Source of the DNA: Rhodocyclaceae bacterium
Lineage (GTDB): Bacteria; Pseudomonadota; Gammaproteobacteria; Burkholderiales; Rhodocyclaceae
DNA: 64,000 bases
NCBI GenBank assembly: GCA_018262775.1
Contig: JADFDU010000033.1
Coordinates: 32,001-96,000 of the forward strand
Direction of reading: 5' to 3'
The notes under the pieces were generated by a model. The model saw only the letters and a list, made by a program, of their open reading frames with translations, had not been told where the DNA came from and did not search any database. The position numbers and the translations under genes were made by a program. Positions 1-64,000 of this stretch are shown one piece after another. Position 1 is the first letter of the stretch, and every line of letters starts with the position of its first letter.

Positions 1-2
1 AG

Positions 3-647
3 GAAGCGGCGACCTGGAAGCGCACCCACCGCGCTGGCGTGCGGACACGCATCGGCGTCGACCACCTGCTCGCCTCCAGCGCCATCCCCTTCATCTTTCC
101 CGCCATCAGGATCCATCGCGAGTACTTCGGCGACGGATCGATGCGCCAGTTGGCGCCCGTTTCCCCGGCCATCCATCTCGGCGCAGAGCGTATTCTGGTG
201 GTGGGCGCCGGCCGCAGACAGGACGAGAAGGGCAGGAAGCGGGGCGACACCTATCCGCCGCTGGCGCAGATCGCCGGCCATGCCCTGTCGTCGATTTTTC
301 TCGACAGTCTGCACGTCGATATTGAGCGCCTCGAGCGCATCAACCACACCGTGTCGATCATTCCGCAGGAAGTGCGCGAGCAAGCCGGCTTGCCGTTGCG
401 CACTATCGAAGCGCTGGTGATCTCGCCCTCGCAACGCCTGGATTACATGGCGGCGCGGCACGTCAAGAGCCTGCCCTGGCCAGTGCGGGCCATGCTTCGC
501 GGCATCGGTGCTACCAGCAAGGCCGGTTCCGCGCTCGCCAGCTACCTGCTTTTCGAACAGTCCTATACCCGCGCCTTGATGGAACTCGGCCATACGGATA
601 CGATGGCGCGCCGCGAGGAAGTGCGCACTTTTCTGCAGATCAATTGA
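3..647 (+). CDS. Patatin-like phospholipase, C-terminal fragment
   Basis: The 5' end lies outside the window; the frame is already open at base 3. What remains is about 214 residues of a patatin-like serine esterase (RssA/YlaK type). The block [15 protein letters not shown] is followed by [15 protein letters not shown], where the Asp of GDG is the second residue of the Ser-Asp dyad of this family. The GXSXG nucleophile must lie upstream of the window, so catalytic competence cannot be judged. The C-terminal half is helical and lacks obvious membrane segments. A GTG at base 39 is internal to the conserved region and is not taken as the start. Lipid acyl hydrolysis is the family role; the substrate is unknown. 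Confidence 0.85.
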
Positions 648-762
648 GCTTAAATTATCGAAGTTACATGAGAATAATAAGCTAACAAGCTATTTTTATT
701 GTAATTCTTGTTTTATAAGTCTAGACTTTACGAATCTTTAGGCGAGTTGAGAGGGAGATTGC

Positions 763-1746
763 GTGAGAATAAAGCTGACCACCCTGCTGGCGATCTGCGT
801 TGCGCTGACCCTGGGCGCGCTGGATGTTGCCAAACCTGCCGCAGCCGCCGGTACCAGGAAGCAGGTCGTCAAGCACAAGGCCGTCAAGCATAAGGCCGGC
901 AAGGCCAAGCCGGTGAAGCAGGTCGCGAAGCGCGTGGAAGCACACGATTCGGACAATCTGCTGCTGAAGTCATCTGCCGTGCTGGTGCAGGACCAATCTT
1001 CCGGCGAAGTGCTCTTCGAGAAGAATTCTGATGCCGTGCTGCCGATTGCCTCGATAACCAAGCTGATGACGGCGATGGTGGTGCTGGATGCGCAACTCCC
1101 GCTTTCTGAAACGCTCACCATCGGCCATGAGGACCTGGATACCCTCAAGGGGACGCATTCGCGGCTGAAGGTTGGCACCCAGCTTTCCCGCGAGGATATG
1201 CTGCTGCTGGCGCTGATGTCCTCCGAGAACCGTGCGGCTTCGGCGCTCTCCCGCCACTATCCGGGTGGCGAGCGGGCGTTCATCCAGGCCATGAACTACA
1301 AGGCAGCAGCGATCGGGCTCAAGGACACCCGTTTCTCCGATCCCACCGGATTGACCGCCGCCAACGTCTCGAGTGCGCGCGACCTGACGAAGATGGTTGC
1401 CGCCGCCGCACACTATCCGCTCATCCGCGAGTTGACCACGACGGGCGAGCGCACCATGGTCGTGGAGGGGCGTGCGATCACCTTCCGCAACACCAACATG
1501 CTCGTGCGCAGCCAGACTTCAGGCTGGGAAATCGCCGTATCGAAAACCGGCTACATCCGCGAAGCGGGCAAATGCCTGGTGATGCAGGCCTGGTTCAACA
1601 ACAGGCCGGTCGTCATCGTGCTGCTGGATTCCTGGGGCAGGCTGACGCGCATCGGCGATGCTAACCGCATCAAGCGCTGGATCGAGAATGCGTCGATGCC
1701 CAATCCGCGTCCGAGCGCCGCGCTGGGCCGTGGTGCGGCCGGCTAG
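763..1746 (+). CDS. pbpG: D-alanyl-D-alanine endopeptidase (PBP7/8 type)
   Basis: Periplasmic serine endopeptidase/carboxypeptidase acting on peptidoglycan cross-links. It has an N-terminal signal segment (residues 1-29), then a Lys/Ala/Val-rich linker with repeated KHKA (about 33-58), then a peptidase S11 domain. All three active-site motifs are visible: SITK (97-100, nucleophile Ser97), SEN (154-156) and KTG (261-263). The 327-residue length fits PbpG. The GTG start follows GAGAGGGAGA. The upstream 115 bp are AT-rich and presumably hold its promoter. A strong terminator follows. The basic linker may help binding to the anionic wall (inference). Confidence 0.92.
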   Translation: MRIKLTTLLAICVALTLGALDVAKPAAAAGTRKQVVKHKAVKHKAGKAKPVKQVAKRVEAHDSDNLLLKSSAVLVQDQSSGEVLFEKNSDAVLPIASITKLMTAMVVLDAQLPLSETLTIGHEDLDTLKGTHSRLKVGTQLSREDMLLLALMSSENRAASALSRHYPGGERAFIQAMNYKAAAIGLKDTRFSDPTGLTAANVSSARDLTKMVAAAAHYPLIRELTTTGERTMVVEGRAITFRNTNMLVRSQTSGWEIAVSKTGYIREAGKCLVMQAWFNNRPVVIVLLDSWGRLTRIGDANRIKRWIENASMPNPRPSAALGRGAAG

Positions 1747-1757
1747 CCGGCTAAAAC

Positions 1758-1796
1758 AACGACACCAAGCAACGATACTAAGCAACGACACTACGA
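1758..1796. repeat. 13-bp tandem repeat, about 3 units
   Basis: Three consecutive 13-bp units beginning AACGACAC or AACGATAC, differing at one to three positions, lie between the pbpG stop codon and its terminator. No coding capacity is seen. This looks like a small local duplication in the 3' untranslated region. Confidence 0.6.
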
Positions 1797-1801
1797 CAAC
1801 G

Positions 1802-1829
1802 AGCCGGCTGCATGCCGGCTTATTTTTTT
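1802..1829 (+). terminator. Intrinsic terminator after pbpG
   Basis: A perfect 7-bp stem AGCCGGC/GCCGGCT with loop TGCAT is followed by TTATTTTTTT. The stem and T-run fit termination of the pbpG transcript on the + strand. The T-run overlaps the stop codon of the convergent IclR gene. Confidence 0.85.
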
Positions 1830-2590
1830 CCCGCGTAGCCCAGCGCGTGCGTGATGCCGTCGGCCGCTTGTTTGATGAGTGGGACCCACTCGGGATCGTA
1901 GCGATCGGCCGGCGCCGAGACGGACAGTCCGGCGACCAGTTCGCCGGAGTCGTCACGCACCGGCGCGGCGATGCAGCGCAGGCCCTGCTCAATCTCCTCG
2001 TTGTCAAAGGCGACACTATGGCGGCGCACCCGCTCGAGTTCCTTTTCCAGGGCGGGCAGGGTGGTCAGCGAGGTCGGCGTGAAGCCGGGCAGGCCGGTGC
2101 GCTTGACGTACTCACGCTGTTTCTGCAGGCCGTCCTCGACGAGGAAAAGCTTGCCGACGGCGGTGGCATGCAGCGGCGCGCGGGCGCCGACGAGGTGCAC
2201 CACGCGCACCGAGGAACGGCCGCTGGAGGTGCGCTCGACGTAGATGATCTCGTCGTCGTGGCGCACGCCGAGGTTCACGCTCTCGCCGATCTGCGTGTGC
2301 AGGGTCTGCATGAAAGGCAATGCCACCTGGCGGATGTTGATGCGCGACTTGACGATGTTGCCCAGTTCCAGCAGGCGGATGCCAAGGCGGTAGGTACCCG
2401 GTTCGGCACGCTCGACAAAACCGCTCGAGACCATGGCGCCGAGAATGCGGTGCGCGGTGGAAGGATGCAGGCCGGTCTCTTGCGACAGCAGCTTCAGGCT
2501 GACGGCGTCGTGGTGGTGCGCCAGCACGTCGAGCAGTGTCATCATGCGCTTGATGACCTGGATGGAGCTTTTTGCTTCCGCTTGCGGCAA
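1820..2590 (-). CDS. IclR family transcriptional regulator
   Basis: DNA-binding regulator with an N-terminal winged helix-turn-helix (SSIQVIKRMMTLLDVLA, then LKLLSQETGLHPSTAHRIL) and a C-terminal IclR effector domain, which includes GVRHDDEIIYVERTSS and GLRCIAAPVRDDSGELVAG. It is divergent from lutABC, so control of lactate or 2-hydroxyacid use is likely (inference). I chose the TTG at 2590 because GGAAG sits 6 nt upstream and the protein then begins just before the conserved HTH. An ATG at 2644 gives an 18-residue extension that is unlike the family. A TATAGT hexamer (2627-2622) lies between the two starts and could be the -10 of this gene. Confidence 0.88.
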   Translation of the reverse strand: MPQAEAKSSIQVIKRMMTLLDVLAHHHDAVSLKLLSQETGLHPSTAHRILGAMVSSGFVERAEPGTYRLGIRLLELGNIVKSRINIRQVALPFMQTLHTQIGESVNLGVRHDDEIIYVERTSSGRSSVRVVHLVGARAPLHATAVGKLFLVEDGLQKQREYVKRTGLPGFTPTSLTTLPALEKELERVRRHSVAFDNEEIEQGLRCIAAPVRDDSGELVAGLSVSAPADRYDPEWVPLIKQAADGITHALGYAGKK

Positions 2591-2692
2591 GATCGGCTTC
2601 CGTTGAGTCGAATGGCGGAATACTATAGCAAATCGTGAAATCAAAGCGCCGCTTCCACCGTTTCATGGATGCGCGCAACGGAAGGAGTGGGA

Positions 2693-3418
2693 ATGAAGGT
2701 AGGCCTGTTCGTCACCTGCCTGGTGGACCTGATGCGGCCGCGTATCGCCTTCGCTGCCATCAGGCTGCTGGAGGCGGCTGGTTGCGAGGTTGTCGTGCCG
2801 CTGAGTCAGACCTGTTGCGGCCAGCCCGCCTACAACTCAGGCGAGCGCCGCGCTGCGCGGCTACTGGCGGAAAAGGTGATCGAAGAGTTCGAGACTTGCG
2901 AGCATGTCGTGGCGCCGTCCGGCTCCTGCGCCGGCATGATCCGCATGCACTACCCTGATCTGTTTGTCGACGATCCTGCCTGGCGCGAGCGCGCCGCGGC
3001 CTTGGCCGCGCGCACCCATGAACTGAGCGATTTTCTGGCGACCGTGGTCAAACTGGACAAAGTACCGGGCGATTTCGCCGGTACGGTCACTTACCACGAT
3101 GCCTGCTCCGGCCTGCGCGAACTCGGCGTCAAGGCGCAGCCACGCGCCCTGCTGGCGAAGATGCCTGGCGTGCATCTGGTGGAGATGGACGGCGCCGAGG
3201 AATGCTGCGGCTTCGGCGGCGCCTTCGCGGTGAAATTCGGCGACATTTCGGCGCGGCTGGCGGAGAAGAAATGCGACAACGTGCGCGCCAGCGGCGCCGA
3301 TGCGGTGGTGCTGGGCGACCTCGGCTGCATGCTCAACATCGAGGGCAAGCTGCGGCGCATGGGCGACGAGAAGACGCGCGTGCTGCACATCGCCGAAATA
3401 CTCTCCGGGGAGGCATAA
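2693..3418 (+). CDS. lutA: Lactate utilisation protein LutA (CCG-domain Fe-S subunit)
   Basis: Cytoplasmic subunit of the LutABC L-lactate oxidation complex, related to the C-terminal part of glycolate oxidase subunit GlcF. Two cysteine-rich CCG modules are visible: QTCCGQPAYNSG (about 40-50) and EECCGFGGAF (about 165-175), both expected to bind Fe-S or heterodisulfide-reductase-like clusters. The 241-residue length is normal. The ATG at 2693 follows GGAGTGGGA; an in-frame ATG 24 nt upstream lacks a ribosome-binding site. It is directly followed by lutB, whose GTG start comes immediately after this stop codon. Confidence 0.95.
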   Translation: MKVGLFVTCLVDLMRPRIAFAAIRLLEAAGCEVVVPLSQTCCGQPAYNSGERRAARLLAEKVIEEFETCEHVVAPSGSCAGMIRMHYPDLFVDDPAWRERAAALAARTHELSDFLATVVKLDKVPGDFAGTVTYHDACSGLRELGVKAQPRALLAKMPGVHLVEMDGAEECCGFGGAFAVKFGDISARLAEKKCDNVRASGADAVVLGDLGCMLNIEGKLRRMGDEKTRVLHIAEILSGEA

Positions 3419-4825
3419 GTGCAAATCCGCTCCATGCACTTCAAGGCACGTGCTGGCGCGGCGGCGGCCGATCGCGCGTTGCAGAGCAAGCTGGCCACGG
3501 CGAAGGGACTTTTCGTCGATGGGCGGCGGCGCGCGGTGGCGGACATCGACCTCGAGGCGACGCGCGAGGCCTCGCGCGCCATCCGCAACCGCGCCGTCGA
3601 GAACCTCGACCTGTGGCTGGAGCGCTTCGAGCAGGAGGCGACGCGTCGCGGCGGGCAGGTGCTGTGGGCGCGCGACGGCGCGGAGATCTGCCGCCTGGTG
3701 GCGGACATCGCACGTCGCCACGGCGTGAAGAAGGCCATCAAGTCGAAGTCCATGCTCTCCGAGGAAGCCGGATTGAACGCTGCGCTGGAAGCGGCCGGCG
3801 TGCAGCCGGTGGAGACCGACCTCGGCGAGTACATCCTGCAGATCAACGACAACGAACCACCCTCGCACATTATCGCGCCGGTCATCCACAAGACCAAGGA
3901 GGAGGTGGCGGACCTGTTCGCGCGCGTGCATGGCAAGCCGCGCAAGACCGAGATCGGCGAGATGACGCGTGAGGCGCGCGAGATGCTGCGTACGCACTTC
4001 CTCTCCGCCGACATGGGCATCTCCGGCGGCAATTTCCTTGTCGCCGAAACCGGCTCGGTGGCACTGGTCACCAACGAAGGCAACGGCCGCATGGTGACGA
4101 CGCTACCGAAGGTGCATGTCGTCATCACCGGCGTGGAGAAAGTGGTGCCGACGCTGGAAGACCTCGCCACGCTGATGCGCATCCTGCCGCGCTCGGCCAC
4201 CGGCCAGTCGATTTCCAATTACTTTTCGGTGCTCACCGGCGTCAAGCGGCCGGAGGACACGGATGGTCCCGAGCATCTCTATTTCATCCTCGTCGACAAC
4301 GGCCGCGTCGATCTGCTCGGCGGCGATTTCCAGGACATGCTGCGCTGCATCCGCTGCGCCGCCTGCATGAACCACTGCCCGGTGTACCAGACCATCGGCG
4401 GCCATGCCTACGGCTGGGTGTATCCGGGGCCGATGGGGTCGGTGCTGACGCCACTGTTCGTCGGCATCGAGAACGCCCTCGACCTGCCGCACGCCGCGAC
4501 CATGTGCAACCAGTGCGGCGTCGTCTGTCCGGTGAAGATTCCACTGCCCGAGCTGATGCGCAAGCTGCGCGAGCAGCAGGTCGAGCGCCGCCTGCGGCCC
4601 TGGGGCGAACGCACGGCGCTCGGGCTGTGGGCGTGGCTGGCGCGGCATCCGTCCCTCTACGCGCTTGTCGCGAAACTCGGCGTGCGCTACCTGAACTGGC
4701 TGGCAGAAGGCGGGGATCGCATCCGCGTCATGGGTGTCGCGCCGTCGTGGACGGATGGTCGCGACTTCCCTGCGCCGGAAGGACGCACCTTCCGCGAGCT
4801 TTACGCAAAAAGGCCCAAGACATGA
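3419..4825 (+). CDS. lutB: Lactate utilisation protein LutB (2x[4Fe-4S] subunit)
   Basis: Iron-sulfur subunit of the LutABC lactate oxidase complex, 468 residues. The N-terminal LUD domain contains SADMGISGGNFLVAETGS (about 200-218). It is followed by two ferredoxin-type clusters, CIRCAACMNHCPVY (about 309-322) and CNQCGVVCPVKIP (about 362-374). The GTG start abuts the lutA stop with no spacer, which suggests translational coupling; the stop overlaps the next gene as ATGA. The C-terminal 90 residues form the usual LutB tail. Electrons from lactate are expected to enter the respiratory chain through these clusters. Confidence 0.95.
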   Translation: MQIRSMHFKARAGAAAADRALQSKLATAKGLFVDGRRRAVADIDLEATREASRAIRNRAVENLDLWLERFEQEATRRGGQVLWARDGAEICRLVADIARRHGVKKAIKSKSMLSEEAGLNAALEAAGVQPVETDLGEYILQINDNEPPSHIIAPVIHKTKEEVADLFARVHGKPRKTEIGEMTREAREMLRTHFLSADMGISGGNFLVAETGSVALVTNEGNGRMVTTLPKVHVVITGVEKVVPTLEDLATLMRILPRSATGQSISNYFSVLTGVKRPEDTDGPEHLYFILVDNGRVDLLGGDFQDMLRCIRCAACMNHCPVYQTIGGHAYGWVYPGPMGSVLTPLFVGIENALDLPHAATMCNQCGVVCPVKIPLPELMRKLREQQVERRLRPWGERTALGLWAWLARHPSLYALVAKLGVRYLNWLAEGGDRIRVMGVAPSWTDGRDFPAPEGRTFRELYAKRPKT

Positions 4826-5784
4826 GCGCGGCGCATCGCATCGTGTTCCTCGAACGCGATTCCATCCGCGGCGAATTTCGGCGGCCGAATTTCCCGCACG
4901 ACTACGACGAATATGCGCTGACCCGAGCGGAAGAACTGGCGCAGCGGGTCAAGGACGCCAGCATCGTCATCACCAACAAGGTGCAGCTGCGCGGCGAGCT
5001 GCTCGCCGCTCTGCCGAAGCTGAAGATGATCGCCTGCGCCGCCACCGGCACCGACAACGTCGACCTCGCCTGGTGCAAGGATCACGGCATCGCTGTCTCG
5101 AACATCCGTGGCTACGCGGTGAATACCGTGCCGGAGCATGCCATTGCCCTGGCCATGGCTCTCCGCCGCAACCTGCTGGCCTACCGGCGCGACGTACACG
5201 CCGGCAAATGGCAGCAGGCGCCAATGTTCTGCTTCTTCGACCATCCCATCGGCGACCTCAACGGTGCGACGCTGGGCATCTTCGGTCGCGGTTCGCTGGG
5301 TGAGGGTGTGGCGCGTCTGGGCGAGGCTTTCGGCATGCGCGTGCTGTGGGGCGAGCATAAGGGCGTAGCTGCAGCAAAAGTCAGGCCCGGCAGGACGGCG
5401 TTCGACGTGGTGTTGCACGAAGCCGACGTGATTTCCCTGCACTGCCCGCTCAACGAGCAGACGCGCGGCATGATCGGCGCGGCGGAGTTGAGGCTGATGA
5501 AGCCGGACGCCGTGCTCATCAACACTGCACGCGGCGGACTGGTCGACGAGGCGGCACTGGCGCAAGCGCTGAAGGAAGGCTGGATCGGCGGTGCCGGCTT
5601 CGACGTGCTGACGCAAGAGCCACCACGCGAAGGCAATCCGCTACTGGAGATCGACCAGCTCAACTTCATCCTCACGCCGCACATCGCCTGGGCCTCGGCA
5701 CAGGCGATGCAGGCATTGCTCGACCAGCTGACGGGCAACCTTGAGGCCTTCGCCCGCGGCGAGCAGAAAAACCGGGTGGCCTGA
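4822..5784 (+). CDS. D-2-hydroxyacid dehydrogenase (glycerate dehydrogenase-like)
   Basis: NAD(P)-dependent oxidoreductase of the D-isomer-specific family, 320 residues. The Rossmann motif GIFGRGSLGEGVA lies near residue 152, the substrate-binding region NTARGGLVDE near 233, and the catalytic His in PHIAWAS near 286. It is closest in style to HprA hydroxypyruvate/glyoxylate reductases. It is inserted between lutB and lutC, with 4-bp and 1-bp overlaps, so it is co-translated with the lactate complex and probably handles a related 2-hydroxyacid or 2-oxoacid. Residues about 185-193 (KVRPGRTA) are encoded by a copy of the dispersed 25-bp repeat. That copy falls in a variable loop ahead of the conserved DVISLHCPL block. 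Confidence 0.9.
   Translation: MSAAHRIVFLERDSIRGEFRRPNFPHDYDEYALTRAEELAQRVKDASIVITNKVQLRGELLAALPKLKMIACAATGTDNVDLAWCKDHGIAVSNIRGYAVNTVPEHAIALAMALRRNLLAYRRDVHAGKWQQAPMFCFFDHPIGDLNGATLGIFGRGSLGEGVARLGEAFGMRVLWGEHKGVAAAKVRPGRTAFDVVLHEADVISLHCPLNEQTRGMIGAAELRLMKPDAVLINTARGGLVDEAALAQALKEGWIGGAGFDVLTQEPPREGNPLLEIDQLNFILTPHIAWASAQAMQALLDQLTGNLEAFARGEQKNRVA
5376..5400 (+). repeat. 25-bp dispersed repeat A, copy 1
   Basis: AAAAGTCAG, 10-bp core GCCCGGCAGG, then ACGGCG. It lies inside the hydroxyacid dehydrogenase gene and is read in frame as KVRPGRTA. Confidence 0.85.
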
Positions 5785-6440
5785 TGCAGGATTCGCGCGA
5801 AGACATCCTCAGCCGCATTCGCCGCCGGCTTGGCCGCACGGCGGAAAACGCCACCACGGGCCGTGCCGAGATCGAGGCCTGCCTAGGCCGCCGCGAGCAG
5901 GGGCCGCGGCCCGCGGCCGAGGCGGATCGCGTCGCGCGCTTCTGCGCCCGTTCCGAGGCCCTCTCAAGCACCGTCGAGGAAGTGGCGCGACGCGAAGACG
6001 CACCGGCGGCGGTGGCGCGCTATATCGCTGCGCACGATCTTCCCCGTGCCGCGGTGGCCTGGCGGCAACTGGTCGGCCTCGACTGGAGCGGCGCCGGCCT
6101 GCAGGTGGCGGGACGCGCCGCCAACGGCGACGACCTGATCGGCATCACCGGGGTCTTCTGCGCGGTGGCCGAGACCGGCACGCTGCTGGTACTGTCCGGC
6201 CCCGACACGCCGGCCACGGCGAGTCTGCTGCCGGAAACGCACATTGCCCTGGTGCCGGCCTCGCGCATCGTGCCGGGCATGGAGGAAGCCTTCACCCTGA
6301 TTCGCGCAGAATGCGGTGCGCTGCCGCGCGCGGTGAACTTCATTTCCGGACCGTCGCGCACCGGCGACATCGAGCAGACCCTGGTGCTCGGCGCGCACGG
6401 ACCCTATCGGGTGCACATCGTCCTGCTCAGGGATTGTTGA
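5784..6440 (+). CDS. lutC: Lactate utilisation protein LutC
   Basis: Third subunit of the LutABC complex, 218 residues, LUD/YkgG domain. It has the N-terminal helix SREDILSRIRRRLG, the core ITGVFCAVAETGTLLVLSG (about 130-150) and the terminal motif PSRTGDIEQTLVLGAHGP (about 190-207), typical of the family. The ATG overlaps the stop of the dehydrogenase by one base. The 3' end overlaps the convergent kinase gene by 14 bp. This completes the lut operon as lutA-lutB-dehydrogenase-lutC. Confidence 0.95.
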   Translation: MQDSREDILSRIRRRLGRTAENATTGRAEIEACLGRREQGPRPAAEADRVARFCARSEALSSTVEEVARREDAPAAVARYIAAHDLPRAAVAWRQLVGLDWSGAGLQVAGRAANGDDLIGITGVFCAVAETGTLLVLSGPDTPATASLLPETHIALVPASRIVPGMEEAFTLIRAECGALPRAVNFISGPSRTGDIEQTLVLGAHGPYRVHIVLLRDC

Positions 6441-8421
6441 CGGAGAAACGCCGCTCGGGGCTGTCCGCGCTGACCCAGTGTTTGTGCCACCAGGCTTCGA
6501 TCTGGGCGCGCGTCCAAGGCATGTGTACCAGCAGGCCGTCAAGGGCGCTAGCCACTTCGGCGATGTTCTGCGGCCGCGCGGACGGGTCTTTTTCCAGGCA
6601 GCGCCCGATCAATGCGTCCAGTTCCGCCGGCACGGCGAAGGGCGAACATTCCGAAGCGAGTCGCGGCACCGTATGCAGCACCTGGTACGTGAGGTCATGT
6701 TCGGTTTCCGTCTCGAACAGGCGTTTGCCGGTGAGCAGATAGAAGCCGACCGCCCCCAGTGCATAAATGTCGGCGCGGCCATCCGCGTCGGAAGGATTGC
6801 GGATGCGCTCGGGCGACATGTACAGCGGCGTGCCGAGGATGCGCATCATGGCGGTGAGGTCACGCGTCTGCTCGCCCGAGATCTGCTTGACCAGGCCGAA
6901 ATCCAGCACCTTCACCACGTCGCGCTCGCCGCGTATGTCGCACAGCATGATGTTCTGCGGCTTGATGTCGCGATGCACCAGGCCGCAGGAATGCGCCTCC
7001 CACAGCGAGGCGCAGGCCTGGCGCAGGATGTGCGCCGTGCGTGCCGGCGGCACCGGTCCGTAGCGTTCCACCAGGTCGGTGAGCGACAGACCCTCCAGGT
7101 ATTCCATGGCGTACCAGAACTCGCCGTTCGCACCCGTACCGTAGTCGTAGATGGTGATGGTGTTGGGATGGGAGAGCTGGCTGGCGAGCTGCACTTCGCG
7201 CTGGAAGCGTGCTGTCCACTCGTCCGTGGTCGATTGCATCTTGAGCACCTTCAACGCCGCCGGGCGCTTCAGATGGCGGTGTTGCGCCAGGTAAATATTG
7301 CTGATGGCGCCCTCGCCGATCTGCCGCAGCAGCCGGTAGGGGCCAAGCTGGCGCGAGCGCCCGCCGCCCGGGAGCAGGGATGCCAGCACCTGCGGTGGCA
7401 GGAATCCGGAGAACCATACTGCGGTCATGAGGACAATGACGGCGGCGAAACCGATCTGCAGATAGGTGAGCGGCGCATAGGCTTCGCCGGCTTCCATTTC
7501 GACCGCCACGCCCAGGTCGTGATCCGGCAGCCATTTCCAGGCACCGATGACATCGTGTCCCAGATAGTTCGGATAAGGGGTGAGGAGCAGGCCTTCTTTC
7601 CGTTCGCGTTCTGACGCGCGCGCGGCGATGGCCTGCGCGGCGAGGCGGGTGGGGGTGTCCATGTCGGGCAGAACCAGCCGCGGTGCCAGCTGGCGCTGCG
7701 CCAGCGCCTCGGCGTGGCGGCTCTCCGATAATAGCCAGCCCTCGGCGTCGAAGGCCAGCGATTCCCCCGTGTGGCCGGGGCGGGCGACGCGGAAGAGGCC
7801 GGCAAAGCGTTTTTCCGCCGGCGAGCCCAGGGCGACCATCGCGACCACCTTGCCTGACTGCGAACGCACAGGCGCAATGACCCAGCCGCGCCCGGCCCGG
7901 TCCGGGCTGCTACCGTCACCCTCCCGGTGGGGCCTGAGGAACACCGATTTTCCGGCCAGGACGGGAGAGAGATGCGCCTGCAGTTCCGGTGCGGCCTGCT
8001 GGCCGATGTGCGCCACATCGGTCGAGGCGAGAACGCGGCCGTGGGTGTCGATGACATGCAGCGCGGCGATATCGATGTTTCCCGCCGCCTGCAGAATCGT
8101 CGCGATGATGCGCTCGCCTTCCTCGGTATCTTTTCCGGCCCCATTTTTGGCCTCTTGCTCAACCCCCTTGCGGCGATGGGTGAGCCTGATAATGGCTTCG
8201 CCCAGATCCGGATCGGCGGCGATCTGCTCCACTTCGCGGCGCCGCTCAATGATCCACCGATCGAGCGCCTCGGTCTGCGTGTTGAGCAGGGTCTTGAGGC
8301 CGGTGGCACGGATCTCCCGCAGCGATTCGCCGACGCCGCGATAGGCCCATAGGCCGACGCCGAGCACGGCGGCGAGCAGCAGGAGCAGGGCGAGGCGTGC
8401 CCGCTCAGGAGAAGTCTTCAT
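6427..8421 (-). CDS. Membrane sensor serine/threonine protein kinase
   Basis: 664-residue kinase with an extracytoplasmic sensor. TM1 spans about residues 9-27, followed by a roughly 280-residue periplasmic Cache-like domain (VIDTHGRVLASTDVAHIGQQ resembles the PAS/Cache core). TM2 lies near 325-345 and a Hanks-type kinase domain begins near 357. The kinase shows a glycine loop IGEGAISNIYLA, the catalytic loop HRDIKPQNIML (about 480), DFGLV (about 506) and GTPLYMSPERI, so it should be active. It is convergent with the lut operon. No cognate phosphatase or FHA protein is adjacent. The extracellular domain is where bacterial chemoreceptors bind small ligands; the ligand is unknown. Confidence 0.92.
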   Translation of the reverse strand: MKTSPERARLALLLLLAAVLGVGLWAYRGVGESLREIRATGLKTLLNTQTEALDRWIIERRREVEQIAADPDLGEAIIRLTHRRKGVEQEAKNGAGKDTEEGERIIATILQAAGNIDIAALHVIDTHGRVLASTDVAHIGQQAAPELQAHLSPVLAGKSVFLRPHREGDGSSPDRAGRGWVIAPVRSQSGKVVAMVALGSPAEKRFAGLFRVARPGHTGESLAFDAEGWLLSESRHAEALAQRQLAPRLVLPDMDTPTRLAAQAIAARASERERKEGLLLTPYPNYLGHDVIGAWKWLPDHDLGVAVEMEAGEAYAPLTYLQIGFAAVIVLMTAVWFSGFLPPQVLASLLPGGGRSRQLGPYRLLRQIGEGAISNIYLAQHRHLKRPAALKVLKMQSTTDEWTARFQREVQLASQLSHPNTITIYDYGTGANGEFWYAMEYLEGLSLTDLVERYGPVPPARTAHILRQACASLWEAHSCGLVHRDIKPQNIMLCDIRGERDVVKVLDFGLVKQISGEQTRDLTAMMRILGTPLYMSPERIRNPSDADGRADIYALGAVGFYLLTGKRLFETETEHDLTYQVLHTVPRLASECSPFAVPAELDALIGRCLEKDPSARPQNIAEVASALDGLLVHMPWTRAQIEAWWHKHWVSADSPERRFSVNNP

Positions 8422-8559
8422 GAAATGCCGGAACCATGGAAACGATGGCGGCCACTAGTGTAGACCAGGTGTGCAGACCCGGTGTGTAGATCAGGTCGCG
8501 TCCGCACGATCGTCCGCAACGAGCAATGCGCGGAATATGCCGGTGCTACGGGGCATGCA

Positions 8560-8590
8560 TTGACACCTATTACATTTGTTGGAATATAAT
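8560..8590 (+). promoter_or_regulatory. Consensus sigma-70 promoter for the candidate sRNA
   Basis: A perfect -35 TTGACA (8560-8565) and perfect -10 TATAAT (8585-8590) are separated by 19 bp, slightly longer than the ideal 17. Transcription should begin near 8595-8598. No gene on the + strand follows closely; the next is at 9325, beyond an antisense gene. Confidence 0.7.
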
Positions 8591-8593
8591 GCC

Positions 8594-8696
8594 CCATCGA
8601 CAGACCATTCAGTGCTGTCGATGGCTCCCGGCTCTGCTTTGAGGAGGGTGGAGATGAGAGAGAGATTCCGGCCTCGCGCAGCGAGGCCTTTTTTTT
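8594..8696 (+). ncRNA. Candidate small RNA, about 100 nt
   Basis: A free-standing transcription unit lies between two genes on the opposite strand. A consensus promoter is followed by a perfect 10-bp hairpin CCATCGACAG/CTGTCGATGG (8594-8603 with 8615-8624, 11-nt loop). Then comes a roughly 45-nt purine-rich single-stranded stretch containing GAGGAGGGTGGAGATGAGAG, and a textbook terminator (8-bp stem, 3-nt loop, 8 T). No open frame with a plausible start is seen. The GGA-rich linker could bind a CsrA/RsmA-type protein or pair with pyrimidine-rich targets (inference). The T-run touches the stop codon of the convergent marR gene. I do not recognise a known RNA family. Confidence 0.65.
8670..8696 (+). 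terminator. Intrinsic terminator of the candidate sRNA
   Basis: Stem GGCCTCGC (8670-8677) pairs with GCGAGGCC (8681-8688) around loop GCA and is followed by eight T. The T-run is only on the + strand side, so it serves the sRNA and not the facing marR gene. Confidence 0.9.
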
Positions 8697-9237
8697 AGAT
8701 ATCGGCAAGTGGCGTGCGCCTGCCGCTTGCGTCGCGCACCCGCATGAGCTGGGCAAGCGCCTTCAACAAGGCATCCAGCGCGCACAAGTCGGCATGCGGC
8801 AGGCGCGCCAGCGCATCCGGCAGCACACCTGCGAAAGGCCGCGGGGCCTTGGCGACGACAGCCTGGCCGCACGCGGTCAGATAGAGCAGTACGACGCGCT
8901 GATCGGCGCTCGTGCGCTCGCGCCGCAGCAGTTTTCGTTGCGCCAGCTTGTCGATGAGATTGCTGGCGGTCGACTGGTGAATTACCAGGGCGCGGGCCAG
9001 TTCCGTGACGCGCAGGCCGGGTGCCGCAGCGATTTGCGCCAGCGCCCAGAGCTGGGAGCCGCTTACGCCCGTTTCCGTTTCAACCCACTGGAAGTGCTTC
9101 TTCACGGACTTGAAAATGAGACGGAATTTCTGCAGCACCGCCATCGCCTGCTCGTGATGACTGCCGGCGGTAGCCGATGCGGACGGTTTTGCTCCCGCAG
9201 TGACCTTTCGCCGCGGTTTTTTTGCGGATGTTGCCAT
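8695..9237 (-). CDS. MarR family transcriptional regulator
   Basis: 180-residue winged-helix regulator. A Lys/Ala-rich N-terminal tail (1-27) precedes the MarR fold. The recognition region LRVTELARALVIHQSTASNLIDKLAQRKLLRR and the wing with TSADQRVVLLYLT are visible at about 75-120. It is divergent from the TSUP exporter gene, 87 bp apart, and is a candidate regulator of it and of the downstream trehalose genes (inference). The ligand cannot be predicted. The start ATG is the first in the frame and the N-terminal tail is low-complexity, so a later start cannot be excluded. Confidence 0.88.
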   Translation of the reverse strand: MATSAKKPRRKVTAGAKPSASATAGSHHEQAMAVLQKFRLIFKSVKKHFQWVETETGVSGSQLWALAQIAAAPGLRVTELARALVIHQSTASNLIDKLAQRKLLRRERTSADQRVVLLYLTACGQAVVAKAPRPFAGVLPDALARLPHADLCALDALLKALAQLMRVRDASGRRTPLADI

Positions 9238-9324
9238 GCCTGCACCCCGATATGAAAAATGGACTATGCCAGAAATCCACTATGCGCATGAAATACCGGG
9301 ATTGACAGCCGGAAGATCCGGACG

Positions 9325-10059
9325 ATGATTCTGGCGGCTCTTTATGCGGCGCTGTTTCTGCTGTCGCTGCTCTCCGGCATGATAGGCATTGGCGTCGCCT
9401 TTCCGGCCGTTCCGCTGTTGTCACTGGTGCTGCCGGATCTCGTCAACCAGGTGCACCCGCTCAGCCTGGCCCTGAACGGCCTGACAGCCCTGTGCGCGCT
9501 GATCGGATTCGCCTGGGCAGGTCTGGTCGACTGGCGGCGTGCGTGGCTGCTGGCCTTGGTGACCACGCTGGCTTCCCCGGTGGGTGCCCTGGCCGCAGGC
9601 TGTGCGCGGGAATGGATGGTGTGGGCTGCCTACGTTGCTGCGGCGGCCTATTTCATGTTCAGCATGTTTCATCCCGTGCCGCGCCAGCCATGGCATGTGC
9701 GATTTGCCCCAGTCATGGCCTGGGCCATTCCGATCACCATTTTTTCCGGCTTCATCGGTGTTGGCCCGGGATTCCTCCTGGTGCCGACGATGATGCGTCA
9801 TGGCATCGACATCAAGCGCGCCGCAGCCCTGAGTGCTTTCGCCGCCACACCGGCATCCTTTGCCGCCATCGTGCCGCATTGGGCGGAAATGGATGTGCCG
9901 GTCGGGTTGGCGCTGTCCGTGCTGGCGGCGGGTGCAACCGGCGCCCTTGTCGGCGCCCGGCTCACGGCCACGCGAATATCCGCGATCACCTTGCGCAAAG
10001 TGTTCGCCACGGCCATTATCGGTGCGCTGACTTATCGCGTGCTGCATCCTTTCGTCTGA
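9325..10059 (+). CDS. TSUP family (TauE/SafE) membrane transporter
   Basis: 244-residue integral membrane protein with about eight hydrophobic segments and the two-fold pseudo-repeat of the TauE/SafE family (FLLSLLSGMIGIGVAFPAVP near the N-terminus, ITIFSGFIGVGPGFLLVPTM in the middle). Family members export or import sulfite, sulfoacetate and other organosulfonates; the substrate here is not determinable. It begins a run of six same-strand genes with short gaps (TSUP-otsA-otsB-antiporter-ybdK-amidotransferase), possibly one transcription unit. A MarR regulator is divergent. Confidence 0.85.
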   Translation: MILAALYAALFLLSLLSGMIGIGVAFPAVPLLSLVLPDLVNQVHPLSLALNGLTALCALIGFAWAGLVDWRRAWLLALVTTLASPVGALAAGCAREWMVWAAYVAAAAYFMFSMFHPVPRQPWHVRFAPVMAWAIPITIFSGFIGVGPGFLLVPTMMRHGIDIKRAAALSAFAATPASFAAIVPHWAEMDVPVGLALSVLAAGATGALVGARLTATRISAITLRKVFATAIIGALTYRVLHPFV

Positions 10060-10085
10060 ACCGGCCGCATTGAACGGAGTGCCCG

Positions 10086-12298
<2,213 letters not shown>

Positions 12299-12302
<4 letters not shown>

Positions 12303-13078
12303 ACGACACACCCGGCATGACGCGCGTCAGCACCCGCCCCCCCGCGGCGGATGTGGCGCAGGCTTTTTTTTTCGACGTCGACGGCACGCTGCTGGAGATC
12401 GCGGCAACGCCTTCCGGCGTGAGGGTGGAGGCGGAACTCATCGCCATCATGCGCCGCCTGCACGTGCGCACGGGCGGCGCCGTGGCCTTCATCAGCGGCC
12501 GCAGCGTTGCCGACATCGATGCGCTGTTCCCCGGCCTGCGCCTGCCCATCGCCGGCCAGCATGGCCTGGAGCGGCGCGACGCCTCAGGCGTCCTGCACCA
12601 CCATGCACCGCAAGGCGTCGATTGGCCAGGGCTGAGAATGCGCATCCATGCCGCGTTTGCAGATATTGAAGGCCTGCTTCTCGAAGACAAGGGCTTGTCG
12701 CTGGCGGTGCATTTCCGCCAGCAACCTTCGCTCGAGGGCCAGGTCGCCGAGACGCTGCGGCGACTCGTCGCAGGGGCTGGCGACGCCATCAAGCTGCAGC
12801 CGGGCAAGTGCGTGCTCGAGGTGAAGCCGGCTGGCCGCGACAAGGGCACGGCGATCGCCGAGTTCATGGCCGAAGCGCCATTCGCAGGACGGCGGCCGGT
12901 ATTTGTCGGCGACGATATTACCGATGAGTACGGCTTCCGCGTGGTCAACGACCTGGGCGGAGATTCCGTCAAGGTGGGCGATGGCAAGTCCGCTGCGCGC
13001 TGGCGCCTGGACAACGTCCAGGCGGTGCACGCCTGGCTGGCGGACCTTTTAGCCCAAGCGGCGCGGGCGAATCAGTAG
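12299..13078 (+). CDS. otsB: Trehalose-6-phosphate phosphatase
   Basis: HAD-superfamily phosphatase that removes phosphate from trehalose 6-phosphate, completing synthesis of the compatible solute trehalose. 259 residues. Motif I is FFDVDGTLLE (Asp nucleophile near residue 26), motif II is the Ser in AFISGRS, and motif III/IV are the Lys in RDKGTAI and GDDITDEYGF (about 203-212). ATGA overlap with otsA indicates translational coupling. The length is normal for OtsB and there is no membrane segment, unlike its partner. Confidence 0.95.
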
Positions 13079-13118
13079 TACCCCGGCCGCTGTCGAGACC
13101 GCAATCGCAGGAGAGGCC

Positions 13119-14309
13119 ATGACCGAACACCTTCTCGCCGTGATGAGCCAGATCGCCTGGCCACTGGCATTGGCCATCGCCTGGCTGGTGGGCGAACTCG
13201 GCCATCGCTGGCTGGCGCTGCCCCGCATCAGCGGTTACGGCATCGCCGGATTCCTCATGGCGGCCAGCCAGGGCGGCTTCCTCCCCAATCCGAGCGGTAC
13301 GCCGGTGGCGCTGCTGGCGGACGTGGCCTTTGCCCTCATCCTCTTCGAGCTGGGCTACCGCATCAACCTGGGCTGGCTGCGTGCCAATCCATGGCTGGGT
13401 GTCACCAGCCTGGTCGAGGCGGCCGGCACCTTCTGCGTGGTCTTCTTCATCGCGCGCGTGTTTTCCGTGGTGCTCGTACCCGCCCTGCTGCTGTCGGCGC
13501 TGGCGATGTCGACCTCGCCTGCTGCCGTGCTGCGGGTGGTGAACGAGGCGCGCAGCTCAGGCCAGGTGACGGAACGCATGCTGCATCTGTCCGCCTTCAA
13601 TTGCGTGCTGGCGGTGATCGTGTTCAAGGTCGTGGTGGGCTATGCCGTGCTGGCCAGCGCCGGCAGCATGCTGCAAGCGGTGTGGAGCAGCCTGGTGGTG
13701 CTGCTGGTGTCGGCCGGGCTGGGCGCCCTCTTCGGCGTGGCGGTGCCGGGCCTGTTGCGGACGCTGGGGCGGCTGTCGCGCAACGCCACCGTGGTCTTCG
13801 CCCTGGCGGTGCTACTGCTGACCGCCGTCACCCATGCCTTCAAGTTCTCGCCGCTCCTGGCGGCGCTGGCCTTCGGTCTGGTGGCGCGGCACCGGCGTGT
13901 GATGCTGTCGCAGGTGCAGCGCAACTTCGGCGCGCTGGGCGATCTGCTCACCGTCCTGCTCTTCGTCTTCGTCGCCGCCACGCTGGATGGGCGGCAGGTG
14001 GTGGCCGGCATCCAACTCGCCCTGGCGGTCGTCGTTGGCCGGACGTTGGTGAAGACGCTGGCCACGACCGCCCTGGCGCGGCTCAGCGGTGTCACCTGGC
14101 GCAAGGGTGCGCTGACGGGCCTCGCCCTTTCGCCCCTGTCGGTATTCGCCATCCTCCTGCTGGAACAGTCGCGGTACCTGCAGCTGGACCTGCTTGGCGA
14201 GGTGGCCGGCATGGCGGCCATGGTGTTGCTGCTCGAAATCATCGGCCCGCTGGTGACGCGCTGCGCTCTGCAATGGGCGGGCGAGACGCATCAGGACAGG
14301 GAGACCTGA
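13119..14309 (+). CDS. CPA2-type cation:proton antiporter
   Basis: 396-residue integral membrane protein with 11-12 hydrophobic segments and no C-terminal RCK domain. It resembles the Na+/H+ exchanger domain of KefB/KefC-like proteins; [31 protein letters not shown] contains the late conserved core. It sits between otsB and ybdK with short gaps, in a cluster devoted to compatible solutes, so an osmotic or pH role is likely. The ion (K+ or Na+) cannot be assigned from sequence. Confidence 0.85.
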
Positions 14310-14310
14310 C

Positions 14311-15453
14311 ATGCCGCTGGCACCCTTCAAGACGGCCGAGGTGCTCACCATGGGCGTGGAGCTGGAACTGCAGCTCGTCAATACGGCCGACTTCGACCTG
14401 TCGGCTTCCGCCGGCGACATGCTGCATCTGCTCGAGCGGACGCGCTTTCCCGGCCAGGTCATGCCGGAGTTGACCGAGAGCATGATCGAAATCGCCAGCG
14501 GCGTGCATGAGCAGCATGAGACCCTGCTGGCGCAGTTGCAGCGCATGCGCGATGCGCTCGTCGCCGCCGGCGACAGGCTCAACCTGGCAGTATGCGGCGG
14601 CGGCACCCACCCGTTCCAGCACTGGTTCGACCAGCGCATCTTTTCCAAGCCGCGCTTCAAGGCGCTGTCCAGCCTCTACGGTTACCTGGCGAAGCAGTTC
14701 ACCGTCTTTGGCCAGCACGTGCATATCGGCTGCAGTTCGGCCGACGAGGCGCTGTTCCTCATGCACGCGCTGAACCGCTATCTGCCGCACTTTATCGCCC
14801 TGTCGGCGTCTTCGCCGTATTACCAGGGGACGGACACACTGTTCGATTCGGCCCGGCTCAATTCGGTGTTCGCCTTCCCGCTTTCCGGGCGGGCGCCCTT
14901 CCTGCTCAGGTGGGAGGATTTCGAGCGTGACTACTTCGCCAAGATGGAAAAGACCGGCGTCGTCAAGAGCATGAAGGATTTCTACTGGGACATCCGTCCG
15001 AAGCCCGAATTCGGTACCATCGAACTGCGTGTCTGCGACACGCCGCTGACAGTGGAGCGCGCCGCGGCCCTGGCCTGCTACCTGCAGGCACTGTGCCGCC
15101 ATCTGCTTGCCGGCGGGGAGCCGCCGCCCGTCGAGGACGACTACCTGGTCTACAATTACAACCGGTTCCAGGCCTGCCGCTTCGGCCTCGACGGCGTTAT
15201 CCTGCATCCGCGCCGCAGCGAAAGCCTGCTGTTGCGCGACGACATCCTCGCCACGCTGCGCCGCCTCGCGCCCCATGCCGAGGCGCTCGGCAGCCAGTCG
15301 GCCCTGGCGGAGTTGCATGAGGTCGCCGAAGGCGGGGGCAACGATGCCGCCTACCTGCGCCGCCAGCATGCGCTGGAGGGCAGCGTCGAGGGCGTCGTCG
15401 CTGCGGCGGTGCGCTGTTTCCGCATGCACAAGGAAAAGGAAAAGGAAAATTAG
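14311..15453 (+). CDS. ybdK: Carboxylate-amine ligase, GCS2/YbdK family
   Basis: ATP-grasp-like glutamate-cysteine ligase 2 family enzyme, 380 residues, which couples a carboxylate (usually glutamate) to an amine. The N-terminal [11 protein letters not shown] carries the acidic Mg-ATP residues (MGVELE); [12 protein letters not shown] (about 92-104), [10 protein letters not shown] (about 132-141) and [10 protein letters not shown] (about 235-245) are the family signatures. It abuts the antiporter and, 3 bp later, an amidotransferase that could cleave gamma-glutamyl bonds. A ligase/hydrolase pair beside trehalose genes suggests synthesis and turnover of a gamma-glutamyl solute (inference). Confidence 0.88.
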
Positions 15454-15455
15454 TC

Positions 15456-16244
15456 ATGGCATCCCGCGGCAAACCCATTCGCATCGGCCTGACGGCGCGC
15501 ATTTTTCATCCCGAGCCGGACGCCAGCGGCATCCGTAGCAAGACGCTGCAGGTGCTCGAGCAATCCGTGGCGCAATGGGTCACGGTGCGCGACGTGCTGC
15601 TGCTGATGGTGCCCTCGGTGGTGCAGGATGGCATTCTCATGCGCAGCAACATCCGCCTGCGCGACTACGCCGAGCAGCTCGATGGCCTCATCCTCCAGGG
15701 CGGCGCCGATGTCAGCCCGCGCGCCTACGGCGAGGAACCGCAGCGGCCGGAATGGAGCGGCGATCCGGTGCGCGATGCCTACGAGATGGAACTGCTGCAC
15801 GAGTTCATGGAGGCGAAGAAGCCGGTGCTCGGCATCTGCCGCGGCATGCAGCTCATCAACGTCGCCTTTGGCGGCACCCTCTACCAGGACATCCCCACCC
15901 AGGTGCCGGGTGCGGCCGCGCACCAGACGGGCGCCTACGACAAGCACAGCCATGCCGTGCGCTTTGCCGAAGGTGGCCTGCTGGCACGCCTGTTCCCGGA
16001 ACGCGAGGGCGGCGGCGTGATCTCGATCCACCACCAGGCGGTGCACACCCTCGGGCGCGATCTGGAGGCGGAGGCGGTGTCCCCCGACGACGGCATCATC
16101 GAGGCCATCCGCGGCAAGGGGCGCGGCTTCCTGCTCGGTGTGCAATGGCATCCGGAATTCCACCGCCACGGCGACGGCAGCGTGCTCGACTGCACGCCGA
16201 TCCTCGACGAGTTCCTCGCCGCGACACGCAAGCGGCGCTGGTAG
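15456..16244 (+). CDS. Gamma-glutamyl-GABA hydrolase family class I glutamine amidotransferase
   Basis: 262-residue peptidase C26 enzyme (PuuD-like). The catalytic triad is intact: Cys128 in LGICRGMQLINVAFGG, and His and Glu in VQWHPEF near residue 231. The family cleaves gamma-glutamyl amides such as gamma-glutamyl-GABA. It starts 3 bp after ybdK, the strongest clue to function: the two may make and break the same gamma-glutamyl conjugate. No puuABC genes are nearby, so putrescine catabolism is not supported. A copy of repeat A follows the stop codon. Confidence 0.9.
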   Translation: MASRGKPIRIGLTARIFHPEPDASGIRSKTLQVLEQSVAQWVTVRDVLLLMVPSVVQDGILMRSNIRLRDYAEQLDGLILQGGADVSPRAYGEEPQRPEWSGDPVRDAYEMELLHEFMEAKKPVLGICRGMQLINVAFGGTLYQDIPTQVPGAAAHQTGAYDKHSHAVRFAEGGLLARLFPEREGGGVISIHHQAVHTLGRDLEAEAVSPDDGIIEAIRGKGRGFLLGVQWHPEFHRHGDGSVLDCTPILDEFLAATRKRRW

Positions 16245-16295
16245 GCGAGCCTGGCACCTTGCACTGGCTATTGCTCATTGCGCGGGCTCGCCGGG

Positions 16296-16320
16296 GAAAG
16301 TCAGTCGCCGCAATACGGCG
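16296..16320 (+). repeat. 25-bp dispersed repeat A, copy 2
   Basis: GAAAGTCAG, core TCGCCGCAAT, then ACGGCG; the core forms CGCCG...CGGCG. Intergenic, between the amidotransferase stop and the next membrane protein gene. Confidence 0.85.
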
Positions 16321-16372
16321 GCAAATGGGGGCGACGCGCACCTGCGGCCCCGCGTAATCTGCCTTCGGCAGA

Positions 16373-17074
16373 ATGGATACAAGGCCTGGACCTTCAGCTG
16401 TGGAGAAGAACACGACCGACCTGCCGACGCGCGTCCACCGCGGGACCCTGCTCGTTCTCCAGGTCATCATGGCCGTGGAACTGCTGCTGGTGTTACGCGA
16501 AGGGCAGTGGATCAACGCTTTCCTGATCGTGACGATCATGGCGGTCGCGCTTTTACCCGTCGTGCTCGGCCGCCGCTTCCACGTGTACATTCCTCCAGAG
16601 TTTCAGGTGCTCGCCGTGGTGTTCGTCTTCGCGGCACTCTTCCTCGGCGAAATCCACAGTTACTACGCGCGCTTCTGGTGGTGGGATATCGCCCTGCACA
16701 CCAGTTCCGGGCTGCTGATGGGGATTCTCGGCTTTCTGCTCGTCTACGTCCTCAACGAGAGCGAAAACATCGCCATTCACATGCGGCCGCGTTTCGTTGC
16801 CCTGTTCGCGTTTTTGTTCGCCGTGACGGTCGGCACGCTGTGGGAGATCTTTGAATTCGCCATGGATCAGATCGTCGGCACCAATATGCAGAAACCCATG
16901 CTCGGCGATCCCTCGGGACTGACCGACACGATGTGGGACATGATCGTCAATGCCCTCGGCGCCCTGGTCATCAGCGCCTTGGGCGGGGGGTACATGAAGC
17001 TATGGGAGCGTTCATTCATCGAGGTCTGGATTCGAAAGTTCATCGAGCGCAACCCGCGTTTGTTCCGGCCGTGA
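16373..17074 (+). CDS. DUF2238-like integral membrane protein
   Basis: 233-residue protein with about six transmembrane segments. The pattern WWDIALHTSSGLLMG (Asp...His..SG) and the following EIFEFAMDQ match the YjdF/DUF2238 family, whose role is unknown. The start is chosen at ATG 16373; an alternative GTG at 16400 would remove nine polar residues. It is separated from the upstream operon by about 130 bp holding a repeat A copy and converges on the HAD-ATPase gene. No function is claimed. Confidence 0.75.
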   Translation: MDTRPGPSAVEKNTTDLPTRVHRGTLLVLQVIMAVELLLVLREGQWINAFLIVTIMAVALLPVVLGRRFHVYIPPEFQVLAVVFVFAALFLGEIHSYYARFWWWDIALHTSSGLLMGILGFLLVYVLNESENIAIHMRPRFVALFAFLFAVTVGTLWEIFEFAMDQIVGTNMQKPMLGDPSGLTDTMWDMIVNALGALVISALGGGYMKLWERSFIEVWIRKFIERNPRLFRP

Positions 17075-17105
17075 GAACCGTCGGCGCCCGGTACGCCAAT
17101 GGGCA

Positions 17106-18815
17106 TTATTCAGGCAGCGTGTAGCGGGCGTTGATCAATTCCCGAATCAGCGCTCGCGTCTGCCAGGACTCAAGGTCGGCGCGACGTTCGACGCGCTCCG
17201 TCTCGTCGGCGAGAAAACCATCCTTGACCGCGTGGCGGAACCAGCGCGAGTAGTCGCCGCGACGGAGATGGTACATCCAGGTCGCTTCGTCGATGCCCTC
17301 GGCGGTCTGGCAGAAAACCATAAGATTTTGCGCCTTCAGGTTGTGCTGGTTGTCGGGGCCGCGGAAATAGAAGCTGTGCCAGCGCAGGTTGCCTTCCGCG
17401 TACTTGCGGCGATGGCGGATGCGCTCGGCCCGTCCGCGCTGCGCTTGCAGCGCGAACGGTGGCTGTCCGTCCCGGAGAAGCCAGACGACGACATGATTCG
17501 CTTGATACGCCAGACCCTCCGGCCATGTCAGCGGCTGGCCTGTTGCGCCAGCGAATTTCCCAAGGGTTTCTTCCGGCGAATGGCCGATGGCCACCGCCAC
17601 GTCAATCGGCGCGAGGATGGCCGGCGCCACATGGTCGGGATGCACGGTGACCAGGACGGTCTCACGGAGTTGTTGCGGTAGCACGGACGCGGCGTGCCCC
17701 CAGGTGTCGGGCAGCATGTGGTGCGCCTCGTCCACGACCAGCCAGTGCGGCCGCCCGGTACGGGCGCGCATGGCTTGCAGGTTCGGGGCGAGCTGGGCGA
17801 AAAAATTCGGCCGATCGCCCAGCGGAATGCCGAGGAGATTGACGCTCACATTGATCTTCGGGTCTTCGAGGATCGACAACACTTCGGCGACGCTCGGCGC
17901 GCGCCACTGGTTGCCGAGCGCCACAACATCGCGCAAGGTGCCGTAATCGCCCTCCGGGTCGATAATGCAGACTTGGTAGTCCTTCTCGATGAGACGCTCG
18001 ACGACGCCGGCGGCGAGCGTGGACTTGCCGCAGCCGGAAGGGCCGGCGACCAGCATGTTGTGGCCGTAGGGTGACAACTGTATCGCGGTTCCGTCCGCAG
18101 TGTGCCCGAGCAAAATCAAATGCTGCGGAAGCGTGCCTTCAAGCCGGCGCAAATCGTCGGCGATGAGTTCGTCGATCAGTTCGATCACGCCATCGCCATT
18201 CGCCGCCGCCGTGACGAAGGCGGCGATCTCCTTGATGGACGATGCCGCGTTGGCCACCGCCACGGCGCACTCGCAGCGTTCGAGGAAGGAATGATCATTC
18301 TCCGCGTCACCGATGCCCACCACCTCATGGCGCGAAAGCCCCAGTTGGCGCAGCGCGTGTTCGAGCCCTGTCGCCTTGTTGACGCCGGCCGGCAGTACCA
18401 TCACCGCGCCGCGATTGCCGATCACCTGGGCCTCGAGGCCGAGTTCCCAGATGACGTCCTGCACGACCGCGCGATGCGGCGCCTGCGTCGCCACCAGGAC
18501 CTGTCCGATCTCAAGCGGCTCGACGCCACGCGCGCGCAGATTTTGTATCAACAGTTTGGAGGGAGGATTGGCGAGTCGCGTCTCTTCGCGGCTATGCGGA
18601 TCGTAGACGATTGCGCCGTTTTCGGCGACGACGAGGTCGAACAGCCGCGTGCAAGGACATACCGCAAGCAGATCGTCGAGCCGGCGGCCCGTGACCAGGA
18701 TCGCCCGCCGGCCGGAAACCCGCAGGCGCTCCAGGGCATGTGCGGCAGGCTCCGACACCCTGTCCTGCGCAGCCAATGTCCCGTCGTAGTCCGTTACAAG
18801 TGCAAGGTAGCGCAT
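17106..18815 (-). CDS. HAD hydrolase fused to HerA/DUF87-like P-loop ATPase
   Basis: 569-residue two-domain protein. Residues 1-215 are a Cof/SPP-type HAD phosphatase: DYDGTLAAQD (9-18), a Lys-containing GVNKATGLEHAL (144-155) and GDAENDHSF (169-177). Residues about 225-569 are a P-loop ATPase with Walker A GPSGCGKST (258-266) and Walker B WLVVDEAHHMLP (358-369), like DUF87/HerA proteins. The ATG at 18815 begins right at the HAD strand; longer in-frame extensions upstream are basic and unconserved in look. The HAD part resembles phosphoglycolate/sucrose-phosphate phosphatases. Role unknown; it sits between osmolyte and ion-transport genes. Confidence 0.85.
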   Translation of the reverse strand: MRYLALVTDYDGTLAAQDRVSEPAAHALERLRVSGRRAILVTGRRLDDLLAVCPCTRLFDLVVAENGAIVYDPHSREETRLANPPSKLLIQNLRARGVEPLEIGQVLVATQAPHRAVVQDVIWELGLEAQVIGNRGAVMVLPAGVNKATGLEHALRQLGLSRHEVVGIGDAENDHSFLERCECAVAVANAASSIKEIAAFVTAAANGDGVIELIDELIADDLRRLEGTLPQHLILLGHTADGTAIQLSPYGHNMLVAGPSGCGKSTLAAGVVERLIEKDYQVCIIDPEGDYGTLRDVVALGNQWRAPSVAEVLSILEDPKINVSVNLLGIPLGDRPNFFAQLAPNLQAMRARTGRPHWLVVDEAHHMLPDTWGHAASVLPQQLRETVLVTVHPDHVAPAILAPIDVAVAIGHSPEETLGKFAGATGQPLTWPEGLAYQANHVVVWLLRDGQPPFALQAQRGRAERIRHRRKYAEGNLRWHSFYFRGPDNQHNLKAQNLMVFCQTAEGIDEATWMYHLRRGDYSRWFRHAVKDGFLADETERVERRADLESWQTRALIRELINARYTLPE

Positions 18816-19046
18816 ATCACTCACCACTGAGTGCCTGATGTCCCCAAGCCCGACGATAACGCATTCGTGGCGGCTGGGGTATACGCCGGGCATACGTTGA
18901 AGCGGCTCGATGCGCTGCCGACTGGGCGCCCCCTGTGATCCATGCCGCCGCTTCATGCAACCCGGGAGACTGAAACAGCGTTCGCTCCCCTTCTGCAAGG
19001 CTGGCCGGATTCCTGTTAGTGTTCGGCAGACGTGTCGGAGATAGCA

Positions 19047-19655
19047 ATGGATTTTTTCGCTACCGCATTATTGCTTTTTATTGTTCTTGATCCGCTGGGG
19101 AACATTCCCCTCTATTTGTCACAACTCAAGGTTGTGCCGGAGCATCGAAGGCGTCATGTCGCCATGCGCGAACTGGGCATTGCCTATCTGGTGCTGCTGT
19201 TTTTCTTTTTCGCCGGTGCAACCTTCATGAAGGTGCTTTCGCTGGACGTTGCTGCCGTGAATATCGCGGGAGGCGTCGTTTTATTCCTCATCGCGCTACG
19301 CATGGTTTTCCCGACGCCGGAAGGCCTCTTCGGGAATCCCGGCCTTCAAAGCGAACCGCTCATTGTCCCGCTTGCCGTGCCCGCTGTTGCGGGGCCCGGT
19401 GCATTGAGCGTGGTTTTACTGTTGCGTGAAGCCAATCCGCATTCAGGGTCCACCCTCTTCTGGGCCATGACGGCAGCCTGGTTGGCAAGTGCACTGATCC
19501 TTGCGGGCGCATCCCACTTGCAACGCGGGCTGCGTGATGTGGGTATCCTCGCAATAGAGCGCTTAATGGGGCTGGTGCTGGTCATTATTGCGATACAGAT
19601 GTTTATCGATGCGCTGCGCTCTATCGGGCTTATCCCTGCCTCCATTGCCGGGTAA
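19047..19655 (+). CDS. marC: MarC family integral membrane protein
   Basis: 202-residue UPF0056/MarC protein with six hydrophobic segments. The signature DPLGNIPLYLSQLK lies at the N-terminus and the central VPLAVPAVAGPGALSVVLLL matches the family. The ATG at 19047 follows CGGAG at 6 nt; an in-frame GTG 15 nt upstream is less well placed. Function is unproven: the original link to multiple antibiotic resistance was withdrawn. It stands alone, divergent from the HAD-ATPase gene and convergent with cvrA. The 231-bp upstream region has no recognisable gene. Confidence 0.88.
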   Translation: MDFFATALLLFIVLDPLGNIPLYLSQLKVVPEHRRRHVAMRELGIAYLVLLFFFFAGATFMKVLSLDVAAVNIAGGVVLFLIALRMVFPTPEGLFGNPGLQSEPLIVPLAVPAVAGPGALSVVLLLREANPHSGSTLFWAMTAAWLASALILAGASHLQRGLRDVGILAIERLMGLVLVIIAIQMFIDALRSIGLIPASIAG

Positions 19656-19721
19656 AAGTGCCCAACCGGCGGGCCGGGGCACGATCCTTCAAGTCATCTT
19701 ACTCCCGGATGGCGCGGCCGT

Positions 19722-19746
19722 GAAAGTCAGCCGCTGCAAGACGGCG
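19722..19746 (+). repeat. 25-bp dispersed repeat A, copy 3
   Basis: GAAAGTCAG, core CCGCTGCAAG, then ACGGCG (stem GCCG/CGGC). It lies in the convergent gap between marC and cvrA and ends 3 bp before the cvrA stop. Confidence 0.85.
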
Positions 19747-19748
19747 CA

Positions 19749-21488
19749 TCAGTCTCCTGCGTTGTGCGCGGAGGCCGGGTGCAGAATCAGACCGATTTTT
19801 GAAATCGCCTTGCCCGCAGTTTCTTTCACTACCAGCTCGATGTCGCCGACGGCGAGGCGGTCGCCGACGACGGGAATGCCCTTGATGCTGCGGGCGAAGA
19901 CCTCGACGAGGCTGAGGCCGGCGAGTTCTTCGGGGGGCGTCACGCCATAGACGGCACAGACATCAGCCAACTGCGCCGTCGGCTCGAGGCTGAAGTCGCC
20001 GAAGAAGCGACGCTGCGCCAGCGGTTCCGGCAGCGGGCGAGCGGCGAAGAGGCCGCTGATGCGGTCCACGCTTTCGCTGTGCACGAACAGGTAGATCACG
20101 TCGTCGGTGGCGATGCGCAACGACGCGGCCGGATCCTGCAGCACGTTGTCGCGGAAGATGGCGACCACCCGTTCGTCGGGCTGCAGGGGCAGGGCGTCCG
20201 GCACAATGCCCTCGGCAGGACTAACCTGCGGCACGACATAGCCGACCAGTTCGAAACCCTTGCCGCCGCCGATGTCGAGTGCCACGCGCTGCCGCGCCTC
20301 GAAAACGGGCGGCAGTTCCAGCTTGAAGCGGCGCGCCAACAGCGTGATGGTCCAGCCTTGGAGGACAAGGGAGATGAGGACGACGAAGAAGGCGACATCG
20401 AAATACAGGTGCGCCTGCTCGAGGCCGGCCATCAGCGGGAACAGTGCCAGCACGACCGGCACCGCGCCGCGCAGGCCGACCCAGGAGATGAACAGCTTCT
20501 CCACCGCTGGGGCGCGGTAGAACAGCAGCGACAGCCAGACGGCCACTGGCCGCGCGATGAAGATCAAGCCGGCAGCCACCAGCAGCGCCGCCGGCGCCAC
20601 CGCGATCAGCTCGCTGGGCGCCGCCAGCAGGCCGAGCACGAGGAACATCACGATCTGCGCCAGCCAGGCGAGGCCGTCGTGCACGCTGAGGATGTCCTGC
20701 GCGGCATGCACCGGGCGGTTGCCGAGCACGATGCCGGCCACATAGATCGCGAGGAAGCCGCTGCCGCCGGCGGAGGCGGTGGCAGCGAAGACGAACAGTC
20801 CGCCGGCCAGGGCAAGCAGCGGGTAGAGGCCCTCGGCGAGGCGGATGCGGTCGATGCCCCACACCAGCAGGTGGCCACCAGCATAGCCGGCGAGCAGGCC
20901 CAGCCCCATCTGCTGGATGAAGAAAGTGCCGAGCCGCCACGATGGGGCCTCGCCGCTCACCAGCAACGTCAGTAGCGCCATGGTGAGGAAGATCGCCATC
21001 GGGTCGTTGCTGCCGGATTCGATCTCCAGCACTGCCGACACGCGCTGCTTCAGGCCGATGCCCTGGTTGCGCAGCAGCGAGAAGACGGCGGCGGCGTCGG
21101 TCGAGCTGACGATGGCGCCGACCAGCATGCCCTGCAGCAGGCCCAGGTCGAGCGCCCAGGTGGCAATGGCGCCGGTGATGGCGGCGGTGACGACGACGCC
21201 GAGCGTGGCGAGCGAGAAGGCCGGCCGGAAACTGAGCGCGAAGCTGGCCATGCGCGTGCGCAAGCCGCCGGCGAAGAGGATCACCGCCAGGGCGATGTTG
21301 CCGACGAGGTAGGTAGCGTGGTAGTCGTCGAAGCGGATGCCGCCCGGCCCGTCCTCGCCGGCCAGCATGCCGACGGCGAGGAACACCAGCAGCAGTGGGG
21401 CGCCGATGCGGGCGGCCCAGGCGCTGACGATGACGGCGGCGACGAACAGCAGCGCGCCGACGAAGAGCAGTTCGTTCGCCGCCGGCAT
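19749..21488 (-). CDS. cvrA: Potassium/proton antiporter, NhaP2/CvrA type
   Basis: 579-residue CPA1-like antiporter. The membrane domain (about 1-390) has about 12 segments with SSTDAAAVFSLLRNQG and ESGSNDPMAIFL, the core ion-binding motifs of NhaP2. A TrkA-C regulatory domain follows (about 400-480), then a CorC/HlyC-type C-terminal domain (about 490-570), the full CvrA architecture. It expels K+ in exchange for H+ and protects cells at low osmolarity. The ATG at 21488 lies 8 bp after the uspA stop, so the two are probably co-transcribed. Confidence 0.92.
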   Translation of the reverse strand: MPAANELLFVGALLFVAAVIVSAWAARIGAPLLLVFLAVGMLAGEDGPGGIRFDDYHATYLVGNIALAVILFAGGLRTRMASFALSFRPAFSLATLGVVVTAAITGAIATWALDLGLLQGMLVGAIVSSTDAAAVFSLLRNQGIGLKQRVSAVLEIESGSNDPMAIFLTMALLTLLVSGEAPSWRLGTFFIQQMGLGLLAGYAGGHLLVWGIDRIRLAEGLYPLLALAGGLFVFAATASAGGSGFLAIYVAGIVLGNRPVHAAQDILSVHDGLAWLAQIVMFLVLGLLAAPSELIAVAPAALLVAAGLIFIARPVAVWLSLLFYRAPAVEKLFISWVGLRGAVPVVLALFPLMAGLEQAHLYFDVAFFVVLISLVLQGWTITLLARRFKLELPPVFEARQRVALDIGGGKGFELVGYVVPQVSPAEGIVPDALPLQPDERVVAIFRDNVLQDPAASLRIATDDVIYLFVHSESVDRISGLFAARPLPEPLAQRRFFGDFSLEPTAQLADVCAVYGVTPPEELAGLSLVEVFARSIKGIPVVGDRLAVGDIELVVKETAGKAISKIGLILHPASAHNAGD

Positions 21489-21495
21489 TCCTGGT

Positions 21496-22389
21496 CTAGC
21501 TTTCCATCGCCACGAGCATGTCGCAGCGGGTCTCCGACAGCACGTGCTGGGTGACACTGCCGAGCAGCAGTTTCTCGATTTCCGACTGGCCGTGTTTGCC
21601 CATGACGATCAGGTCGGGCTGCACTGTCTCGGTCAGGTCGCGGATGGCGGCGGCCGGGTGGCCGTGCAGGATGTGGCGCTGAAAGTCAGTCCCGGCAGGA
21701 CGGCGGTGCTTGAGGAAGGCGCCCATCGCGTCCTGCGCCTGATGCCGTGCGAGGGTGCGATAGTCTTCAACGGCCTTGTCCTCGACGCTGGCGTAGCGCA
21801 GGGTGCTCTCGTAGGGAGCCTCGTACACATGGGCGACGTCGATTTCTGCGTCGGCGGCGATGGCCATCCCCCAATCCAGTGCACGGCTCGATGAAGGCGA
21901 AAAATCCACCGGCACCAGCAGGCGCTTGTAGGGCGAGAGCGGTTCCTGCTTGACGATGAGCATCGTCCGCGTGCTGCTGCGCAGCACCTTCTCCGCTGTC
22001 GCCCCGAGAAACAGTTCGCGTACCAGGTGCGCGCCGTAGCCGCCGACGACCACCAGGTCGGCGTTGACCTCATCGGCATGGGCGACGATCCCCAGATGCA
22101 CGCGCCCGACCCTGACCACGGACGTGACTTCGATGCGGTACTTCTCTCCGAGTCGGCGGGCGCGTGCGGCCAGTTCCGCCTGGGCAGCGTTGACCAGTAC
22201 CTGCTCGGTTTCCAGCGGCGTGCGTTCGAACAATGCCCTCAAGGGCTGCAGCGGCAGGGGTGGCAGCATATGCAGCAGCGTCAGCTTTGCCATGCCCAGC
22301 GCCTGCGCCAGCATGGCGGCGCGCGCCTCGGCCTTGCCAGCGTGCGAGGACAGGTCGGTGGCGACCAGGATGTGGGCGGGTTTTTCCAT
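21496..22389 (-). CDS. uspA: Tandem universal stress protein
   Basis: 297-residue protein of two UspA domains (about 1-148 and 150-297). The first starts HILVATDLSSHAGKAE and the second KRLLVPVDFSPSSSRALDW. The C-terminal ATP-binding loop is well kept in the second (VMGKHGQSEIEKLLLGSVTQHVL) and altered in the first (GGYGAHLVRELFLGATAEKVL). The ATG follows GAGGAGAGTCGAC. It precedes cvrA. Repeat A copy 4 is read on this gene's strand as RRPAGTDF in the second domain, within a variable loop before HILHGHPAAAI. The 247 bp upstream hold nothing recognisable. Confidence 0.92.
   Translation of the reverse strand: MEKPAHILVATDLSSHAGKAEARAAMLAQALGMAKLTLLHMLPPLPLQPLRALFERTPLETEQVLVNAAQAELAARARRLGEKYRIEVTSVVRVGRVHLGIVAHADEVNADLVVVGGYGAHLVRELFLGATAEKVLRSSTRTMLIVKQEPLSPYKRLLVPVDFSPSSSRALDWGMAIAADAEIDVAHVYEAPYESTLRYASVEDKAVEDYRTLARHQAQDAMGAFLKHRRPAGTDFQRHILHGHPAAAIRDLTETVQPDLIVMGKHGQSEIEKLLLGSVTQHVLSETRCDMLVAMES
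21681..21705 (+). repeat. 25-bp dispersed repeat A, copy 4
   Basis: GAAAGTCAG, core TCCCGGCAGG, then ACGGCG; the copy I use as type sequence. It lies inside the tandem Usp gene, antisense to it, and is translated in frame. Confidence 0.9.
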
Positions 22390-22636
22390 GTCGACTCTCC
22401 TCTGAGTGTGGTTCCTGATCGCGGCACGCGCGGCGCCGGGGTACCCGCGTCGCCGGTGTCGGCTGGCACGTGTGCGGTCAGGGCAACGCGGCTGCGACCG
22501 CCTTGGCGCCGCAGTGCATCGAGCAGGCCAAGGTTCGCGTGGAGCTGTGGCGGGGAGCTTACCACCCTGCGCGCGCCGCAAGCGGCCCATGCCGAAGACG
22601 GCCATGTCCGCCTCTCCCTAGCGGATGGGTGAAGCG

Positions 22637-23401
22637 TCAGGCCTTGTCGGCGCTCAGCTTCTTCAGGGCCTCGATGATGTCGAGCGGCATCGGGAAGACG
22701 ATGGTGGAGGTCTTGTCGCCGGCGATGCTGGTGAGCGTCTGCAGGTAGCGCAGCTGCATGGCCTGCGGCGACTGCGCCAGCACCTTGGCGGCTTCGAGGA
22801 GTTTTTCCGAGGCCTGCTGTTCGCCTTCCGCGTGGATCACCTTGGCACGCCGTTCGCGCTCGGCCTCGGCCTGGCGGGCGATGGCGCGCACCATGGATTC
22901 GTCGATGTCCACATGCTTGATCTCGACGTTGGCGACCTTGATGCCCCAGGAGTCGGTCTGCGTGTCGAGGATCTGCTGGATGTCGACGTTGAGCCGCTCA
23001 CGCTCGGCGAGCATGTCGTCCAGCTCGTGCTTGCCGAGCACCGAGCGCAGCGTCGTCTGCGCCAGCTGCGAGGTGGCCTCGAGGTAGTTCTCGACATGGA
23101 TGATGGCCTTCTGCGGATCGACGACGCGGAAGTACACCACCGCGTTCACCTTCACCGAGACGTTGTCGCGCGAGATGACATCCTGGCTCGGCACGTCCAT
23201 CACCACCAGGCGCAGGTCCACGCGCACCATCTGCTGGATGCCCGGCACGACGAGGATGATGCCCGGCCCCTTCACCTTCCAGAAACGGCCGAGCAGGAAA
23301 ATCACGCCGCGCTCGTACTCGCGCAGGATACGGACGCTGGCCGCCGCCAGCGCAATGAGCAGCAACAGCGCGCCGCCCCAGCCAAAATCCCAGATCATCA
23401 T
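22637..23401 (-). CDS. Slipin (stomatin/prohibitin-like SPFH protein)
   Basis: 254-residue SPFH/Band 7 protein with one N-terminal membrane anchor (about 5-24). The SPFH domain includes [20 protein letters not shown] and [19 protein letters not shown], with a coiled-coil region rich in Glu/Ala/Arg near 175-220 ([20 protein letters not shown]). Slipins scaffold membrane microdomains and are substrates or partners of NfeD proteases. The start overlaps the nfeD stop as ATGA, the classic nfeD-slipin operon. Confidence 0.94.
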
Positions 23402-24753
23402 GAGGGTTCTCCTTTGTCTTCGGGTGTGATTACGAGAGTCAGTCCATCAACCGCAACGATCCGTGCGTGCGCGCCGCGCGTCAGGGGCGCTGCACTGCGC
23501 GCCTGCCAGCGTTCGCCGAAGGCCCGCACCCAGCCTTCGCGCTCGAAATCTTCCAGCGCGACTGCCGCGCCGCCCAGCATCGCCTCGACACCGCTGACGG
23601 CCGGCCGCCGGCGTGCGCGCAGGGCGAAGGCGCCGATGCCGAACAGCGCCAGGGCGCTGCTGGCGGCCAGCGGCACGATGAAGGCCAGTGATATTTCAAG
23701 GCCGGGCAGGTCGCCATCGATGAGCATCAGCGAGCCGGCGACGAAGGCGGCGATGCCGCCGATGCCGAAGGCGCCGAAGCTCGGCACGAAGGCCTCCGTG
23801 GCCATCAGCACGATGCCCAGCAGCAGGAGCAGGGCACCGGTGGCGTTGATCGGCAGCATCGCCAGCGCGTAGAGCGCCAGCAGCAGGCTGATGGCGCCGA
23901 TGATGCCGGCGACGCCGAAGCCCGGCGTGTAGAACTCGAAGAGCAGGCCGTAGACGCCGAGCATCATGAGGATCAGCGCGATGTTGGGATCGGCGATGGC
24001 CGCCAGCAGCTTTTCCTTCCAGTTGTGCTCGACGTTGCCGACGACGGTGGCGCCGGCCAGCGACAGCGTCGCCTCGCCCGCAGCCAGCTTGACGCGGCGC
24101 CCGTCCGCCTGGCGCAGCAGCGCGGGCAGATCGGCGGCGATGAAGTCCGCCACCTTGAGTTTCACCGCCTCCTCTGCGGAAAGGCTTTCCGCCTTGCGCA
24201 CGGCACGCTCCGCCCATTCGGCGTTGCGCCCGCGCAGCTGTGCCAGGCTGCGGATGTAGGCGGCGGCGTCATGCACCGCCTTCTTCTCCATGGCGCTGCC
24301 CGAGGGCGCGTCATCCCTGTTGCCGCTCCCCGGCTTTTTTTCTTCCGCTTTGGTTGTCTCGCCACCGAGGCCGATGGCCACCGGCGTGGCGGCGCCGAGG
24401 TTGGTGCCCGGTGCCATGGCGGCGACGTGGCTGGCATAGAGGATGTAGGTGCCGGCGCTGGCGGCGCGCGCGCCGGAGGGCGCGACCCAGGTCGCCACCG
24501 GTATGGGCGAGGAGAGGATGCCCTGGATCATTTCGCGCATGGCCGAATCGAGTCCGCCCGGCGTATCGAGCTTGAGTACCAGCAGATCCGCCCTGGCCTT
24601 CTGCGCCTCGTCGAGGGCGCGCAGGAAATAGGCGGCGCTGGCCGGGCTGATGGCGCCGTGGATCTCGGCGACCTTCACCGTGGCGGACGCCGTGGCAGAA
24701 ACTGCCGGCAGCGAGAGCAGCAGCGCGGTGGCAAGGACAAGGAGGCGTCTCAT
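23398..24753 (-). CDS. nfeD: NfeD family membrane serine protease
   Basis: 451-residue long-form NfeD (PH1510-like). A signal peptide (1-24) precedes a ClpP-fold protease domain with [12 protein letters not shown] and [17 protein letters not shown] (catalytic Ser near 99); the Lys partner is expected in [16 protein letters not shown]. Five or so transmembrane segments occupy about 245-375 and a C-terminal OB-fold NfeD domain ends the protein. It is the upstream partner of the slipin gene. In the archaeal homologue the protease cleaves the slipin C-terminus. A Lys/Glu-rich insert ([16 protein letters not shown]) sits before the Lys motif. Confidence 0.93.
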
Positions 24754-24861
24754 CGTTATCGTTCGTTGTAGTTGATTATGGCTTACCTATGCATAGACCA
24801 CACCATGATGCCATGCGTTCAAAAGAAAAACCGGTTGTGCCGATGACGGCACCGCGCGTCT

Positions 24862-26505
24862 TCAGACACCTGTAGCAGTGGGCGCGTCGGCGGGCGCGGC
24901 TTGGCTATTCGCGCCGAGCATGCGTGCCGCCTTCACCGCCTGCTGCAGTGCGCGGCGCAGGGCGCTGGCGGCGCGTAGCCGGGCATCCATGCCGGCTACG
25001 GGAAATTGGCCTTGCGCGCCGGCTTCCAGCAATTCCGCCTTGAAGATCTGGTAATCGTTCTCGAAGTCGCGCAGGCTGGCATCGAGCGAAGCGGTATCGG
25101 CAAGCGTACCTGTGGGGTCGGCCTGGTCGAGCAGCGCATGGGCCTGGTTCCTGAAACTTGCGTCGCTCGCGATGCCTTCCACCGTTTCGACTTCGCCTGC
25201 CGCCTCGATCGCTTCCACCGCCAGCTCCGCCGCCGCCTCGTAGTAGCGGGCCATGCGCAGGATTTCGGGCAGCCGTGTGGCATTGTCGGCGGGCATGCCG
25301 GCGCGGTTGAGCTGGGTGATGAAGTCGGCAATGGCCTGATTGAGGCGGGCGGCAACCTGCTGGTTGCGCGCCAGCGATGCTGCGGACGGGACCGGCACGA
25401 GCAGCGCGCTGCGCACGGTACGCAGGGCGATGCCGCCCATGTTCCTCACCTCGCGTTCGAGTGCATCGAGTGCCAGTGCCGGCACCGCGAGGGTGGTCAT
25501 GTCGAGGAAGCGCGGCTGCGCCTCGTCTTCCTCGACGCTGCGGAAGCGCCGCTGGAGGAAGTGCGCCAGCTGCGCGGCGAAGGGCCAGATGAGCAATACG
25601 CCGAGCACGTTGAAAGCGGTATGGAACAGCGCGAGATTGGCGGCGGGCGCGGCGGCCATGCCCAGCGTCTCGCGCAGCGCGTCGAGCGCATCCATCATCC
25701 ACGGCAGGAGCAGCAGCGCGACGCTGCCGGCGAGCAGGTTGAAGAGGATGTGCGCGGCGGCGGCGCGGCGGGCATTGGGCGTGGCGCCGATGGCGGCGAT
25801 GAGCGCCGTCACGGTGGTGCCGATGTTGGCGCCGATGACGACGGCCGCTGCCCCCTGCACCGAAAGCAGGCCGCCCTGCGCGGCGGTCAGGGTGATGGCC
25901 ATGGATGCGCCGGAGGAGTGCATCAGCACGGTGAGGCCGAAGCCGATCAGCACCTGCACGAGGATGTCGCGCACACCCGTGCCTTCGGGGAAGGTGAACT
26001 CCGTCGACAGGCCGGAAAAGGTGTTCTTGAGCAGGTCGATGCCGAGGAAGAGCACGCCGAAGCCGGCCAGCGCCGTGCCCAGTGCGCCGCGCCGGCTGCC
26101 CGCGCCAGTCAGGCGCAAGAGCATGCCAAGGCCGATGAGTGGCAGGGCCAGCGCCTCGATATTGAACTTCAGGCCCACCAGCGCCACCAGCCAGCCGGTC
26201 ATGGTGGAGCCGACGTTGGCACCGAACAGCACCCACAGCGATTGCGAGAGATTGAGCAGACCGGCATTGACGAAGCCGATAAGGGCCACCGTCACGGCGC
26301 CGGAGGACTGCACCGCCGCCGTCACCAGCATGCCCGAGGCCAGCCCGCGCAGGGGCGTCTTCGTCGAATGCGCGAGGATGTGCTGCAGGGCCGGGCCGGC
26401 GGCGAGCTTGAGGCCGTCGGTCATGAGGCCCATGCCGAGCAGGAACAGGCCGACGCCGCCTACCAGGCTACCCACCACGCCACTGATGAGGGTGAGATTC
26501 GTCAT
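24862..26505 (-). CDS. Na+/phosphate cotransporter family protein with PhoU-like tail
   Basis: 547 residues: a membrane domain with the two inverted Na/Pi repeats (GLFLLGMGLMTDGLK near 18; TAAVQSSGAVTVALIGFVNAG near 62-82; LMHSSGASMAITLTAAQGG near 195-215) followed by a cytoplasmic helical PhoU-like domain (about 350-530). The QSSGA and HSSGA motifs are the paired QSS-type signature. It imports phosphate with Na+, which fits the sodium-coupled theme of this region. The upstream gap to the Ca2+-ATPase gene holds a repeat A copy. Confidence 0.92.
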   Translation of the reverse strand: MTNLTLISGVVGSLVGGVGLFLLGMGLMTDGLKLAAGPALQHILAHSTKTPLRGLASGMLVTAAVQSSGAVTVALIGFVNAGLLNLSQSLWVLFGANVGSTMTGWLVALVGLKFNIEALALPLIGLGMLLRLTGAGSRRGALGTALAGFGVLFLGIDLLKNTFSGLSTEFTFPEGTGVRDILVQVLIGFGLTVLMHSSGASMAITLTAAQGGLLSVQGAAAVVIGANIGTTVTALIAAIGATPNARRAAAAHILFNLLAGSVALLLLPWMMDALDALRETLGMAAAPAANLALFHTAFNVLGVLLIWPFAAQLAHFLQRRFRSVEEDEAQPRFLDMTTLAVPALALDALEREVRNMGGIALRTVRSALLVPVPSAASLARNQQVAARLNQAIADFITQLNRAGMPADNATRLPEILRMARYYEAAAELAVEAIEAAGEVETVEGIASDASFRNQAHALLDQADPTGTLADTASLDASLRDFENDYQIFKAELLEAGAQGQFPVAGMDARLRAASALRRALQQAVKAARMLGANSQAAPADAPTATGV

Positions 26506-26522
26506 GGCATGAATCCCTTGTG

Positions 26523-26547
26523 GAAAGTCAGCGCCCGCAGCACGGCG
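26523..26547 (+). repeat. 25-bp dispersed repeat A, copy 5
   Basis: GAAAGTCAG, core CGCCCGCAGC, then ACGGCG (CGCC/GGCG stem). It lies between the Ca2+-ATPase stop and the Na/Pi start; seen from the Na/Pi gene it sits about 18 bp upstream of the ATG, where a ribosome-binding site is expected. Confidence 0.85.
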
Positions 26548-26553
26548 GCGCCG

Positions 26554-29170
<2,617 letters not shown>

Positions 29171-29181
<11 letters not shown>

Positions 29182-30184
29182 AGCGGAACAGCACCCATGA
29201 ATTGATCAGGTAGAGGGCCAGCAGGAACACGCTGATCCAGCCCACCATGCGCAGCAGCTTGGCCCCCGGCCGGTAGAAGAGGCCGACGACGGCGGTGCCG
29301 GTCATGATCACCGCCGAGAAGGCCGACACCGCGTGCACCGGCGAGACGTGGGCGAGGATCGGGCCGGGCCGGTAGAAGAGGTCGTCGAGGGCGACGATGA
29401 GGATGTCGAAGAGGTTGCTGCCGAGCAGGTTGGCGATGGCCATGTCGAGCGCGCCGATGCGCACCGCGGCGATGGTGACGGCGATTTCCGGCGCCGAGGT
29501 GGCGGCGGCGACGAACAGGGTGCCGACGAAGGACTGCTGCCAGCCCATCTGCTGCGCGATATCCTCGCCGACGAAGGGCAACCAGGTGCCGGCGGCGACG
29601 ATGAAGCCGGCCGCCACGCCGTAGCCGATGATCGCCTCGCGCAGGGAAACGTCCTCGTAACGGGCCGCGGATTCCTCGACGAACTCCGCCATCTCGCGCC
29701 GCTGGTACTGATAGACGCTGCGCATGGCCAGCAGGTAGAGCAGGATGAACAGCGGCGTGTAGGCACCGACGTGGCCGATGGAAAGGTCGATGGCGAGGTC
29801 CGCGCCGAGGGGCGCCAGGATCAATGACAGGCCGGTGAGGCCGATGAGCACGACGCCGAAGCCCGCTGCCAGGATGTGGCCGCGGCTGGCGCGCGTGTAG
29901 ACCGATTCCTCGCGGTAGAGGAAATCCACCACGACGAGAATCAGCAGGTTGAAGACGCAGCTACCGAGCACATCGCCGATGGCGATGTCGGGTGCGCCGA
30001 CGACGGTAACGGCGCTGACGCCGGTGACCAGTTCGGGCAGCGAGGTGACCGTGGCCATGAGCACCAGGCCGACCCAGTTGCGGCCGAGCCCGGTCTTCTC
30101 GGCGATGACGTCGCCGTAGCGCGACAGGCGCGCGCCGGCCAGGCCGATGACGGCGAGGCACACCAGGAATTGGATCCAGACCAT
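29171..30184 (-). CDS. Calcium/sodium antiporter, CaxA/YrbG type
   Basis: 337-residue exchanger with two inverted alpha repeats: ATVTSLPELVTGVSAVTVVGAPDIAIGD (first half) and FVAAATSAPEIAVTIAAVRIGALDMAIAN (second half), each with the Ser-Pro-Glu core of Ca2+/cation antiporters. The start is placed at ATG 30184 because upstream residues in that frame overlap the usp gene and are low-complexity. Translation runs into the Ca2+-ATPase gene, so pump and exchanger are made together for Ca2+ efflux. Confidence 0.92.
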
Positions 30185-30207
30185 GCCGGGTCCGGTGCGC
30201 CTGCCGC

Positions 30208-30633
30208 CTATTTCACCAGCGTGACAGGCACATCGGCAAGATGAATGACCTTGTTGGTGACCGAGCCGAGCACGATGCTCTCCACGGCGCCGAGGCCGCG
30301 CGTGCCCATGACGATGCCGTCGCAATTCTGTTCCAGGGCGGTCCTGGTGATGGTTTCGGCGGCAGGGCCGATCAGCACCATCGGCGTATAGCGGATGCCC
30401 GCCGCATCGAGCAGGGCGCGGGCGGATTCCAGGGCGTCGCCGCCCTTGCTCTCCTGCATGGCCTCGATTTCCTCCTTTTTCAGGAAGCGGCGCACCTCCC
30501 ATTCATCGATTTCGGCCTGGACGTTGAGCAGGGTCACTTCGATGGACGGGCAGATGCCGGCCAGCGCGATGACATGCCGTACGGCGCGATCGGAATTGGG
30601 CGAGCCATCCACGGGGACGAGGGCTTTGCGCAT
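30208..30633 (-). CDS. Universal stress protein, single domain
   Basis: 141-residue UspA protein with an ATP-binding-type C-terminus (VMGTRGLGAVESIVLGSVTNKVIHL). It opens KALVPVDGSPNSDRAVRHV. It is the first gene of the usp-exchanger-ATPase operon, 23 bp before the exchanger start. Nucleotide-binding Usp proteins often gate adjacent transporters; regulation of the Ca2+ genes is inferred only from position. Confidence 0.92.
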   Translation of the reverse strand: MRKALVPVDGSPNSDRAVRHVIALAGICPSIEVTLLNVQAEIDEWEVRRFLKKEEIEAMQESKGGDALESARALLDAAGIRYTPMVLIGPAAETITRTALEQNCDGIVMGTRGLGAVESIVLGSVTNKVIHLADVPVTLVK

Positions 30634-30770
30634 GGTGACAGACTCCTTCGATGGATGCGGATGCGGGGATTATCCCATTGTTCGCGCGGATTCTGCGGCG
30701 AATGCGTTTTCCGTTCGTTGCTTAGTGTGTACTGAGTGCGTGTGTGATGCAACGTAAGCGCGGGTACTGC

Positions 30771-30776
30771 TAAAAT
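30771..30776 (+). promoter_or_regulatory. Possible extended -10 of the first nhaD gene
   Basis: TGC followed by TAAAAT forms an extended -10. Transcription would begin close to 30783, exactly where the octamer repeat starts. No convincing -35 hexamer is visible, so this is tentative. Confidence 0.35.
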
Positions 30777-30782
30777 GCTGCG

Positions 30783-30814
30783 CCCCTATTCCCCTATTTC
30801 CCTATTTCTCTATT
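30783..30814. repeat. Octamer tandem repeat in the nhaD leader
   Basis: Four head-to-tail 8-bp units, CCCCTATT, CCCCTATT, TCCCTATT and TCTCTATT, form a pyrimidine tract 20 bp before the start codon. The unit length is not a multiple of three. It would lie in the 5' untranslated region if the predicted promoter is right. Confidence 0.75.
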
Positions 30815-30834
30815 CCCTTACCCCGGAGTTCGAA

Positions 30835-32205
30835 ATGCACCCCCTCTGCCGCAGCGGTTCAGTTGCCCGTATGGTTGCGATCGGCTTCATGTTTTTCTTC
30901 GCTCCGCTCGCCCAGGCCGCAGACGGGCCCGCTGTATTCGGCATCCCCGTGGAGTTCATCCTTTTCGCCCTGACATTGATCGGCGTGGCGCTTTTCCACG
31001 CCCACACCCTCAGGGTCGCGCTGAGCGGCCTGGCAACCATCACGCTCTACAAACTGCTGTTTGCCGGCTTCAAGACGGGTAGCGGGCTGGCCGGCCTCGG
31101 TGCGCACCTCGCGCACGAATGGGTGATCCTGCTCAACCTGCTGTGCCTCCTGCTCGGCTTTGCCTTGCTGGCGCGCCATTTCGAGGACAGCCGCGTGCCC
31201 GCGGCGCTGCCGCGCTTCCTGCCTGCGGGCTGGCAGGGCGGCTTTGTCCTGCTGCTCATGATCTTCGTGCTCTCGTCCTTTCTCGACAATATCGCGGCGG
31301 CGCTGATCGGCGGTACCGTCGCCGCCAGCGTGTTCCGGCGCAAGGTGCATATCGGTTATCTCGCCGCCATCGTCGCCGCGTCCAATGCCGGCGGCGCCGG
31401 CAGCGTCGTCGGCGACACCACCACCACCATGATGTGGATCGACGGCGTCAACCCCGCCGATGTGTTCCATGCCTATGTCGCGGCCGCGGTGGCGATGGTG
31501 GTCTTCGGCATTCCGGCGGCCATGCAGCAGGACAAGTTCCAGCCGATCTGCCGCAACGCGCAGGCCAACGCCGGCATCGATTGGCTGCGGCTCGGCATCG
31601 TCGGCTTCATCCTGGCGGCTGCCATCGTCACCAACGTGATCGTCAACCTCAGATTCAACCACCTCTCCGACGCCTTTCCCTTCATCGGCGTGGCGGTCGT
31701 GCTGGCCATCCTCGTTTCGGCGCCGCTGCGCAAGCCCGAATGGGGCCTGCTGCCGGACGCCTTCAAGGGATCGGTGTTCCTCCTCTCCCTGGTGGTGTGC
31801 GCCTCGATGATGCCGGTGGAGAAACTGCCCGCCGCCTCGTGGCAGACAGCGGTGGGGCTCGGCTTCATCTCCGCCGTCTTCGACAACATTCCGCTTACCG
31901 CGCTGGCGCTGAAGCAGGGCGGCTACGACTGGGGTTTCCTCGCCTATGCCGTCGGCTTCGGCGGCTCGATGATCTGGTTCGGCTCCTCCGCCGGCGTGGC
32001 GCTGTCCAACCTGTTCCCCGAGGCGCGCTCCGTCGGCCACTGGCTGCGCCATGGCTGGCATGTCGCACTGGGTTACGTCATCGGCTTTGGCTTCATGCTG
32101 GCGCTTGTCGGCTGGCATCCTGCCGACAAGCGCGGCCATCCACCCGCGCCCGCCGCCGCGCCCGCCACCATGTACGCTACCCCTGCCGCTGCAACCCAGG
32201 CGTAG
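30835..32205 (+). CDS. nhaD: Na+/H+ antiporter NhaD, first paralogue
   Basis: 456-residue ion-transporter superfamily protein. Signal-like N-terminus ending AQA, then about 12 membrane segments. NhaD hallmarks are SFLDNIAAALIGGTVAASV, NAGGAGSVVGDTTTTMMWI and VFDNIPLTALALKQGG. It exchanges Na+ (or Li+) for H+ at alkaline pH. The ATG follows CGGAG at 6 nt; an in-frame ATG at 30775 would read through the octamer repeat and lacks a ribosome-binding site. A close paralogue follows 114 bp later. The Pro/Ala-rich C-terminus (APAAAPATMYATPAA) is probably a flexible tail. Confidence 0.92.
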   Translation: MHPLCRSGSVARMVAIGFMFFFAPLAQAADGPAVFGIPVEFILFALTLIGVALFHAHTLRVALSGLATITLYKLLFAGFKTGSGLAGLGAHLAHEWVILLNLLCLLLGFALLARHFEDSRVPAALPRFLPAGWQGGFVLLLMIFVLSSFLDNIAAALIGGTVAASVFRRKVHIGYLAAIVAASNAGGAGSVVGDTTTTMMWIDGVNPADVFHAYVAAAVAMVVFGIPAAMQQDKFQPICRNAQANAGIDWLRLGIVGFILAAAIVTNVIVNLRFNHLSDAFPFIGVAVVLAILVSAPLRKPEWGLLPDAFKGSVFLLSLVVCASMMPVEKLPAASWQTAVGLGFISAVFDNIPLTALALKQGGYDWGFLAYAVGFGGSMIWFGSSAGVALSNLFPEARSVGHWLRHGWHVALGYVIGFGFMLALVGWHPADKRGHPPAPAAAPATMYATPAAATQA

Positions 32206-32318
32206 CAGCGGGTTTCGCGGCAAGTGTTCTGGCGTGCGCTGAATCCTTTTGCTGCAAGTCTGGCCGCCCCTGCTGCATGTTAATATTTCCCCATAACGAG
32301 CCAAGCAGGGTGTCCCGC

Positions 32319-33749
32319 ATGTCCATGAAAACGCCGAAAGTCTGGTGCGAGCTTCTTTTGCCGACGTTCCTGATGTTGATCGCGCCGGCGGCGATGGCCG
32401 CGGAAGGCCCGGTGGTGCTCGGCATCCCGGTCGATTTCATCCTCTTTGCCGCGACGCTGCTCGGCGTGGCGATGTTCCACCACCATGTGCTCAAGGTGGC
32501 GCTCGGCGGCCTGGCTGTGATTTCGCTCTACAAGATCGCCTTCACCGGCTTCAATGCGGGAGAAGGATTCGCCGGCTTCGGCGCCCACATGGCCCACGAA
32601 TGGGTGTTGCTGGTGAATCTCCTCTGCCTGCTGGTCGGCTTTGCCCTGCTGGCGCGCCATTTCGAAGATAGCGGCGCACCCGAGGTGCTGCCGAAACTGC
32701 TGCCGCAAGGCTGGCTGGGGCCCTTCGTCCTGCTCGTCATCATCTGGACCTTGTCCGGCTTCCTCGACAACATCGCCGCAGCCCTGATCGGCGCCACCGT
32801 TGCCGCCAGCGTGTTCAAGCGCAAGGTGCATATCGGTTATCTCGCCGCCATCGTTGCGGCATCGAATGCCGGTGGCGCCGGCAGCGTGGTGGGCGACACC
32901 ACCACCACCATGATGTGGATCGCCGGCGTCAATCCGCTCGACGTGGTCGAAGCCTATATCGGCGCTGCGGTGGCGCTGCTGGTGTTCGGCATTCCGGCGG
33001 CGCTGCAGCAGAACCGCCATTACCCCATCGCCCGCGATTTCCGCGCAGCCCACCATATCGACTGGGTGCGCGTCGGCGTCGTCGGCGCCATCCTGGTTGG
33101 CGCCATCGCTACCAACGTCACCGTCAATCTGAAGTTTCCCGAGGCGGCCGACCACTTCCCCTTCCTCGGCGTGGCGGTGTGGGTAGTGCTGATCGCCGCC
33201 ATCCCGCTGAGAAAGCCGGAGTGGAGCCTGGTGCCGGATGCCTTCAAGGGCTCCATCTTCCTGCTTGCCCTGGTGGTCTGCGCTTCCATGATGCCGGTGG
33301 AGAAACTGCCGCCGGCGTCCTGGCCGTCGGCCCTGAGCCTTGGCTTCATCTCTGCTGTCTTCGACAACATTCCGCTCACTGCGCTGGCGCTCAAGCAGGG
33401 CGGCTACGACTGGGGCTTCCTCGCCTATGCCGTCGGCTTCGGCGGCTCGATGATCTGGTTCGGCTCTTCTGCCGGCGTGGCCGTGGCGAACATCTTTCCG
33501 GAAGCCAGGTCGGTCGCCCAATGGCTGCGCCACGGCTGGTATATCCCCATCGGCTACGTGGCGGGTTTCTTCGCCCTGCTGCTGATTCTTGGCTGGCATC
33601 CGCATGAAAGAAACAAGGTTGAGCTGACGGGCGTGCCGGCGACGCAGGCGTTTGCGTCCGCGTCAGCCACCCCCGCGTCAGTCACTCCCGCACCAGCGAC
33701 CTCCGTACCAGCCGCCGCCACGCCGGGCCCAGGCAGCGCGCACCGCTAA
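32319..33749 (+). CDS. nhaD: Na+/H+ antiporter NhaD, second paralogue
   Basis: 476-residue paralogue of the preceding gene, alike along almost its whole length (GFLDNIAAALIGATVAAS, NAGGAGSVVGDTTTTMMWI, VFDNIPLTALALKQGG all shared). A signal-like N-terminus ends AMAA. The last 40 residues are a Ser/Ala/Pro/Thr-rich tail different from the first copy. The start ATG follows CAGGG; ATG two codons on is an alternative. The pair looks like an old tandem duplication that may differ in pH or ion preference (inference). Confidence 0.9.
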   Translation: MSMKTPKVWCELLLPTFLMLIAPAAMAAEGPVVLGIPVDFILFAATLLGVAMFHHHVLKVALGGLAVISLYKIAFTGFNAGEGFAGFGAHMAHEWVLLVNLLCLLVGFALLARHFEDSGAPEVLPKLLPQGWLGPFVLLVIIWTLSGFLDNIAAALIGATVAASVFKRKVHIGYLAAIVAASNAGGAGSVVGDTTTTMMWIAGVNPLDVVEAYIGAAVALLVFGIPAALQQNRHYPIARDFRAAHHIDWVRVGVVGAILVGAIATNVTVNLKFPEAADHFPFLGVAVWVVLIAAIPLRKPEWSLVPDAFKGSIFLLALVVCASMMPVEKLPPASWPSALSLGFISAVFDNIPLTALALKQGGYDWGFLAYAVGFGGSMIWFGSSAGVAVANIFPEARSVAQWLRHGWYIPIGYVAGFFALLLILGWHPHERNKVELTGVPATQAFASASATPASVTPAPATSVPAAATPGPGSAHR

Positions 33750-33851
33750 AGCGGCGCGCCGCTGCATCGGCTATGCTTCAGGCAAGCGCGGCGCCGCTGC
33801 CGGTCGCCGCTCAACCGCTCCGCCCTGTACCCACCTAGTATCATTACCACC

Positions 33852-35627
33852 ATGAACGAGGGGCTTCGTCTCGTACTGCTTCTGCTGACCGCTGCGGTAC
33901 TGGCGGTGGCGCTGGTGCGCATCCTGCGCCTGCCCTCCATGCTGGCCTATCTGGCCATCGGCATTGCCGTCGGCCCCCATGCCCTGGACTGGATGGAGGA
34001 GAGCGCACAGACCGGGCGCCTGGCCGAGTTCGGTGTGGTCTTCCTGATGTTCTCCATCGGCCTCGAGTTTTCCCTGCCGCGGCTCATCGCCATGCGCTGG
34101 CAGGTGTTCGGCCTTGGCGGCGTGCAGGTCGTGGTGACGATGCTCACGACGATGGTCATCGCCTACTTCGGCGACATCCCCTGGCAGGCCGGGCTGGCGC
34201 TGGGGGCGATTTTCGCCATGTCGTCGACGGCCATCGTCGCGCGCCTGCTCTCCGAAAAGCTGGACCTGCATTCGGCCTCCGGGCGGCGCACCATGAGCGT
34301 GCTGTTGTTCCAGGACCTGGCCGTGGTGCCGCTGCTGATCCTGATCCCCGCGCTTGCGGACACTTCGCGCCTCGCGGCGACGCTGGGTACGGCGCTGGCC
34401 CAGTCCGTGGCCGTCCTGCTGCTGGTGATCGTCGCCGGACGGCCGCTGATCCGCCGCTGGTTCGATTTCGTCGCGCGGCGCAAGTCAGCCGAGCTGTTCA
34501 TGCTCAATGTGCTGTGGCTGACCATGATGCTCGCCTTCATCACCGAGTGGGCCGGCCTGTCACTGTCGCTGGGCGCCTTTCTCGGCGGCATGCTTATCTC
34601 CGAGACGATGTACCGCCACCAGGTGGAGGCCGACATCCGTCCCTTCCGCGACGTGCTGCTCGGTCTGTTCTTCATCACCATCGGCGCCCAGCTCGATCTG
34701 GCCATCGTCTGGCTGCGCATCGAATGGGTGGCGCTGGTGCTGCTCGGTCTGGTCGCGGGCAAGGGCCTGCTCATGCTGCTGGTCAGCCGTCTGGCCGGGG
34801 CGGATACCTCCGTGGCCTTTCGCACGGCGGCGCAACTGGCGCAGGCCGGCGAGTTCGGCTTCGTGCTGCTGACGCTGGCGAGCGAGAGCCGGCTGCTGGC
34901 GCCGGAAGTGGTGCAGCCTTCGCTGGCCGGCATGTTGCTGTCGATGCTGGCGGCGCCCTTCATCATCGAGCGCGCGCGCGCCATCGGCGAGAGGATGTCG
35001 CGCGACGACTGGATGCGCCGTGCGGCCGGATTGCAGGAGATCGCCGCCCGCGCCATGAACATCGAGGGCCACGCCATTGTCTGCGGCTACGGCCGTACCG
35101 GCCAGAGCATCGCCCGCTTCCTGAGCAAGGAAAAAATTCCCTTCATCGCCCTCGACATGGACGCCCACCGCGTGCAGCAGGCGATTACGGCAGGCGAGAA
35201 TGTGGTATTTGGCAATGCCGACCGCCGCGAGGTGCTGCTTGCCGCCGGCCTGGAGCGGGCGCGCATCGTCGTCGTGACTTACCCTGACGTGCCTTCGGTG
35301 TTGAAGGTGCTTGGCATCGTGCGCAGCCATGATGCGGAACTGCCCGTGGTCGTGCGCGCCGCCGACGATGCCAACCTCGAGGAACTCAAGCGGGCCGGGG
35401 CGACCGAGGTCGTGCCGGAAGTTCTCGAGGGCAGCCTGATGCTCGCCGCGCAGACGTTGACGCGGCTCGACGTGCCGCTGCGCCGCGTCTTGCGCGACGT
35501 CGAAGACGCCCGCGAGCAGCGCTATGACCTGCTGCGCGAACGCTATCGCGATGCGGCCGCTACAAACGATGCGGCCGATGCAGGCGAAGGCGCTGCTGCG
35601 CCGACGGCGGAAGAGGCGAAACCATGA
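33852..35627 (+). CDS. CPA2 K+/H+ antiporter with RCK domain (KefB/YbaL-like)
   Basis: 591 residues. A 12-segment exchanger domain (about 1-385; VVFLMFSIGLEFSLPRL, IFAMSSTAIVARLLSEK, LFQDLAVVPLLIL) is followed by a TrkA-N/RCK domain starting GHAIVCGYGRTGQSIARFL (about 410) with GNADRREVLLAAG. This is the Kef/Ybal arrangement in which nucleotide or glutathione adducts gate K+ efflux. No KefF/KefG ancillary gene is adjacent. It overlaps the next antiporter gene by 4 bp (ATGA). Confidence 0.92.
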   Translation: MNEGLRLVLLLLTAAVLAVALVRILRLPSMLAYLAIGIAVGPHALDWMEESAQTGRLAEFGVVFLMFSIGLEFSLPRLIAMRWQVFGLGGVQVVVTMLTTMVIAYFGDIPWQAGLALGAIFAMSSTAIVARLLSEKLDLHSASGRRTMSVLLFQDLAVVPLLILIPALADTSRLAATLGTALAQSVAVLLLVIVAGRPLIRRWFDFVARRKSAELFMLNVLWLTMMLAFITEWAGLSLSLGAFLGGMLISETMYRHQVEADIRPFRDVLLGLFFITIGAQLDLAIVWLRIEWVALVLLGLVAGKGLLMLLVSRLAGADTSVAFRTAAQLAQAGEFGFVLLTLASESRLLAPEVVQPSLAGMLLSMLAAPFIIERARAIGERMSRDDWMRRAAGLQEIAARAMNIEGHAIVCGYGRTGQSIARFLSKEKIPFIALDMDAHRVQQAITAGENVVFGNADRREVLLAAGLERARIVVVTYPDVPSVLKVLGIVRSHDAELPVVVRAADDANLEELKRAGATEVVPEVLEGSLMLAAQTLTRLDVPLRRVLRDVEDAREQRYDLLRERYRDAAATNDAADAGEGAAAPTAEEAKP

Positions 35628-36982
35628 TCCGCTTCGTTCCGGCATTGCTGCTGCTGCCCGCGTGCGCCTACGCCGCCGGCGCCGGTGCAGTTGGCGAGAA
35701 CCTGCTCTGGCTCGCCCTCATCCTCATCTCTGCACGCCTCTTCGCGCCGCTGGCGCAGCGCCTCGGCTTTCCCGCCGTGCTGGGCGAACTGCTGCTGGGC
35801 GTGCTCCTCGGCAACCTGTCCCTGTTCGGCCTGCAATATTTCGAGACGATCGGCAAGGACCCCATCATTGCCTTCCTGGCCGAACTGGGTGTCATCGTGC
35901 TGCTGTTGCAGATCGGCCTGGAGACGCGGCTGGACGATCTCGTGCGCGTCGGCGGACGCGCCACGGCGGTGGCAGCCATCGGCATCGCCGCGCCGTTTGC
36001 CCTCGGCGCCTACGTCGTCGGGCCGCTGCTGTTGCCGGACGAAAGCGTGAACGCCTACCTGTTCCTCGGCGCCACGCTGGCGGCCACCTCGGTGGGCATC
36101 ACCGGCCGTGTCTTCCGCGATTTTGGCCGTCTCGACATGGCCGAAGCGCGCATCGTGCTCGGCGCGGCGGTGATCGACGACGTGCTCGGCCTGGTGATCC
36201 TCGCCGTGGTCTCCGGCCTGGTGCAGGCCGGCAGCGTGAGTCCGGCCGAGATTGCCTGGATCATCGCCAAGGCAGGGCTGTTCCTCGGCGGATCGATCTG
36301 GATCGGGCGCCTCATCGCGCCGCATTCCAGCCGCTGGCTGGCGCGTCTTGATGCCGGTCCCAGCATGCTCTTCGCCCAGGTGCTGGCGACCGGCTTGTTC
36401 CTCGCCTGGCTGGCGCATGTGCTCGGATTGGCGCCCATCATCGGCGCCTTCGCCGCCGGCCTGCTGTTCGAGCCGCTCAACCTCAGGCATTTCGATACGC
36501 CGCGCATCGTCCAGGATGCGGCGCCGCTCCTGCCTGGCGGTGCGCGCGGCAGGGACCTGCGCACGCTGATGGAAAAGCATACCCACCATCAGCACGAATC
36601 CATGATCGAGCCGATCGGTTATTTCTTCGTGCCGGTGTTCTTCGTGCTGACCGGCATGCAGGTCGACCTGCGATCCCTCGCCGATCCGGGCCTCGTCGCC
36701 ATCGCCCTCGGCGTCACCGCGGCGGCGGTCGCCGGCAAGCTGGCGGCCGGCTTCGCCGCCGGGCGCGGCAACAACCCCTGGATCATCGGCTGGGGCATGG
36801 TGCCGCGCGGCGAAGTCGGGCTGATTTTTGCCGTCGCCGGCCACCAGCTCGGCGTGCTCGGCGAGTCCATGTTCTCCATCATCGTCATCATGGTCATCCT
36901 CACTACCCTGATGACGCCGCCCGTGCTGACTGTGCTGCTGCGTCGGCGCGACGGGCAGAACGCCGCCGATGTGCGCGGATGA
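35624..36982 (+). CDS. CPA2 cation:proton antiporter without RCK domain
   Basis: 452-residue exchanger with an N-terminal cleavable or anchor segment, then about 12 membrane segments. Core blocks are LGVIVLLLQIGLETRLDDLVRVG, GATLAATSVGITGRVFRDFG and GAAVIDDVLGLVILAVV, where the IDD pair is the usual acidic site. A cytoplasmic loop HTHHQHESM (about 318-326) is His-rich, unusual, and may bind metal. It is translationally coupled to the RCK-bearing antiporter, so the two may form a hetero-oligomer (inference). Confidence 0.9.
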   Translation: MIRFVPALLLLPACAYAAGAGAVGENLLWLALILISARLFAPLAQRLGFPAVLGELLLGVLLGNLSLFGLQYFETIGKDPIIAFLAELGVIVLLLQIGLETRLDDLVRVGGRATAVAAIGIAAPFALGAYVVGPLLLPDESVNAYLFLGATLAATSVGITGRVFRDFGRLDMAEARIVLGAAVIDDVLGLVILAVVSGLVQAGSVSPAEIAWIIAKAGLFLGGSIWIGRLIAPHSSRWLARLDAGPSMLFAQVLATGLFLAWLAHVLGLAPIIGAFAAGLLFEPLNLRHFDTPRIVQDAAPLLPGGARGRDLRTLMEKHTHHQHESMIEPIGYFFVPVFFVLTGMQVDLRSLADPGLVAIALGVTAAAVAGKLAAGFAAGRGNNPWIIGWGMVPRGEVGLIFAVAGHQLGVLGESMFSIIVIMVILTTLMTPPVLTVLLRRRDGQNAADVRG

Positions 36983-37122
36983 GCGGTGCTCGCCACCGAC
37001 CGCCGCCGGCCACCTCGGCGCCTGTCTGCAGGAGTACGAGCGCAATTACATCAGCCGGAAAAAAGTGTGAAAGAAGATGAAGAAGCCGGGCATCGCAGGG
37101 TAAGCGGGATGAAAAAAAGATC

Positions 37123-37166
37123 TTGCCTTGGGGACTATATTTCCATTATTATCGAAATATGGAAAT
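37123..37166 (+). promoter_or_regulatory. arsR promoter and ArsR-type operator
   Basis: A -35-like TTGCCT (37123-37128) and -10 TATTAT (37147-37152) are 18 bp apart. The perfect 8-bp inverted repeat ATTTCCAT (37139-37146) / ATGGAAAT (37159-37166) flanks the -10, as expected for an ArsR/SmtB operator. The right arm includes the ATG, and the predicted start of transcription coincides with it. Confidence 0.55.
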
Positions 37167-37491
37167 GAAGCAGACGCTTGCATGCCTCACCGCGCTGGCC
37201 CAGGAAACCCGGCTGGCTGTGTTTCGTTTGCTCGTCGAGGCAGGGCGCGATGGGCTGTGTGCGGGAGACATCGGCGCCCGGCTCAATGTGCCTGCCGCTA
37301 CGCTGTCCTTCCATTTGGCCCAGTTGGCCAACGCCGGCCTGCTAAGCGCGCGCCAGCAGAGCCGCTTCATCTTCTATTCCGCCGATTTCGAAGCCATGAA
37401 CGGCCTCGTCGGCTTCCTTACCGAGAACTGCTGCGGCGGAAAGCCCTGCCCGCCGTCAATGCCCAAGCGCAAGAAGGCCCTTTCCATCTGA
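37159..37491 (+). CDS. arsR: ArsR family metalloregulator
   Basis: 110-residue winged-helix repressor beginning MEMKQTLACLTALAQETRL. The DNA-recognition helix is in VPAATLSFHLAQLANAGLL. There is no ELCVCD box in helix alpha3; instead a C-terminal NCCGGKPCPP supplies Cys pairs, typical of ArsR proteins that sense As(III) at the C-terminus. It heads the arsR-(arsC remnant)-acr3-GDCCVxC-permease cluster. The start codon sits within the operator and 6 nt after the -10, so the message may be leaderless. Confidence 0.88.
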   Translation: MEMKQTLACLTALAQETRLAVFRLLVEAGRDGLCAGDIGARLNVPAATLSFHLAQLANAGLLSARQQSRFIFYSADFEAMNGLVGFLTENCCGGKPCPPSMPKRKKALSI

Positions 37492-37498
37492 TGCGATC

Positions 37499-37597
37499 AT
37501 GACGCAACGCATTTTCGACATCCTTGTGCCATATGCCGGCAATGCCGCCCGCAGCTTCCTCGGCGAGGGGTGCGCGCGCAGTGCGAGGCCACGATGA
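37499..37597 (+). pseudogene. Decayed arsenate reductase (arsC) fragment
   Basis: A 32-codon frame reads RIFDILVPYAGNAARSFLG, which aligns with the N-terminal P-loop of low-molecular-weight-phosphatase-type ArsC (FDILFLCTGNSARSIL) with the catalytic Cys replaced by Tyr and the rest of the gene lost. It lies between arsR and acr3, the normal place for arsC, and its TGA overlaps the acr3 ATG as ATGA. It may persist because it couples acr3 translation. An intact arsC is at 57 kb. The match is short, so confidence is moderate. Confidence 0.5.
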
Positions 37598-38649
37598 AAG
37601 TGAAAGCCGCAGCGGGCGCGCCGATGAACCTGTTCGAGCGCTGGCTGACGCTGTGGGTGTTCCTCTGCATCGTCATCGGCATTGCGCTCGGCCAGTTCAT
37701 GCCGGCGCCGTTCCAGGCATTGGGGCGCATGGAAGTGGCGCGGGTCAATCTGCCTGTCGGTCTGCTCATCTGGGTGATGATCATCCCGATGCTGGTGAAG
37801 GTGGATTTCGGCGCGCTGCAGCAGGTGCGCGCGCACCTGCGCGGCATGGGTGTGACGCTGTTCGTGAACTGGCTGGTAAAACCCTTCTCGATGGCCTTCC
37901 TCGGCTGGCTGTTCATCCGCCACCTCTTTGCGCCCTGGCTGCCGGCGGAGCAGATCGATGCCTACATCGCCGGCCTCATCCTCCTCGCCGCCGCGCCGTG
38001 CACGGCGATGGTCTTCGTCTGGAGCCGCCTCTCCGATGGCGACCCGCTGTTCACGCTGTCGCAGGTGGCGGTCAACGACACCATCATGATCTTCGCCTTC
38101 GCCCCCATCGTCGGCCTGCTGCTCGGCATCTCGGCGATCAGCGTGCCGTGGGACACGCTGGTGACCTCGGTGGTGCTCTACATCGTCATGCCGCTGGCGC
38201 TGGCGCAGATCTGGCGCAAGGCCCTGCTGCGCAAAAGTCAGTCTGCGTACGACGGCGCCATGGCGAAGAGCGGGCCCTGGTCGATCGCCGCGCTGCTCGC
38301 CACGCTGGTGCTGCTGTTCGCCTTCCAGGGCAAGGCCATCCTCGCGCAGCCCCTCATCATCGCGCTGCTGGCGGTGCCGATTCTCATCCAGGTCTTCTTC
38401 AACTCGGCACTGGCCTACTGGCTCAACCGTGCCGTGGGGGAGAAGCACAACATCGCCTGCCCCTCGGCGCTGATCGGCGCCAGCAACTTCTTCGAACTGG
38501 CGGTGGCGGCGGCGATATCCCTGTTCGGCTTCGAGTCGGGCGCGGCGCTGGCGACCGTGGTCGGCGTGCTGATCGAGGTGCCGGCGATGCTCCTTGTCGT
38601 GAAGGTGGTGAATGCCAGCAAGGGCTGGTACGAGGCGGGCCATGCCTGA
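37594..38649 (+). CDS. acr3: Arsenite efflux transporter, ACR3 family
   Basis: 351-residue ten-segment membrane protein that exports As(III). The ACR3 signature AAPCTAMVFVWSRLSDGDP (about 135-153) holds the essential Cys. Start ATG 37594 follows GAGG at 6 nt and overlaps the arsC remnant; ATG 37624 is an alternative. Repeat A copy 6 is read in frame as KSQSAYDGA in a cytoplasmic loop between segments, where homologues vary. The gene overlaps the next by 8 bp. Confidence 0.93.
   Translation: MKVKAAAGAPMNLFERWLTLWVFLCIVIGIALGQFMPAPFQALGRMEVARVNLPVGLLIWVMIIPMLVKVDFGALQQVRAHLRGMGVTLFVNWLVKPFSMAFLGWLFIRHLFAPWLPAEQIDAYIAGLILLAAAPCTAMVFVWSRLSDGDPLFTLSQVAVNDTIMIFAFAPIVGLLLGISAISVPWDTLVTSVVLYIVMPLALAQIWRKALLRKSQSAYDGAMAKSGPWSIAALLATLVLLFAFQGKAILAQPLIIALLAVPILIQVFFNSALAYWLNRAVGEKHNIACPSALIGASNFFELAVAAAISLFGFESGAALATVVGVLIEVPAMLLVVKVVNASKGWYEAGHA
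38233..38257 (+). repeat. 25-bp dispersed repeat A, copy 6
   Basis: AAAAGTCAG, core TCTGCGTACG, then ACGGCG; the most divergent core, lacking CCG. Inside acr3, in frame, in a loop region. Confidence 0.8.
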
Positions 38650-38860
38650 GCCCATTCTCGAATCCACGCTCACCTGTCCGCAGTGCGGGCACGTCAAGAC
38701 CGAACGCATGCCGACGGACGCCTGTCAGTGGTTCTACGAATGCGAGGACTGCCACGTCGTGCTCAAGCCCAAGCCGGGCGACTGCTGCGTCTTCTGCTCC
38801 TACGGCACGGTGCCATGCCCGCCGATCCAGGAGCACGGACGTGGCGACTGCTGCACCTGA
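38642..38860 (+). CDS. GDCCVxC-domain small cysteine-rich protein
   Basis: 72 residues with ten cysteines: CPQC, CEDC, GDCCVFCSYG, a lone PCPP and a terminal GDCC. The central motif is that of the GDCCVxC (seleno)protein family, found near arsenic and mercury genes; here every position is Cys and no in-frame TGA is used. It overlaps the acr3 stop, so it is co-translated. A thiol metal-binding or redox role is likely, function unproven. Confidence 0.8.
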   Translation: MPEPILESTLTCPQCGHVKTERMPTDACQWFYECEDCHVVLKPKPGDCCVFCSYGTVPCPPIQEHGRGDCCT

Positions 38861-38871
38861 GGCGTAAGATT

Positions 38872-38884
38872 TGCAATGATTGCA
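38872..38884. promoter_or_regulatory. Small palindrome before the permease gene
   Basis: TGCAA-TGA-TTGCA lies between the GDCCVxC stop and the permease ATG. It could be an operator half-site pair or a weak hairpin; evidence is positional only. Confidence 0.25.
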
Positions 38885-38896
38885 CAGGGATAACCC

Positions 38897-39967
38897 ATGA
38901 CGTCCACCACGATCGCCCCCAACCCCGCCCCCAATCCCGCCTTCGCCAGCCGTGCCGCCTGGGCCTGGACGCTGGCTTTCCTCGCCGCCTGGATCGCCCT
39001 CTACGCCAGCCTCACCCCGATCGCCGACGCGCTGCTCTCGCTGCTGCCGCTGGAGCGCGGCACGCATCTGGCCGAGGCCGTGCATTTCTTCATTTACGAC
39101 ACACCGAAGGTGCTGCTGCTGCTGACGCTGATCGTCTTCGTCATGGGCGTGGTGCAGACTTTTTTCTCGCCCGAACGAACCCGCGCCTTGCTCGCCGGCA
39201 AGCGCGAAGGCGTCGGCAATGTCATGTCGGCGTCGCTGGGTATCGTCACGCCGTTCTGTTCCTGCTCGGCGGTGCCGCTGTTCATGGGCTTCGTGATGGC
39301 GGGTGTGCCGCTGGGCGTAACCTTCTCCTTCCTCATCTCGGCGCCGATGATCAATGAAATCGCGCTCGGCCTGCTCTTCGCGCTGTTCGGCTGGAAGGTG
39401 GCCGTGCTGTATCTGATCCTCGGGCTCTTCGTGGCGATCCTCGCCGGCTGGGTGATCGGCCGGCTGAAGCTGGAGCATCTGCTGGAGGACTGGGTGCGCG
39501 AAATGGCCCAGTCGGCCAATGCCAAGGAGACGGAAGTGCCGCAAGGCATGGGCTGGCCCGAACGCTTTGCCGCCGGTCGGCACCACGTCAGGGAGATCGT
39601 CGGCAAGGTCTGGCCCTACATCCTCGGCGGCATCGCCCTGGGCGCTGTCATCCACGGCTACGTGCCGGAAGATTTCATGGCCGCGATCATGGGCCGCGAT
39701 GCCTGGTGGTCGGTGCCGGCGGCGGTGCTGATCGGCGTACCGATGTACACCAACGCCGCTGGCATCATCCCGGTGGTGGAGGCGCTGCTGGCCAAGGGTG
39801 CGGCGCTGGGCACGGTGCTGGCGTTCATGATGAGCGTCATCGCGTTGTCGCTGCCGGAGATGATCATCCTGCGCAAGGTACTCAAGGTGAAGCTGATCGC
39901 CATCTTCGTCGGCGTGGTCGCCAGCGGCATCCTGCTCGTCGGCTTCGTCTTCAATGCCGTGCTATAG
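38897..39967 (+). CDS. Permease, ArsP/DUF318 (YraQ) family
   Basis: 356-residue membrane protein with about eight segments in two repeats. TPFCSCSAVPLFMGFVMAGVP (about 115-135) is the family signature with the Cys pair; the second repeat has GVPMYTNAAGIIPVVEALLAKG. ArsP members export trivalent organoarsenicals such as methylarsenite. Its place after arsR-acr3 and just before a small thioredoxin supports metalloid efflux. Homologues with unknown roles are also common, so the substrate is inferred. Confidence 0.85.
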   Translation: MTSTTIAPNPAPNPAFASRAAWAWTLAFLAAWIALYASLTPIADALLSLLPLERGTHLAEAVHFFIYDTPKVLLLLTLIVFVMGVVQTFFSPERTRALLAGKREGVGNVMSASLGIVTPFCSCSAVPLFMGFVMAGVPLGVTFSFLISAPMINEIALGLLFALFGWKVAVLYLILGLFVAILAGWVIGRLKLEHLLEDWVREMAQSANAKETEVPQGMGWPERFAAGRHHVREIVGKVWPYILGGIALGAVIHGYVPEDFMAAIMGRDAWWSVPAAVLIGVPMYTNAAGIIPVVEALLAKGAALGTVLAFMMSVIALSLPEMIILRKVLKVKLIAIFVGVVASGILLVGFVFNAVL

Positions 39968-40042
39968 GGAAGGACCCCTCATGAGCGACGCCGAACCGCG
40001 TCCTTCCAGCGCGTCCCTGACCCATTACAGAAAGAAGCCATC

Positions 40043-40273
40043 ATGAAGATCATCAAGGTGCTCGGCACCGGCTGCGCCAACTGCAAGAACACGCTCAAGT
40101 TGATCGAGGAGGTGGCGAAGGCCAGGGGCGTCGAGATACAACTCGAGAAGGTCGAGGACCTGAAGCAGATCATGACCAGTGGCGTGATGTCCACGCCGGG
40201 CGTCGTCATCGACGACAAGGTGGTGCATGCCGGTGGCGTGCCGAGCCGCGAGAAAGTCGAGGGCTGGTTCTGA
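40043..40273 (+). CDS. Small thioredoxin-like (MTH895-type) protein
   Basis: 76-residue redox protein with the CxxC motif GTGCANCKN (residues 8-16) and the cis-Pro segment MSTPGVVIDD. Such minimal thioredoxins accompany ArsP/YraQ permeases and arsenic genes, where they may reduce substrate or permease cysteines. It lies 75 bp after the permease and before the cbpA promoter. Confidence 0.88.
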   Translation: MKIIKVLGTGCANCKNTLKLIEEVAKARGVEIQLEKVEDLKQIMTSGVMSTPGVVIDDKVVHAGGVPSREKVEGWF

Positions 40274-40299
40274 CGGTCGCGCACGCGGTGAGGGGGCAA

Positions 40300-40327
40300 T
40301 TGACGCCGGATGACTCACACGTAATAT
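40300..40327 (+). promoter_or_regulatory. Promoter of cbpA
   Basis: -35 TTGACG (40300-40305) and -10 TAATAT (40322-40327), spacing 16 bp. Transcription from about 40334 would leave a leader of roughly 55 nt with AGGAG before the GTG start. Confidence 0.55.
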
Positions 40328-40390
40328 GCTGCCATTGTGCCGGATCAGGCAGCTAGCCCGGTCAGGCACACAACCTAGGAGTCCGATCAA

Positions 40391-41329
40391 GTGGAATTCA
40401 GGGATTACTACCAGGTCCTCGGGGTGGACAAGACCGCCAGCGCGGATCAAATCAAGAAGGCCTACCGCAAGCAGGCGCGCAAATACCATCCGGACGTGAG
40501 CAAGGAGCCGGATGCGGAAAAGCACATGCAGGAGGTCAACGAGGCGAATGCCGTGCTCTCCGATCCGGAAAAGCGGGCGGCGTATGACCAGTTGGGCAGC
40601 CGCTATCACAGTGGCCAGGAATTCCAGCCGCCGCCGGGCTGGGATGCGGGCTTCGAGTTTTCCGGTGACGGTACACAGGGCGCGCAAGCGGAGGATTTCA
40701 GCGATTTCTTCGCCAGCCTCTTCGGCCAGGCAGGCGCCGGCCGGGGCGCAGGCGCACGCGGGCGGCGCGGCGGCGATCACTATGCCAAGGTCCTCATCGA
40801 CCTGGCGGATGCCTATCACGGCGCCACGCAGACGATCACCCTGCGCACGGCACGGCTGGATGCGTCGGGCCACGTTGTCACCGAAGAGCGCGCGCTCAAG
40901 GTGCGCATCCCCCTGGGCGTGAAGGAAGGCCAGCACATTCGCCTCGGCGGACAGGGCGGCCCCGGCCTGGGGGGCGAAGCAGCGGGCGACCTGTATCTGG
41001 AAGTGCATTTCAAGCCCGACCCGCGCTATCGCATCGAAGCGCGGGATGTGTATGAGACCGTGCCGGTGACGCCGTGGGAGGCCGCCCTCGGTGCGGCGAT
41101 CGAAGTGCCCACGCCGGCCGGTGTGCTGCGGGTGAGCGTGCCCGCCAACTCGCAAAGCGGCCGCAAGCTGCGCCTGAAGGGGCGCGGCATTCCCGGCAAC
41201 CCGCCGGGCGATCTCTACCTGGTGCTGGAACTCGTGCTGCCGCCCGCCGACACGGACAAGGCACGCCAGCTTTACGAAACCATGGCGCGCGAGCTGGACT
41301 TCAATCCGCGCCAGCACATGGGAGCATGA
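40391..41329 (+). CDS. cbpA: Curved DNA-binding protein / DnaJ-like co-chaperone
   Basis: 312-residue DnaJ homologue lacking the zinc-finger. J domain at 1-70 with the HPD triad in [11 protein letters not shown], Gly/Phe-rich linker, and C-terminal substrate-binding domains ([29 protein letters not shown]). It stimulates DnaK and can bind DNA. The GTG start follows AGGAG. It is 3 bp from cbpM, its inhibitor. Confidence 0.95.
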
Positions 41330-41332
41330 GCC

Positions 41333-41650
41333 ATGACACAAGATGACATCCTTGACGGCGTCCTGCTGGAGGAGGCCGCCCTCACCCTGGAAGAACTGGC
41401 GCGGGCCTGCGCCGTCGAACCCGGCTGGATAGTGGAGCATGTCGAGGCCGGTTTTCTCGGCGGCACGTCGACGGGGCAAATTGTCCGCTGGCGCTTCAGC
41501 AGCGTCGAACTGGTGCGCGCGCGGCGGCTGGTGTCCATGGAACGGGATTTCGACGCCAACCCGGAACTGGCCGCGCTGGTGGCGGACATGATCGAGGAAG
41601 TGGCGCGCCTCAAGGGCCGGCTCAAGGCCGCCGGACTGGAAACGGATTGA
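41333..41650 (+). CDS. cbpM: Chaperone modulator CbpM
   Basis: 105-residue MerR-like helical protein that binds the CbpA J domain and inhibits it. LTLEELARACAVEPGWIVEHVEAGFL is the conserved N-terminal helix-turn-helix-like part; the C-terminus VADMIEEVARLKGRLKAAG is a coiled coil. It follows cbpA as usual. Confidence 0.92.
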   Translation: MTQDDILDGVLLEEAALTLEELARACAVEPGWIVEHVEAGFLGGTSTGQIVRWRFSSVELVRARRLVSMERDFDANPELAALVADMIEEVARLKGRLKAAGLETD

Positions 41651-41681
41651 ATCGTAAATCCCGTGCAATCCGCCTTGGTTT

Positions 41682-41713
41682 TTGCTGACGGGGGAGCTAT
41701 ATTCGATATAGCT
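41682..41713 (+). promoter_or_regulatory. Promoter with 19-bp palindromic operator
   Basis: -35 TTGCTG (41682-41687) and -10 GATATA (41705-41710), spacing 17. A perfect inverted repeat AGCTATAT-TCG-ATATAGCT (41695-41713) covers the spacer end and the -10, where a repressor would block polymerase. Cognate regulator unknown. Confidence 0.5.
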
Positions 41714-41770
41714 AATCAACTTTCCGGCAGACGAGCCGGATACTTCCCGACAGCCAGAAAGGAACGCATC

Positions 41771-42169
41771 ATGAAACTCGCTCAACTTGCATTCGCAGCG
41801 CTCTTCGGCGCGGCATTGGCCGCACCCGTCTTCGCCCAATCCGGTCAAGGCATGGGCCCCGGCGGCGGCATGGGCCAAGGCATGGGACCGGGAGGTGGCA
41901 TGGGGCCGGGCATGGGCCCCGGTGGCGGCCAGGGCAGGGGCTACCAGTTCAACCAGGACAACACCTACGGCTGGAGCCTGATGACGCCGGAGGAGCGTAG
42001 CGCCCACCACAACGCCATGATGTCGGCCAAGACCTACGAGGAATGCAAGGCCGCGCAGGCGGCGCAACACAAGCAGATGGAAGCGCGCGCCAAGGAGCAG
42101 GGCAAGACGCTGCCGGCGCCGCGCCAGAACGCCTGCGAGCGCATGAAGGCGCGCGGCTTCTACAAGTAA
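41771..42169 (+). CDS. Secreted Gly/Met-rich protein of unknown function
   Basis: 132-residue exported protein. The signal peptide (1-21) ends VFAQ and is followed by repeats of GMGPGGGMG (about 25-55), then a conserved-looking C-terminus (SLMTPEERSAHHNAMMSAKTY, then ECKAAQAAQHKQMEARAKEQ). Met/Gly repeats and His in SAHHN suggest metal (Cu/As) handling, but this is a guess. The ATG follows AAAGGA. It has its own promoter with a palindrome and its own terminator. Confidence 0.75.
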   Translation: MKLAQLAFAALFGAALAAPVFAQSGQGMGPGGGMGQGMGPGGGMGPGMGPGGGQGRGYQFNQDNTYGWSLMTPEERSAHHNAMMSAKTYEECKAAQAAQHKQMEARAKEQGKTLPAPRQNACERMKARGFYK

Positions 42170-42191
42170 TATTCAGTTCGATTCGTCACGG

Positions 42192-42219
42192 CGGCCCGCT
42201 TGCGGCGGGCCGTTTTCTT
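42192..42219 (+). terminator. Intrinsic terminator after the Gly/Met-rich gene
   Basis: Perfect 8-bp stem CGGCCCGC (42192-42199) / GCGGGCCG (42205-42212) with a 5-nt loop, followed by TTTTCTTG. Confidence 0.75.
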
Positions 42220-42220
42220 G

Positions 42221-42245
42221 TGCCGTACTGCGGAGACTGACTTTC
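42221..42245 (-). repeat. 25-bp dispersed repeat A, copy 7
   Basis: On the minus strand GAAAGTCAG, core TCTCCGCAGT, then ACGGCA (the only copy with a changed last base). It ends 2 bp before the start codon of the next gene and so replaces its ribosome-binding site. Confidence 0.85.
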
Positions 42246-42247
42246 CG

Positions 42248-43504
42248 ATGCGCGCGCTGCTGCTGGCCTTCCTGATCCTTGCCATGCCGGTGCTGCCGGC
42301 CAGCGCCGCCGAGCCGCCGGCGCTGACTATCCATTATTTTCGTGCCGACGGCTGCCCGCACTGCGAGGACGCGGGCGCCTTCCTCGCGCGCCTGGCCGCC
42401 GAGGAGCCGCGTCTGGCCGTGCGCGGCTACGAGATCAGCCACGACGAAGCCAACCGCGCGCTCTTCCATGACACGCTACTCGCACTGGGCGTGGGGGAGG
42501 CAGAGGCCGGCGTGCCCTTCATCCTCGTCGGCGACTGGGCCACGCTGGGATATTACAATGACGCGACGACCGGCGCCGAGATCCGTCGCCAGGCCGTGCG
42601 CTGCCTGACGACGGATTGCCCCGATGCTTTGGCGGCGATCCGCGCAGGCCGGGTGCCAGCCGCGCCGCCGCCGCAGGAGGCCGCTTCAAACCGGTTGCGC
42701 CTGCCGCTGATCGGCGAGATCGACGCCGCCTCGCTGTCGCTGCCGCTGCTGACGGTCACGCTGGCCGGACTCGACGCCTTCAACCCCTGCGCCTTCTTCG
42801 TCCTGCTGTTCCTGCTGTCGATGATGGCGCACCAGAAGAGCCGCACGCGCATGCTGCTGGTCGGCGGCATCTTCGTGCTGTTCTCCGGCCTCATGTATTT
42901 CGCCTTCATGGCAGCCTGGCTCAACCTCTTCCAGTTGCTCGGCCAGCTCGCCTGGGTGACGCTGGCAGCGGGCCTGCTCGCCGTCTTCGTCGGCGCCATG
43001 AACGTCAAGGACTTCTTCCGCTTCGGCCGCGGCCCCAGCCTCTCCATTCCTGAATCGCGCAAGCCCGACATCTTCCGCCGCGCCCGCGCCATCCTCGCTG
43101 CCGACAACCTGCCGGCGATGCTCGCCGCCACGGTGTTCCTCGCCGTCGCCGCCAACTTCTACGAGCTGCTGTGCACCGCCGGCTTTCCCATGGTCTACAC
43201 GCGCATCCTCACCCTCGGCGAGCCCTCGCCGGCCGTGCGTTATCTCTACCTCGCCCTCTACAACCTCATCTATGTGCTGCCGCTGGCGGCCATCGTCGTC
43301 GTCTTCGCGCGCACGCTCGGCACGCGCAAGCTCGGCGAGCGCGAGGGACGTTTGCTGAAATTGCTCTCGGGCATGATGATGCTGGAATTGGGCGCGCTGC
43401 TGCTGTTCGCGCCGCAATGGGTCAGTCGCGTGGGTGTCGCCTTCGGCCTGATGGCCGTGGCTGTCGGCGTCACCTGGCTCGCCGCGCGGCGGACGCCGAA
43501 ATAG
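42248..43504 (+). CDS. Thioredoxin-like domain fused to CcdA/DsbD-like membrane domain
   Basis: 418-residue protein. A signal peptide (1-20) leads to a periplasmic thioredoxin-fold domain with the redox motif DGCPHCEDA (about 34-42). It is followed by a six-segment membrane domain in which FNPCAFFVLLFLLSMM and NFYELLCTAGFPMVY carry the paired membrane cysteines of DsbD/CcdA-type electron carriers. It should pass cytoplasmic reducing power to the periplasm, perhaps for cytochrome or metalloid thiol chemistry. No normal Shine-Dalgarno is seen because repeat A occupies that position. Confidence 0.82.
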   Translation: MRALLLAFLILAMPVLPASAAEPPALTIHYFRADGCPHCEDAGAFLARLAAEEPRLAVRGYEISHDEANRALFHDTLLALGVGEAEAGVPFILVGDWATLGYYNDATTGAEIRRQAVRCLTTDCPDALAAIRAGRVPAAPPPQEAASNRLRLPLIGEIDAASLSLPLLTVTLAGLDAFNPCAFFVLLFLLSMMAHQKSRTRMLLVGGIFVLFSGLMYFAFMAAWLNLFQLLGQLAWVTLAAGLLAVFVGAMNVKDFFRFGRGPSLSIPESRKPDIFRRARAILAADNLPAMLAATVFLAVAANFYELLCTAGFPMVYTRILTLGEPSPAVRYLYLALYNLIYVLPLAAIVVVFARTLGTRKLGEREGRLLKLLSGMMMLELGALLLFAPQWVSRVGVAFGLMAVAVGVTWLAARRTPK

Positions 43505-43581
43505 GAGACGCGCGATGATGACCGGCTGGGAAGCGGTCGATGATTAATCGTCCGAATGAATTGACAGGGAGGGAAGGGACA

Positions 43582-45195
43582 ATGAACGGATTCCTGCAAC
43601 GCTGCAAACGCATCGCCGCGGCGATCCTCTGCCTGTCGGCATGGCTGGCCAGCCCGGCCGTGTCCGCCGCAAAGACCGACGAGGCCGAGCGGCTCTACGC
43701 CGACCATTGCGCGGTCTGCCACGGCGCGGACCGCGGCGGCTACATCGGGCCGGCGCTGAACCGTGATGAAACCAACCTCACTCGCGCGCAGGTCGACGCC
43801 AAGATACAGGCGGGCAGCGGGACGACGCTGATGCCGCAGCATCCGACATGGCCGCGCAAGCTGTCGGGCAAGCAAAGGGGTCTGCTGGCCGCGCTGATCA
43901 CGCAGCAGCCGAAGAGGACCCTGACCTGGGGCCTCGAGGACATCCGCAAGTCGCTGGTCGTGTCCGTTGCCGATGAAGCGACCCTTCCACCCAGGCCCGT
44001 CTATCCGATCCAGGACATCGATGACCTGATGGCCGTCATGGGGCGCAGCAGGTACGCCGCCGGGCGCGATGCCAAGGTCGTGTTCTTCGACGGCAGAACC
44101 CACAAGAAAGTCGGCGAGGTGCCCACCGGCTTCGCCCCCCACCTGATGGACTTTCACCCCAGGCAGGAACGCTGGGCCTATGTGCGGGACGATATCGGCT
44201 ACATCCACAAGATCGATCTTTACTCCTTGAAGGTGGTGCGCAAGATACGCGCCGGCTTGAATGGCGTCTCGCTCGCGGTATCGCGCGACGGGCGCTACCT
44301 GGCCGCGGGGTCTTATGTGCCGAATACGGCGGTGATTCTCGACGCCATGACCCTGGAGCCGCTCAAACTGATCGAACTGCGCGGCGTCGACGCCGACGGC
44401 AAGATGGTCGAATCCGACTCGGGCATGATCACCGGCACGCCGTTCGCGGACTATTTCGCCATCGCCCTTGAACAGGCCGGCCAGGTCTGGATCGTGGACC
44501 TGAATCAGGCCGGCATGCCGATCACCCCCATCACCGGCGTCGGCCGACACCTGCACGACGCCTTCCTCTCGCCGGATGGGCGGTATGTCGTGGTCTCGTC
44601 CTACGACGACAACGTCAACACCGTCATCGACCTTGCCGAAAAACGCATCGTCAGGAAGATCCCGGCCGGTTGTCAGCCGCACCTCGGTTCCGGTGCCGTG
44701 GTGCGCTCGCACGGCCGGCTCATCGGCATCGGCACCAACATCGGCACGTCTCCCTGCGAGCCACACGAGGTCAGCGTGTTCGACATGCACACCTTCGAGA
44801 TCGTCAAGCGCATTCCCGTCCTCGGGCCCACTGAGTCGCCGGCCGCCCATCCCGCGGCGCCCTATATCGTGGTCGACATCGTCGGCACCGGCCCGAGCGC
44901 AAACAAGATCCAGTTCATCGACAAGCAGACGCTGGAAGTCGTGAAGACGCTGACGGTCGCCGGCACGCTCGGCCACTCGCATTTCCCCGAGTACTCGGCG
45001 CGCGGCGATTACCTGTATGTCAGCGCCAGAGGCGGCGGCGACCGCATCGCCGGCCTGGAAAGCGGCCGCCTGGTCATCATCGACGCGAAGACGCTGGACA
45101 TCGTCAAGACGATACCGATGGAGGTGCCCGCCGGCGTGTTCTCGCGCCTGCGCGCGCGGGCGGTGGTGGTAGGGATGGAGCCAGCCGCACGCTAG
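43582..45195 (+). CDS. Cytochrome cd1-like protein (NirN/NirS family)
   Basis: 537 residues. Signal peptide (1-29), a class I cytochrome c domain with CAVCH (43-47) and a late Met region, then an eight-bladed cd1-type beta-propeller (about 135-537). Candidate heme d1 ligands lie in GRHLHDAFL and GHSHFPEYSA. It is more like NirN/NirF-type d1-binding proteins or cd1 homologues than a certain nitrite reductase. No nirF, nirJ or nirE genes for heme d1 are in the window. The ATG follows GGAAGGGA. Confidence 0.78.
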   Translation: MNGFLQRCKRIAAAILCLSAWLASPAVSAAKTDEAERLYADHCAVCHGADRGGYIGPALNRDETNLTRAQVDAKIQAGSGTTLMPQHPTWPRKLSGKQRGLLAALITQQPKRTLTWGLEDIRKSLVVSVADEATLPPRPVYPIQDIDDLMAVMGRSRYAAGRDAKVVFFDGRTHKKVGEVPTGFAPHLMDFHPRQERWAYVRDDIGYIHKIDLYSLKVVRKIRAGLNGVSLAVSRDGRYLAAGSYVPNTAVILDAMTLEPLKLIELRGVDADGKMVESDSGMITGTPFADYFAIALEQAGQVWIVDLNQAGMPITPITGVGRHLHDAFLSPDGRYVVVSSYDDNVNTVIDLAEKRIVRKIPAGCQPHLGSGAVVRSHGRLIGIGTNIGTSPCEPHEVSVFDMHTFEIVKRIPVLGPTESPAAHPAAPYIVVDIVGTGPSANKIQFIDKQTLEVVKTLTVAGTLGHSHFPEYSARGDYLYVSARGGGDRIAGLESGRLVIIDAKTLDIVKTIPMEVPAGVFSRLRARAVVVGMEPAAR

Positions 45196-45257
45196 CGTCC
45201 TTTAGGGCCGGGCGGTGCCGGGCCAGGATCGGCAAAGCCTGAACGGCGAGCTTGCAC

Positions 45258-45282
45258 CGCCGTCCCACCGGAGCTGACTTTC
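45258..45282 (-). repeat. 25-bp dispersed repeat A, copy 8
   Basis: On the minus strand GAAAGTCAG, core CTCCGGTGGG, then ACGGCG. It ends 15 bp before the start codon of the restriction-modification gene. Confidence 0.85.
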
Positions 45283-45297
45283 GGCGACAATAGCCGC

Positions 45298-48180
45298 ATG
45301 ACGCCGGCACAATTCATCGCCCGCTGGAAGGGCAACCCGCTATCCGAGCGCGCCGGCGCGCAGGCCCACTTCGACGACCTGTGCGATCTGCTCGGCGTCG
45401 ACAAGCCGCGCGACCCGGATAACTACTGTTTCGAACGCGGCGCCGGCAGGGCCAGCGGCGCCGAGGGCAATCGCGGCTGGGCCGACGTCTGGAAGCGCGA
45501 CTGCTTCGGCTGGGAAAACAAGCGGCCGGGGCGCGACCTGCGCGCCGCGCTCAAACAGCTCACCGATTACGCGCTCGAACTCGACAACCCGCCGCTGCTG
45601 GTCGTCAGCGACCGCGAGCGCATCCAGATCCACACCGCCTTCACCGGTTATCCCGACGAGCCGCGCAGCATCCGCATCGAAGACATCGGCGTGCCCGAAA
45701 ACCTGCAGACCCTGCGCTGGCTGTTCACCGAGCCGGAAAAACTACGCCCGGTCAAATCGCTCGCCGCCATCACCGAGGACGCCGCCGGCCGCCTCGGCGA
45801 ACTGGCCGAGACCCTGCGTGGGCGCGGACACGAAGCCCACCTTGTTGCGCACTTCCTCATCCAGTGCCTCTTCTGCATGTTCGCCGAGGACGAAGGCCTG
45901 CTCGCGCGCGGCCTGTTCACCAGCCTCCTCGGCAAGACCGCCGACGATCCGGCGCGCGCCAGCAACCGCCTCACGGCGCTGTTCACCGCCATGCAGGGCG
46001 GCGGCGATTACGGCGACGAGGCCATCGCCTGGTTCAACGGCGGCCTGTTCCAGACGGTTGCCGTGCCGCCGCTGGAAAAGAGCGACCTCGCCGCGCTGCA
46101 CCGCGCCGCCGACATGGACTGGCGCAACATCGATCCCTCCATCTTCGGCACCCTCTTCGAGCGCGGCCTCAACCCGGCCAAGCGCTCGCAGCTCGGCGCG
46201 CACTACACCGATCCGGCGACGATCATGCGCCTCATCGAGCCGACCCTCGTGCGGCCGCTGACGCAGGCATGGCAGGCGGCGAAGGCGAAGATCGCCGCCG
46301 CGCTGAAGAAATCGAAGAAGCAGAACGACAAGGCCTGGAAGGACGCCGCGGCGATCTTCCACCACCACCTCGAACGCCTGCGCAACTTCCGCGTGCTCGA
46401 TCCCGCCTGCGGCAGCGGCAACTTTCTTTACCTCGCGCTGAAGGCGCTGAAGGACCTCGAGCGCCGCGCCAACGTCGAGGCCGAAGCCCTCGGCCTGCAG
46501 CGCCAGGTGAGCATCGAAGTCTCGCCCGCCAATGTGCTTGGCATCGAGCTCGACCCCTACGCCGCCGAACTGGCGCGCGTCACCGTGTGGATCGGCGAGA
46601 TCCAGTGGATGCTGAGGAACGGCTATCCCGTCTCGACCCGGCCCATCCTCAGGCCGCTCGACACCATCGAGAACCGCGACGCGCTGGTGAAAGTCAGTCC
46701 CGGCGAGACGGCGATGACAGAAGCGGAATGGCCGCCCTGCGACGCCATTGTCGGCAACCCGCCGTTTCTCGGCGACAAGCGGATGCGTGGCGAGCTCGGC
46801 GACGCGTACGTCACGGCGCTGCGCAAGCGCTACGCCGGCCGCGTGCCCGGCGGCGCCGATCTGGTGACCTACTGGTTCGAGAAGGCGCGGGCGCAGATCG
46901 AAGCGGAGAAATGTACGGCGGCGGGACTGGTTGCCACCAACTCGATCCGCGGCGGTGCCAACCGCAAGGTGCTGGATCGCATTGTTAAGACGACACGTAT
47001 TTTCGAGGCCTGGAGCGACGAACCGTGGATCAACGAAGGCGCGGCGGTGCGGGTGTCGTTGTTGGCGCTTGGTAAGGGCGAAGGTACAAGATTGGATGGA
47101 AAAGAAACTTCGGTCATTCACTCCGACCTGACTGCCAGTGAAAGCTCGAACCTAACGACGGCGCAAAGACTCTCCGAGAATGCGGGCGTATGTTTCGAGG
47201 GAATCAAAAAATATGGCCTGTTCGATGTCCCTGGTAGCATGGCCCGCACTTGGCTAGCGTTGGGCGGCAATCCTAACGGGCGACCAAACTCCGATGTGCT
47301 GCGCCCATGGATCAATGCAACCGATGTGGTTCGCAATGATTCGGATACATGGGTGATCGACTTTACCGGGCTCACGGAAAGCGAGGCTTCCCTTTATGAA
47401 GCTCCGTTCGAGCATGCGAGAAACAATGTGCAACCGGTACGTGCGCTGGACCGCAATGCAAAAACCCGTACTCAGTGGTGGCTCTACGAGCGCTCTCGCT
47501 CTGAAATGCGCAAGGCCATTGCAGCCCTCCCACGCTTCATCGTCTCGCCAGTAGTCGCAAAGCATCGCATTTTCGCTTGGCGCTCTGCGCCTACGCTGGC
47601 AATGAATTTGCTGGATGTTATCGCCCGCGCCGACGACACCATCTTCGGCATCCTGCATTCCCGCTTCCACGAGCTCTGGTCGTTGCGGCTTTGCACTTGG
47701 CTCGGCGTCGGTAACGATCCACGCTACACCCCGACCACCACCTTCGAGACCTTTCCCTTCCCCGCCGGCCTGACGCCGCGCGATACGGCACCGGTTACCG
47801 GCACGGGTTCGCCGCCGTGCATGGCGGAGGAGATTGCGGCGGCGAACATCGCCGCCGCCGCGCGCCACCTGAACGAGCTGCGCGAGCGCTGGCTCAATCC
47901 GCCGGAATGGACGGAGCGCATCGCCGAAGTCGTGCCCGGCTATCCCGAGCGCATCGTCGCCAAAGCGGGCTTCGAGGCGGAGTTGAAGAAACGCACGCTG
48001 ACCAACCTCTACAACGCCCGCCCGGCCTGGCTCGACAACGCGCACAAGGCGCTCGACGCAGCCGTCGCCGCCGCCTACGGCTGGACGGACTACACGCCGG
48101 ACATGAGTGAAGAGGAAATCCTCAAGCGCCTGCTGGCGCTGAATCTGCAACGCAAGGCGGCGGAGGCAAAGCGGGTGTGA
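45298..48180 (+). CDS. MmeI-type (Type IIL) restriction-modification enzyme
   Basis: 960-residue single-chain enzyme with nuclease and DNA adenine methylase. The N-terminus carries D63-x9-E73-N-K75 (WADVWKRDCFGWENK), the same D-x9-ExK spacing as the MmeI nuclease. The methylase has DPACGSGNFLYLALKAL (motif I, about 370) and VGNPPFLGDKRM (motif IV NPPF, about 485). A helical spacer and C-terminal recognition domain follow. All catalytic residues are present, so it may cut about 20 bp from its site. Repeat A copy 9 adds KVSPGETA between motifs X/I and IV. No separate S or R gene is adjacent. Confidence 0.88.
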   Translation: MTPAQFIARWKGNPLSERAGAQAHFDDLCDLLGVDKPRDPDNYCFERGAGRASGAEGNRGWADVWKRDCFGWENKRPGRDLRAALKQLTDYALELDNPPLLVVSDRERIQIHTAFTGYPDEPRSIRIEDIGVPENLQTLRWLFTEPEKLRPVKSLAAITEDAAGRLGELAETLRGRGHEAHLVAHFLIQCLFCMFAEDEGLLARGLFTSLLGKTADDPARASNRLTALFTAMQGGGDYGDEAIAWFNGGLFQTVAVPPLEKSDLAALHRAADMDWRNIDPSIFGTLFERGLNPAKRSQLGAHYTDPATIMRLIEPTLVRPLTQAWQAAKAKIAAALKKSKKQNDKAWKDAAAIFHHHLERLRNFRVLDPACGSGNFLYLALKALKDLERRANVEAEALGLQRQVSIEVSPANVLGIELDPYAAELARVTVWIGEIQWMLRNGYPVSTRPILRPLDTIENRDALVKVSPGETAMTEAEWPPCDAIVGNPPFLGDKRMRGELGDAYVTALRKRYAGRVPGGADLVTYWFEKARAQIEAEKCTAAGLVATNSIRGGANRKVLDRIVKTTRIFEAWSDEPWINEGAAVRVSLLALGKGEGTRLDGKETSVIHSDLTASESSNLTTAQRLSENAGVCFEGIKKYGLFDVPGSMARTWLALGGNPNGRPNSDVLRPWINATDVVRNDSDTWVIDFTGLTESEASLYEAPFEHARNNVQPVRALDRNAKTRTQWWLYERSRSEMRKAIAALPRFIVSPVVAKHRIFAWRSAPTLAMNLLDVIARADDTIFGILHSRFHELWSLRLCTWLGVGNDPRYTPTTTFETFPFPAGLTPRDTAPVTGTGSPPCMAEEIAAANIAAAARHLNELRERWLNPPEWTERIAEVVPGYPERIVAKAGFEAELKKRTLTNLYNARPAWLDNAHKALDAAVAAAYGWTDYTPDMSEEEILKRLLALNLQRKAAEAKRV
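46689..46713 (+). repeat. 25-bp dispersed repeat A, copy 9
   Basis: GAAAGTCAG, core TCCCGGCGAG, then ACGGCG. In frame within the restriction-modification gene (KVSPGETA), about 40 bp before the NPPF codons. Confidence 0.85.
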
Positions 48181-48232
48181 CTGGATTCCCGCTTTTGCCC
48201 GAAGGAAATCCCTGTGGGACGCGGGAATGACG
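48181..48232. repeat. dRS3/REP-like inverted repeat interrupted by repeat C
   Basis: Arms ATTCCCGC (48185-48192) and GCGGGAAT (48221-48228) match the other REP-like copies in this window, where they are separated by only 4 nt. Here 28 nt intervene, and most of them are a copy of the 23-bp repeat C. Confidence 0.7.
48198..48221 (+). repeat. 23-bp dispersed repeat C, copy 1 (nested)
   Basis: CCCGAAGGAAATCC then CTGTGGGACG; it sits in the loop of a REP-like repeat. Two other copies are at 53297 and 54881. Confidence 0.7.
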
Positions 48233-48237
48233 CGCCT

Positions 48238-48546
48238 TCATGCGACTTTGTGCGTCTTCACGTATTCCTGGAGTGCGTCATCGACGCGCGTCTGCCAGCC
48301 CGGGCCCTCGGCCTTGAAAAATTCCACCACTTCCGGCGACAGGCGGATCGCCGTGGCCACCTTGCGTGGTGTCTTCTGCAGACCGCGCACGCGCCGCACC
48401 TTCGCCTTTTTCCAGTAGGCCTCGACTGCTTTCGGGTCGTTCGGGTCGTAGGGATCGACCGCCGGATCGTAGGGTACCGGCGCCTCGGCCGCCGCCTCGC
48501 GCTGCACGCGCTTCCAGTCAGTCTTGCTCTTTACAGGCTGCTTCAT
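48238..48546 (-). CDS. brnA: BrnA-type antitoxin
   Basis: 102-residue antitoxin. The N-terminal part KQPVKSKTDWKRVQREAAAE is the BrnT-binding region and the C-terminal RKVATAIRLSPEVVEFFKAEGPGWQTRVDDALQEYV is the BrnA ribbon-helix-helix DNA-binding domain. The start lies within the end of brnT (29-bp overlap), the standard toxin-first order. It should neutralise BrnT and repress the operon. Confidence 0.92.
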   Translation of the reverse strand: MKQPVKSKTDWKRVQREAAAEAPVPYDPAVDPYDPNDPKAVEAYWKKAKVRRVRGLQKTPRKVATAIRLSPEVVEFFKAEGPGWQTRVDDALQEYVKTHKVA

Positions 48547-48799
48547 ACAGTTTCCTTTCCGTCTTCGATGCCCGGCGCAGCGAGATGGCGCGCACTTCCT
48601 TGCCGCGCACGACATACACCAGGACGATCGTCACGCCCGTCATTTCGACCAGGGCAATGTCCATTCGTCTCGACTCGCCTTCACGCGGCGATTCCAGCGT
48701 GATCTTGTTCGGTGCGTCGTAGACCAGGCCGGCATCCGCCAGATCGAACCCATGCTTGTCGAGATTGGCCTTGCGCTTGGCTCCATCGAACGCGATCAT
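48518..48799 (-). CDS. brnT: BrnT family toxin (ribonuclease)
   Basis: 93-residue RelE-fold ribonuclease toxin. IAFDGAKRKANLDKHGFDLADA is the BrnT signature, and RGKEVRAISLRRASKTERKLY holds the catalytic basic residues. It is transcribed from a strong promoter ending 5 nt before its ATG. The adjacent restriction system makes this a small defence or stability locus. Confidence 0.93.
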   Translation of the reverse strand: MIAFDGAKRKANLDKHGFDLADAGLVYDAPNKITLESPREGESRRMDIALVEMTGVTIVLVYVVRGKEVRAISLRRASKTERKLYEAACKEQD

Positions 48800-48804
48800 G
48801 GTTT

Positions 48805-48832
48805 ATTGTATATACAAATAGAACCATGTCAA
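48805..48832 (-). promoter_or_regulatory. brnTA promoter and 12-bp palindromic operator
   Basis: On the minus strand -35 TTGACA (48832-48827) and -10 TACAAT (48810-48805) are 16 bp apart. The perfect palindrome TTGTATATACAA (48806-48817) covers the -10 and suits BrnA autorepression. Only 5 nt separate the -10 from the ATG. Confidence 0.7.
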
Positions 48833-48891
48833 TCACGGCGAAGGGCTTTGACGGGGGAAACGGCATTCCCGCTTGCGGGGAAATGGGGGAT

Positions 48892-48916
48892 CGCCGTCCT
48901 GCGGAAACTGACTTTT
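48892..48916 (-). repeat. 25-bp dispersed repeat A, copy 10
   Basis: On the minus strand AAAAGTCAG, core TTTCCGCAGG, then ACGGCG. It lies just past the stop codon of the ribbon-helix-helix gene, beside a degenerate REP-like sequence (48864-48885). Confidence 0.85.
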
Positions 48917-48924
48917 GTTGCGGC

Positions 48925-49263
48925 TCAGGCCGCCCGCGTCAGGTCGGCGCGCGTCGTGGTGGCGCCGCTGCTGTAGATGTTGAGGTACTTGAGGCAGATC
49001 ACGCGCAGGCAGGAGGCGATGTTCTTGTCGTTGGCGACCAGGCAGCCGTCGTGCACGCGCTCAATGAGGCGCGCCAGCGGCTGGTTGGCGTCATGCGCCA
49101 TGTCCTCCAGCACGTTCCAGAAGGCCCGCTCCAGCGAGATGGTGGTACTGTGGCCGTGGATGCGGAAGCCGCGCTTCTCGGGGATGAACTCGTTGATCTG
49201 CGAGGTCGTGCAGGCATTGAACATGTGATCCAGCACGTCGCCGGCTTCAATATAGATATCCAT
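48925..49263 (-). CDS. Ribbon-helix-helix (RHH_4-like) protein
   Basis: 112-residue protein. The segment GFRIHGHSTTISLERAFWNVLEDMA, then ANQPLARLIERVHDG and ASCLRVICLKYL, follows the RHH_4 pattern (beta strand, two helices, CL tail). A 30-residue acidic N-terminus (MDIYIEAGDVLDHMFNACTT) is not part of the domain. It is divergent from the sulfur operon and is a candidate regulator of it. Function is not established. Confidence 0.65.
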   Translation of the reverse strand: MDIYIEAGDVLDHMFNACTTSQINEFIPEKRGFRIHGHSTTISLERAFWNVLEDMAHDANQPLARLIERVHDGCLVANDKNIASCLRVICLKYLNIYSSGATTTRADLTRAA

Positions 49264-49385
49264 GCGGTTTCCCCTTTATTTGCGCTGTTGGCAATAAATA
49301 CCACCTGCCGCGCTTGTCCGGCCAATAGAATTCGCAGCATACAAGAAACGCGTCGGCTGATGTTGGTCGATAAGTGGAGGAAACG

Positions 49386-49877
49386 ATGGAGTTTTTCCGC
49401 AAGACCCTGGATCCGGTGATCGCCCTGGCGGCCATCGCCGTGATGGATATTTTCCTCTTCCTCATCGTCGGTGCGTGGACGGTGGGCGGTGGCGAGACGA
49501 TGATGACGGGGCTCATCGCCCAGCTCTTCCTCGGCGACGACCTCAAGCGCCTCCCCTTCTGGGAACTGGTGTTCCCGCCGCATGCCGACTACTGGAAGAT
49601 CTACATCAGCCTCGGCATGCTCTTCGGCGCCTTCGTCGGCGCGGTGCTGAGCAAGGAGTTCTACTGGCGCATACCGCGCCGCGCCTCGGAGTGGCTGCTC
49701 ATCACCATCGGCGGCCTGCTGATGGGCATCGGCATCCGCCTCGCCTTCGTCTGCAACGTGTCGACCTTCTTCGGCATGGGCGCGGAGATGAACCTCGGCG
49801 GCTACCTGGCCATCTCCGGCATCATCGCCGGCGCCTGGGTCGGATCGCTCATCTACAAGAAAATCCTGGAGGGTTAG
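49386..49877 (+). CDS. Half-size YeeE/YedE (sulfur transport) permease, first
   Basis: 163-residue membrane protein with four to five segments. GIRLAFVCNVSTFFGMGAEM (about 115-134) is the YeeE signature with its conserved Cys, which in TsuA-type thiosulfate channels relays substrate. It is half the length of a full YeeE and is followed 6 bp later by the other half, as in PmpA/PmpB pairs. The ATG follows GGAGGAAACG. It heads a twelve-gene sulfur-handling run. Confidence 0.88.
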   Translation: MEFFRKTLDPVIALAAIAVMDIFLFLIVGAWTVGGGETMMTGLIAQLFLGDDLKRLPFWELVFPPHADYWKIYISLGMLFGAFVGAVLSKEFYWRIPRRASEWLLITIGGLLMGIGIRLAFVCNVSTFFGMGAEMNLGGYLAISGIIAGAWVGSLIYKKILEG

Positions 49878-49883
49878 GAACCT

Positions 49884-50513
49884 ATGTCACCTGTTGCCGA
49901 GTGCCTGGTCGCTTTTCTGTTCGGTTCCGCCGTTGGCCTGCTGGTGCAGCGCTCGCGCTTCTGCAACACCGCCGCGCTGCGCGACGCCATCATGTTCAAG
50001 ACCTATCGCAACACCAAGGCGCTGCTGGTGGCGATGATGATCCTCTCCATCGGCTTCACCGGTTTCATGACGATAGGCGCGGGCCACCCGATGAATTTCG
50101 ACGTCGGCCTGAACACCTTCGCCGGCCTCTTCCTCTTCGGCATCGGCATGGTGCTGGCGGGTGCGTGCACCGTATCCACCTGGGTGAAGACGGGCGAGGG
50201 CAACCTCGGCGCTGCCTGGGCGCTGCTGTTTACTTTCGTCGGCATGTTCCTCTTTTCGCTGGTGTGGTCGTGGAACTACTGGCCGCCGGCGCCGGCCAGC
50301 ATGACCGGCGAGCCCAATCTGGAGGCGCTGCAGCTCGGTTTCGCCAACGCGCGCACCCTGCAGGACAAGCTGGGTATTCCTGCCGTCGTCTTCGGCTTCA
50401 TCCAGTCCGCCGTGCTCTTCGCCATCTACCGCGCCATCCTGCGCCGCGAGCGCGCGCAGCAGGCGCAGCACGAGGTTCACCAGAAGGAAGCCGTCGAGGC
50501 GCAGGCTGCCTGA
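49884..50513 (+). CDS. Half-size YeeE/YedE permease, second
   Basis: 209 residues, five to six segments. Contains both RSRFCNTAALRD (about 23-34) and LAGACTVSTWVKTGEGNLGA (about 91-110), the paired Cys motifs of YeeE permeases. A polar C-terminal tail rich in Gln/Glu/Ala (RRERAQQAQHEVHQKEAVEA) faces the cytoplasm. With the first half it probably forms one transporter for thiosulfate or another sulfur compound. A tandem of REP-like repeats separates it from tusA. Confidence 0.88.
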   Translation: MSPVAECLVAFLFGSAVGLLVQRSRFCNTAALRDAIMFKTYRNTKALLVAMMILSIGFTGFMTIGAGHPMNFDVGLNTFAGLFLFGIGMVLAGACTVSTWVKTGEGNLGAAWALLFTFVGMFLFSLVWSWNYWPPAPASMTGEPNLEALQLGFANARTLQDKLGIPAVVFGFIQSAVLFAIYRAILRRERAQQAQHEVHQKEAVEAQAA

Positions 50514-50531
50514 CTTATGTAACAACTATCC

Positions 50532-50615
50532 CGTCATTCCGGGGCCGCGCAGCGGAACCCGGAATCCATGCGGCCAATGGCTAACATCTGGATTCCCGCT
50601 TCCGCGGGAATGACG
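50532..50615. repeat. Pair of dRS3/REP-like inverted repeats
   Basis: GTCATTCCGGGG...AACCCGGAATCCA (from 50532) followed by CTGGATTCCCGC-TTCC-GCGGGAATGACG (50588-50615). The same two-part layout recurs at 55111-55194 and 63036-63106. Confidence 0.7.
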
Positions 50616-50670
50616 AAGCGGGCGCAGCGTGTGACATGCGAGATCTGAATATTTGAAAGGGAGAACGAAA

Positions 50671-50976
50671 ATGGGATTGTTCGGATCGAAGAAGAAGGTC
50701 GAGGAAACGGCTGCCGGCGGCGAGGCGGTGCTCTCCGACGGCAGCCGCGTGCAGGTGGCGCGCAAGGTGGATTGCCGCGGCGATTCCTGCCCGCGGCCGC
50801 AGCTGATGACGAAGAAGGCGGTGGGCGAGGTTGCATCCGGCGCCGTGGTCGAGGTGCTGGTGGACAATCCCACCTCGGTCGAGGCGCTGCCGCCGATGTG
50901 CAACGAGCTCAACGCCACGCACCTGGAGACCATCAAGGATCCCAACTGCTGGCGGGTGTACATCAGGAAAGACTAG
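50671..50976 (+). CDS. TusA-family sulfur carrier with N-terminal extension
   Basis: 101-residue sulfur-carrier protein. The TusA motif DCRGDSCPRPQLMTKKAV (about 33-50) holds the persulfide Cys of CPRPQ; a second Cys (PMCNEL) and a third (DPNCW) follow. The first 28 residues (MGLFGSKKKVEETAAGGE...) are an extension seldom found in TusA. Placed right after the YeeE pair, it is the likely cytoplasmic acceptor of imported sulfur. The ATG follows GGGAG. Confidence 0.88.
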   Translation: MGLFGSKKKVEETAAGGEAVLSDGSRVQVARKVDCRGDSCPRPQLMTKKAVGEVASGAVVEVLVDNPTSVEALPPMCNELNATHLETIKDPNCWRVYIRKD

Positions 50977-50979
50977 AAC

Positions 50980-51189
50980 ATGGTCCGCCTGCTCATGCGC
51001 TTTCTCGTCGCCATCTCGGTCATCGCCGTGCTGGCGGGGCTGACTTTTGTCTACGTCAAGCCGCCGCCGAGCATGAAGCTGACGCGCGACGGCGTGCCGC
51101 ACCTGTCGCCGCCGGTGGCGCACCCGGTGACGGGCGAGGCGATCCCGCTGGAGCGGCTGGTGCAGCATTACAAGGGAGGCGGACGCTGA
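50980..51189 (+). CDS. Small single-pass membrane protein in the sulfur operon
   Basis: 69 residues with one transmembrane segment (about 5-27) and a Pro-rich periplasmic or cytoplasmic tail (YVKPPPSMKLTRDGVPHLSPPV). Start is 3 bp after the tusA-like stop. Repeat A copy 11 encodes IAVLAGLTF inside the membrane segment. The stop overlaps the next tiny frame as TGATG. No family recognised. Confidence 0.7.
   Translation: MVRLLMRFLVAISVIAVLAGLTFVYVKPPPSMKLTRDGVPHLSPPVAHPVTGEAIPLERLVQHYKGGGR
51024..51048 (-). repeat. 25-bp dispersed repeat A, copy 11
   Basis: On the minus strand AAAAGTCAG, core CCCCGCCAGC, then ACGGCG. It lies inside the small membrane protein gene and, read on the gene's strand, encodes part of its transmembrane helix. 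Confidence 0.8.
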
Positions 51190-51275
51190 TGGACCTCGAG
51201 ACGATCGCGCAACTCGCCCTGTTCTGCGTGGCCTTCGGCATGATGGCGCTGGCCTTCTTCAGCGATTCCCTATGA
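51189..51275 (+). CDS. 28-residue membrane peptide
   Basis: Tiny frame encoding MDLETIAQLALFCVAFGMMA and an LAFFSDSL tail, one hydrophobic helix. Its ATG overlaps the previous stop (TGATG), which favours reinitiation. Composition is that of a real membrane peptide and it fits the tight spacing of the operon, but I cannot match it to a family. Confidence 0.45.
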   Translation: MDLETIAQLALFCVAFGMMALAFFSDSL

Positions 51276-51350
51276 GTGCCGCGCCGGGCCGCCCCAAGCA
51301 AGCTCGCACCGCAGCACGAAGTGCGGAGGTTACCTCATGAGGATGCGTCC

Positions 51351-51629
51351 ATGATGAACAAGGAAAGCCTGATCTTTTTGGTTGCCTCGCTGGCCGTGAC
51401 CGTGGCGGTGAGCGCCGTCGGTTTTTCCCTGGCGGCGCGACCGCGCGCGGCCGTCGAGGCGGAGAAGCAGCCGGCGGCGGCCGAAAACCTGCCGGATGTC
51501 GACATCGGCGGCGGCTTCGGCAAGGTGTCGGTGATCGAGCTCGTCGGTTTCTACATCGAGAATCCGCCGGCACCCAAAGGTAGCGGCGGCGACGCGGCGC
51601 CGGCCGTGAAGCGCTTCGGCGGCTGCTGA
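51351..51629 (+). CDS. Small membrane-anchored protein with terminal Cys
   Basis: 92 residues: N-terminal membrane anchor (about 6-28), charged linker, then VDIGGGFGKVSVIELVGFYIENPP and a C-terminal RFGGC. The final Cys could carry sulfur or attach to a partner (inference). Start ATG 51351 follows GAGG; a preceding 75-bp gap has no feature. It is 2 bp from the next gene. Confidence 0.6.
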   Translation: MMNKESLIFLVASLAVTVAVSAVGFSLAARPRAAVEAEKQPAAAENLPDVDIGGGFGKVSVIELVGFYIENPPAPKGSGGDAAPAVKRFGGC

Positions 51630-51631
51630 GC

Positions 51632-52609
51632 ATGCTGCGTCTTTTCCTCCTTGCCGCGTTGTGCGCCGCCTGCCCGGCCGGCGCGGCGGAGGATTTTACC
51701 TACGTGCGCACGGCTGCGGCGGCGTCCGGCATGGTGGTGGTGGATAGTCGTCCGCTCGCCGACTGCCGTGCGCAAAGCCTCGCCGATGCGCGCTGCCTGC
51801 CTGCGGAAGATTTCCTCGGTCCGCAGCGGCGTCTGCCGAGCGCGCGCGACCTGCTCTGGCTGCTCGGCACCGCCGGCCTCTCGGGCGAGGAGGGCGTGAT
51901 CGTCGTCGGCCAAGATGCCGTGGCGCGCGATTTCGTCGCCGGCCTGCTGTGGCTTGCCGGACAACGCAGCGTGCACGTGCTGACGGAACCCGTCGGCCGC
52001 CTGCTTGAATCCGGCGCGGCCGCCGGCCCGGGACGCGAACACGGCATGATCCGCGAGACGGTTTTTACGGCGCCGATGCGCGATGGCCTGCTGCTGTTGC
52101 GTGATGAGTTACGCGATGAACTACGGACCCTGCGTCCACAGCCGCCGCTGCTGGACGGGCGCAGCGACAAGGAATACTGGGGCGAGGGTGGAGAACTGGA
52201 TGCGCGCGCGGCGCGCAGCGGCCATCTGCCCGGCGCCATCAGCCTGCCCGCGCTGCAATTGCGCGCGACGCTCGGCGTGGAAACGGAAAACAAGCCCGTG
52301 CTGCCCGATGGCCCAGCGGTCGCCTACGCCCACGATGCCTACGAAGGGCTGGCCTATCTCACGCTGCTCATGGCCGGCTACGGCGTGCCGGCGCGGCTGT
52401 ATGCGGAAGGCTGGGCCGAGTGGGCGGCCGACGGCAGCCTGCCGGCCGATGCCGTCGGCTATCCAGAGCGCGCGCAGGTCGCCGAAAGCAAAAGTCAGCC
52501 GCCGCAGGACGGCGCTACGCGGGCGGAAGCCATCATCGCGGCCGCCGTTGTCCTCGCGCTGGCCGCTTTCCTCTTCGGCTGGTGGTCGGCAAGAAGGAGA
52601 TTGGCCTGA
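51632..52609 (+). CDS. Tandem rhodanese-like membrane protein lacking the catalytic Cys
   Basis: 325 residues: signal peptide (1-19, ending AGA), two rhodanese-fold domains (about 22-145 and 150-285) and a C-terminal anchor (about 298-316). GVIVVGQDAVARDFVAGL and AVAYAHDAYEGLAYLTLL occupy the positions of the active loops, but neither has the CxxGxR Cys. It may bind rather than transfer sulfur. Repeat A copy 12 encodes KSQPPQDGA in the linker before the anchor. Its stop overlaps the next ATG. Confidence 0.78.
   Translation: MLRLFLLAALCAACPAGAAEDFTYVRTAAAASGMVVVDSRPLADCRAQSLADARCLPAEDFLGPQRRLPSARDLLWLLGTAGLSGEEGVIVVGQDAVARDFVAGLLWLAGQRSVHVLTEPVGRLLESGAAAGPGREHGMIRETVFTAPMRDGLLLLRDELRDELRTLRPQPPLLDGRSDKEYWGEGGELDARAARSGHLPGAISLPALQLRATLGVETENKPVLPDGPAVAYAHDAYEGLAYLTLLMAGYGVPARLYAEGWAEWAADGSLPADAVGYPERAQVAESKSQPPQDGATRAEAIIAAAVVLALAAFLFGWWSARRRLA
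52490..52514 (+). repeat. 25-bp dispersed repeat A, copy 12
   Basis: AAAAGTCAG, core CCGCCGCAGG, then ACGGCG (GCCG/CGGC). Inside the rhodanese-like gene, in a linker, in frame. Confidence 0.85.
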
Positions 52610-52905
52610 TGGACATCCTCTTCCATGTCGCCACCGAGGCAGGCGCGCAGGTGCTGCTGCCGCTGGCGCTGGCCTGCCGCCGCGGCGGCCATGCCTTCGG
52701 TGCCTTCTTCACGCATGAGGGCGCGCGCGGCCTGCTCGATGCCGGCTTGCAGGCGGCCTTGCGCGACAGCCGCGCCGCCCGCGTAGTCGTGTGCGAAGAA
52801 TCCTGGCATCGCTTCTGCGGCGACGCAGCCTGCCCGGTCGAACTCGGCAGCCAGACCACGAACAGCGCCCTCATGGGCGAGGCGAAGAAAGTGGTGAGCC
52901 TGTGA
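52609..52905 (+). CDS. DsrE-like small cysteine protein
   Basis: 98 residues with an alternating helix/strand pattern (MDILFHVATEAGAQVLLPLA, GHAFGAFFTHEGARGLL) and four Cys, of which CEESWHRFCGDAACP groups three. It resembles DsrE/F-fold sulfur-relay proteins, but the similarity is weak. It starts on the stop of the rhodanese gene. Predicted cytoplasmic; could receive sulfane sulfur. Confidence 0.6.
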   Translation: MDILFHVATEAGAQVLLPLALACRRGGHAFGAFFTHEGARGLLDAGLQAALRDSRAARVVVCEESWHRFCGDAACPVELGSQTTNSALMGEAKKVVSL

Positions 52906-53014
52906 GCGCCCCGCACGGCTGTCCGAAGGGGCGCCAGACACAACCCGGAGCCGCGCAGCGGCGAACCTCCGTCACCCCCTCCCGTGGGGAGGGGGGCGGG
53001 GGGAGGGTACTTCC

Positions 53015-53296
53015 ATGAGCGCGGAGAAGAAACTTCTGGTGCTGGCGCGCCGAGACCACGCCGAAGCCATGCGCGTGGCGGCCGGCCTGACGATCTTCGG
53101 CCACACGGTGAACCTGATCTTCATGGACCGCCCGGTCGAAGAAAGCGCCGAGAACGCGGCCAATGCCGCGTTGCTGGAGTTGACGGATATCGAGCCGCAG
53201 ACCACCGTCGCCGCCATGGCGGACGACCTGCCGTTGCTGGATGCCGCCGGCCTCGCGCGTGCATTCAGCGAAGCCGATGCGGTGCTGAGTTTATGA
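53015..53296 (+). CDS. DsrE-family-like protein
   Basis: 93 residues. KKLLVLARRDHAEAMRVAAG, then LTIFGHTVNLIFMDRPVEE and LELTDIEPQTTVAAMAD follow the DsrE/F fold. It has no Cys, so it cannot itself carry persulfide and may be a structural partner of a Cys-bearing subunit. The ATG follows GGGGGGAGGGTAC. The 109 bp upstream are GC-rich with a CCCCTCCC-GTG-GGGAGGGG inverted repeat. The stop overlaps an ATG of the next frame. Confidence 0.65.
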   Translation: MSAEKKLLVLARRDHAEAMRVAAGLTIFGHTVNLIFMDRPVEESAENAANAALLELTDIEPQTTVAAMADDLPLLDAAGLARAFSEADAVLSL

Positions 53297-53319
53297 CCGA
53301 AGGGAATCCCTGTGGGATG
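53297..53319 (+). repeat. 23-bp dispersed repeat C, copy 2
   Basis: CCGAAGGGAATCC then CTGTGGGATG; the last three bases are the likely start codon of the next gene. Confidence 0.7.
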
Positions 53320-53502
53320 AACATCCTCGAACTGAATACCGGTCTGTTTCCCGACGCCCAGACCGTGACCGCCGCCCTGCGGCAAATGGAGCCGGCGCAC
53401 CGCGTCGAATCCATCGATGTGCGACGTCGGGATAGGGAAGACGAAACCTGGGATCGCGTAATTGCCGCGATCCTGGGTTCCGATCTGACGATTACCATCT
53501 GA
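53317..53502 (+). CDS. Small protein of unknown function in the sulfur operon
   Basis: 61 residues (MNILELNTGLFPDAQTVTAA, then LRQMEPAHRVESIDVRRR and ending LGSDLTITI), alternating strand and helix, possibly a DsrH-like partner. An upstream in-frame ATG at 53293 overlaps the previous stop; between them lies repeat C copy 2, whose ATG gives the start I prefer. No Cys in the shorter form. Function not claimed. Confidence 0.5.
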   Translation: MNILELNTGLFPDAQTVTAALRQMEPAHRVESIDVRRRDREDETWDRVIAAILGSDLTITI

Positions 53503-53517
53503 AAGAGGAGACAAAAG

Positions 53518-54456
53518 ATGAAAACGTTATCGACCACAGAATGGGGCAAATGGCTGGGCGGGGTACTCTTCCTGCTGCTGGCGGCCACCCGCATGGCGTT
53601 CGCCGCCGAGCCGCTGGTGAATGTGGATTGGGTGAAGGCGAATCTTGACAAGCCGGGCATCGTCTACATCGACTTTCAGCCGCCGACCGAGTATCTGCGT
53701 GGCCACATCCCGGGCGCGGTGAACAGCAACTACGGCAAGGATGGCTGGCGCGAGGAACGTGCCAGCGACAAGGTGCCCGACATGCTGCCGGCCAAGCTCG
53801 ATGCGCTCGGCGAGATGATCGGCAAGCTCGGCATCGACAACGCCACCCACGTGGTGCTGGTGCCGCCCGGCATGTCGTCCACCGATATGGGCATCGGCAC
53901 GCGCGTCTATTGGACCTTCAAGGTGCTCGGCCACGACAATGTCTCGATCCTCAACGGCGGCATGGCGGCGTGGACCAAGGACAAGGCGAATCCGTTGCAG
54001 GCGGGCGCGGCCAAGACCGCAGCGAAGACCTTCAAGGTCAGCGTGCGCAAGGATATGATCGTCACCATGGACGACGTCAAGAAGGCCAAGGCTGCAGGCG
54101 TGCTGCTGGTGGACAACCGTCCGGAAGACCAGTACGTAGGCATCAACCGCCATCCGAAGGCCACCGAGAGCGGCACCATCGAGGGCGCGAAGAACCTGCC
54201 GAATGGCTGGATGACGGTCAACGGCATGGGCCAGTTCCGCGACAAGAAGCAGCTCGAGCAGCTCTACAAGGTCGCCAGCGTGCCGGCCAGCGGCGAGCAG
54301 ATCAACTTCTGCAACACCGGCCACTGGGCTTCCGTCGGCTGGTTCGTCTCCAGCGAGCTGATGGGCAACAAGAAGGCGCGCATGTACGACGGCTCAATGG
54401 TCGAGTGGACCATGCTCAAGGGCGGCTCGATGGAGCAGAAGGTCAAGCTCAACTAA
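53518..54456 (+). CDS. Periplasmic rhodanese (thiosulfate sulfurtransferase)
   Basis: 312 residues with a signal peptide (1-29). Two rhodanese domains; the second has the active-site loop INFCNTGHWASVGWF (about 262-276) with the catalytic Cys, so unlike the previous rhodanese-like protein it should be active. VYIDFQPPTEYLRGHIPGAV marks the first domain. It sits 16 bp after the small gene, with AAAGAGGAG before the ATG, and is followed by a cytochrome c, suggesting sulfur transfer linked to electron export. Confidence 0.9.
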   Translation: MKTLSTTEWGKWLGGVLFLLLAATRMAFAAEPLVNVDWVKANLDKPGIVYIDFQPPTEYLRGHIPGAVNSNYGKDGWREERASDKVPDMLPAKLDALGEMIGKLGIDNATHVVLVPPGMSSTDMGIGTRVYWTFKVLGHDNVSILNGGMAAWTKDKANPLQAGAAKTAAKTFKVSVRKDMIVTMDDVKKAKAAGVLLVDNRPEDQYVGINRHPKATESGTIEGAKNLPNGWMTVNGMGQFRDKKQLEQLYKVASVPASGEQINFCNTGHWASVGWFVSSELMGNKKARMYDGSMVEWTMLKGGSMEQKVKLN

Positions 54457-54458
54457 GC

Positions 54459-55094
54459 GTGCGCACGCATTGCGTCCTCGCCTTCGTGGCCGCGGCGGTA
54501 TTTTCCGCCGCGGCCACGGCGCAGGGCGAACACGCGCGCCGCCTCGCCGCCGAACTGGTGGTCATGGCGGGCGACGTGCGCCGTGTTGCCTCCGGCAGCG
54601 AATCGGCCCTGCACGGCGAAGGCCTGCGGGAGCGCCTGGCCGGCGCGCTTTCCTCACTTCCGCTACTGATGCGCCGCGCCGGCGCAGATCCCGCTGCCGT
54701 GCCTGCATTGCGCGCCGTCCTGGCGCGGCAGGACTGGCACGCCCTGGATATCGGGTTGCGCGCCCTGCAACGCAAACATCCCTTCGAGCCGGCGACGATC
54801 CTGCCGGCCCAGGCCACGCCCGAACGGCTGCGCCTGGGTGAAGCCATCCACAAGCAGGCCTGCGCCGGCTGTCACGATGACCAAAGGAAATCCCTGCGGG
54901 ATGCGCCGGCCACCGCAACGAAGCTGCCGGCCTTCAACCTTTTCGAGCAAGCAAAAAAATTGCCGCGCGCGGAATTCGCCGCGCGGCTGCTGATCGGCGT
55001 GCGCGGCGACCGCAGCACCGCCTGGCGCAATCCCTTCAGCGATCTGGAATTGGGAGCCCTGCTGGCTTATTATCAAAAAGCGGGATATGAATAG
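54459..55094 (+). CDS. Monohaem cytochrome c of the sulfur operon
   Basis: 211 residues; GTG start 3 bp after the rhodanese stop. Signal peptide (1-22), a helical region with Arg/Ala-rich content, then CAGCHDDQ (about 136-143) as haem site near the C-terminal third and no obvious second site. Repeat C copy 3 directly after the haem motif encodes QRKSLRDA. The stop codon TAG overlaps the end of a MITE-like element. It is the likely electron acceptor of the operon. Confidence 0.8.
   Translation: MRTHCVLAFVAAAVFSAAATAQGEHARRLAAELVVMAGDVRRVASGSESALHGEGLRERLAGALSSLPLLMRRAGADPAAVPALRAVLARQDWHALDIGLRALQRKHPFEPATILPAQATPERLRLGEAIHKQACAGCHDDQRKSLRDAPATATKLPAFNLFEQAKKLPRAEFAARLLIGVRGDRSTAWRNPFSDLELGALLAYYQKAGYE
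54881..54903 (+). repeat. 23-bp dispersed repeat C, copy 3
   Basis: CCAAAGGAAATCC then CTGCGGGATG, in frame within the cytochrome c gene just after the CxxCH codons. Confidence 0.7.
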
Positions 55095-55241
55095 CCACAA
55101 AGTTCAGTTCGTCATTCCGGGGCCGCGAAGCGGAACCCGGAATCCAGGAAGCGCTCCGGAAAACCACTGGATTCCCGCTTCCGCGGGAATGACGAGTTGC
55201 CAGGAAATCGCCCGCGGAGTTCAGGCTGAGCTTTGTGGCTA
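55092..55241. mobile_element. 150-bp MITE-like element
   Basis: Perfect 11-bp terminal inverted repeats TAGCCACAAAG (55092-55102) and CTTTGTGGCTA (55231-55241), each starting with TA that may be the duplicated target. The interior has a pair of REP-like inverted repeats (55111-55194) and no open frame. It overlaps the cytochrome c stop codon. The shape fits a non-autonomous IS630/Tc1-like MITE, but no second copy is in this window. Confidence 0.6.
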
Positions 55242-55323
55242 ATCATGAAGCGGGAAAACGGGTGGCGCAGCCAGGAAATGAAGTGGTAGATTTTCCATCG
55301 AGTCTTTCGTTACGGAGGGGACC

Positions 55324-55824
55324 ATGACACGCAACACAATGCTCGGCGCCGCGCTGGCGCTCTTCCTGGCTTCCGGCGCGGCCTGCGCCCAGGAGGCCAC
55401 CTACAACATCCGCACCCTGACGCCCGAATCGGCGCTGAGGGCGGCGCAGGCCGCGCTGAAATCCTGCCGCGACAGCGGCTATCAGGTGGCGGTGGCGGTG
55501 GTCGACCGCTCCGGCCTCGCCCAGGTCATGCTCCGCGACCGCTACGCCGGCGCGCACACGCCAAAGGCCGCCATCGGCAAGGCGTGGACGGCGGTGAGCT
55601 TCCGCACCAATACCACTGCAATGGCCGAGACGACCCAGCCCGGCAAGCCGGCCAGCGGCATCCGCCAGTTGCCCCACGTGGTGATGCTCGGTGGCGGCCT
55701 GCTGATCGAGGCCGGCGGCAGCATCCTCGGCGGCATTGGCGTCTCCGGCGCACCGGGCGGCGAGCTCGACGAAGTCTGCGCCAAGGCCGGCATCGCAGCC
55801 ATCCGGGACGATCTGGAACTCTGA
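55324..55824 (+). CDS. GlcG/HbpS-family haem-binding-like protein
   Basis: 166-residue exported protein: signal peptide (1-22), then the single GlcG/HbpS domain (ALRAAQAALKSCRDSGYQVA, then VVDRSGLAQVMLRDRYAG and GGSILGGIGVSGAPGGELD). Members bind haem or cobalamin. It is near several cytochrome genes, which suits a haem-related role. A roughly 230-bp upstream gap holds the MITE-like element. It ends facing the cytochrome c' gene. Confidence 0.88.
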   Translation: MTRNTMLGAALALFLASGAACAQEATYNIRTLTPESALRAAQAALKSCRDSGYQVAVAVVDRSGLAQVMLRDRYAGAHTPKAAIGKAWTAVSFRTNTTAMAETTQPGKPASGIRQLPHVVMLGGGLLIEAGGSILGGIGVSGAPGGELDEVCAKAGIAAIRDDLEL

Positions 55825-55825
55825 T

Positions 55826-56332
55826 TTACTGAACGCGGTACCCTGCGTGGCAGGCGACGCACTGTGCGGTCGTTGCAGCCAGCGCAGCCAGGGCCGGTTT
55901 GACGTCGCCGGTGGCGCTGGCATCCTTCGCCGCGACGGCGAAGCGGCTGGCGTTGCGGTGCATGGCCGTGCCGGCCTCCTGCATGCCCTTCGGCATGAAC
56001 GGTGCCACATCGTGCGCGCCATGCAGGGCGAGCGAACTCATGCCCAGGCGCTGCTCGGCGATGTCGCCTGCCGTGTCGTATTCCTGCTTCGCCAATGCCT
56101 CCTGGATTTCCTGCAGCGCCAGCAAATGGTCGCGCATGTTGGTGAGCGTGTGCTCGCGCAGCATTTTCGGGAATTTGACGGCCTGGCGGATGTCCTGCGG
56201 GGCTGCCTTCGTGGTTTTTGCGGCCTGTGCCTGATGCTGCATGTGCATGGCGGGATCGTGCTCCTGAGCCGGGGCGTGCGCCGCAGCCAGGGCGATGCCT
56301 GCTGCCAGTGCGAACTTCAGTGCGTGCATCAT
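55826..56332 (-). CDS. Cytochrome c'-like class II cytochrome
   Basis: 168-residue periplasmic protein: signal peptide (1-21), Met/His-rich stretch (HDPAMHMQHQAQ), four-helix body, and the haem motif CVACH near the very C-terminus (about 160-164), as in class II cytochromes c. Such proteins bind NO or act as electron carriers. Start ATG follows AGGAGCAAGC. It is divergent from a Crp/Fnr regulator whose start holds a TGAT-N4-ATCA site. Confidence 0.82.
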   Translation of the reverse strand: MMHALKFALAAGIALAAAHAPAQEHDPAMHMQHQAQAAKTTKAAPQDIRQAVKFPKMLREHTLTNMRDHLLALQEIQEALAKQEYDTAGDIAEQRLGMSSLALHGAHDVAPFMPKGMQEAGTAMHRNASRFAVAAKDASATGDVKPALAALAATTAQCVACHAGYRVQ

Positions 56333-56388
56333 GCTTGCTCCTCTCATTCTTCAGCCCGCAGGGTAGGATGACCAGGCCGGCCTGCGTT

Positions 56389-56402
56389 ATGATCCGGATC
56401 AT
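56389..56402. promoter_or_regulatory. FNR/NNR-type box between the cytochrome and Crp/Fnr genes
   Basis: Perfect 14-bp palindrome ATGATCC|GGATCAT containing TGAT-N4-ATCA, the core of Fnr/Nnr/Dnr sites. It abuts the ATG of the Crp/Fnr gene, suggesting autorepression, and its centre is about 63 bp from the cytochrome ATG, a distance compatible with activation of that gene from near -41.5. Confidence 0.65.
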
Positions 56403-57026
56403 ATGACTGACGACTGGTCTATCCTTGCCGCCGACTATCCCGATCTGGCGCATGTTCCGCCGGGCCTGCGCGACGCTGCCCGTGTGCGCGTGTTCGCCGC
56501 CGGCGAGGCGGTCTTCCGCCAGGGCGACCGGCCGAAGGCGATGTATCGCGTGCTCGACGGAGAAGTGCGGCTGCTGCGGCGTGCGCGCGATGGCACCGAA
56601 ACCATCCTGCAGCGCAGCCGCGGCGGCTTCTTCGCTGAAGCCAGCCTGGAATCCGCGGCCTATCACTGCGATGCCGTGGTTGTCGTGGTGAGTCGCCTGC
56701 TGAGTTTCCCTAAAGCGGCTTTCCGCGAAGCCCTGAACAGTACTCCGGTATTTCGCGACGCGTGGATGGCGCAACTGGCGCGCGAAGTGCGCCTGCTGCG
56801 CGCGCGCTGCGAGTGCCTCAGTCTGCGTGGCGCCGATGCGCGCATCCTGCATGCCCTCGAATCCGAGGGAACGGCGGGAGCGCTGACCCTCGCCCAGTCG
56901 CGCAAGGCCTGGTCCGCAGAACTCGGCCTGACGCACGAAGCCCTGTATCGGGCACTGGCCCGCTTGCAGGCGGCGGGCACGATCTGCGTCGATGGCACGC
57001 GCATTGCACTGTGCAAGCGTTTATGA
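56403..57026 (+). CDS. Crp/Fnr family transcriptional regulator
   Basis: 207 residues: an N-terminal cyclic-nucleotide-fold sensor (VRVFAAGEAVFRQGDRPKAMYRVLDGEVRLL), dimer helix, and C-terminal winged helix whose recognition helix LTHEALYRALARLQ keeps the Glu and Arg of FNR (E-x-x-x-R), agreeing with a TGAT site. There is no N-terminal Cys cluster, so it is not a [4Fe-4S] FNR; a Dnr/Nnr-like haem or NO response is possible. It overlaps arsC at its stop. Confidence 0.88.
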   Translation: MTDDWSILAADYPDLAHVPPGLRDAARVRVFAAGEAVFRQGDRPKAMYRVLDGEVRLLRRARDGTETILQRSRGGFFAEASLESAAYHCDAVVVVVSRLLSFPKAAFREALNSTPVFRDAWMAQLAREVRLLRARCECLSLRGADARILHALESEGTAGALTLAQSRKAWSAELGLTHEALYRALARLQAAGTICVDGTRIALCKRL

Positions 57027-57610
57027 TTGATCGACCAATGAGCAAGCGATCCTGGAACATCCTCATTTTGTGTACCGGCAATTCGGCGAGGAGCATCCTC
57101 GCCGAGGCGCTTTTCAATGCCCTCGGCGGTGGCCGTGTGCGTGCGTATTCCGCCGGCAGCCGGCCGGCCGGAGCAGTGAATCCCTACGCGCTGGAACTGC
57201 TTGAGGCGCAGGGTCTGGACACCGCCGGCCTGCGCAGCAAGAGCTGGGATGAATTCGCCGCTGCGGACGCGCCGCCGCTCGACCTGGTGGTGACGGTGTG
57301 CGGCAATGCGGCACATGAAGCCTGCCCGCTGTGGCCGGGCGCGTATTTGCGCGCACACTGGGGCGTGGACGACCCGGCCGCCGCTGAGGTGGCAAATGCG
57401 GGCAGCGAGGCGATCATCCGCGCCGCCTTCAATAAAGCCTACACACTGCTGACCGAACGCATCCTCACCTTTCTCAGCCTGTCCTTCGAGGACATGGAGC
57501 GCAGCGAATTGCAAAGCCATCTCGACGAGATCGGCCGCACCGGCGGCGTTGGCGCTGTTGGCAGTGGCGCCGCCGTCACCGGGGGACTGACTTTTTCCTA
57601 TGACGACTGA
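57023..57610 (+). CDS. arsC: Arsenate reductase, thioredoxin-coupled ArsC type
   Basis: 195 residues of the low-molecular-weight phosphatase fold. The P-loop LCTGNSARS (about 16-24) has the nucleophilic Cys, and CGNAAHEACP (about 92-101) has the pair that completes the Cys relay of ArsC, so it should reduce arsenate. ATG 57023 overlaps the regulator stop; ATG 57038 is possible. The C-terminal tail AAVTGGLTFS comes from repeat A copy 13. It is 20 kb from acr3, next to which only an arsC remnant is left. Confidence 0.88.
   Translation: MIDRPMSKRSWNILILCTGNSARSILAEALFNALGGGRVRAYSAGSRPAGAVNPYALELLEAQGLDTAGLRSKSWDEFAAADAPPLDLVVTVCGNAAHEACPLWPGAYLRAHWGVDDPAAAEVANAGSEAIIRAAFNKAYTLLTERILTFLSLSFEDMERSELQSHLDEIGRTGGVGAVGSGAAVTGGLTFSYDD
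57571..57595 (-). repeat. 25-bp dispersed repeat A, copy 13
   Basis: On the minus strand AAAAGTCAG, core TCCCCCGGTG, then ACGGCG. It encodes the end of ArsC and lies 5 bp before the ATG of the MFS gene. Confidence 0.85.
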
Positions 57611-58916
57611 ACTCAATCCGGCGCAAAAGCGCCTGCGCAGCGTCGTGCTGCTGCTGGCCGTCGGTGCCTACCTGCTGTCCTTTTTCCATCGCGTCGCGCC
57701 GGCGGCCATCGCCGGCGACCTGGCGGCGGCCTTCGACACCAGCGCCGCTTCGCTCGGCGTGCTGGCGGCCACCTACTTCTACGTCTACACGCTGATGCAG
57801 ATTCCCACCGGCGTGCTCGCCGACACGCTGGGGCCGCGCAAGATCCTCACCCTCGGCGGCCTCGTCGCCGGCGTCGGCAGCCTGATCTTCGGCCTGGCGC
57901 CGAGCTTCGAGCTGGCGGTGGTCGGCCGCACCCTGGTGGGCCTCGGCGTGTCGGTGGCCTTCATCGCCATGCTCAAGCTGATCGCCGTATGGTACGAGGA
58001 GCGCCGCTTCGCCACGCTCACCGGCATCGCCATGTTCATCGGCAACCTCGGTTCCGTCTCCGCCGGCGCGCCGCTCGCCTGGGCGGCGCAGGCCGCCGGC
58101 TGGCGCGCGGTGTTCGTCGTCGTCGGCGTGCTCTCGCTGGCGATCGGCGTGGCGTCGTGGTTCCTCGTCAAGGACCGCCCTGGCGATTTGCCAGCTGTGC
58201 CAGCTACGCCGGCCGCGGCGAGCGCGGCCGGTGCGCACATCGACCGCACCGCCTGGCTCGGCAACCTCATGACGGTCATGAAGAACCGCGCCACCTGGCC
58301 GGGCTTCTTCGTCAACATGGGCATTGCCGGTAGCCTGTTCTCCTTCGCTGGCCTGTGGGCCGTGCCCTATCTTACGCAGGTGCATGGCATGACCCGCGCC
58401 GTCGCCTCGAACCACACCAGCGTCTATTTCATCGGCTTCGCCATCGGCTGCGCGGTGATCGGCCGCATCTCCGACCGCATCGGTCGGCGCAAGCCGCTGA
58501 TGGTGGGCGGCGCCATCCTGCATGCTATCGGCTGGTGGTTCTGGATCGCGGCAGGTCCGCTGCCGTCAGGACTCACTTACGCACTTTGCGGCGCCATGGG
58601 GCTGTTCACCGCCAGCCTGACGCTGTCGTGGGCCTGCGCCAAGGAAGTCAATCCGCCGCTGCTCTCCGGCATGGCCACCAGCGTGGTGAACGTCGGCGTC
58701 TTCCTCGGCCCCGCCATCCTCCAGCCGCTGGTTGGCTGGGTCATGGATCAGGGCTGGCAGGGGGCGATGGCAGGGGGCGTGCGCCTCTATTCTGCGGGCG
58801 ACTACAACGGCGGCCTGATCCTCATGGCCGCCTTCGCGGCGCTGGGTGCGGTCGCCACCTTGTCCGTGCGGGAAACCGGCTGCCGCAACATCTGGCAGGA
58901 CAAGCTTCAAGCCTAA
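57600..58916 (+). CDS. MFS transporter
   Basis: 438 residues, 12 transmembrane segments. ADTLGPRKILTLGG (about 72-85) is the MFS loop 2-3 motif with the expected Gly/Asp/Arg pattern; the second half repeats it as GRISDRIGRRKPLMVGG. N-terminal VLLLAVGAYLLSFFHRVAPA is like hexuronate or nitrate-type MFS members, but substrate cannot be assigned. The ATG overlaps arsC by 11 bp. Confidence 0.85.
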   Translation: MTTELNPAQKRLRSVVLLLAVGAYLLSFFHRVAPAAIAGDLAAAFDTSAASLGVLAATYFYVYTLMQIPTGVLADTLGPRKILTLGGLVAGVGSLIFGLAPSFELAVVGRTLVGLGVSVAFIAMLKLIAVWYEERRFATLTGIAMFIGNLGSVSAGAPLAWAAQAAGWRAVFVVVGVLSLAIGVASWFLVKDRPGDLPAVPATPAAASAAGAHIDRTAWLGNLMTVMKNRATWPGFFVNMGIAGSLFSFAGLWAVPYLTQVHGMTRAVASNHTSVYFIGFAIGCAVIGRISDRIGRRKPLMVGGAILHAIGWWFWIAAGPLPSGLTYALCGAMGLFTASLTLSWACAKEVNPPLLSGMATSVVNVGVFLGPAILQPLVGWVMDQGWQGAMAGGVRLYSAGDYNGGLILMAAFAALGAVATLSVRETGCRNIWQDKLQA

Positions 58917-58925
58917 ATTTATAAT
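58897..58925 (+). promoter_or_regulatory. Possible promoter of the sqr gene
   Basis: -10 TATAAT (58920-58925) with a 17-bp spacer and a partial -35 AGGACA (58897-58902). It would give a leader of about 100 nt before the sqr ATG, which has AGAGGAGATCAGG as ribosome-binding site. Confidence 0.4.
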
Positions 58926-59031
58926 CTGGCCTAATATGAGTATTGCAAGCGTGATTCGGCAGGAAGGCGACGGGGCCGGATAATCTGCCGGGCTGAAACG
59001 ATTCGATAACAATTCTAGAGAGGAGATCAGG

Positions 59032-60303
59032 ATGGCACATGTAGTAATCATGGGCGCCGGCATCGGCGGCTTGCCCGCGGCCTTCGAAATGCGCGAGGCG
59101 TTGCGCAAGGAAGACCGCATTACCGTAGTTTCCAATAGCCCGACTTTCCATTTCGTGCCGTCCAACCCCTGGGTGGCGGTTAACTGGCGCAAGCGCGAAG
59201 ACATCGAACTCGACCTGGCGACCATCCTCAATCGCAAGAACATCCAGTTCTCGGCGGCCGGCGTCACCCGCGTGCAGCCCGATGCCAACCAGCTCGAACT
59301 CGGCGACGGCAGCAAGATGGACTACGACTACCTCGTCATCGCCACCGGGCCGAAGCTGGCCTTCGATGAAATCGAGGGCCTCGGGCCGAACGGCCACACC
59401 CACTCGATCTGCCATGTCGACCACGCGGTTGCGGCGGAAAAGGGCTGGAGCGAGTTCGTCAGGGATCCCGGCCATGTGGTGGTCGGCGCGGTGCAGGGCG
59501 CGTCCTGCTACGGCCCCGCCTACGAGTACGCCATGATCATGGACACCGACCTGCGCAAGCGCAAACTGCGCGACAAGGTGCCGATGACCTTCGTCACCGC
59601 CGAACCCTACATCGGCCACCTCGGCCTGGGCGGCGTCGGCGACTCGAAGGGCCTGCTCGAATCGGCCATGCGCGAGCGCAACATCAAGTGGATCTGCAAC
59701 GCCAAGACGACCAAGGTCGAGGCCGGCAAGATGTATGTCACCGAGCACAACGACGACGGCACGCCGAAGAAGGAACACGTGCTCGACTTCAAATTTTCGA
59801 TGATGCTGCCCGCCTTCAAGGGCATCGACGCGGTCTTCGGCATCGAGGGATTGACCAATCCGCGCGGCTTCATCCTCATCGACCAGCACCAGCGCAACCC
59901 GAAGTTCAAGAACATCTACTCCGTCGGCGTGTGCGTGGCGATTCCGCCGGTGGAGGTGACGCCGGTACCGACGGGCGCGCCGAAGACCGGCTACATGATC
60001 GAATCGATGGTCACTGCCACGGTGCACAACATCCGCGCCCAGGTCGACGGCAAGGAGCCTTACGAGAAAGCTACCTGGAACGCAGTGTGCCTCGCCGACT
60101 TCGGCGACACCGGCGTGGCCTTCGTTGCCCTGCCGCAGATTCCGCCGCGCAACGTGAACTGGTTCTCCGAGGGCAAGTGGGTGCACCTTGCCAAGATCGC
60201 CTTCGAGAAGTATTTCATGCGCAAGATGAAGAAGGGCTCTTCCGAGCCGGTCTTCGAGAAGATGGTGATGGGCGCGCTCGGCATCATGAAGTTGAAGCGC
60301 TGA
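59032..60303 (+). CDS. Sulfide:quinone oxidoreductase
   Basis: 423-residue FAD enzyme. The N-terminal FAD motif MGAGIGGLPAAFEM (GxGxxG) is followed by conserved blocks including FHFVPSNPWVAV and a Cys in GASCYGPAYEY (about 160). A second Cys lies in GVCVAIPPVEVT (about 300). Two redox Cys near FAD are the SQR hallmark. It should oxidise sulfide and reduce the quinone pool, giving sulfane sulfur that the 49-55 kb proteins could accept. It has its own promoter and terminator, so it is not in the sulfur operon. Confidence 0.88.
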   Translation: MAHVVIMGAGIGGLPAAFEMREALRKEDRITVVSNSPTFHFVPSNPWVAVNWRKREDIELDLATILNRKNIQFSAAGVTRVQPDANQLELGDGSKMDYDYLVIATGPKLAFDEIEGLGPNGHTHSICHVDHAVAAEKGWSEFVRDPGHVVVGAVQGASCYGPAYEYAMIMDTDLRKRKLRDKVPMTFVTAEPYIGHLGLGGVGDSKGLLESAMRERNIKWICNAKTTKVEAGKMYVTEHNDDGTPKKEHVLDFKFSMMLPAFKGIDAVFGIEGLTNPRGFILIDQHQRNPKFKNIYSVGVCVAIPPVEVTPVPTGAPKTGYMIESMVTATVHNIRAQVDGKEPYEKATWNAVCLADFGDTGVAFVALPQIPPRNVNWFSEGKWVHLAKIAFEKYFMRKMKKGSSEPVFEKMVMGALGIMKLKR

Positions 60304-60335
60304 AGTACGCAACATAAACGCGCAACAAAACGAAA

Positions 60336-60366
60336 AAGGCCGCCCTGGAGAGGGCGGCCTTTTTTA
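60336..60366. terminator. Bidirectional intrinsic terminator between sqr and gdhA
   Basis: Perfect 11-bp stem AAGGCCGCCCT / AGGGCGGCCTT with loop GGAG, with T-rich sequence after it on the + strand (TTTTTTATTTT) and A-run before it. It serves both convergent genes. Confidence 0.9.
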
Positions 60367-60381
60367 TTTTCCGACAGGCTG

Positions 60382-61725
60382 TTAGTAGATGCCCTGCTGC
60401 ATCATGGCATCCGCAACCTTGACGAAGCCGGCGATGTTGGCGCCGTCCACGTAGTTGATGAAACCGTCCTTGCCTTGGCCGTACTCCACGCAGTTGCTGT
60501 GGATCTCGTGCATGATCGACTTCAGGCGGTCGTCCACTTCATTCCGCACCCACGGCAGGCGCTGGGCGTTCTGCGTCATCTCCAGGCCCGAGGTGGATAC
60601 GCCGCCGGCATTGCTGGCCTTGCCCGGTGCGTAGAGGATGCCGGCCTCGATGAAGGCTTCGACGGCTTCGAATGTGGAGGGCATGTTGGCGCCTTCGGCC
60701 ACGCATTTCACCCCGTTCTTCACCAGCACCCTGGCGTCTTCGCCGTTCAATTCATTCTGCGTGGCGCAGGGCAGGGCGATGTCGACCGGAATGTGCCACG
60801 GCGTCTTGCCGGGCTGGTATTCCAGGCCGAATTTCTTGGCGTAGTCCTCGACGCGGCCGTAGTCGTCGTTGCGGATGCGCATCAGCGCATCGAGCTTCTC
60901 GCGGCTGAAGCCGGCCTTGTCGTAGACCGTGCCGTTCGAGTCGGATATCGTGACCACTTTTGCGCCGAGTTCCAACAACTTCTCCACCGAATACTGGGCG
61001 ACGTTGCCCGAGCCGGAAATCGAGACGGTCATGCCCGCGATGTCGAGACTCCGGGCCTTCAGCATGTTGTCGACGAAGTACACCAGGCCATAGCCGGTGG
61101 CTTCCGGACGGACCAGGCTGCCGCCGAAGGACAGGCCCTTGCCGGTGAACACGCAGGCGGCGTTGTTGGTGAGTTTCTTCATCATGCCGGCCATGAAGCC
61201 GACTTCGCGGGCGCCGACGCCGATGTCGCCGGCCGGCACGTCGGTGTCCGGGCCGAGGTGGCGGTGGAGCTCGACCATCAGTGCCTGGCAGAAGCGCATC
61301 ACTTCATTGCGGCTCTTGCCCTTCGGGTCGAAGTCCGAGCCGCCCTTGGCGCCGCCCATCGGCAGCGTCGTCAGCGCGTTCTTGAAGGTTTGTTCAAAGG
61401 CAAGAAATTTGAGGATCGACAGATTCACCGAAGGGTGGAAACGCATGCCACCCTTGAACGGGCCGATGGCGGAGCTGTGCTGTACGCGGAAGCCGCGGTT
61501 GGTTTGCGCTACACCGTGGTCGTCCACCCAGGAGACGCGGAACTGGATCGCGCGCTCCGGCTCGACCAGGCGCTCGAGCAGCGCAGCGTCGGCGTAGCGA
61601 GGGTGGTGCTGGATGAAGTTCCACACGCTGTCCATGACTTCTCTCACGGCCTGCAGGAATTCCGGTTGGTCCTTGTCGCGCGCTTTGACGTAAGCCATGA
61701 AGTCGTCAAGGTTCTTGTATTTCAT
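60382..61725 (-). CDS. gdhA: NADP-specific glutamate dehydrogenase
   Basis: 447-residue hexameric GDH. KGGMRFHPSVNLSILKFLAFEQ, then PMGGAKGGSDFDPKG (catalytic Lys in the second) and GNVAQYSVEKLLELGAKVV (NAD(P) fold) are visible. It makes glutamate from 2-oxoglutarate and ammonia; glutamate is also a K+-balancing osmolyte. The ATG at 61725 follows GGAGAGCGCTTT. The 275-bp upstream gap holds a small GCACC/GGTGC hairpin and a promoter for the opposite gene. Confidence 0.96.
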   Translation of the reverse strand: MKYKNLDDFMAYVKARDKDQPEFLQAVREVMDSVWNFIQHHPRYADAALLERLVEPERAIQFRVSWVDDHGVAQTNRGFRVQHSSAIGPFKGGMRFHPSVNLSILKFLAFEQTFKNALTTLPMGGAKGGSDFDPKGKSRNEVMRFCQALMVELHRHLGPDTDVPAGDIGVGAREVGFMAGMMKKLTNNAACVFTGKGLSFGGSLVRPEATGYGLVYFVDNMLKARSLDIAGMTVSISGSGNVAQYSVEKLLELGAKVVTISDSNGTVYDKAGFSREKLDALMRIRNDDYGRVEDYAKKFGLEYQPGKTPWHIPVDIALPCATQNELNGEDARVLVKNGVKCVAEGANMPSTFEAVEAFIEAGILYAPGKASNAGGVSTSGLEMTQNAQRLPWVRNEVDDRLKSIMHEIHSNCVEYGQGKDGFINYVDGANIAGFVKVADAMMQQGIY

Positions 61726-61965
61726 AAAGCGCTCTCCAAATCGAACGAACAAATAAACGGCCCAGGCGAACCAAGGTGGACTGGCCCGTGTGGAATTCTT
61801 TGGCGATAATGAGCTAATCCTGACGGCCCAGAACCGCTACTGCTAATGGCGTGGGGGCGAATTTTACAGCTTTTATGCACCTTTTATGGTGCGGGCGGCT
61901 TATTCTTGAAGATGCGCGGTTTATGGCAACGACCCCTCCGGGAAGAGGCTGGCCATATAGGCAGA

Positions 61966-61994
61966 TTGACAAGAATATAAGAAAACTCTAATAT
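61966..61994 (+). promoter_or_regulatory. Strong promoter of the RND adaptor gene
   Basis: Perfect -35 TTGACA (61966-61971), spacer 17 bp, -10 TAATAT (61989-61994). The ATG begins 7 nt after the -10, where transcription should start, so the message may be leaderless. Confidence 0.7.
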
Positions 61995-62000
61995 ACATCC

Positions 62001-63035
62001 ATGCCACAAAATTACATTCTTCTTCTGCTTGCCGCCGTCCTGCCGGGGCTAGTGCCAGCCTTTGTTTCTGTGGTACTGACTTTGGCAGGTCAGGCCTTGG
62101 CGCAAGCTGCGTCGCCGGCCACCGCCACCATTGAGCTGCGCGAGATCGCGCTGACCTATCCGGCCGAGGCTGTCGTCGAGGCGGTGCAGCAGGCCACTTT
62201 GGCTGCCCAGGTACCAGGCCGCGTGGTCGAAGTGCGCGCCGACGCCGGCGACGCAGTAAAGCGCGGCCAGCTCCTCATGCGCATCGATGCGCGCGAGGCG
62301 ACCGAGGGCTATGTCGCCAGCCAGGCGACGCTCATCAATGCCAAGGCCCACTACGAGCGCACGAAAGATCTCTACGAGCAGAAATTCATCAGCAAGGCCG
62401 CGCTCGACAAGGCCGAGTCCGACTACCGCGCGGCGCGCGCCAACAGCGGCGCTGCTGCCGCCTCGGCCAGCCACGCCAGCATCGTCTCGCCGCTGAGCGG
62501 CTTCGTCGCCCAGCGCCACGTCGAGGCGGGCGAGATGGCCACGCCGGGCAGCCCGCTCATCACCGTGTACGACCCGAAGGGCCTGCGGGTCACTTCGAGC
62601 ATTCCGCAGTACAAGCTGGCCGAGGTGCGCGCCCAGCTGCGCGCCAAGGTCGAGTTTCCCGGTAGCGGCCAGTGGGTCGACGCCGTCAAGGTCGAGGTGT
62701 TCCCGTCCGCCGATCCGCGCACCCACACCGTGCTGGCGCGTGCGTATCTGCCGGACAACCTGGCCGGAGTCATTCCCGGCATGTTTGCACGCACTCACTT
62801 CGTCACCGGCACGGCGAAGAAACTGCTGCTGCCCGCCGCCGCCGTGTTGCGCCGGGGCGAGGTGACGGCGGTGTATGTCATCGACGACAAGAACGCGGCG
62901 CACCTGCGCCAGGTGCGGCTCTCCGAGCCGCTGGCAGGGGGCTTCCATGAAGTGCTGGCGGGGCTGACCGCCGGCGAGAAAGTTGCACTCGATCCGGTCA
63001 AGGCGGGGATAACCGCCCGGCCGGCGAATAATTAG
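62001..63035 (+). CDS. RND efflux periplasmic adaptor (MFP)
   Basis: 344-residue membrane fusion protein. A signal peptide (about 1-33) is followed by barrel-sandwich hybrid LAAQVPGRVVEVRADAGDAVKRGQLLMRID, a helical hairpin (YVASQATLINAKAHYERTKDL) and a beta-barrel. It links an inner membrane RND pump with an outer membrane factor; the pump gene follows. The signal peptide coding region holds a repeat A copy split by 27 bp that adds nine hydrophobic residues. Substrate unknown. Confidence 0.92.
   Translation: MPQNYILLLLAAVLPGLVPAFVSVVLTLAGQALAQAASPATATIELREIALTYPAEAVVEAVQQATLAAQVPGRVVEVRADAGDAVKRGQLLMRIDAREATEGYVASQATLINAKAHYERTKDLYEQKFISKAALDKAESDYRAARANSGAAAASASHASIVSPLSGFVAQRHVEAGEMATPGSPLITVYDPKGLRVTSSIPQYKLAEVRAQLRAKVEFPGSGQWVDAVKVEVFPSADPRTHTVLARAYLPDNLAGVIPGMFARTHFVTGTAKKLLLPAAAVLRRGEVTAVYVIDDKNAAHLRQVRLSEPLAGGFHEVLAGLTAGEKVALDPVKAGITARPANN
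62033..62084 (-). repeat. 25-bp dispersed repeat A, copy 14, interrupted by 27 bp
   Basis: On the + strand CGCCGTCCTGCCGGGG (62033-62048) and CTGACTTTG (62076-62084) would join into one full 25-bp copy if the 27 bp between (62049-62075) were removed. The insert is a multiple of three and keeps the signal-peptide frame. Confidence 0.55.
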
Positions 63036-63106
63036 CGTCATCCCCGCGAAAGCGGGGATCCAGGGTTGGAGCGAGGCTACTGGATTTCCGCTTGCGCGGG
63101 AATGAC
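63036..63106. repeat. Pair of dRS3/REP-like inverted repeats
   Basis: CGTCATCCCCGCGAAAGCGG then GGATCCAG (63036-63063) and CTGGATTTCCGC...GCGGGAATGAC (63080-63106), between the RND adaptor and pump genes. Each half is an inverted repeat. Confidence 0.7.
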
Positions 63107-63209
63107 AAATTGGTCTGTGAGCGCGGGGATTCAAACGGGGCAGGGGTTTCCTCCCTCCTCCTTCCTCTGATCCCGTCCCTGCGCTCCTTTTATTCCTTCG
63201 ACTGACGCC

Positions 63210-64000
63210 ATGGGCATCTCCGGAAAAATTGCCGAACTCTTCCAGCGCTCGCAGATGACGCCGCTCATCGCGCTGATCGCCTTGCTGCTCGGCCTCTTCG
63301 CCGTGCTGGTGACGCCGCGCGAGGAGGAGCCGCAGATCAACGTGACGATGGCCAACGTCTTCATCCCGTTTCCGGGTGCTTCGGCACGCGACGTCGAGAA
63401 CCTGGTGGCGCGGCCGGCCGAACAGGTGCTCTCGCGCATCGCCGGCATCGAGCACGTGTATTCCGTCTCGCGCCCCGGCATGGCCGTCATCACCGTGCAG
63501 TACATCGTCGGCGAAGAGCCGATCCAGGCGCTGGTGCGCCTCTACGACACCGTCAACTCGCACCGCGACTGGGTCTCGCCCAATCTCGGCGTCGGCGAGG
63601 CCATCATCAAGCCGAAGGGCATCGACGACGTGCCCATCGTCACGCTGACCTTCTGGACACGGGATGCCACCCGCTCGGCTTTCGAGATGCAGCAGGTGGC
63701 GCGTGCCGTCGAGATCGAGATGAAGCGCATCCCCGGCACGCGCGACGTCGCCACGCTGGGCGGGCCGGGCCACATCATCCGCGTCGCCATGGACGCCGAG
63801 CGCATGAATGCGTCTGGCGTCACGGCGCAGGACATCAAGGCGGCGCTGCAGCTTTCCAACGCGCTGCAGCCTTCCGGCAACCTGGTCACGGGCAATCGCG
63901 AGATTCTCGTCGAGACCGGCACCTACCTCGAGACCGCCGCCGACGTGAAGCGTCTGGTGGTGGGCGTGGCCGGCGGCCGGCCGGTGTTCATGTCCGATGT
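63210..64000 (+). CDS. RND efflux pump inner membrane subunit, truncated by window end
   Basis: First 263 residues of an AcrB/HAE-type or heavy-metal-type RND permease. TM1 (about 17-35) is followed by the porter PN1/PN2 region with VFIPFPGASARDVENLVARPAEQ, then LFDxV-like ALVRLYDTV and PGTRDVATLGG. It begins ATG 63210 after TTCCTTCGACTGACGCC and runs off the end. Type (drug versus metal) cannot be decided from this part. Confidence 0.9.
   Translation, partial: MGISGKIAELFQRSQMTPLIALIALLLGLFAVLVTPREEEPQINVTMANVFIPFPGASARDVENLVARPAEQVLSRIAGIEHVYSVSRPGMAVITVQYIVGEEPIQALVRLYDTVNSHRDWVSPNLGVGEAIIKPKGIDDVPIVTLTFWTRDATRSAFEMQQVARAVEIEMKRIPGTRDVATLGGPGHIIRVAMDAERMNASGVTAQDIKAALQLSNALQPSGNLVTGNREILVETGTYLETAADVKRLVVGVAGGRPVFMSD

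Follow-up and report, generated by a model that had tools for sequence, protein, structure and literature searches.

The window, a stretch of 64,000 nucleotides from a Rhodocyclaceae bacterium, raises the question of what maintains a 25-base word that recurs along it in both orientations, inside genes as well as between them. The first-pass annotation of this DNA listed 13 copies, eight in one orientation and five in the other, and likened their behavior to that of REP/RAYT or Rickettsia palindromic elements (RPEs). All 13 lie where it placed them, 12 being exact and one ending in ACGGCA, and its count of eight plus-strand copies holds, but a further exact copy on the minus strand was overlooked. 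With this addition, the window carries 14 intact copies (13 exact and the ACGGCA version), eight on the plus strand and six on the minus strand, plus one split copy. Reading frames contain eight of the intact copies, and seven of these eight are in Pfam-supported genes. Four are found in the genes for a 2-hydroxyacid dehydrogenase (5376..5400, plus strand, read as KVRPGRTA), a sodium/bile acid symporter (SBF) family protein (38233..38257, plus, KSQSAYDGA), an MmeI-like restriction-modification protein (46689..46713, plus, KVSPGETA) and a rhodanese-domain protein (52490..52514, plus, KSQPPQDGA). Three are antisense: in a universal stress protein (Usp) gene (21681..21705, plus, RRPAGTDF), in a 69-aa open frame without a Pfam match (51024..51048, minus, IAVLAGLTF) and at the extreme 3' end of a low-molecular-weight phosphatase gene (57571..57595, minus, AAVTGGLTF). 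These seven had been reported as coding; the eighth is the overlooked copy, which lies within a P-type cation ATPase gene on the same strand as the gene (27933..27957, minus). Six copies are intergenic, namely 16296..16320, 19722..19746 and 26523..26547 on the plus strand, the last directly beyond the P-type ATPase gene at its 3' end, and 42221..42245 (with the terminal A), 45258..45282 and 48892..48916 on the minus strand. The split copy is also genuine (62033..62083, minus): the motif is broken after nine bases by 27 extra bases, and its orthologue in the related genome G002 is intact and without the 27. Ordinary intergenic hairpin repeats also occur in the window and are separate from the motif.

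The copies define a discontinuous word, RAAAGTCAG-TCNCNGCRRB-ACGGCG, made up of a first box, a 10-base spacer and a second box. Its 23-base core, AAAGTCAG-N10-ACGGC, has 14 matches in the window as against none in 100 dinucleotide shuffles. A genome-wide search, as the first-pass annotation had suggested, establishes the dispersed element as real: the window's genome (G000, 3.09 Mb in 57 contigs) contains 404 core copies, 205 on one strand and 199 on the other, and no copy of the reversed control word. The two boxes are held at a strict distance, with a spacer of 10 in 72 of the 76 box pairs found when spacers of 0-30 were scanned in 464 kb of G000; the remaining pairs have spacers of 5 (three) or 23 (one). 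Scored at the 14 fixed positions, 69 copies in the same 464 kb match perfectly, 15 differ at a single position and 10 at two, while three control words gave 0-2 one-mismatch copies. When all pairs of 5-mers separated by 0-25 bases were ranked without supervision, the motif came first in G000 and G002, both of the high-copy samples tried, and was not among the top pairs of the element-poor G008. Over 1.66 Mb drawn from G000, G001 and G002, AAAGTCAG alone occurs 307 times (19 expected), and 231 of these occurrences are accompanied by box 2; box 1 seems to be the more stable of the two. Thus, as in uptake sequences, a short word is strongly over-represented on both strands across a related group. 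The overall density is about one site per 7.5 kb.

The 10-base core was first described as variable, and the 231 copies do contain 179 different spacers; however, the spacer follows a consensus of its own, TCNCNGCRRB, and is constrained rather than free. Covariation within it peaks at distances of one or two positions, with a single link of longer range in addition, and the two boxes bear no inverted-repeat relation to each other; on these grounds a hairpin reading was rejected. The flanks carry little signal apart from the R directly 5' of the first box. The motif is read in five of the six frames, the sixth being one that would put a TGA in frame, which rules out a protein motif and upholds the earlier view that the DNA and not the protein is conserved. 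The earlier impression that the copies sit at permissive positions is likewise supported.

The motif is specific to the genus of its host. All 15 other genomes of the genus possess it, and 12 of them have 151-454 copies, several of the genomes being incomplete (392, 448, 151, 384 and 237 in G001-G005; 170, 454, 4, 329 and 442 in G006-G010; 358, 21, 45, 173 and 206 in G011-G015). Outside the genus, a single copy occurs in 12 of 44 genomes from the same family or order and none in the others; 19 of 368 other genomes of the class have one or two copies and the rest none. A near-exact consensus with one two-fold position matched 71 stretches in a collection of named genomes, of which 66 are labelled Rhodocyclales, Sulfuritalea, Betaproteobacteria or Ca. 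Desulfobacillus denitrificans (AP021857.1) and five are labelled otherwise; we infer the host genus to be Ca. Desulfobacillus of the Rhodocyclaceae. PMC8402940 is listed as a paper on the genome of a Ca. Desulfobacillus organism, and literature searches found, among the matches listed, no relevant publication on the motif or on a Rhodocyclaceae DNA uptake sequence.

The many dispersed copies in both orientations are what a mobile short repeat of the REP/RAYT, RPE or MITE kind, spreading by insertion, would display. Elements of G000, G002, G001 and G012 were compared with stretches of one another and of G008, yielding 45 directed alignments (not all independent) to partners that lack the element, 23 ungapped and 22 gapped. 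In none of the 45 does the partner show a deletion of at least 15 bases at the site, so that the clean insertions which the first-pass annotation proposed to look for are absent from these alignments; some of the gapped ones represent the opposite case, with extra bases in the partner, as in the window's split copy. Partners, including G008, show near-matches that differ from the motif by one or a few substitutions, and both G008 and outgroup genera align across motif sites with other bases. At one aligned site in the comEC locus, the motif is intact in G001, G002, G004, G009 and G010, differs by one to three bases in G000, G011, G014 and G015, and is represented by other bases in G008, where most alignments are ungapped, and in G016, G017 and G040, where there are small gaps; the sharing of the same bases with other genera, which had been named as an argument against a dispersed element, is not seen. 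A second aligned comEC site is intact in six genomes. At orthologous sites, the boxes are retained while the spacers differ. The sites were formed by substitution in place and then maintained, and were not inserted. In the same vein, section 8 of PMC7811141 describes Pasteurellacean uptake signal sequences (USS) as arising by point mutation without clean insertion, while in PMC2397512 many neisserial DNA uptake sequences (DUS) are argued to come from recombination with divergent DNA and not from point mutation alone.

The other properties of the motif likewise speak against a mobile repeat. Copies share no common flank beyond about one base, and the spacers vary too widely, both between copies and between orthologous sites. 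The RAYT family (Y1 transposase, PF01797) has no match in eight of the 16 genus genomes, among them the high-copy G000 (404 copies), G001 (392), G007 (454) and G011 (358), and the eight genomes with a match include the element-poor G008 and G013. Hence, while the motif resembles REP elements in being short and dispersed, it differs from them in having neither insertion evidence nor an inverted repeat between the boxes, in being mostly genic and in lacking a RAYT match in several high-copy genomes. We accordingly rejected RAYT, REP, RPE and MITE candidates, and consider an insertional spread of the kind originally suggested scarcely credible.

Once present, the sites persist among element-rich relatives. 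Intact counterparts were found for 23 of 28 sites of G002 in G001 and for 23 of 25 in the converse direction; for the window's own genome the figures are 7 of 10 in G002 (7 of 11 conversely) and 8 of 11 in G001 (8 of 9 conversely). Towards element-poor partners they drop to 1 of 7 (G000 to G012), 0 of 8 (G002 to G012), 0 of 8 (G002 to G008) and 0 of 2 (G000 to G008). Another set of loci, biased in that most were fetched by the motif, has the site present in 119 cases and variant in nine. In the G002 to G001 comparison, based on 26 of the 28 pairs with imperfect ungapped partners included, the boxes diverge by 1.6% (6/364) as against 16% for the spacers, 14.4% for the 30 bases adjoining the element at either end and 11.5% for the farther flanks. 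Across five directed comparisons, the boxes diverge by 1.2-5.4%, the near flanks by 13.5-23.2% and the far flanks by 11.4-16.1%, with the near flank more divergent than the far flank in all five (p 0.0002-0.02). As the query site is always perfect, the box rates count one lineage and the flank rates both, but even at half its value the flank rate exceeds that of the boxes 2- to 6-fold. Greater conservation of the word and greater divergence of its immediate flanks, relative to the DNA around them, form the pattern of the uptake class; neisserial DUS are described in PMC2397512 as more conserved than average, with more divergent neighboring bases.

The 231 copies in the stretches of G000, G001 and G002 are distributed with 151 inside called genes, 66 between genes and 14 at gene edges, at a coding density of 91% as given by our own gene caller, which misses some genes, including the Usp gene. 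Their spacing is slightly even, with a coefficient of variation of 0.84 versus 0.99 for random placement (p 0.007) and 19 gaps shorter than 1 kb versus 29 (p 0.012). No site occurs in 47.8 kb of rpoB loci from seven genomes that have 170-448 copies, against 6.6 expected, and the comEC loci of nine genomes contain 16 against 5.8 expected, these being orthologous and so not independent. The motif is thus under-represented in coding sequence and in strongly constrained genes, as expected of uptake sequences, rpoB being the sole constrained locus covered. Windows of low GC content hold 10 elements against 24 expected (p 0.001), and of two long empty low-GC stretches inspected, one is a polysaccharide cluster of 30 kb and the other core DNA of 28 kb that includes pilB/pilC/pilD-like genes, proS and tyrS (gene names assigned by eye). 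Rarity in newly acquired DNA, which is predicted for uptake sequences, offers weak and mixed support: one of the empty stretches is core, and DNA without a mutual alignment in the samples of G002 and G001 is little poorer in sites (0.114 per kb versus 0.145 and 0.136), so that the prediction is borne out in part.

Over-representation and tolerance in coding sequence would also suit a recombination or segregation signal of the Chi or KOPS type. However, three 400-kb stretches, whose replichore boundaries are unmapped, show no strand polarity (25 plus/30 minus, 25/28 and 28/23), on which ground this candidate was rejected; the motif is also far longer than the Chi and KOPS words, making such a role very improbable. 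HIP1 of cyanobacteria, an abundant, clade-specific 8-base palindrome inside genes, resembles the motif in its abundance, clade specificity and location in genes, but the latter is 25 bases long, asymmetric and built of two boxes. A HIP1-like genomic word of unspecified use, linked with a methyltransferase or a defence system, would fit the genus specificity and the presence both inside and between genes; the length, the two-box layout and the exact 10-base spacing do not suit it, and a restriction target is expected to be avoided rather than enriched. We regard this option as improbable.

The main rival of the reading that we prefer, an uptake signal, is a site for a chromosome-organizing or genome-maintenance protein, such as a nucleoid-associated protein or a condensin loader, needed every several kilobases and held by ordinary selection. 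The genome-wide spread, the slightly even spacing, the strong conservation of the boxes and the absence of strand preference are all consistent with such a role, a bipartite site of 25 bases suits a two-domain DNA-binding protein, and a nucleoid-organizing site accounts equally for most of the facts. Yet we know of no such protein with about 400 long exact sites of this kind over both strands, holding 400 sites one by one would ask much of selection, a burden that molecular drive avoids, and the more divergent flanks fit the published behavior of DUS (PMC2397512). An organizing site consequently appears rather unlikely; we prefer an uptake signal because drive needs no separate benefit at 400 sites.

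We therefore propose, with a probability of roughly 0.6, that the motif is a putative uptake-signal sequence that marks the genus's own DNA. The point-mutational origin, tolerance of position, conservation of the word, variable neighbors, even spacing and scarcity in constrained genes together make up the published signature of such sequences, given for USS in PMC7811141 and for DUS in PMC2397512 and PMC3630211. Under this reading, both boxes would be bound by a DNA receptor on the cell surface that belongs to the competence machinery of the type IV pilus, with FimT- and PilE-type minor pilins as candidates, and DNA bearing the word would be preferentially taken up and recombined. Such a bias would convert chance near-matches to the word and then keep them, so that molecular drive could maintain the sites whether or not self-DNA is selected for. 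Genes for type IV pilus competence, as expected under this proposal, are indeed present. ComEC scores over the family cut-off in 14 of the 16 genus genomes, the others being the incomplete G005 (partial) and G012 (weak), and DprA in 13; of the remaining three, G005 has a partial match, G015 none, and in G001 the stretch partly reads N, so that no loss of DprA is inferred. Minor pilins of the fimT and pilE types were recognized by eye in the loci inspected. These genes do not discriminate, since the element-poor G008 (which has both ComEC and DprA) and other genera possess them too; nor does PF16732 (ComP_DUS), which matches 50 of 60 genomes. Counted against an uptake role are two contigs of a viral collection with phage-like frames (as judged by eye), each with one copy of a narrowed pattern, as well as the low density and the rarity of close inverted pairs considered below.

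To our knowledge, DUS and USS are known solely from the Neisseriaceae and Pasteurellaceae. The DUS receptor in Neisseriaceae is ComP, and ComN/PpdA is the candidate USS receptor in Pasteurellaceae; close inverted pairs are frequent for DUS. The known core words give no sign of either system here: the neisserial 10-mer, the Hin core and the Apl core were tested and none is enriched, with the neisserial 10-mer found four times against 5.0 expected. DUS, as described in PMC2397512 and PMC3630211, are family-specific, occur in very many copies in and between genes, are conserved above their flanks and sit at permissive sites in the core genome. The motif shares this kind of specificity, the abundance, the genic and intergenic sites, the conservation above flanks and the permissive placement. 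In a post hoc comparison, its complement GCCGT...CTGAC agrees with the neisserial GCCGTCTGAA in nine of 10 letters once the spacer is removed. The boxes may even correspond to the neisserial half-sites, GCCGT and CTGA, with 10 bases between them and a related pilin as their reader. However, DUS are contiguous 10-12-mers, while the motif is a discontinuous word of 25 bases in a different family, with about one site per 7.5 kb and only two of 221 neighboring pairs within 300 bases, one of these inverted. USS, according to PMC7811141 and PMC12616744, are discontinuous words of up to 32 bases that originate by point mutation and are relatively evenly spread. The motif is also discontinuous, substitution-born and fairly evenly spread, but has other letters, no AT tracts and a GC-rich second box, and its density is far below the figure of about one per kb given for Haemophilus in PMC7811141.

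On balance, then, we lean towards a third, independently evolved code for recognizing self-DNA, in the Rhodocyclaceae, with two boxes set one helical turn apart. If so, it would provide an independent replicate for how uptake codes start, as well as a new pairing of pilin and DNA in recognition, and would imply that these uncultured bacteria are naturally transformable, now or until recently. As far as record titles and one abstract indicate, the hosts inhabit anammox reactors and groundwater. An uptake code in such bacteria, and not in inhabitants of animal mucosa, would put to the test the idea that such codes depend on living bound to a host.

Within this one genus it would then be possible to trace how an uptake code emerges, its members representing stages of near absence (G008), sparse presence (G012 and G013) and saturation with about 330-450 copies. 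The 20 exact copies in G012 lie on 15 of about 550 contigs, nine of them on four contigs, and contamination is a possible source. In an rpoB nucleotide tree, whose supports within the genus are weak (31-84) and which covers the genomes other than G000, G003, G007 and G015 (no rpoB match), the low-copy G012, G013 and G008 fall towards the base of the genus. The high-copy G009 (329 copies) sits among them, and given this position and the weak supports, the tree is compatible both with gain followed by loss and with gradual gain of the motif.

Among the genome_contigs entries with a near-exact match to the 25-base consensus are four contigs (L051, L063, L080 and L085) whose taxon labels are Bacteroidia, Geobacteraceae, Acidobacteria and Phycisphaerae. 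These contigs may be misbinned Desulfobacillus DNA, in which case contamination might be recognised by the presence of the motif. Consensus-like copies also occur singly on two IMG/VR contigs with phage-type genes, in each case within a reading frame (L280, position 4935; L281, position 6976); these are possibly phages that infect the genus carrying the element.

The near-matches in G012, a sparse member of the genus, include four occurrences of a form containing AAAGTCGGCGCTGGCG (or one base off) on contigs C40, C100 and C134, which may represent another repeat or a second dialect. No near-matches combining AAAGTCGG with ACGGC were found within its 20 largest contigs.

In contrast to the 25-base element, three hairpin-rich intergenic repeats of the window look like ordinary REP-type sequences: those at 52895-53005, 50520-50625 and 48175-48240 have relatives at 26, 24 and 2 places, respectively, in the 1.66 Mb sampled from three genomes of the genus, and more besides. 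In the stretches of the element-poor member G008 (L172-L189), the 25-base element is missing, yet spaced inverted repeats of other kinds are abundant. A 5-mer-pair scan identified, among others, GGGTT-N11-AACCC and TTCCC-N8-GGGAA, the latter of which is reminiscent of the neisserial dRS3.
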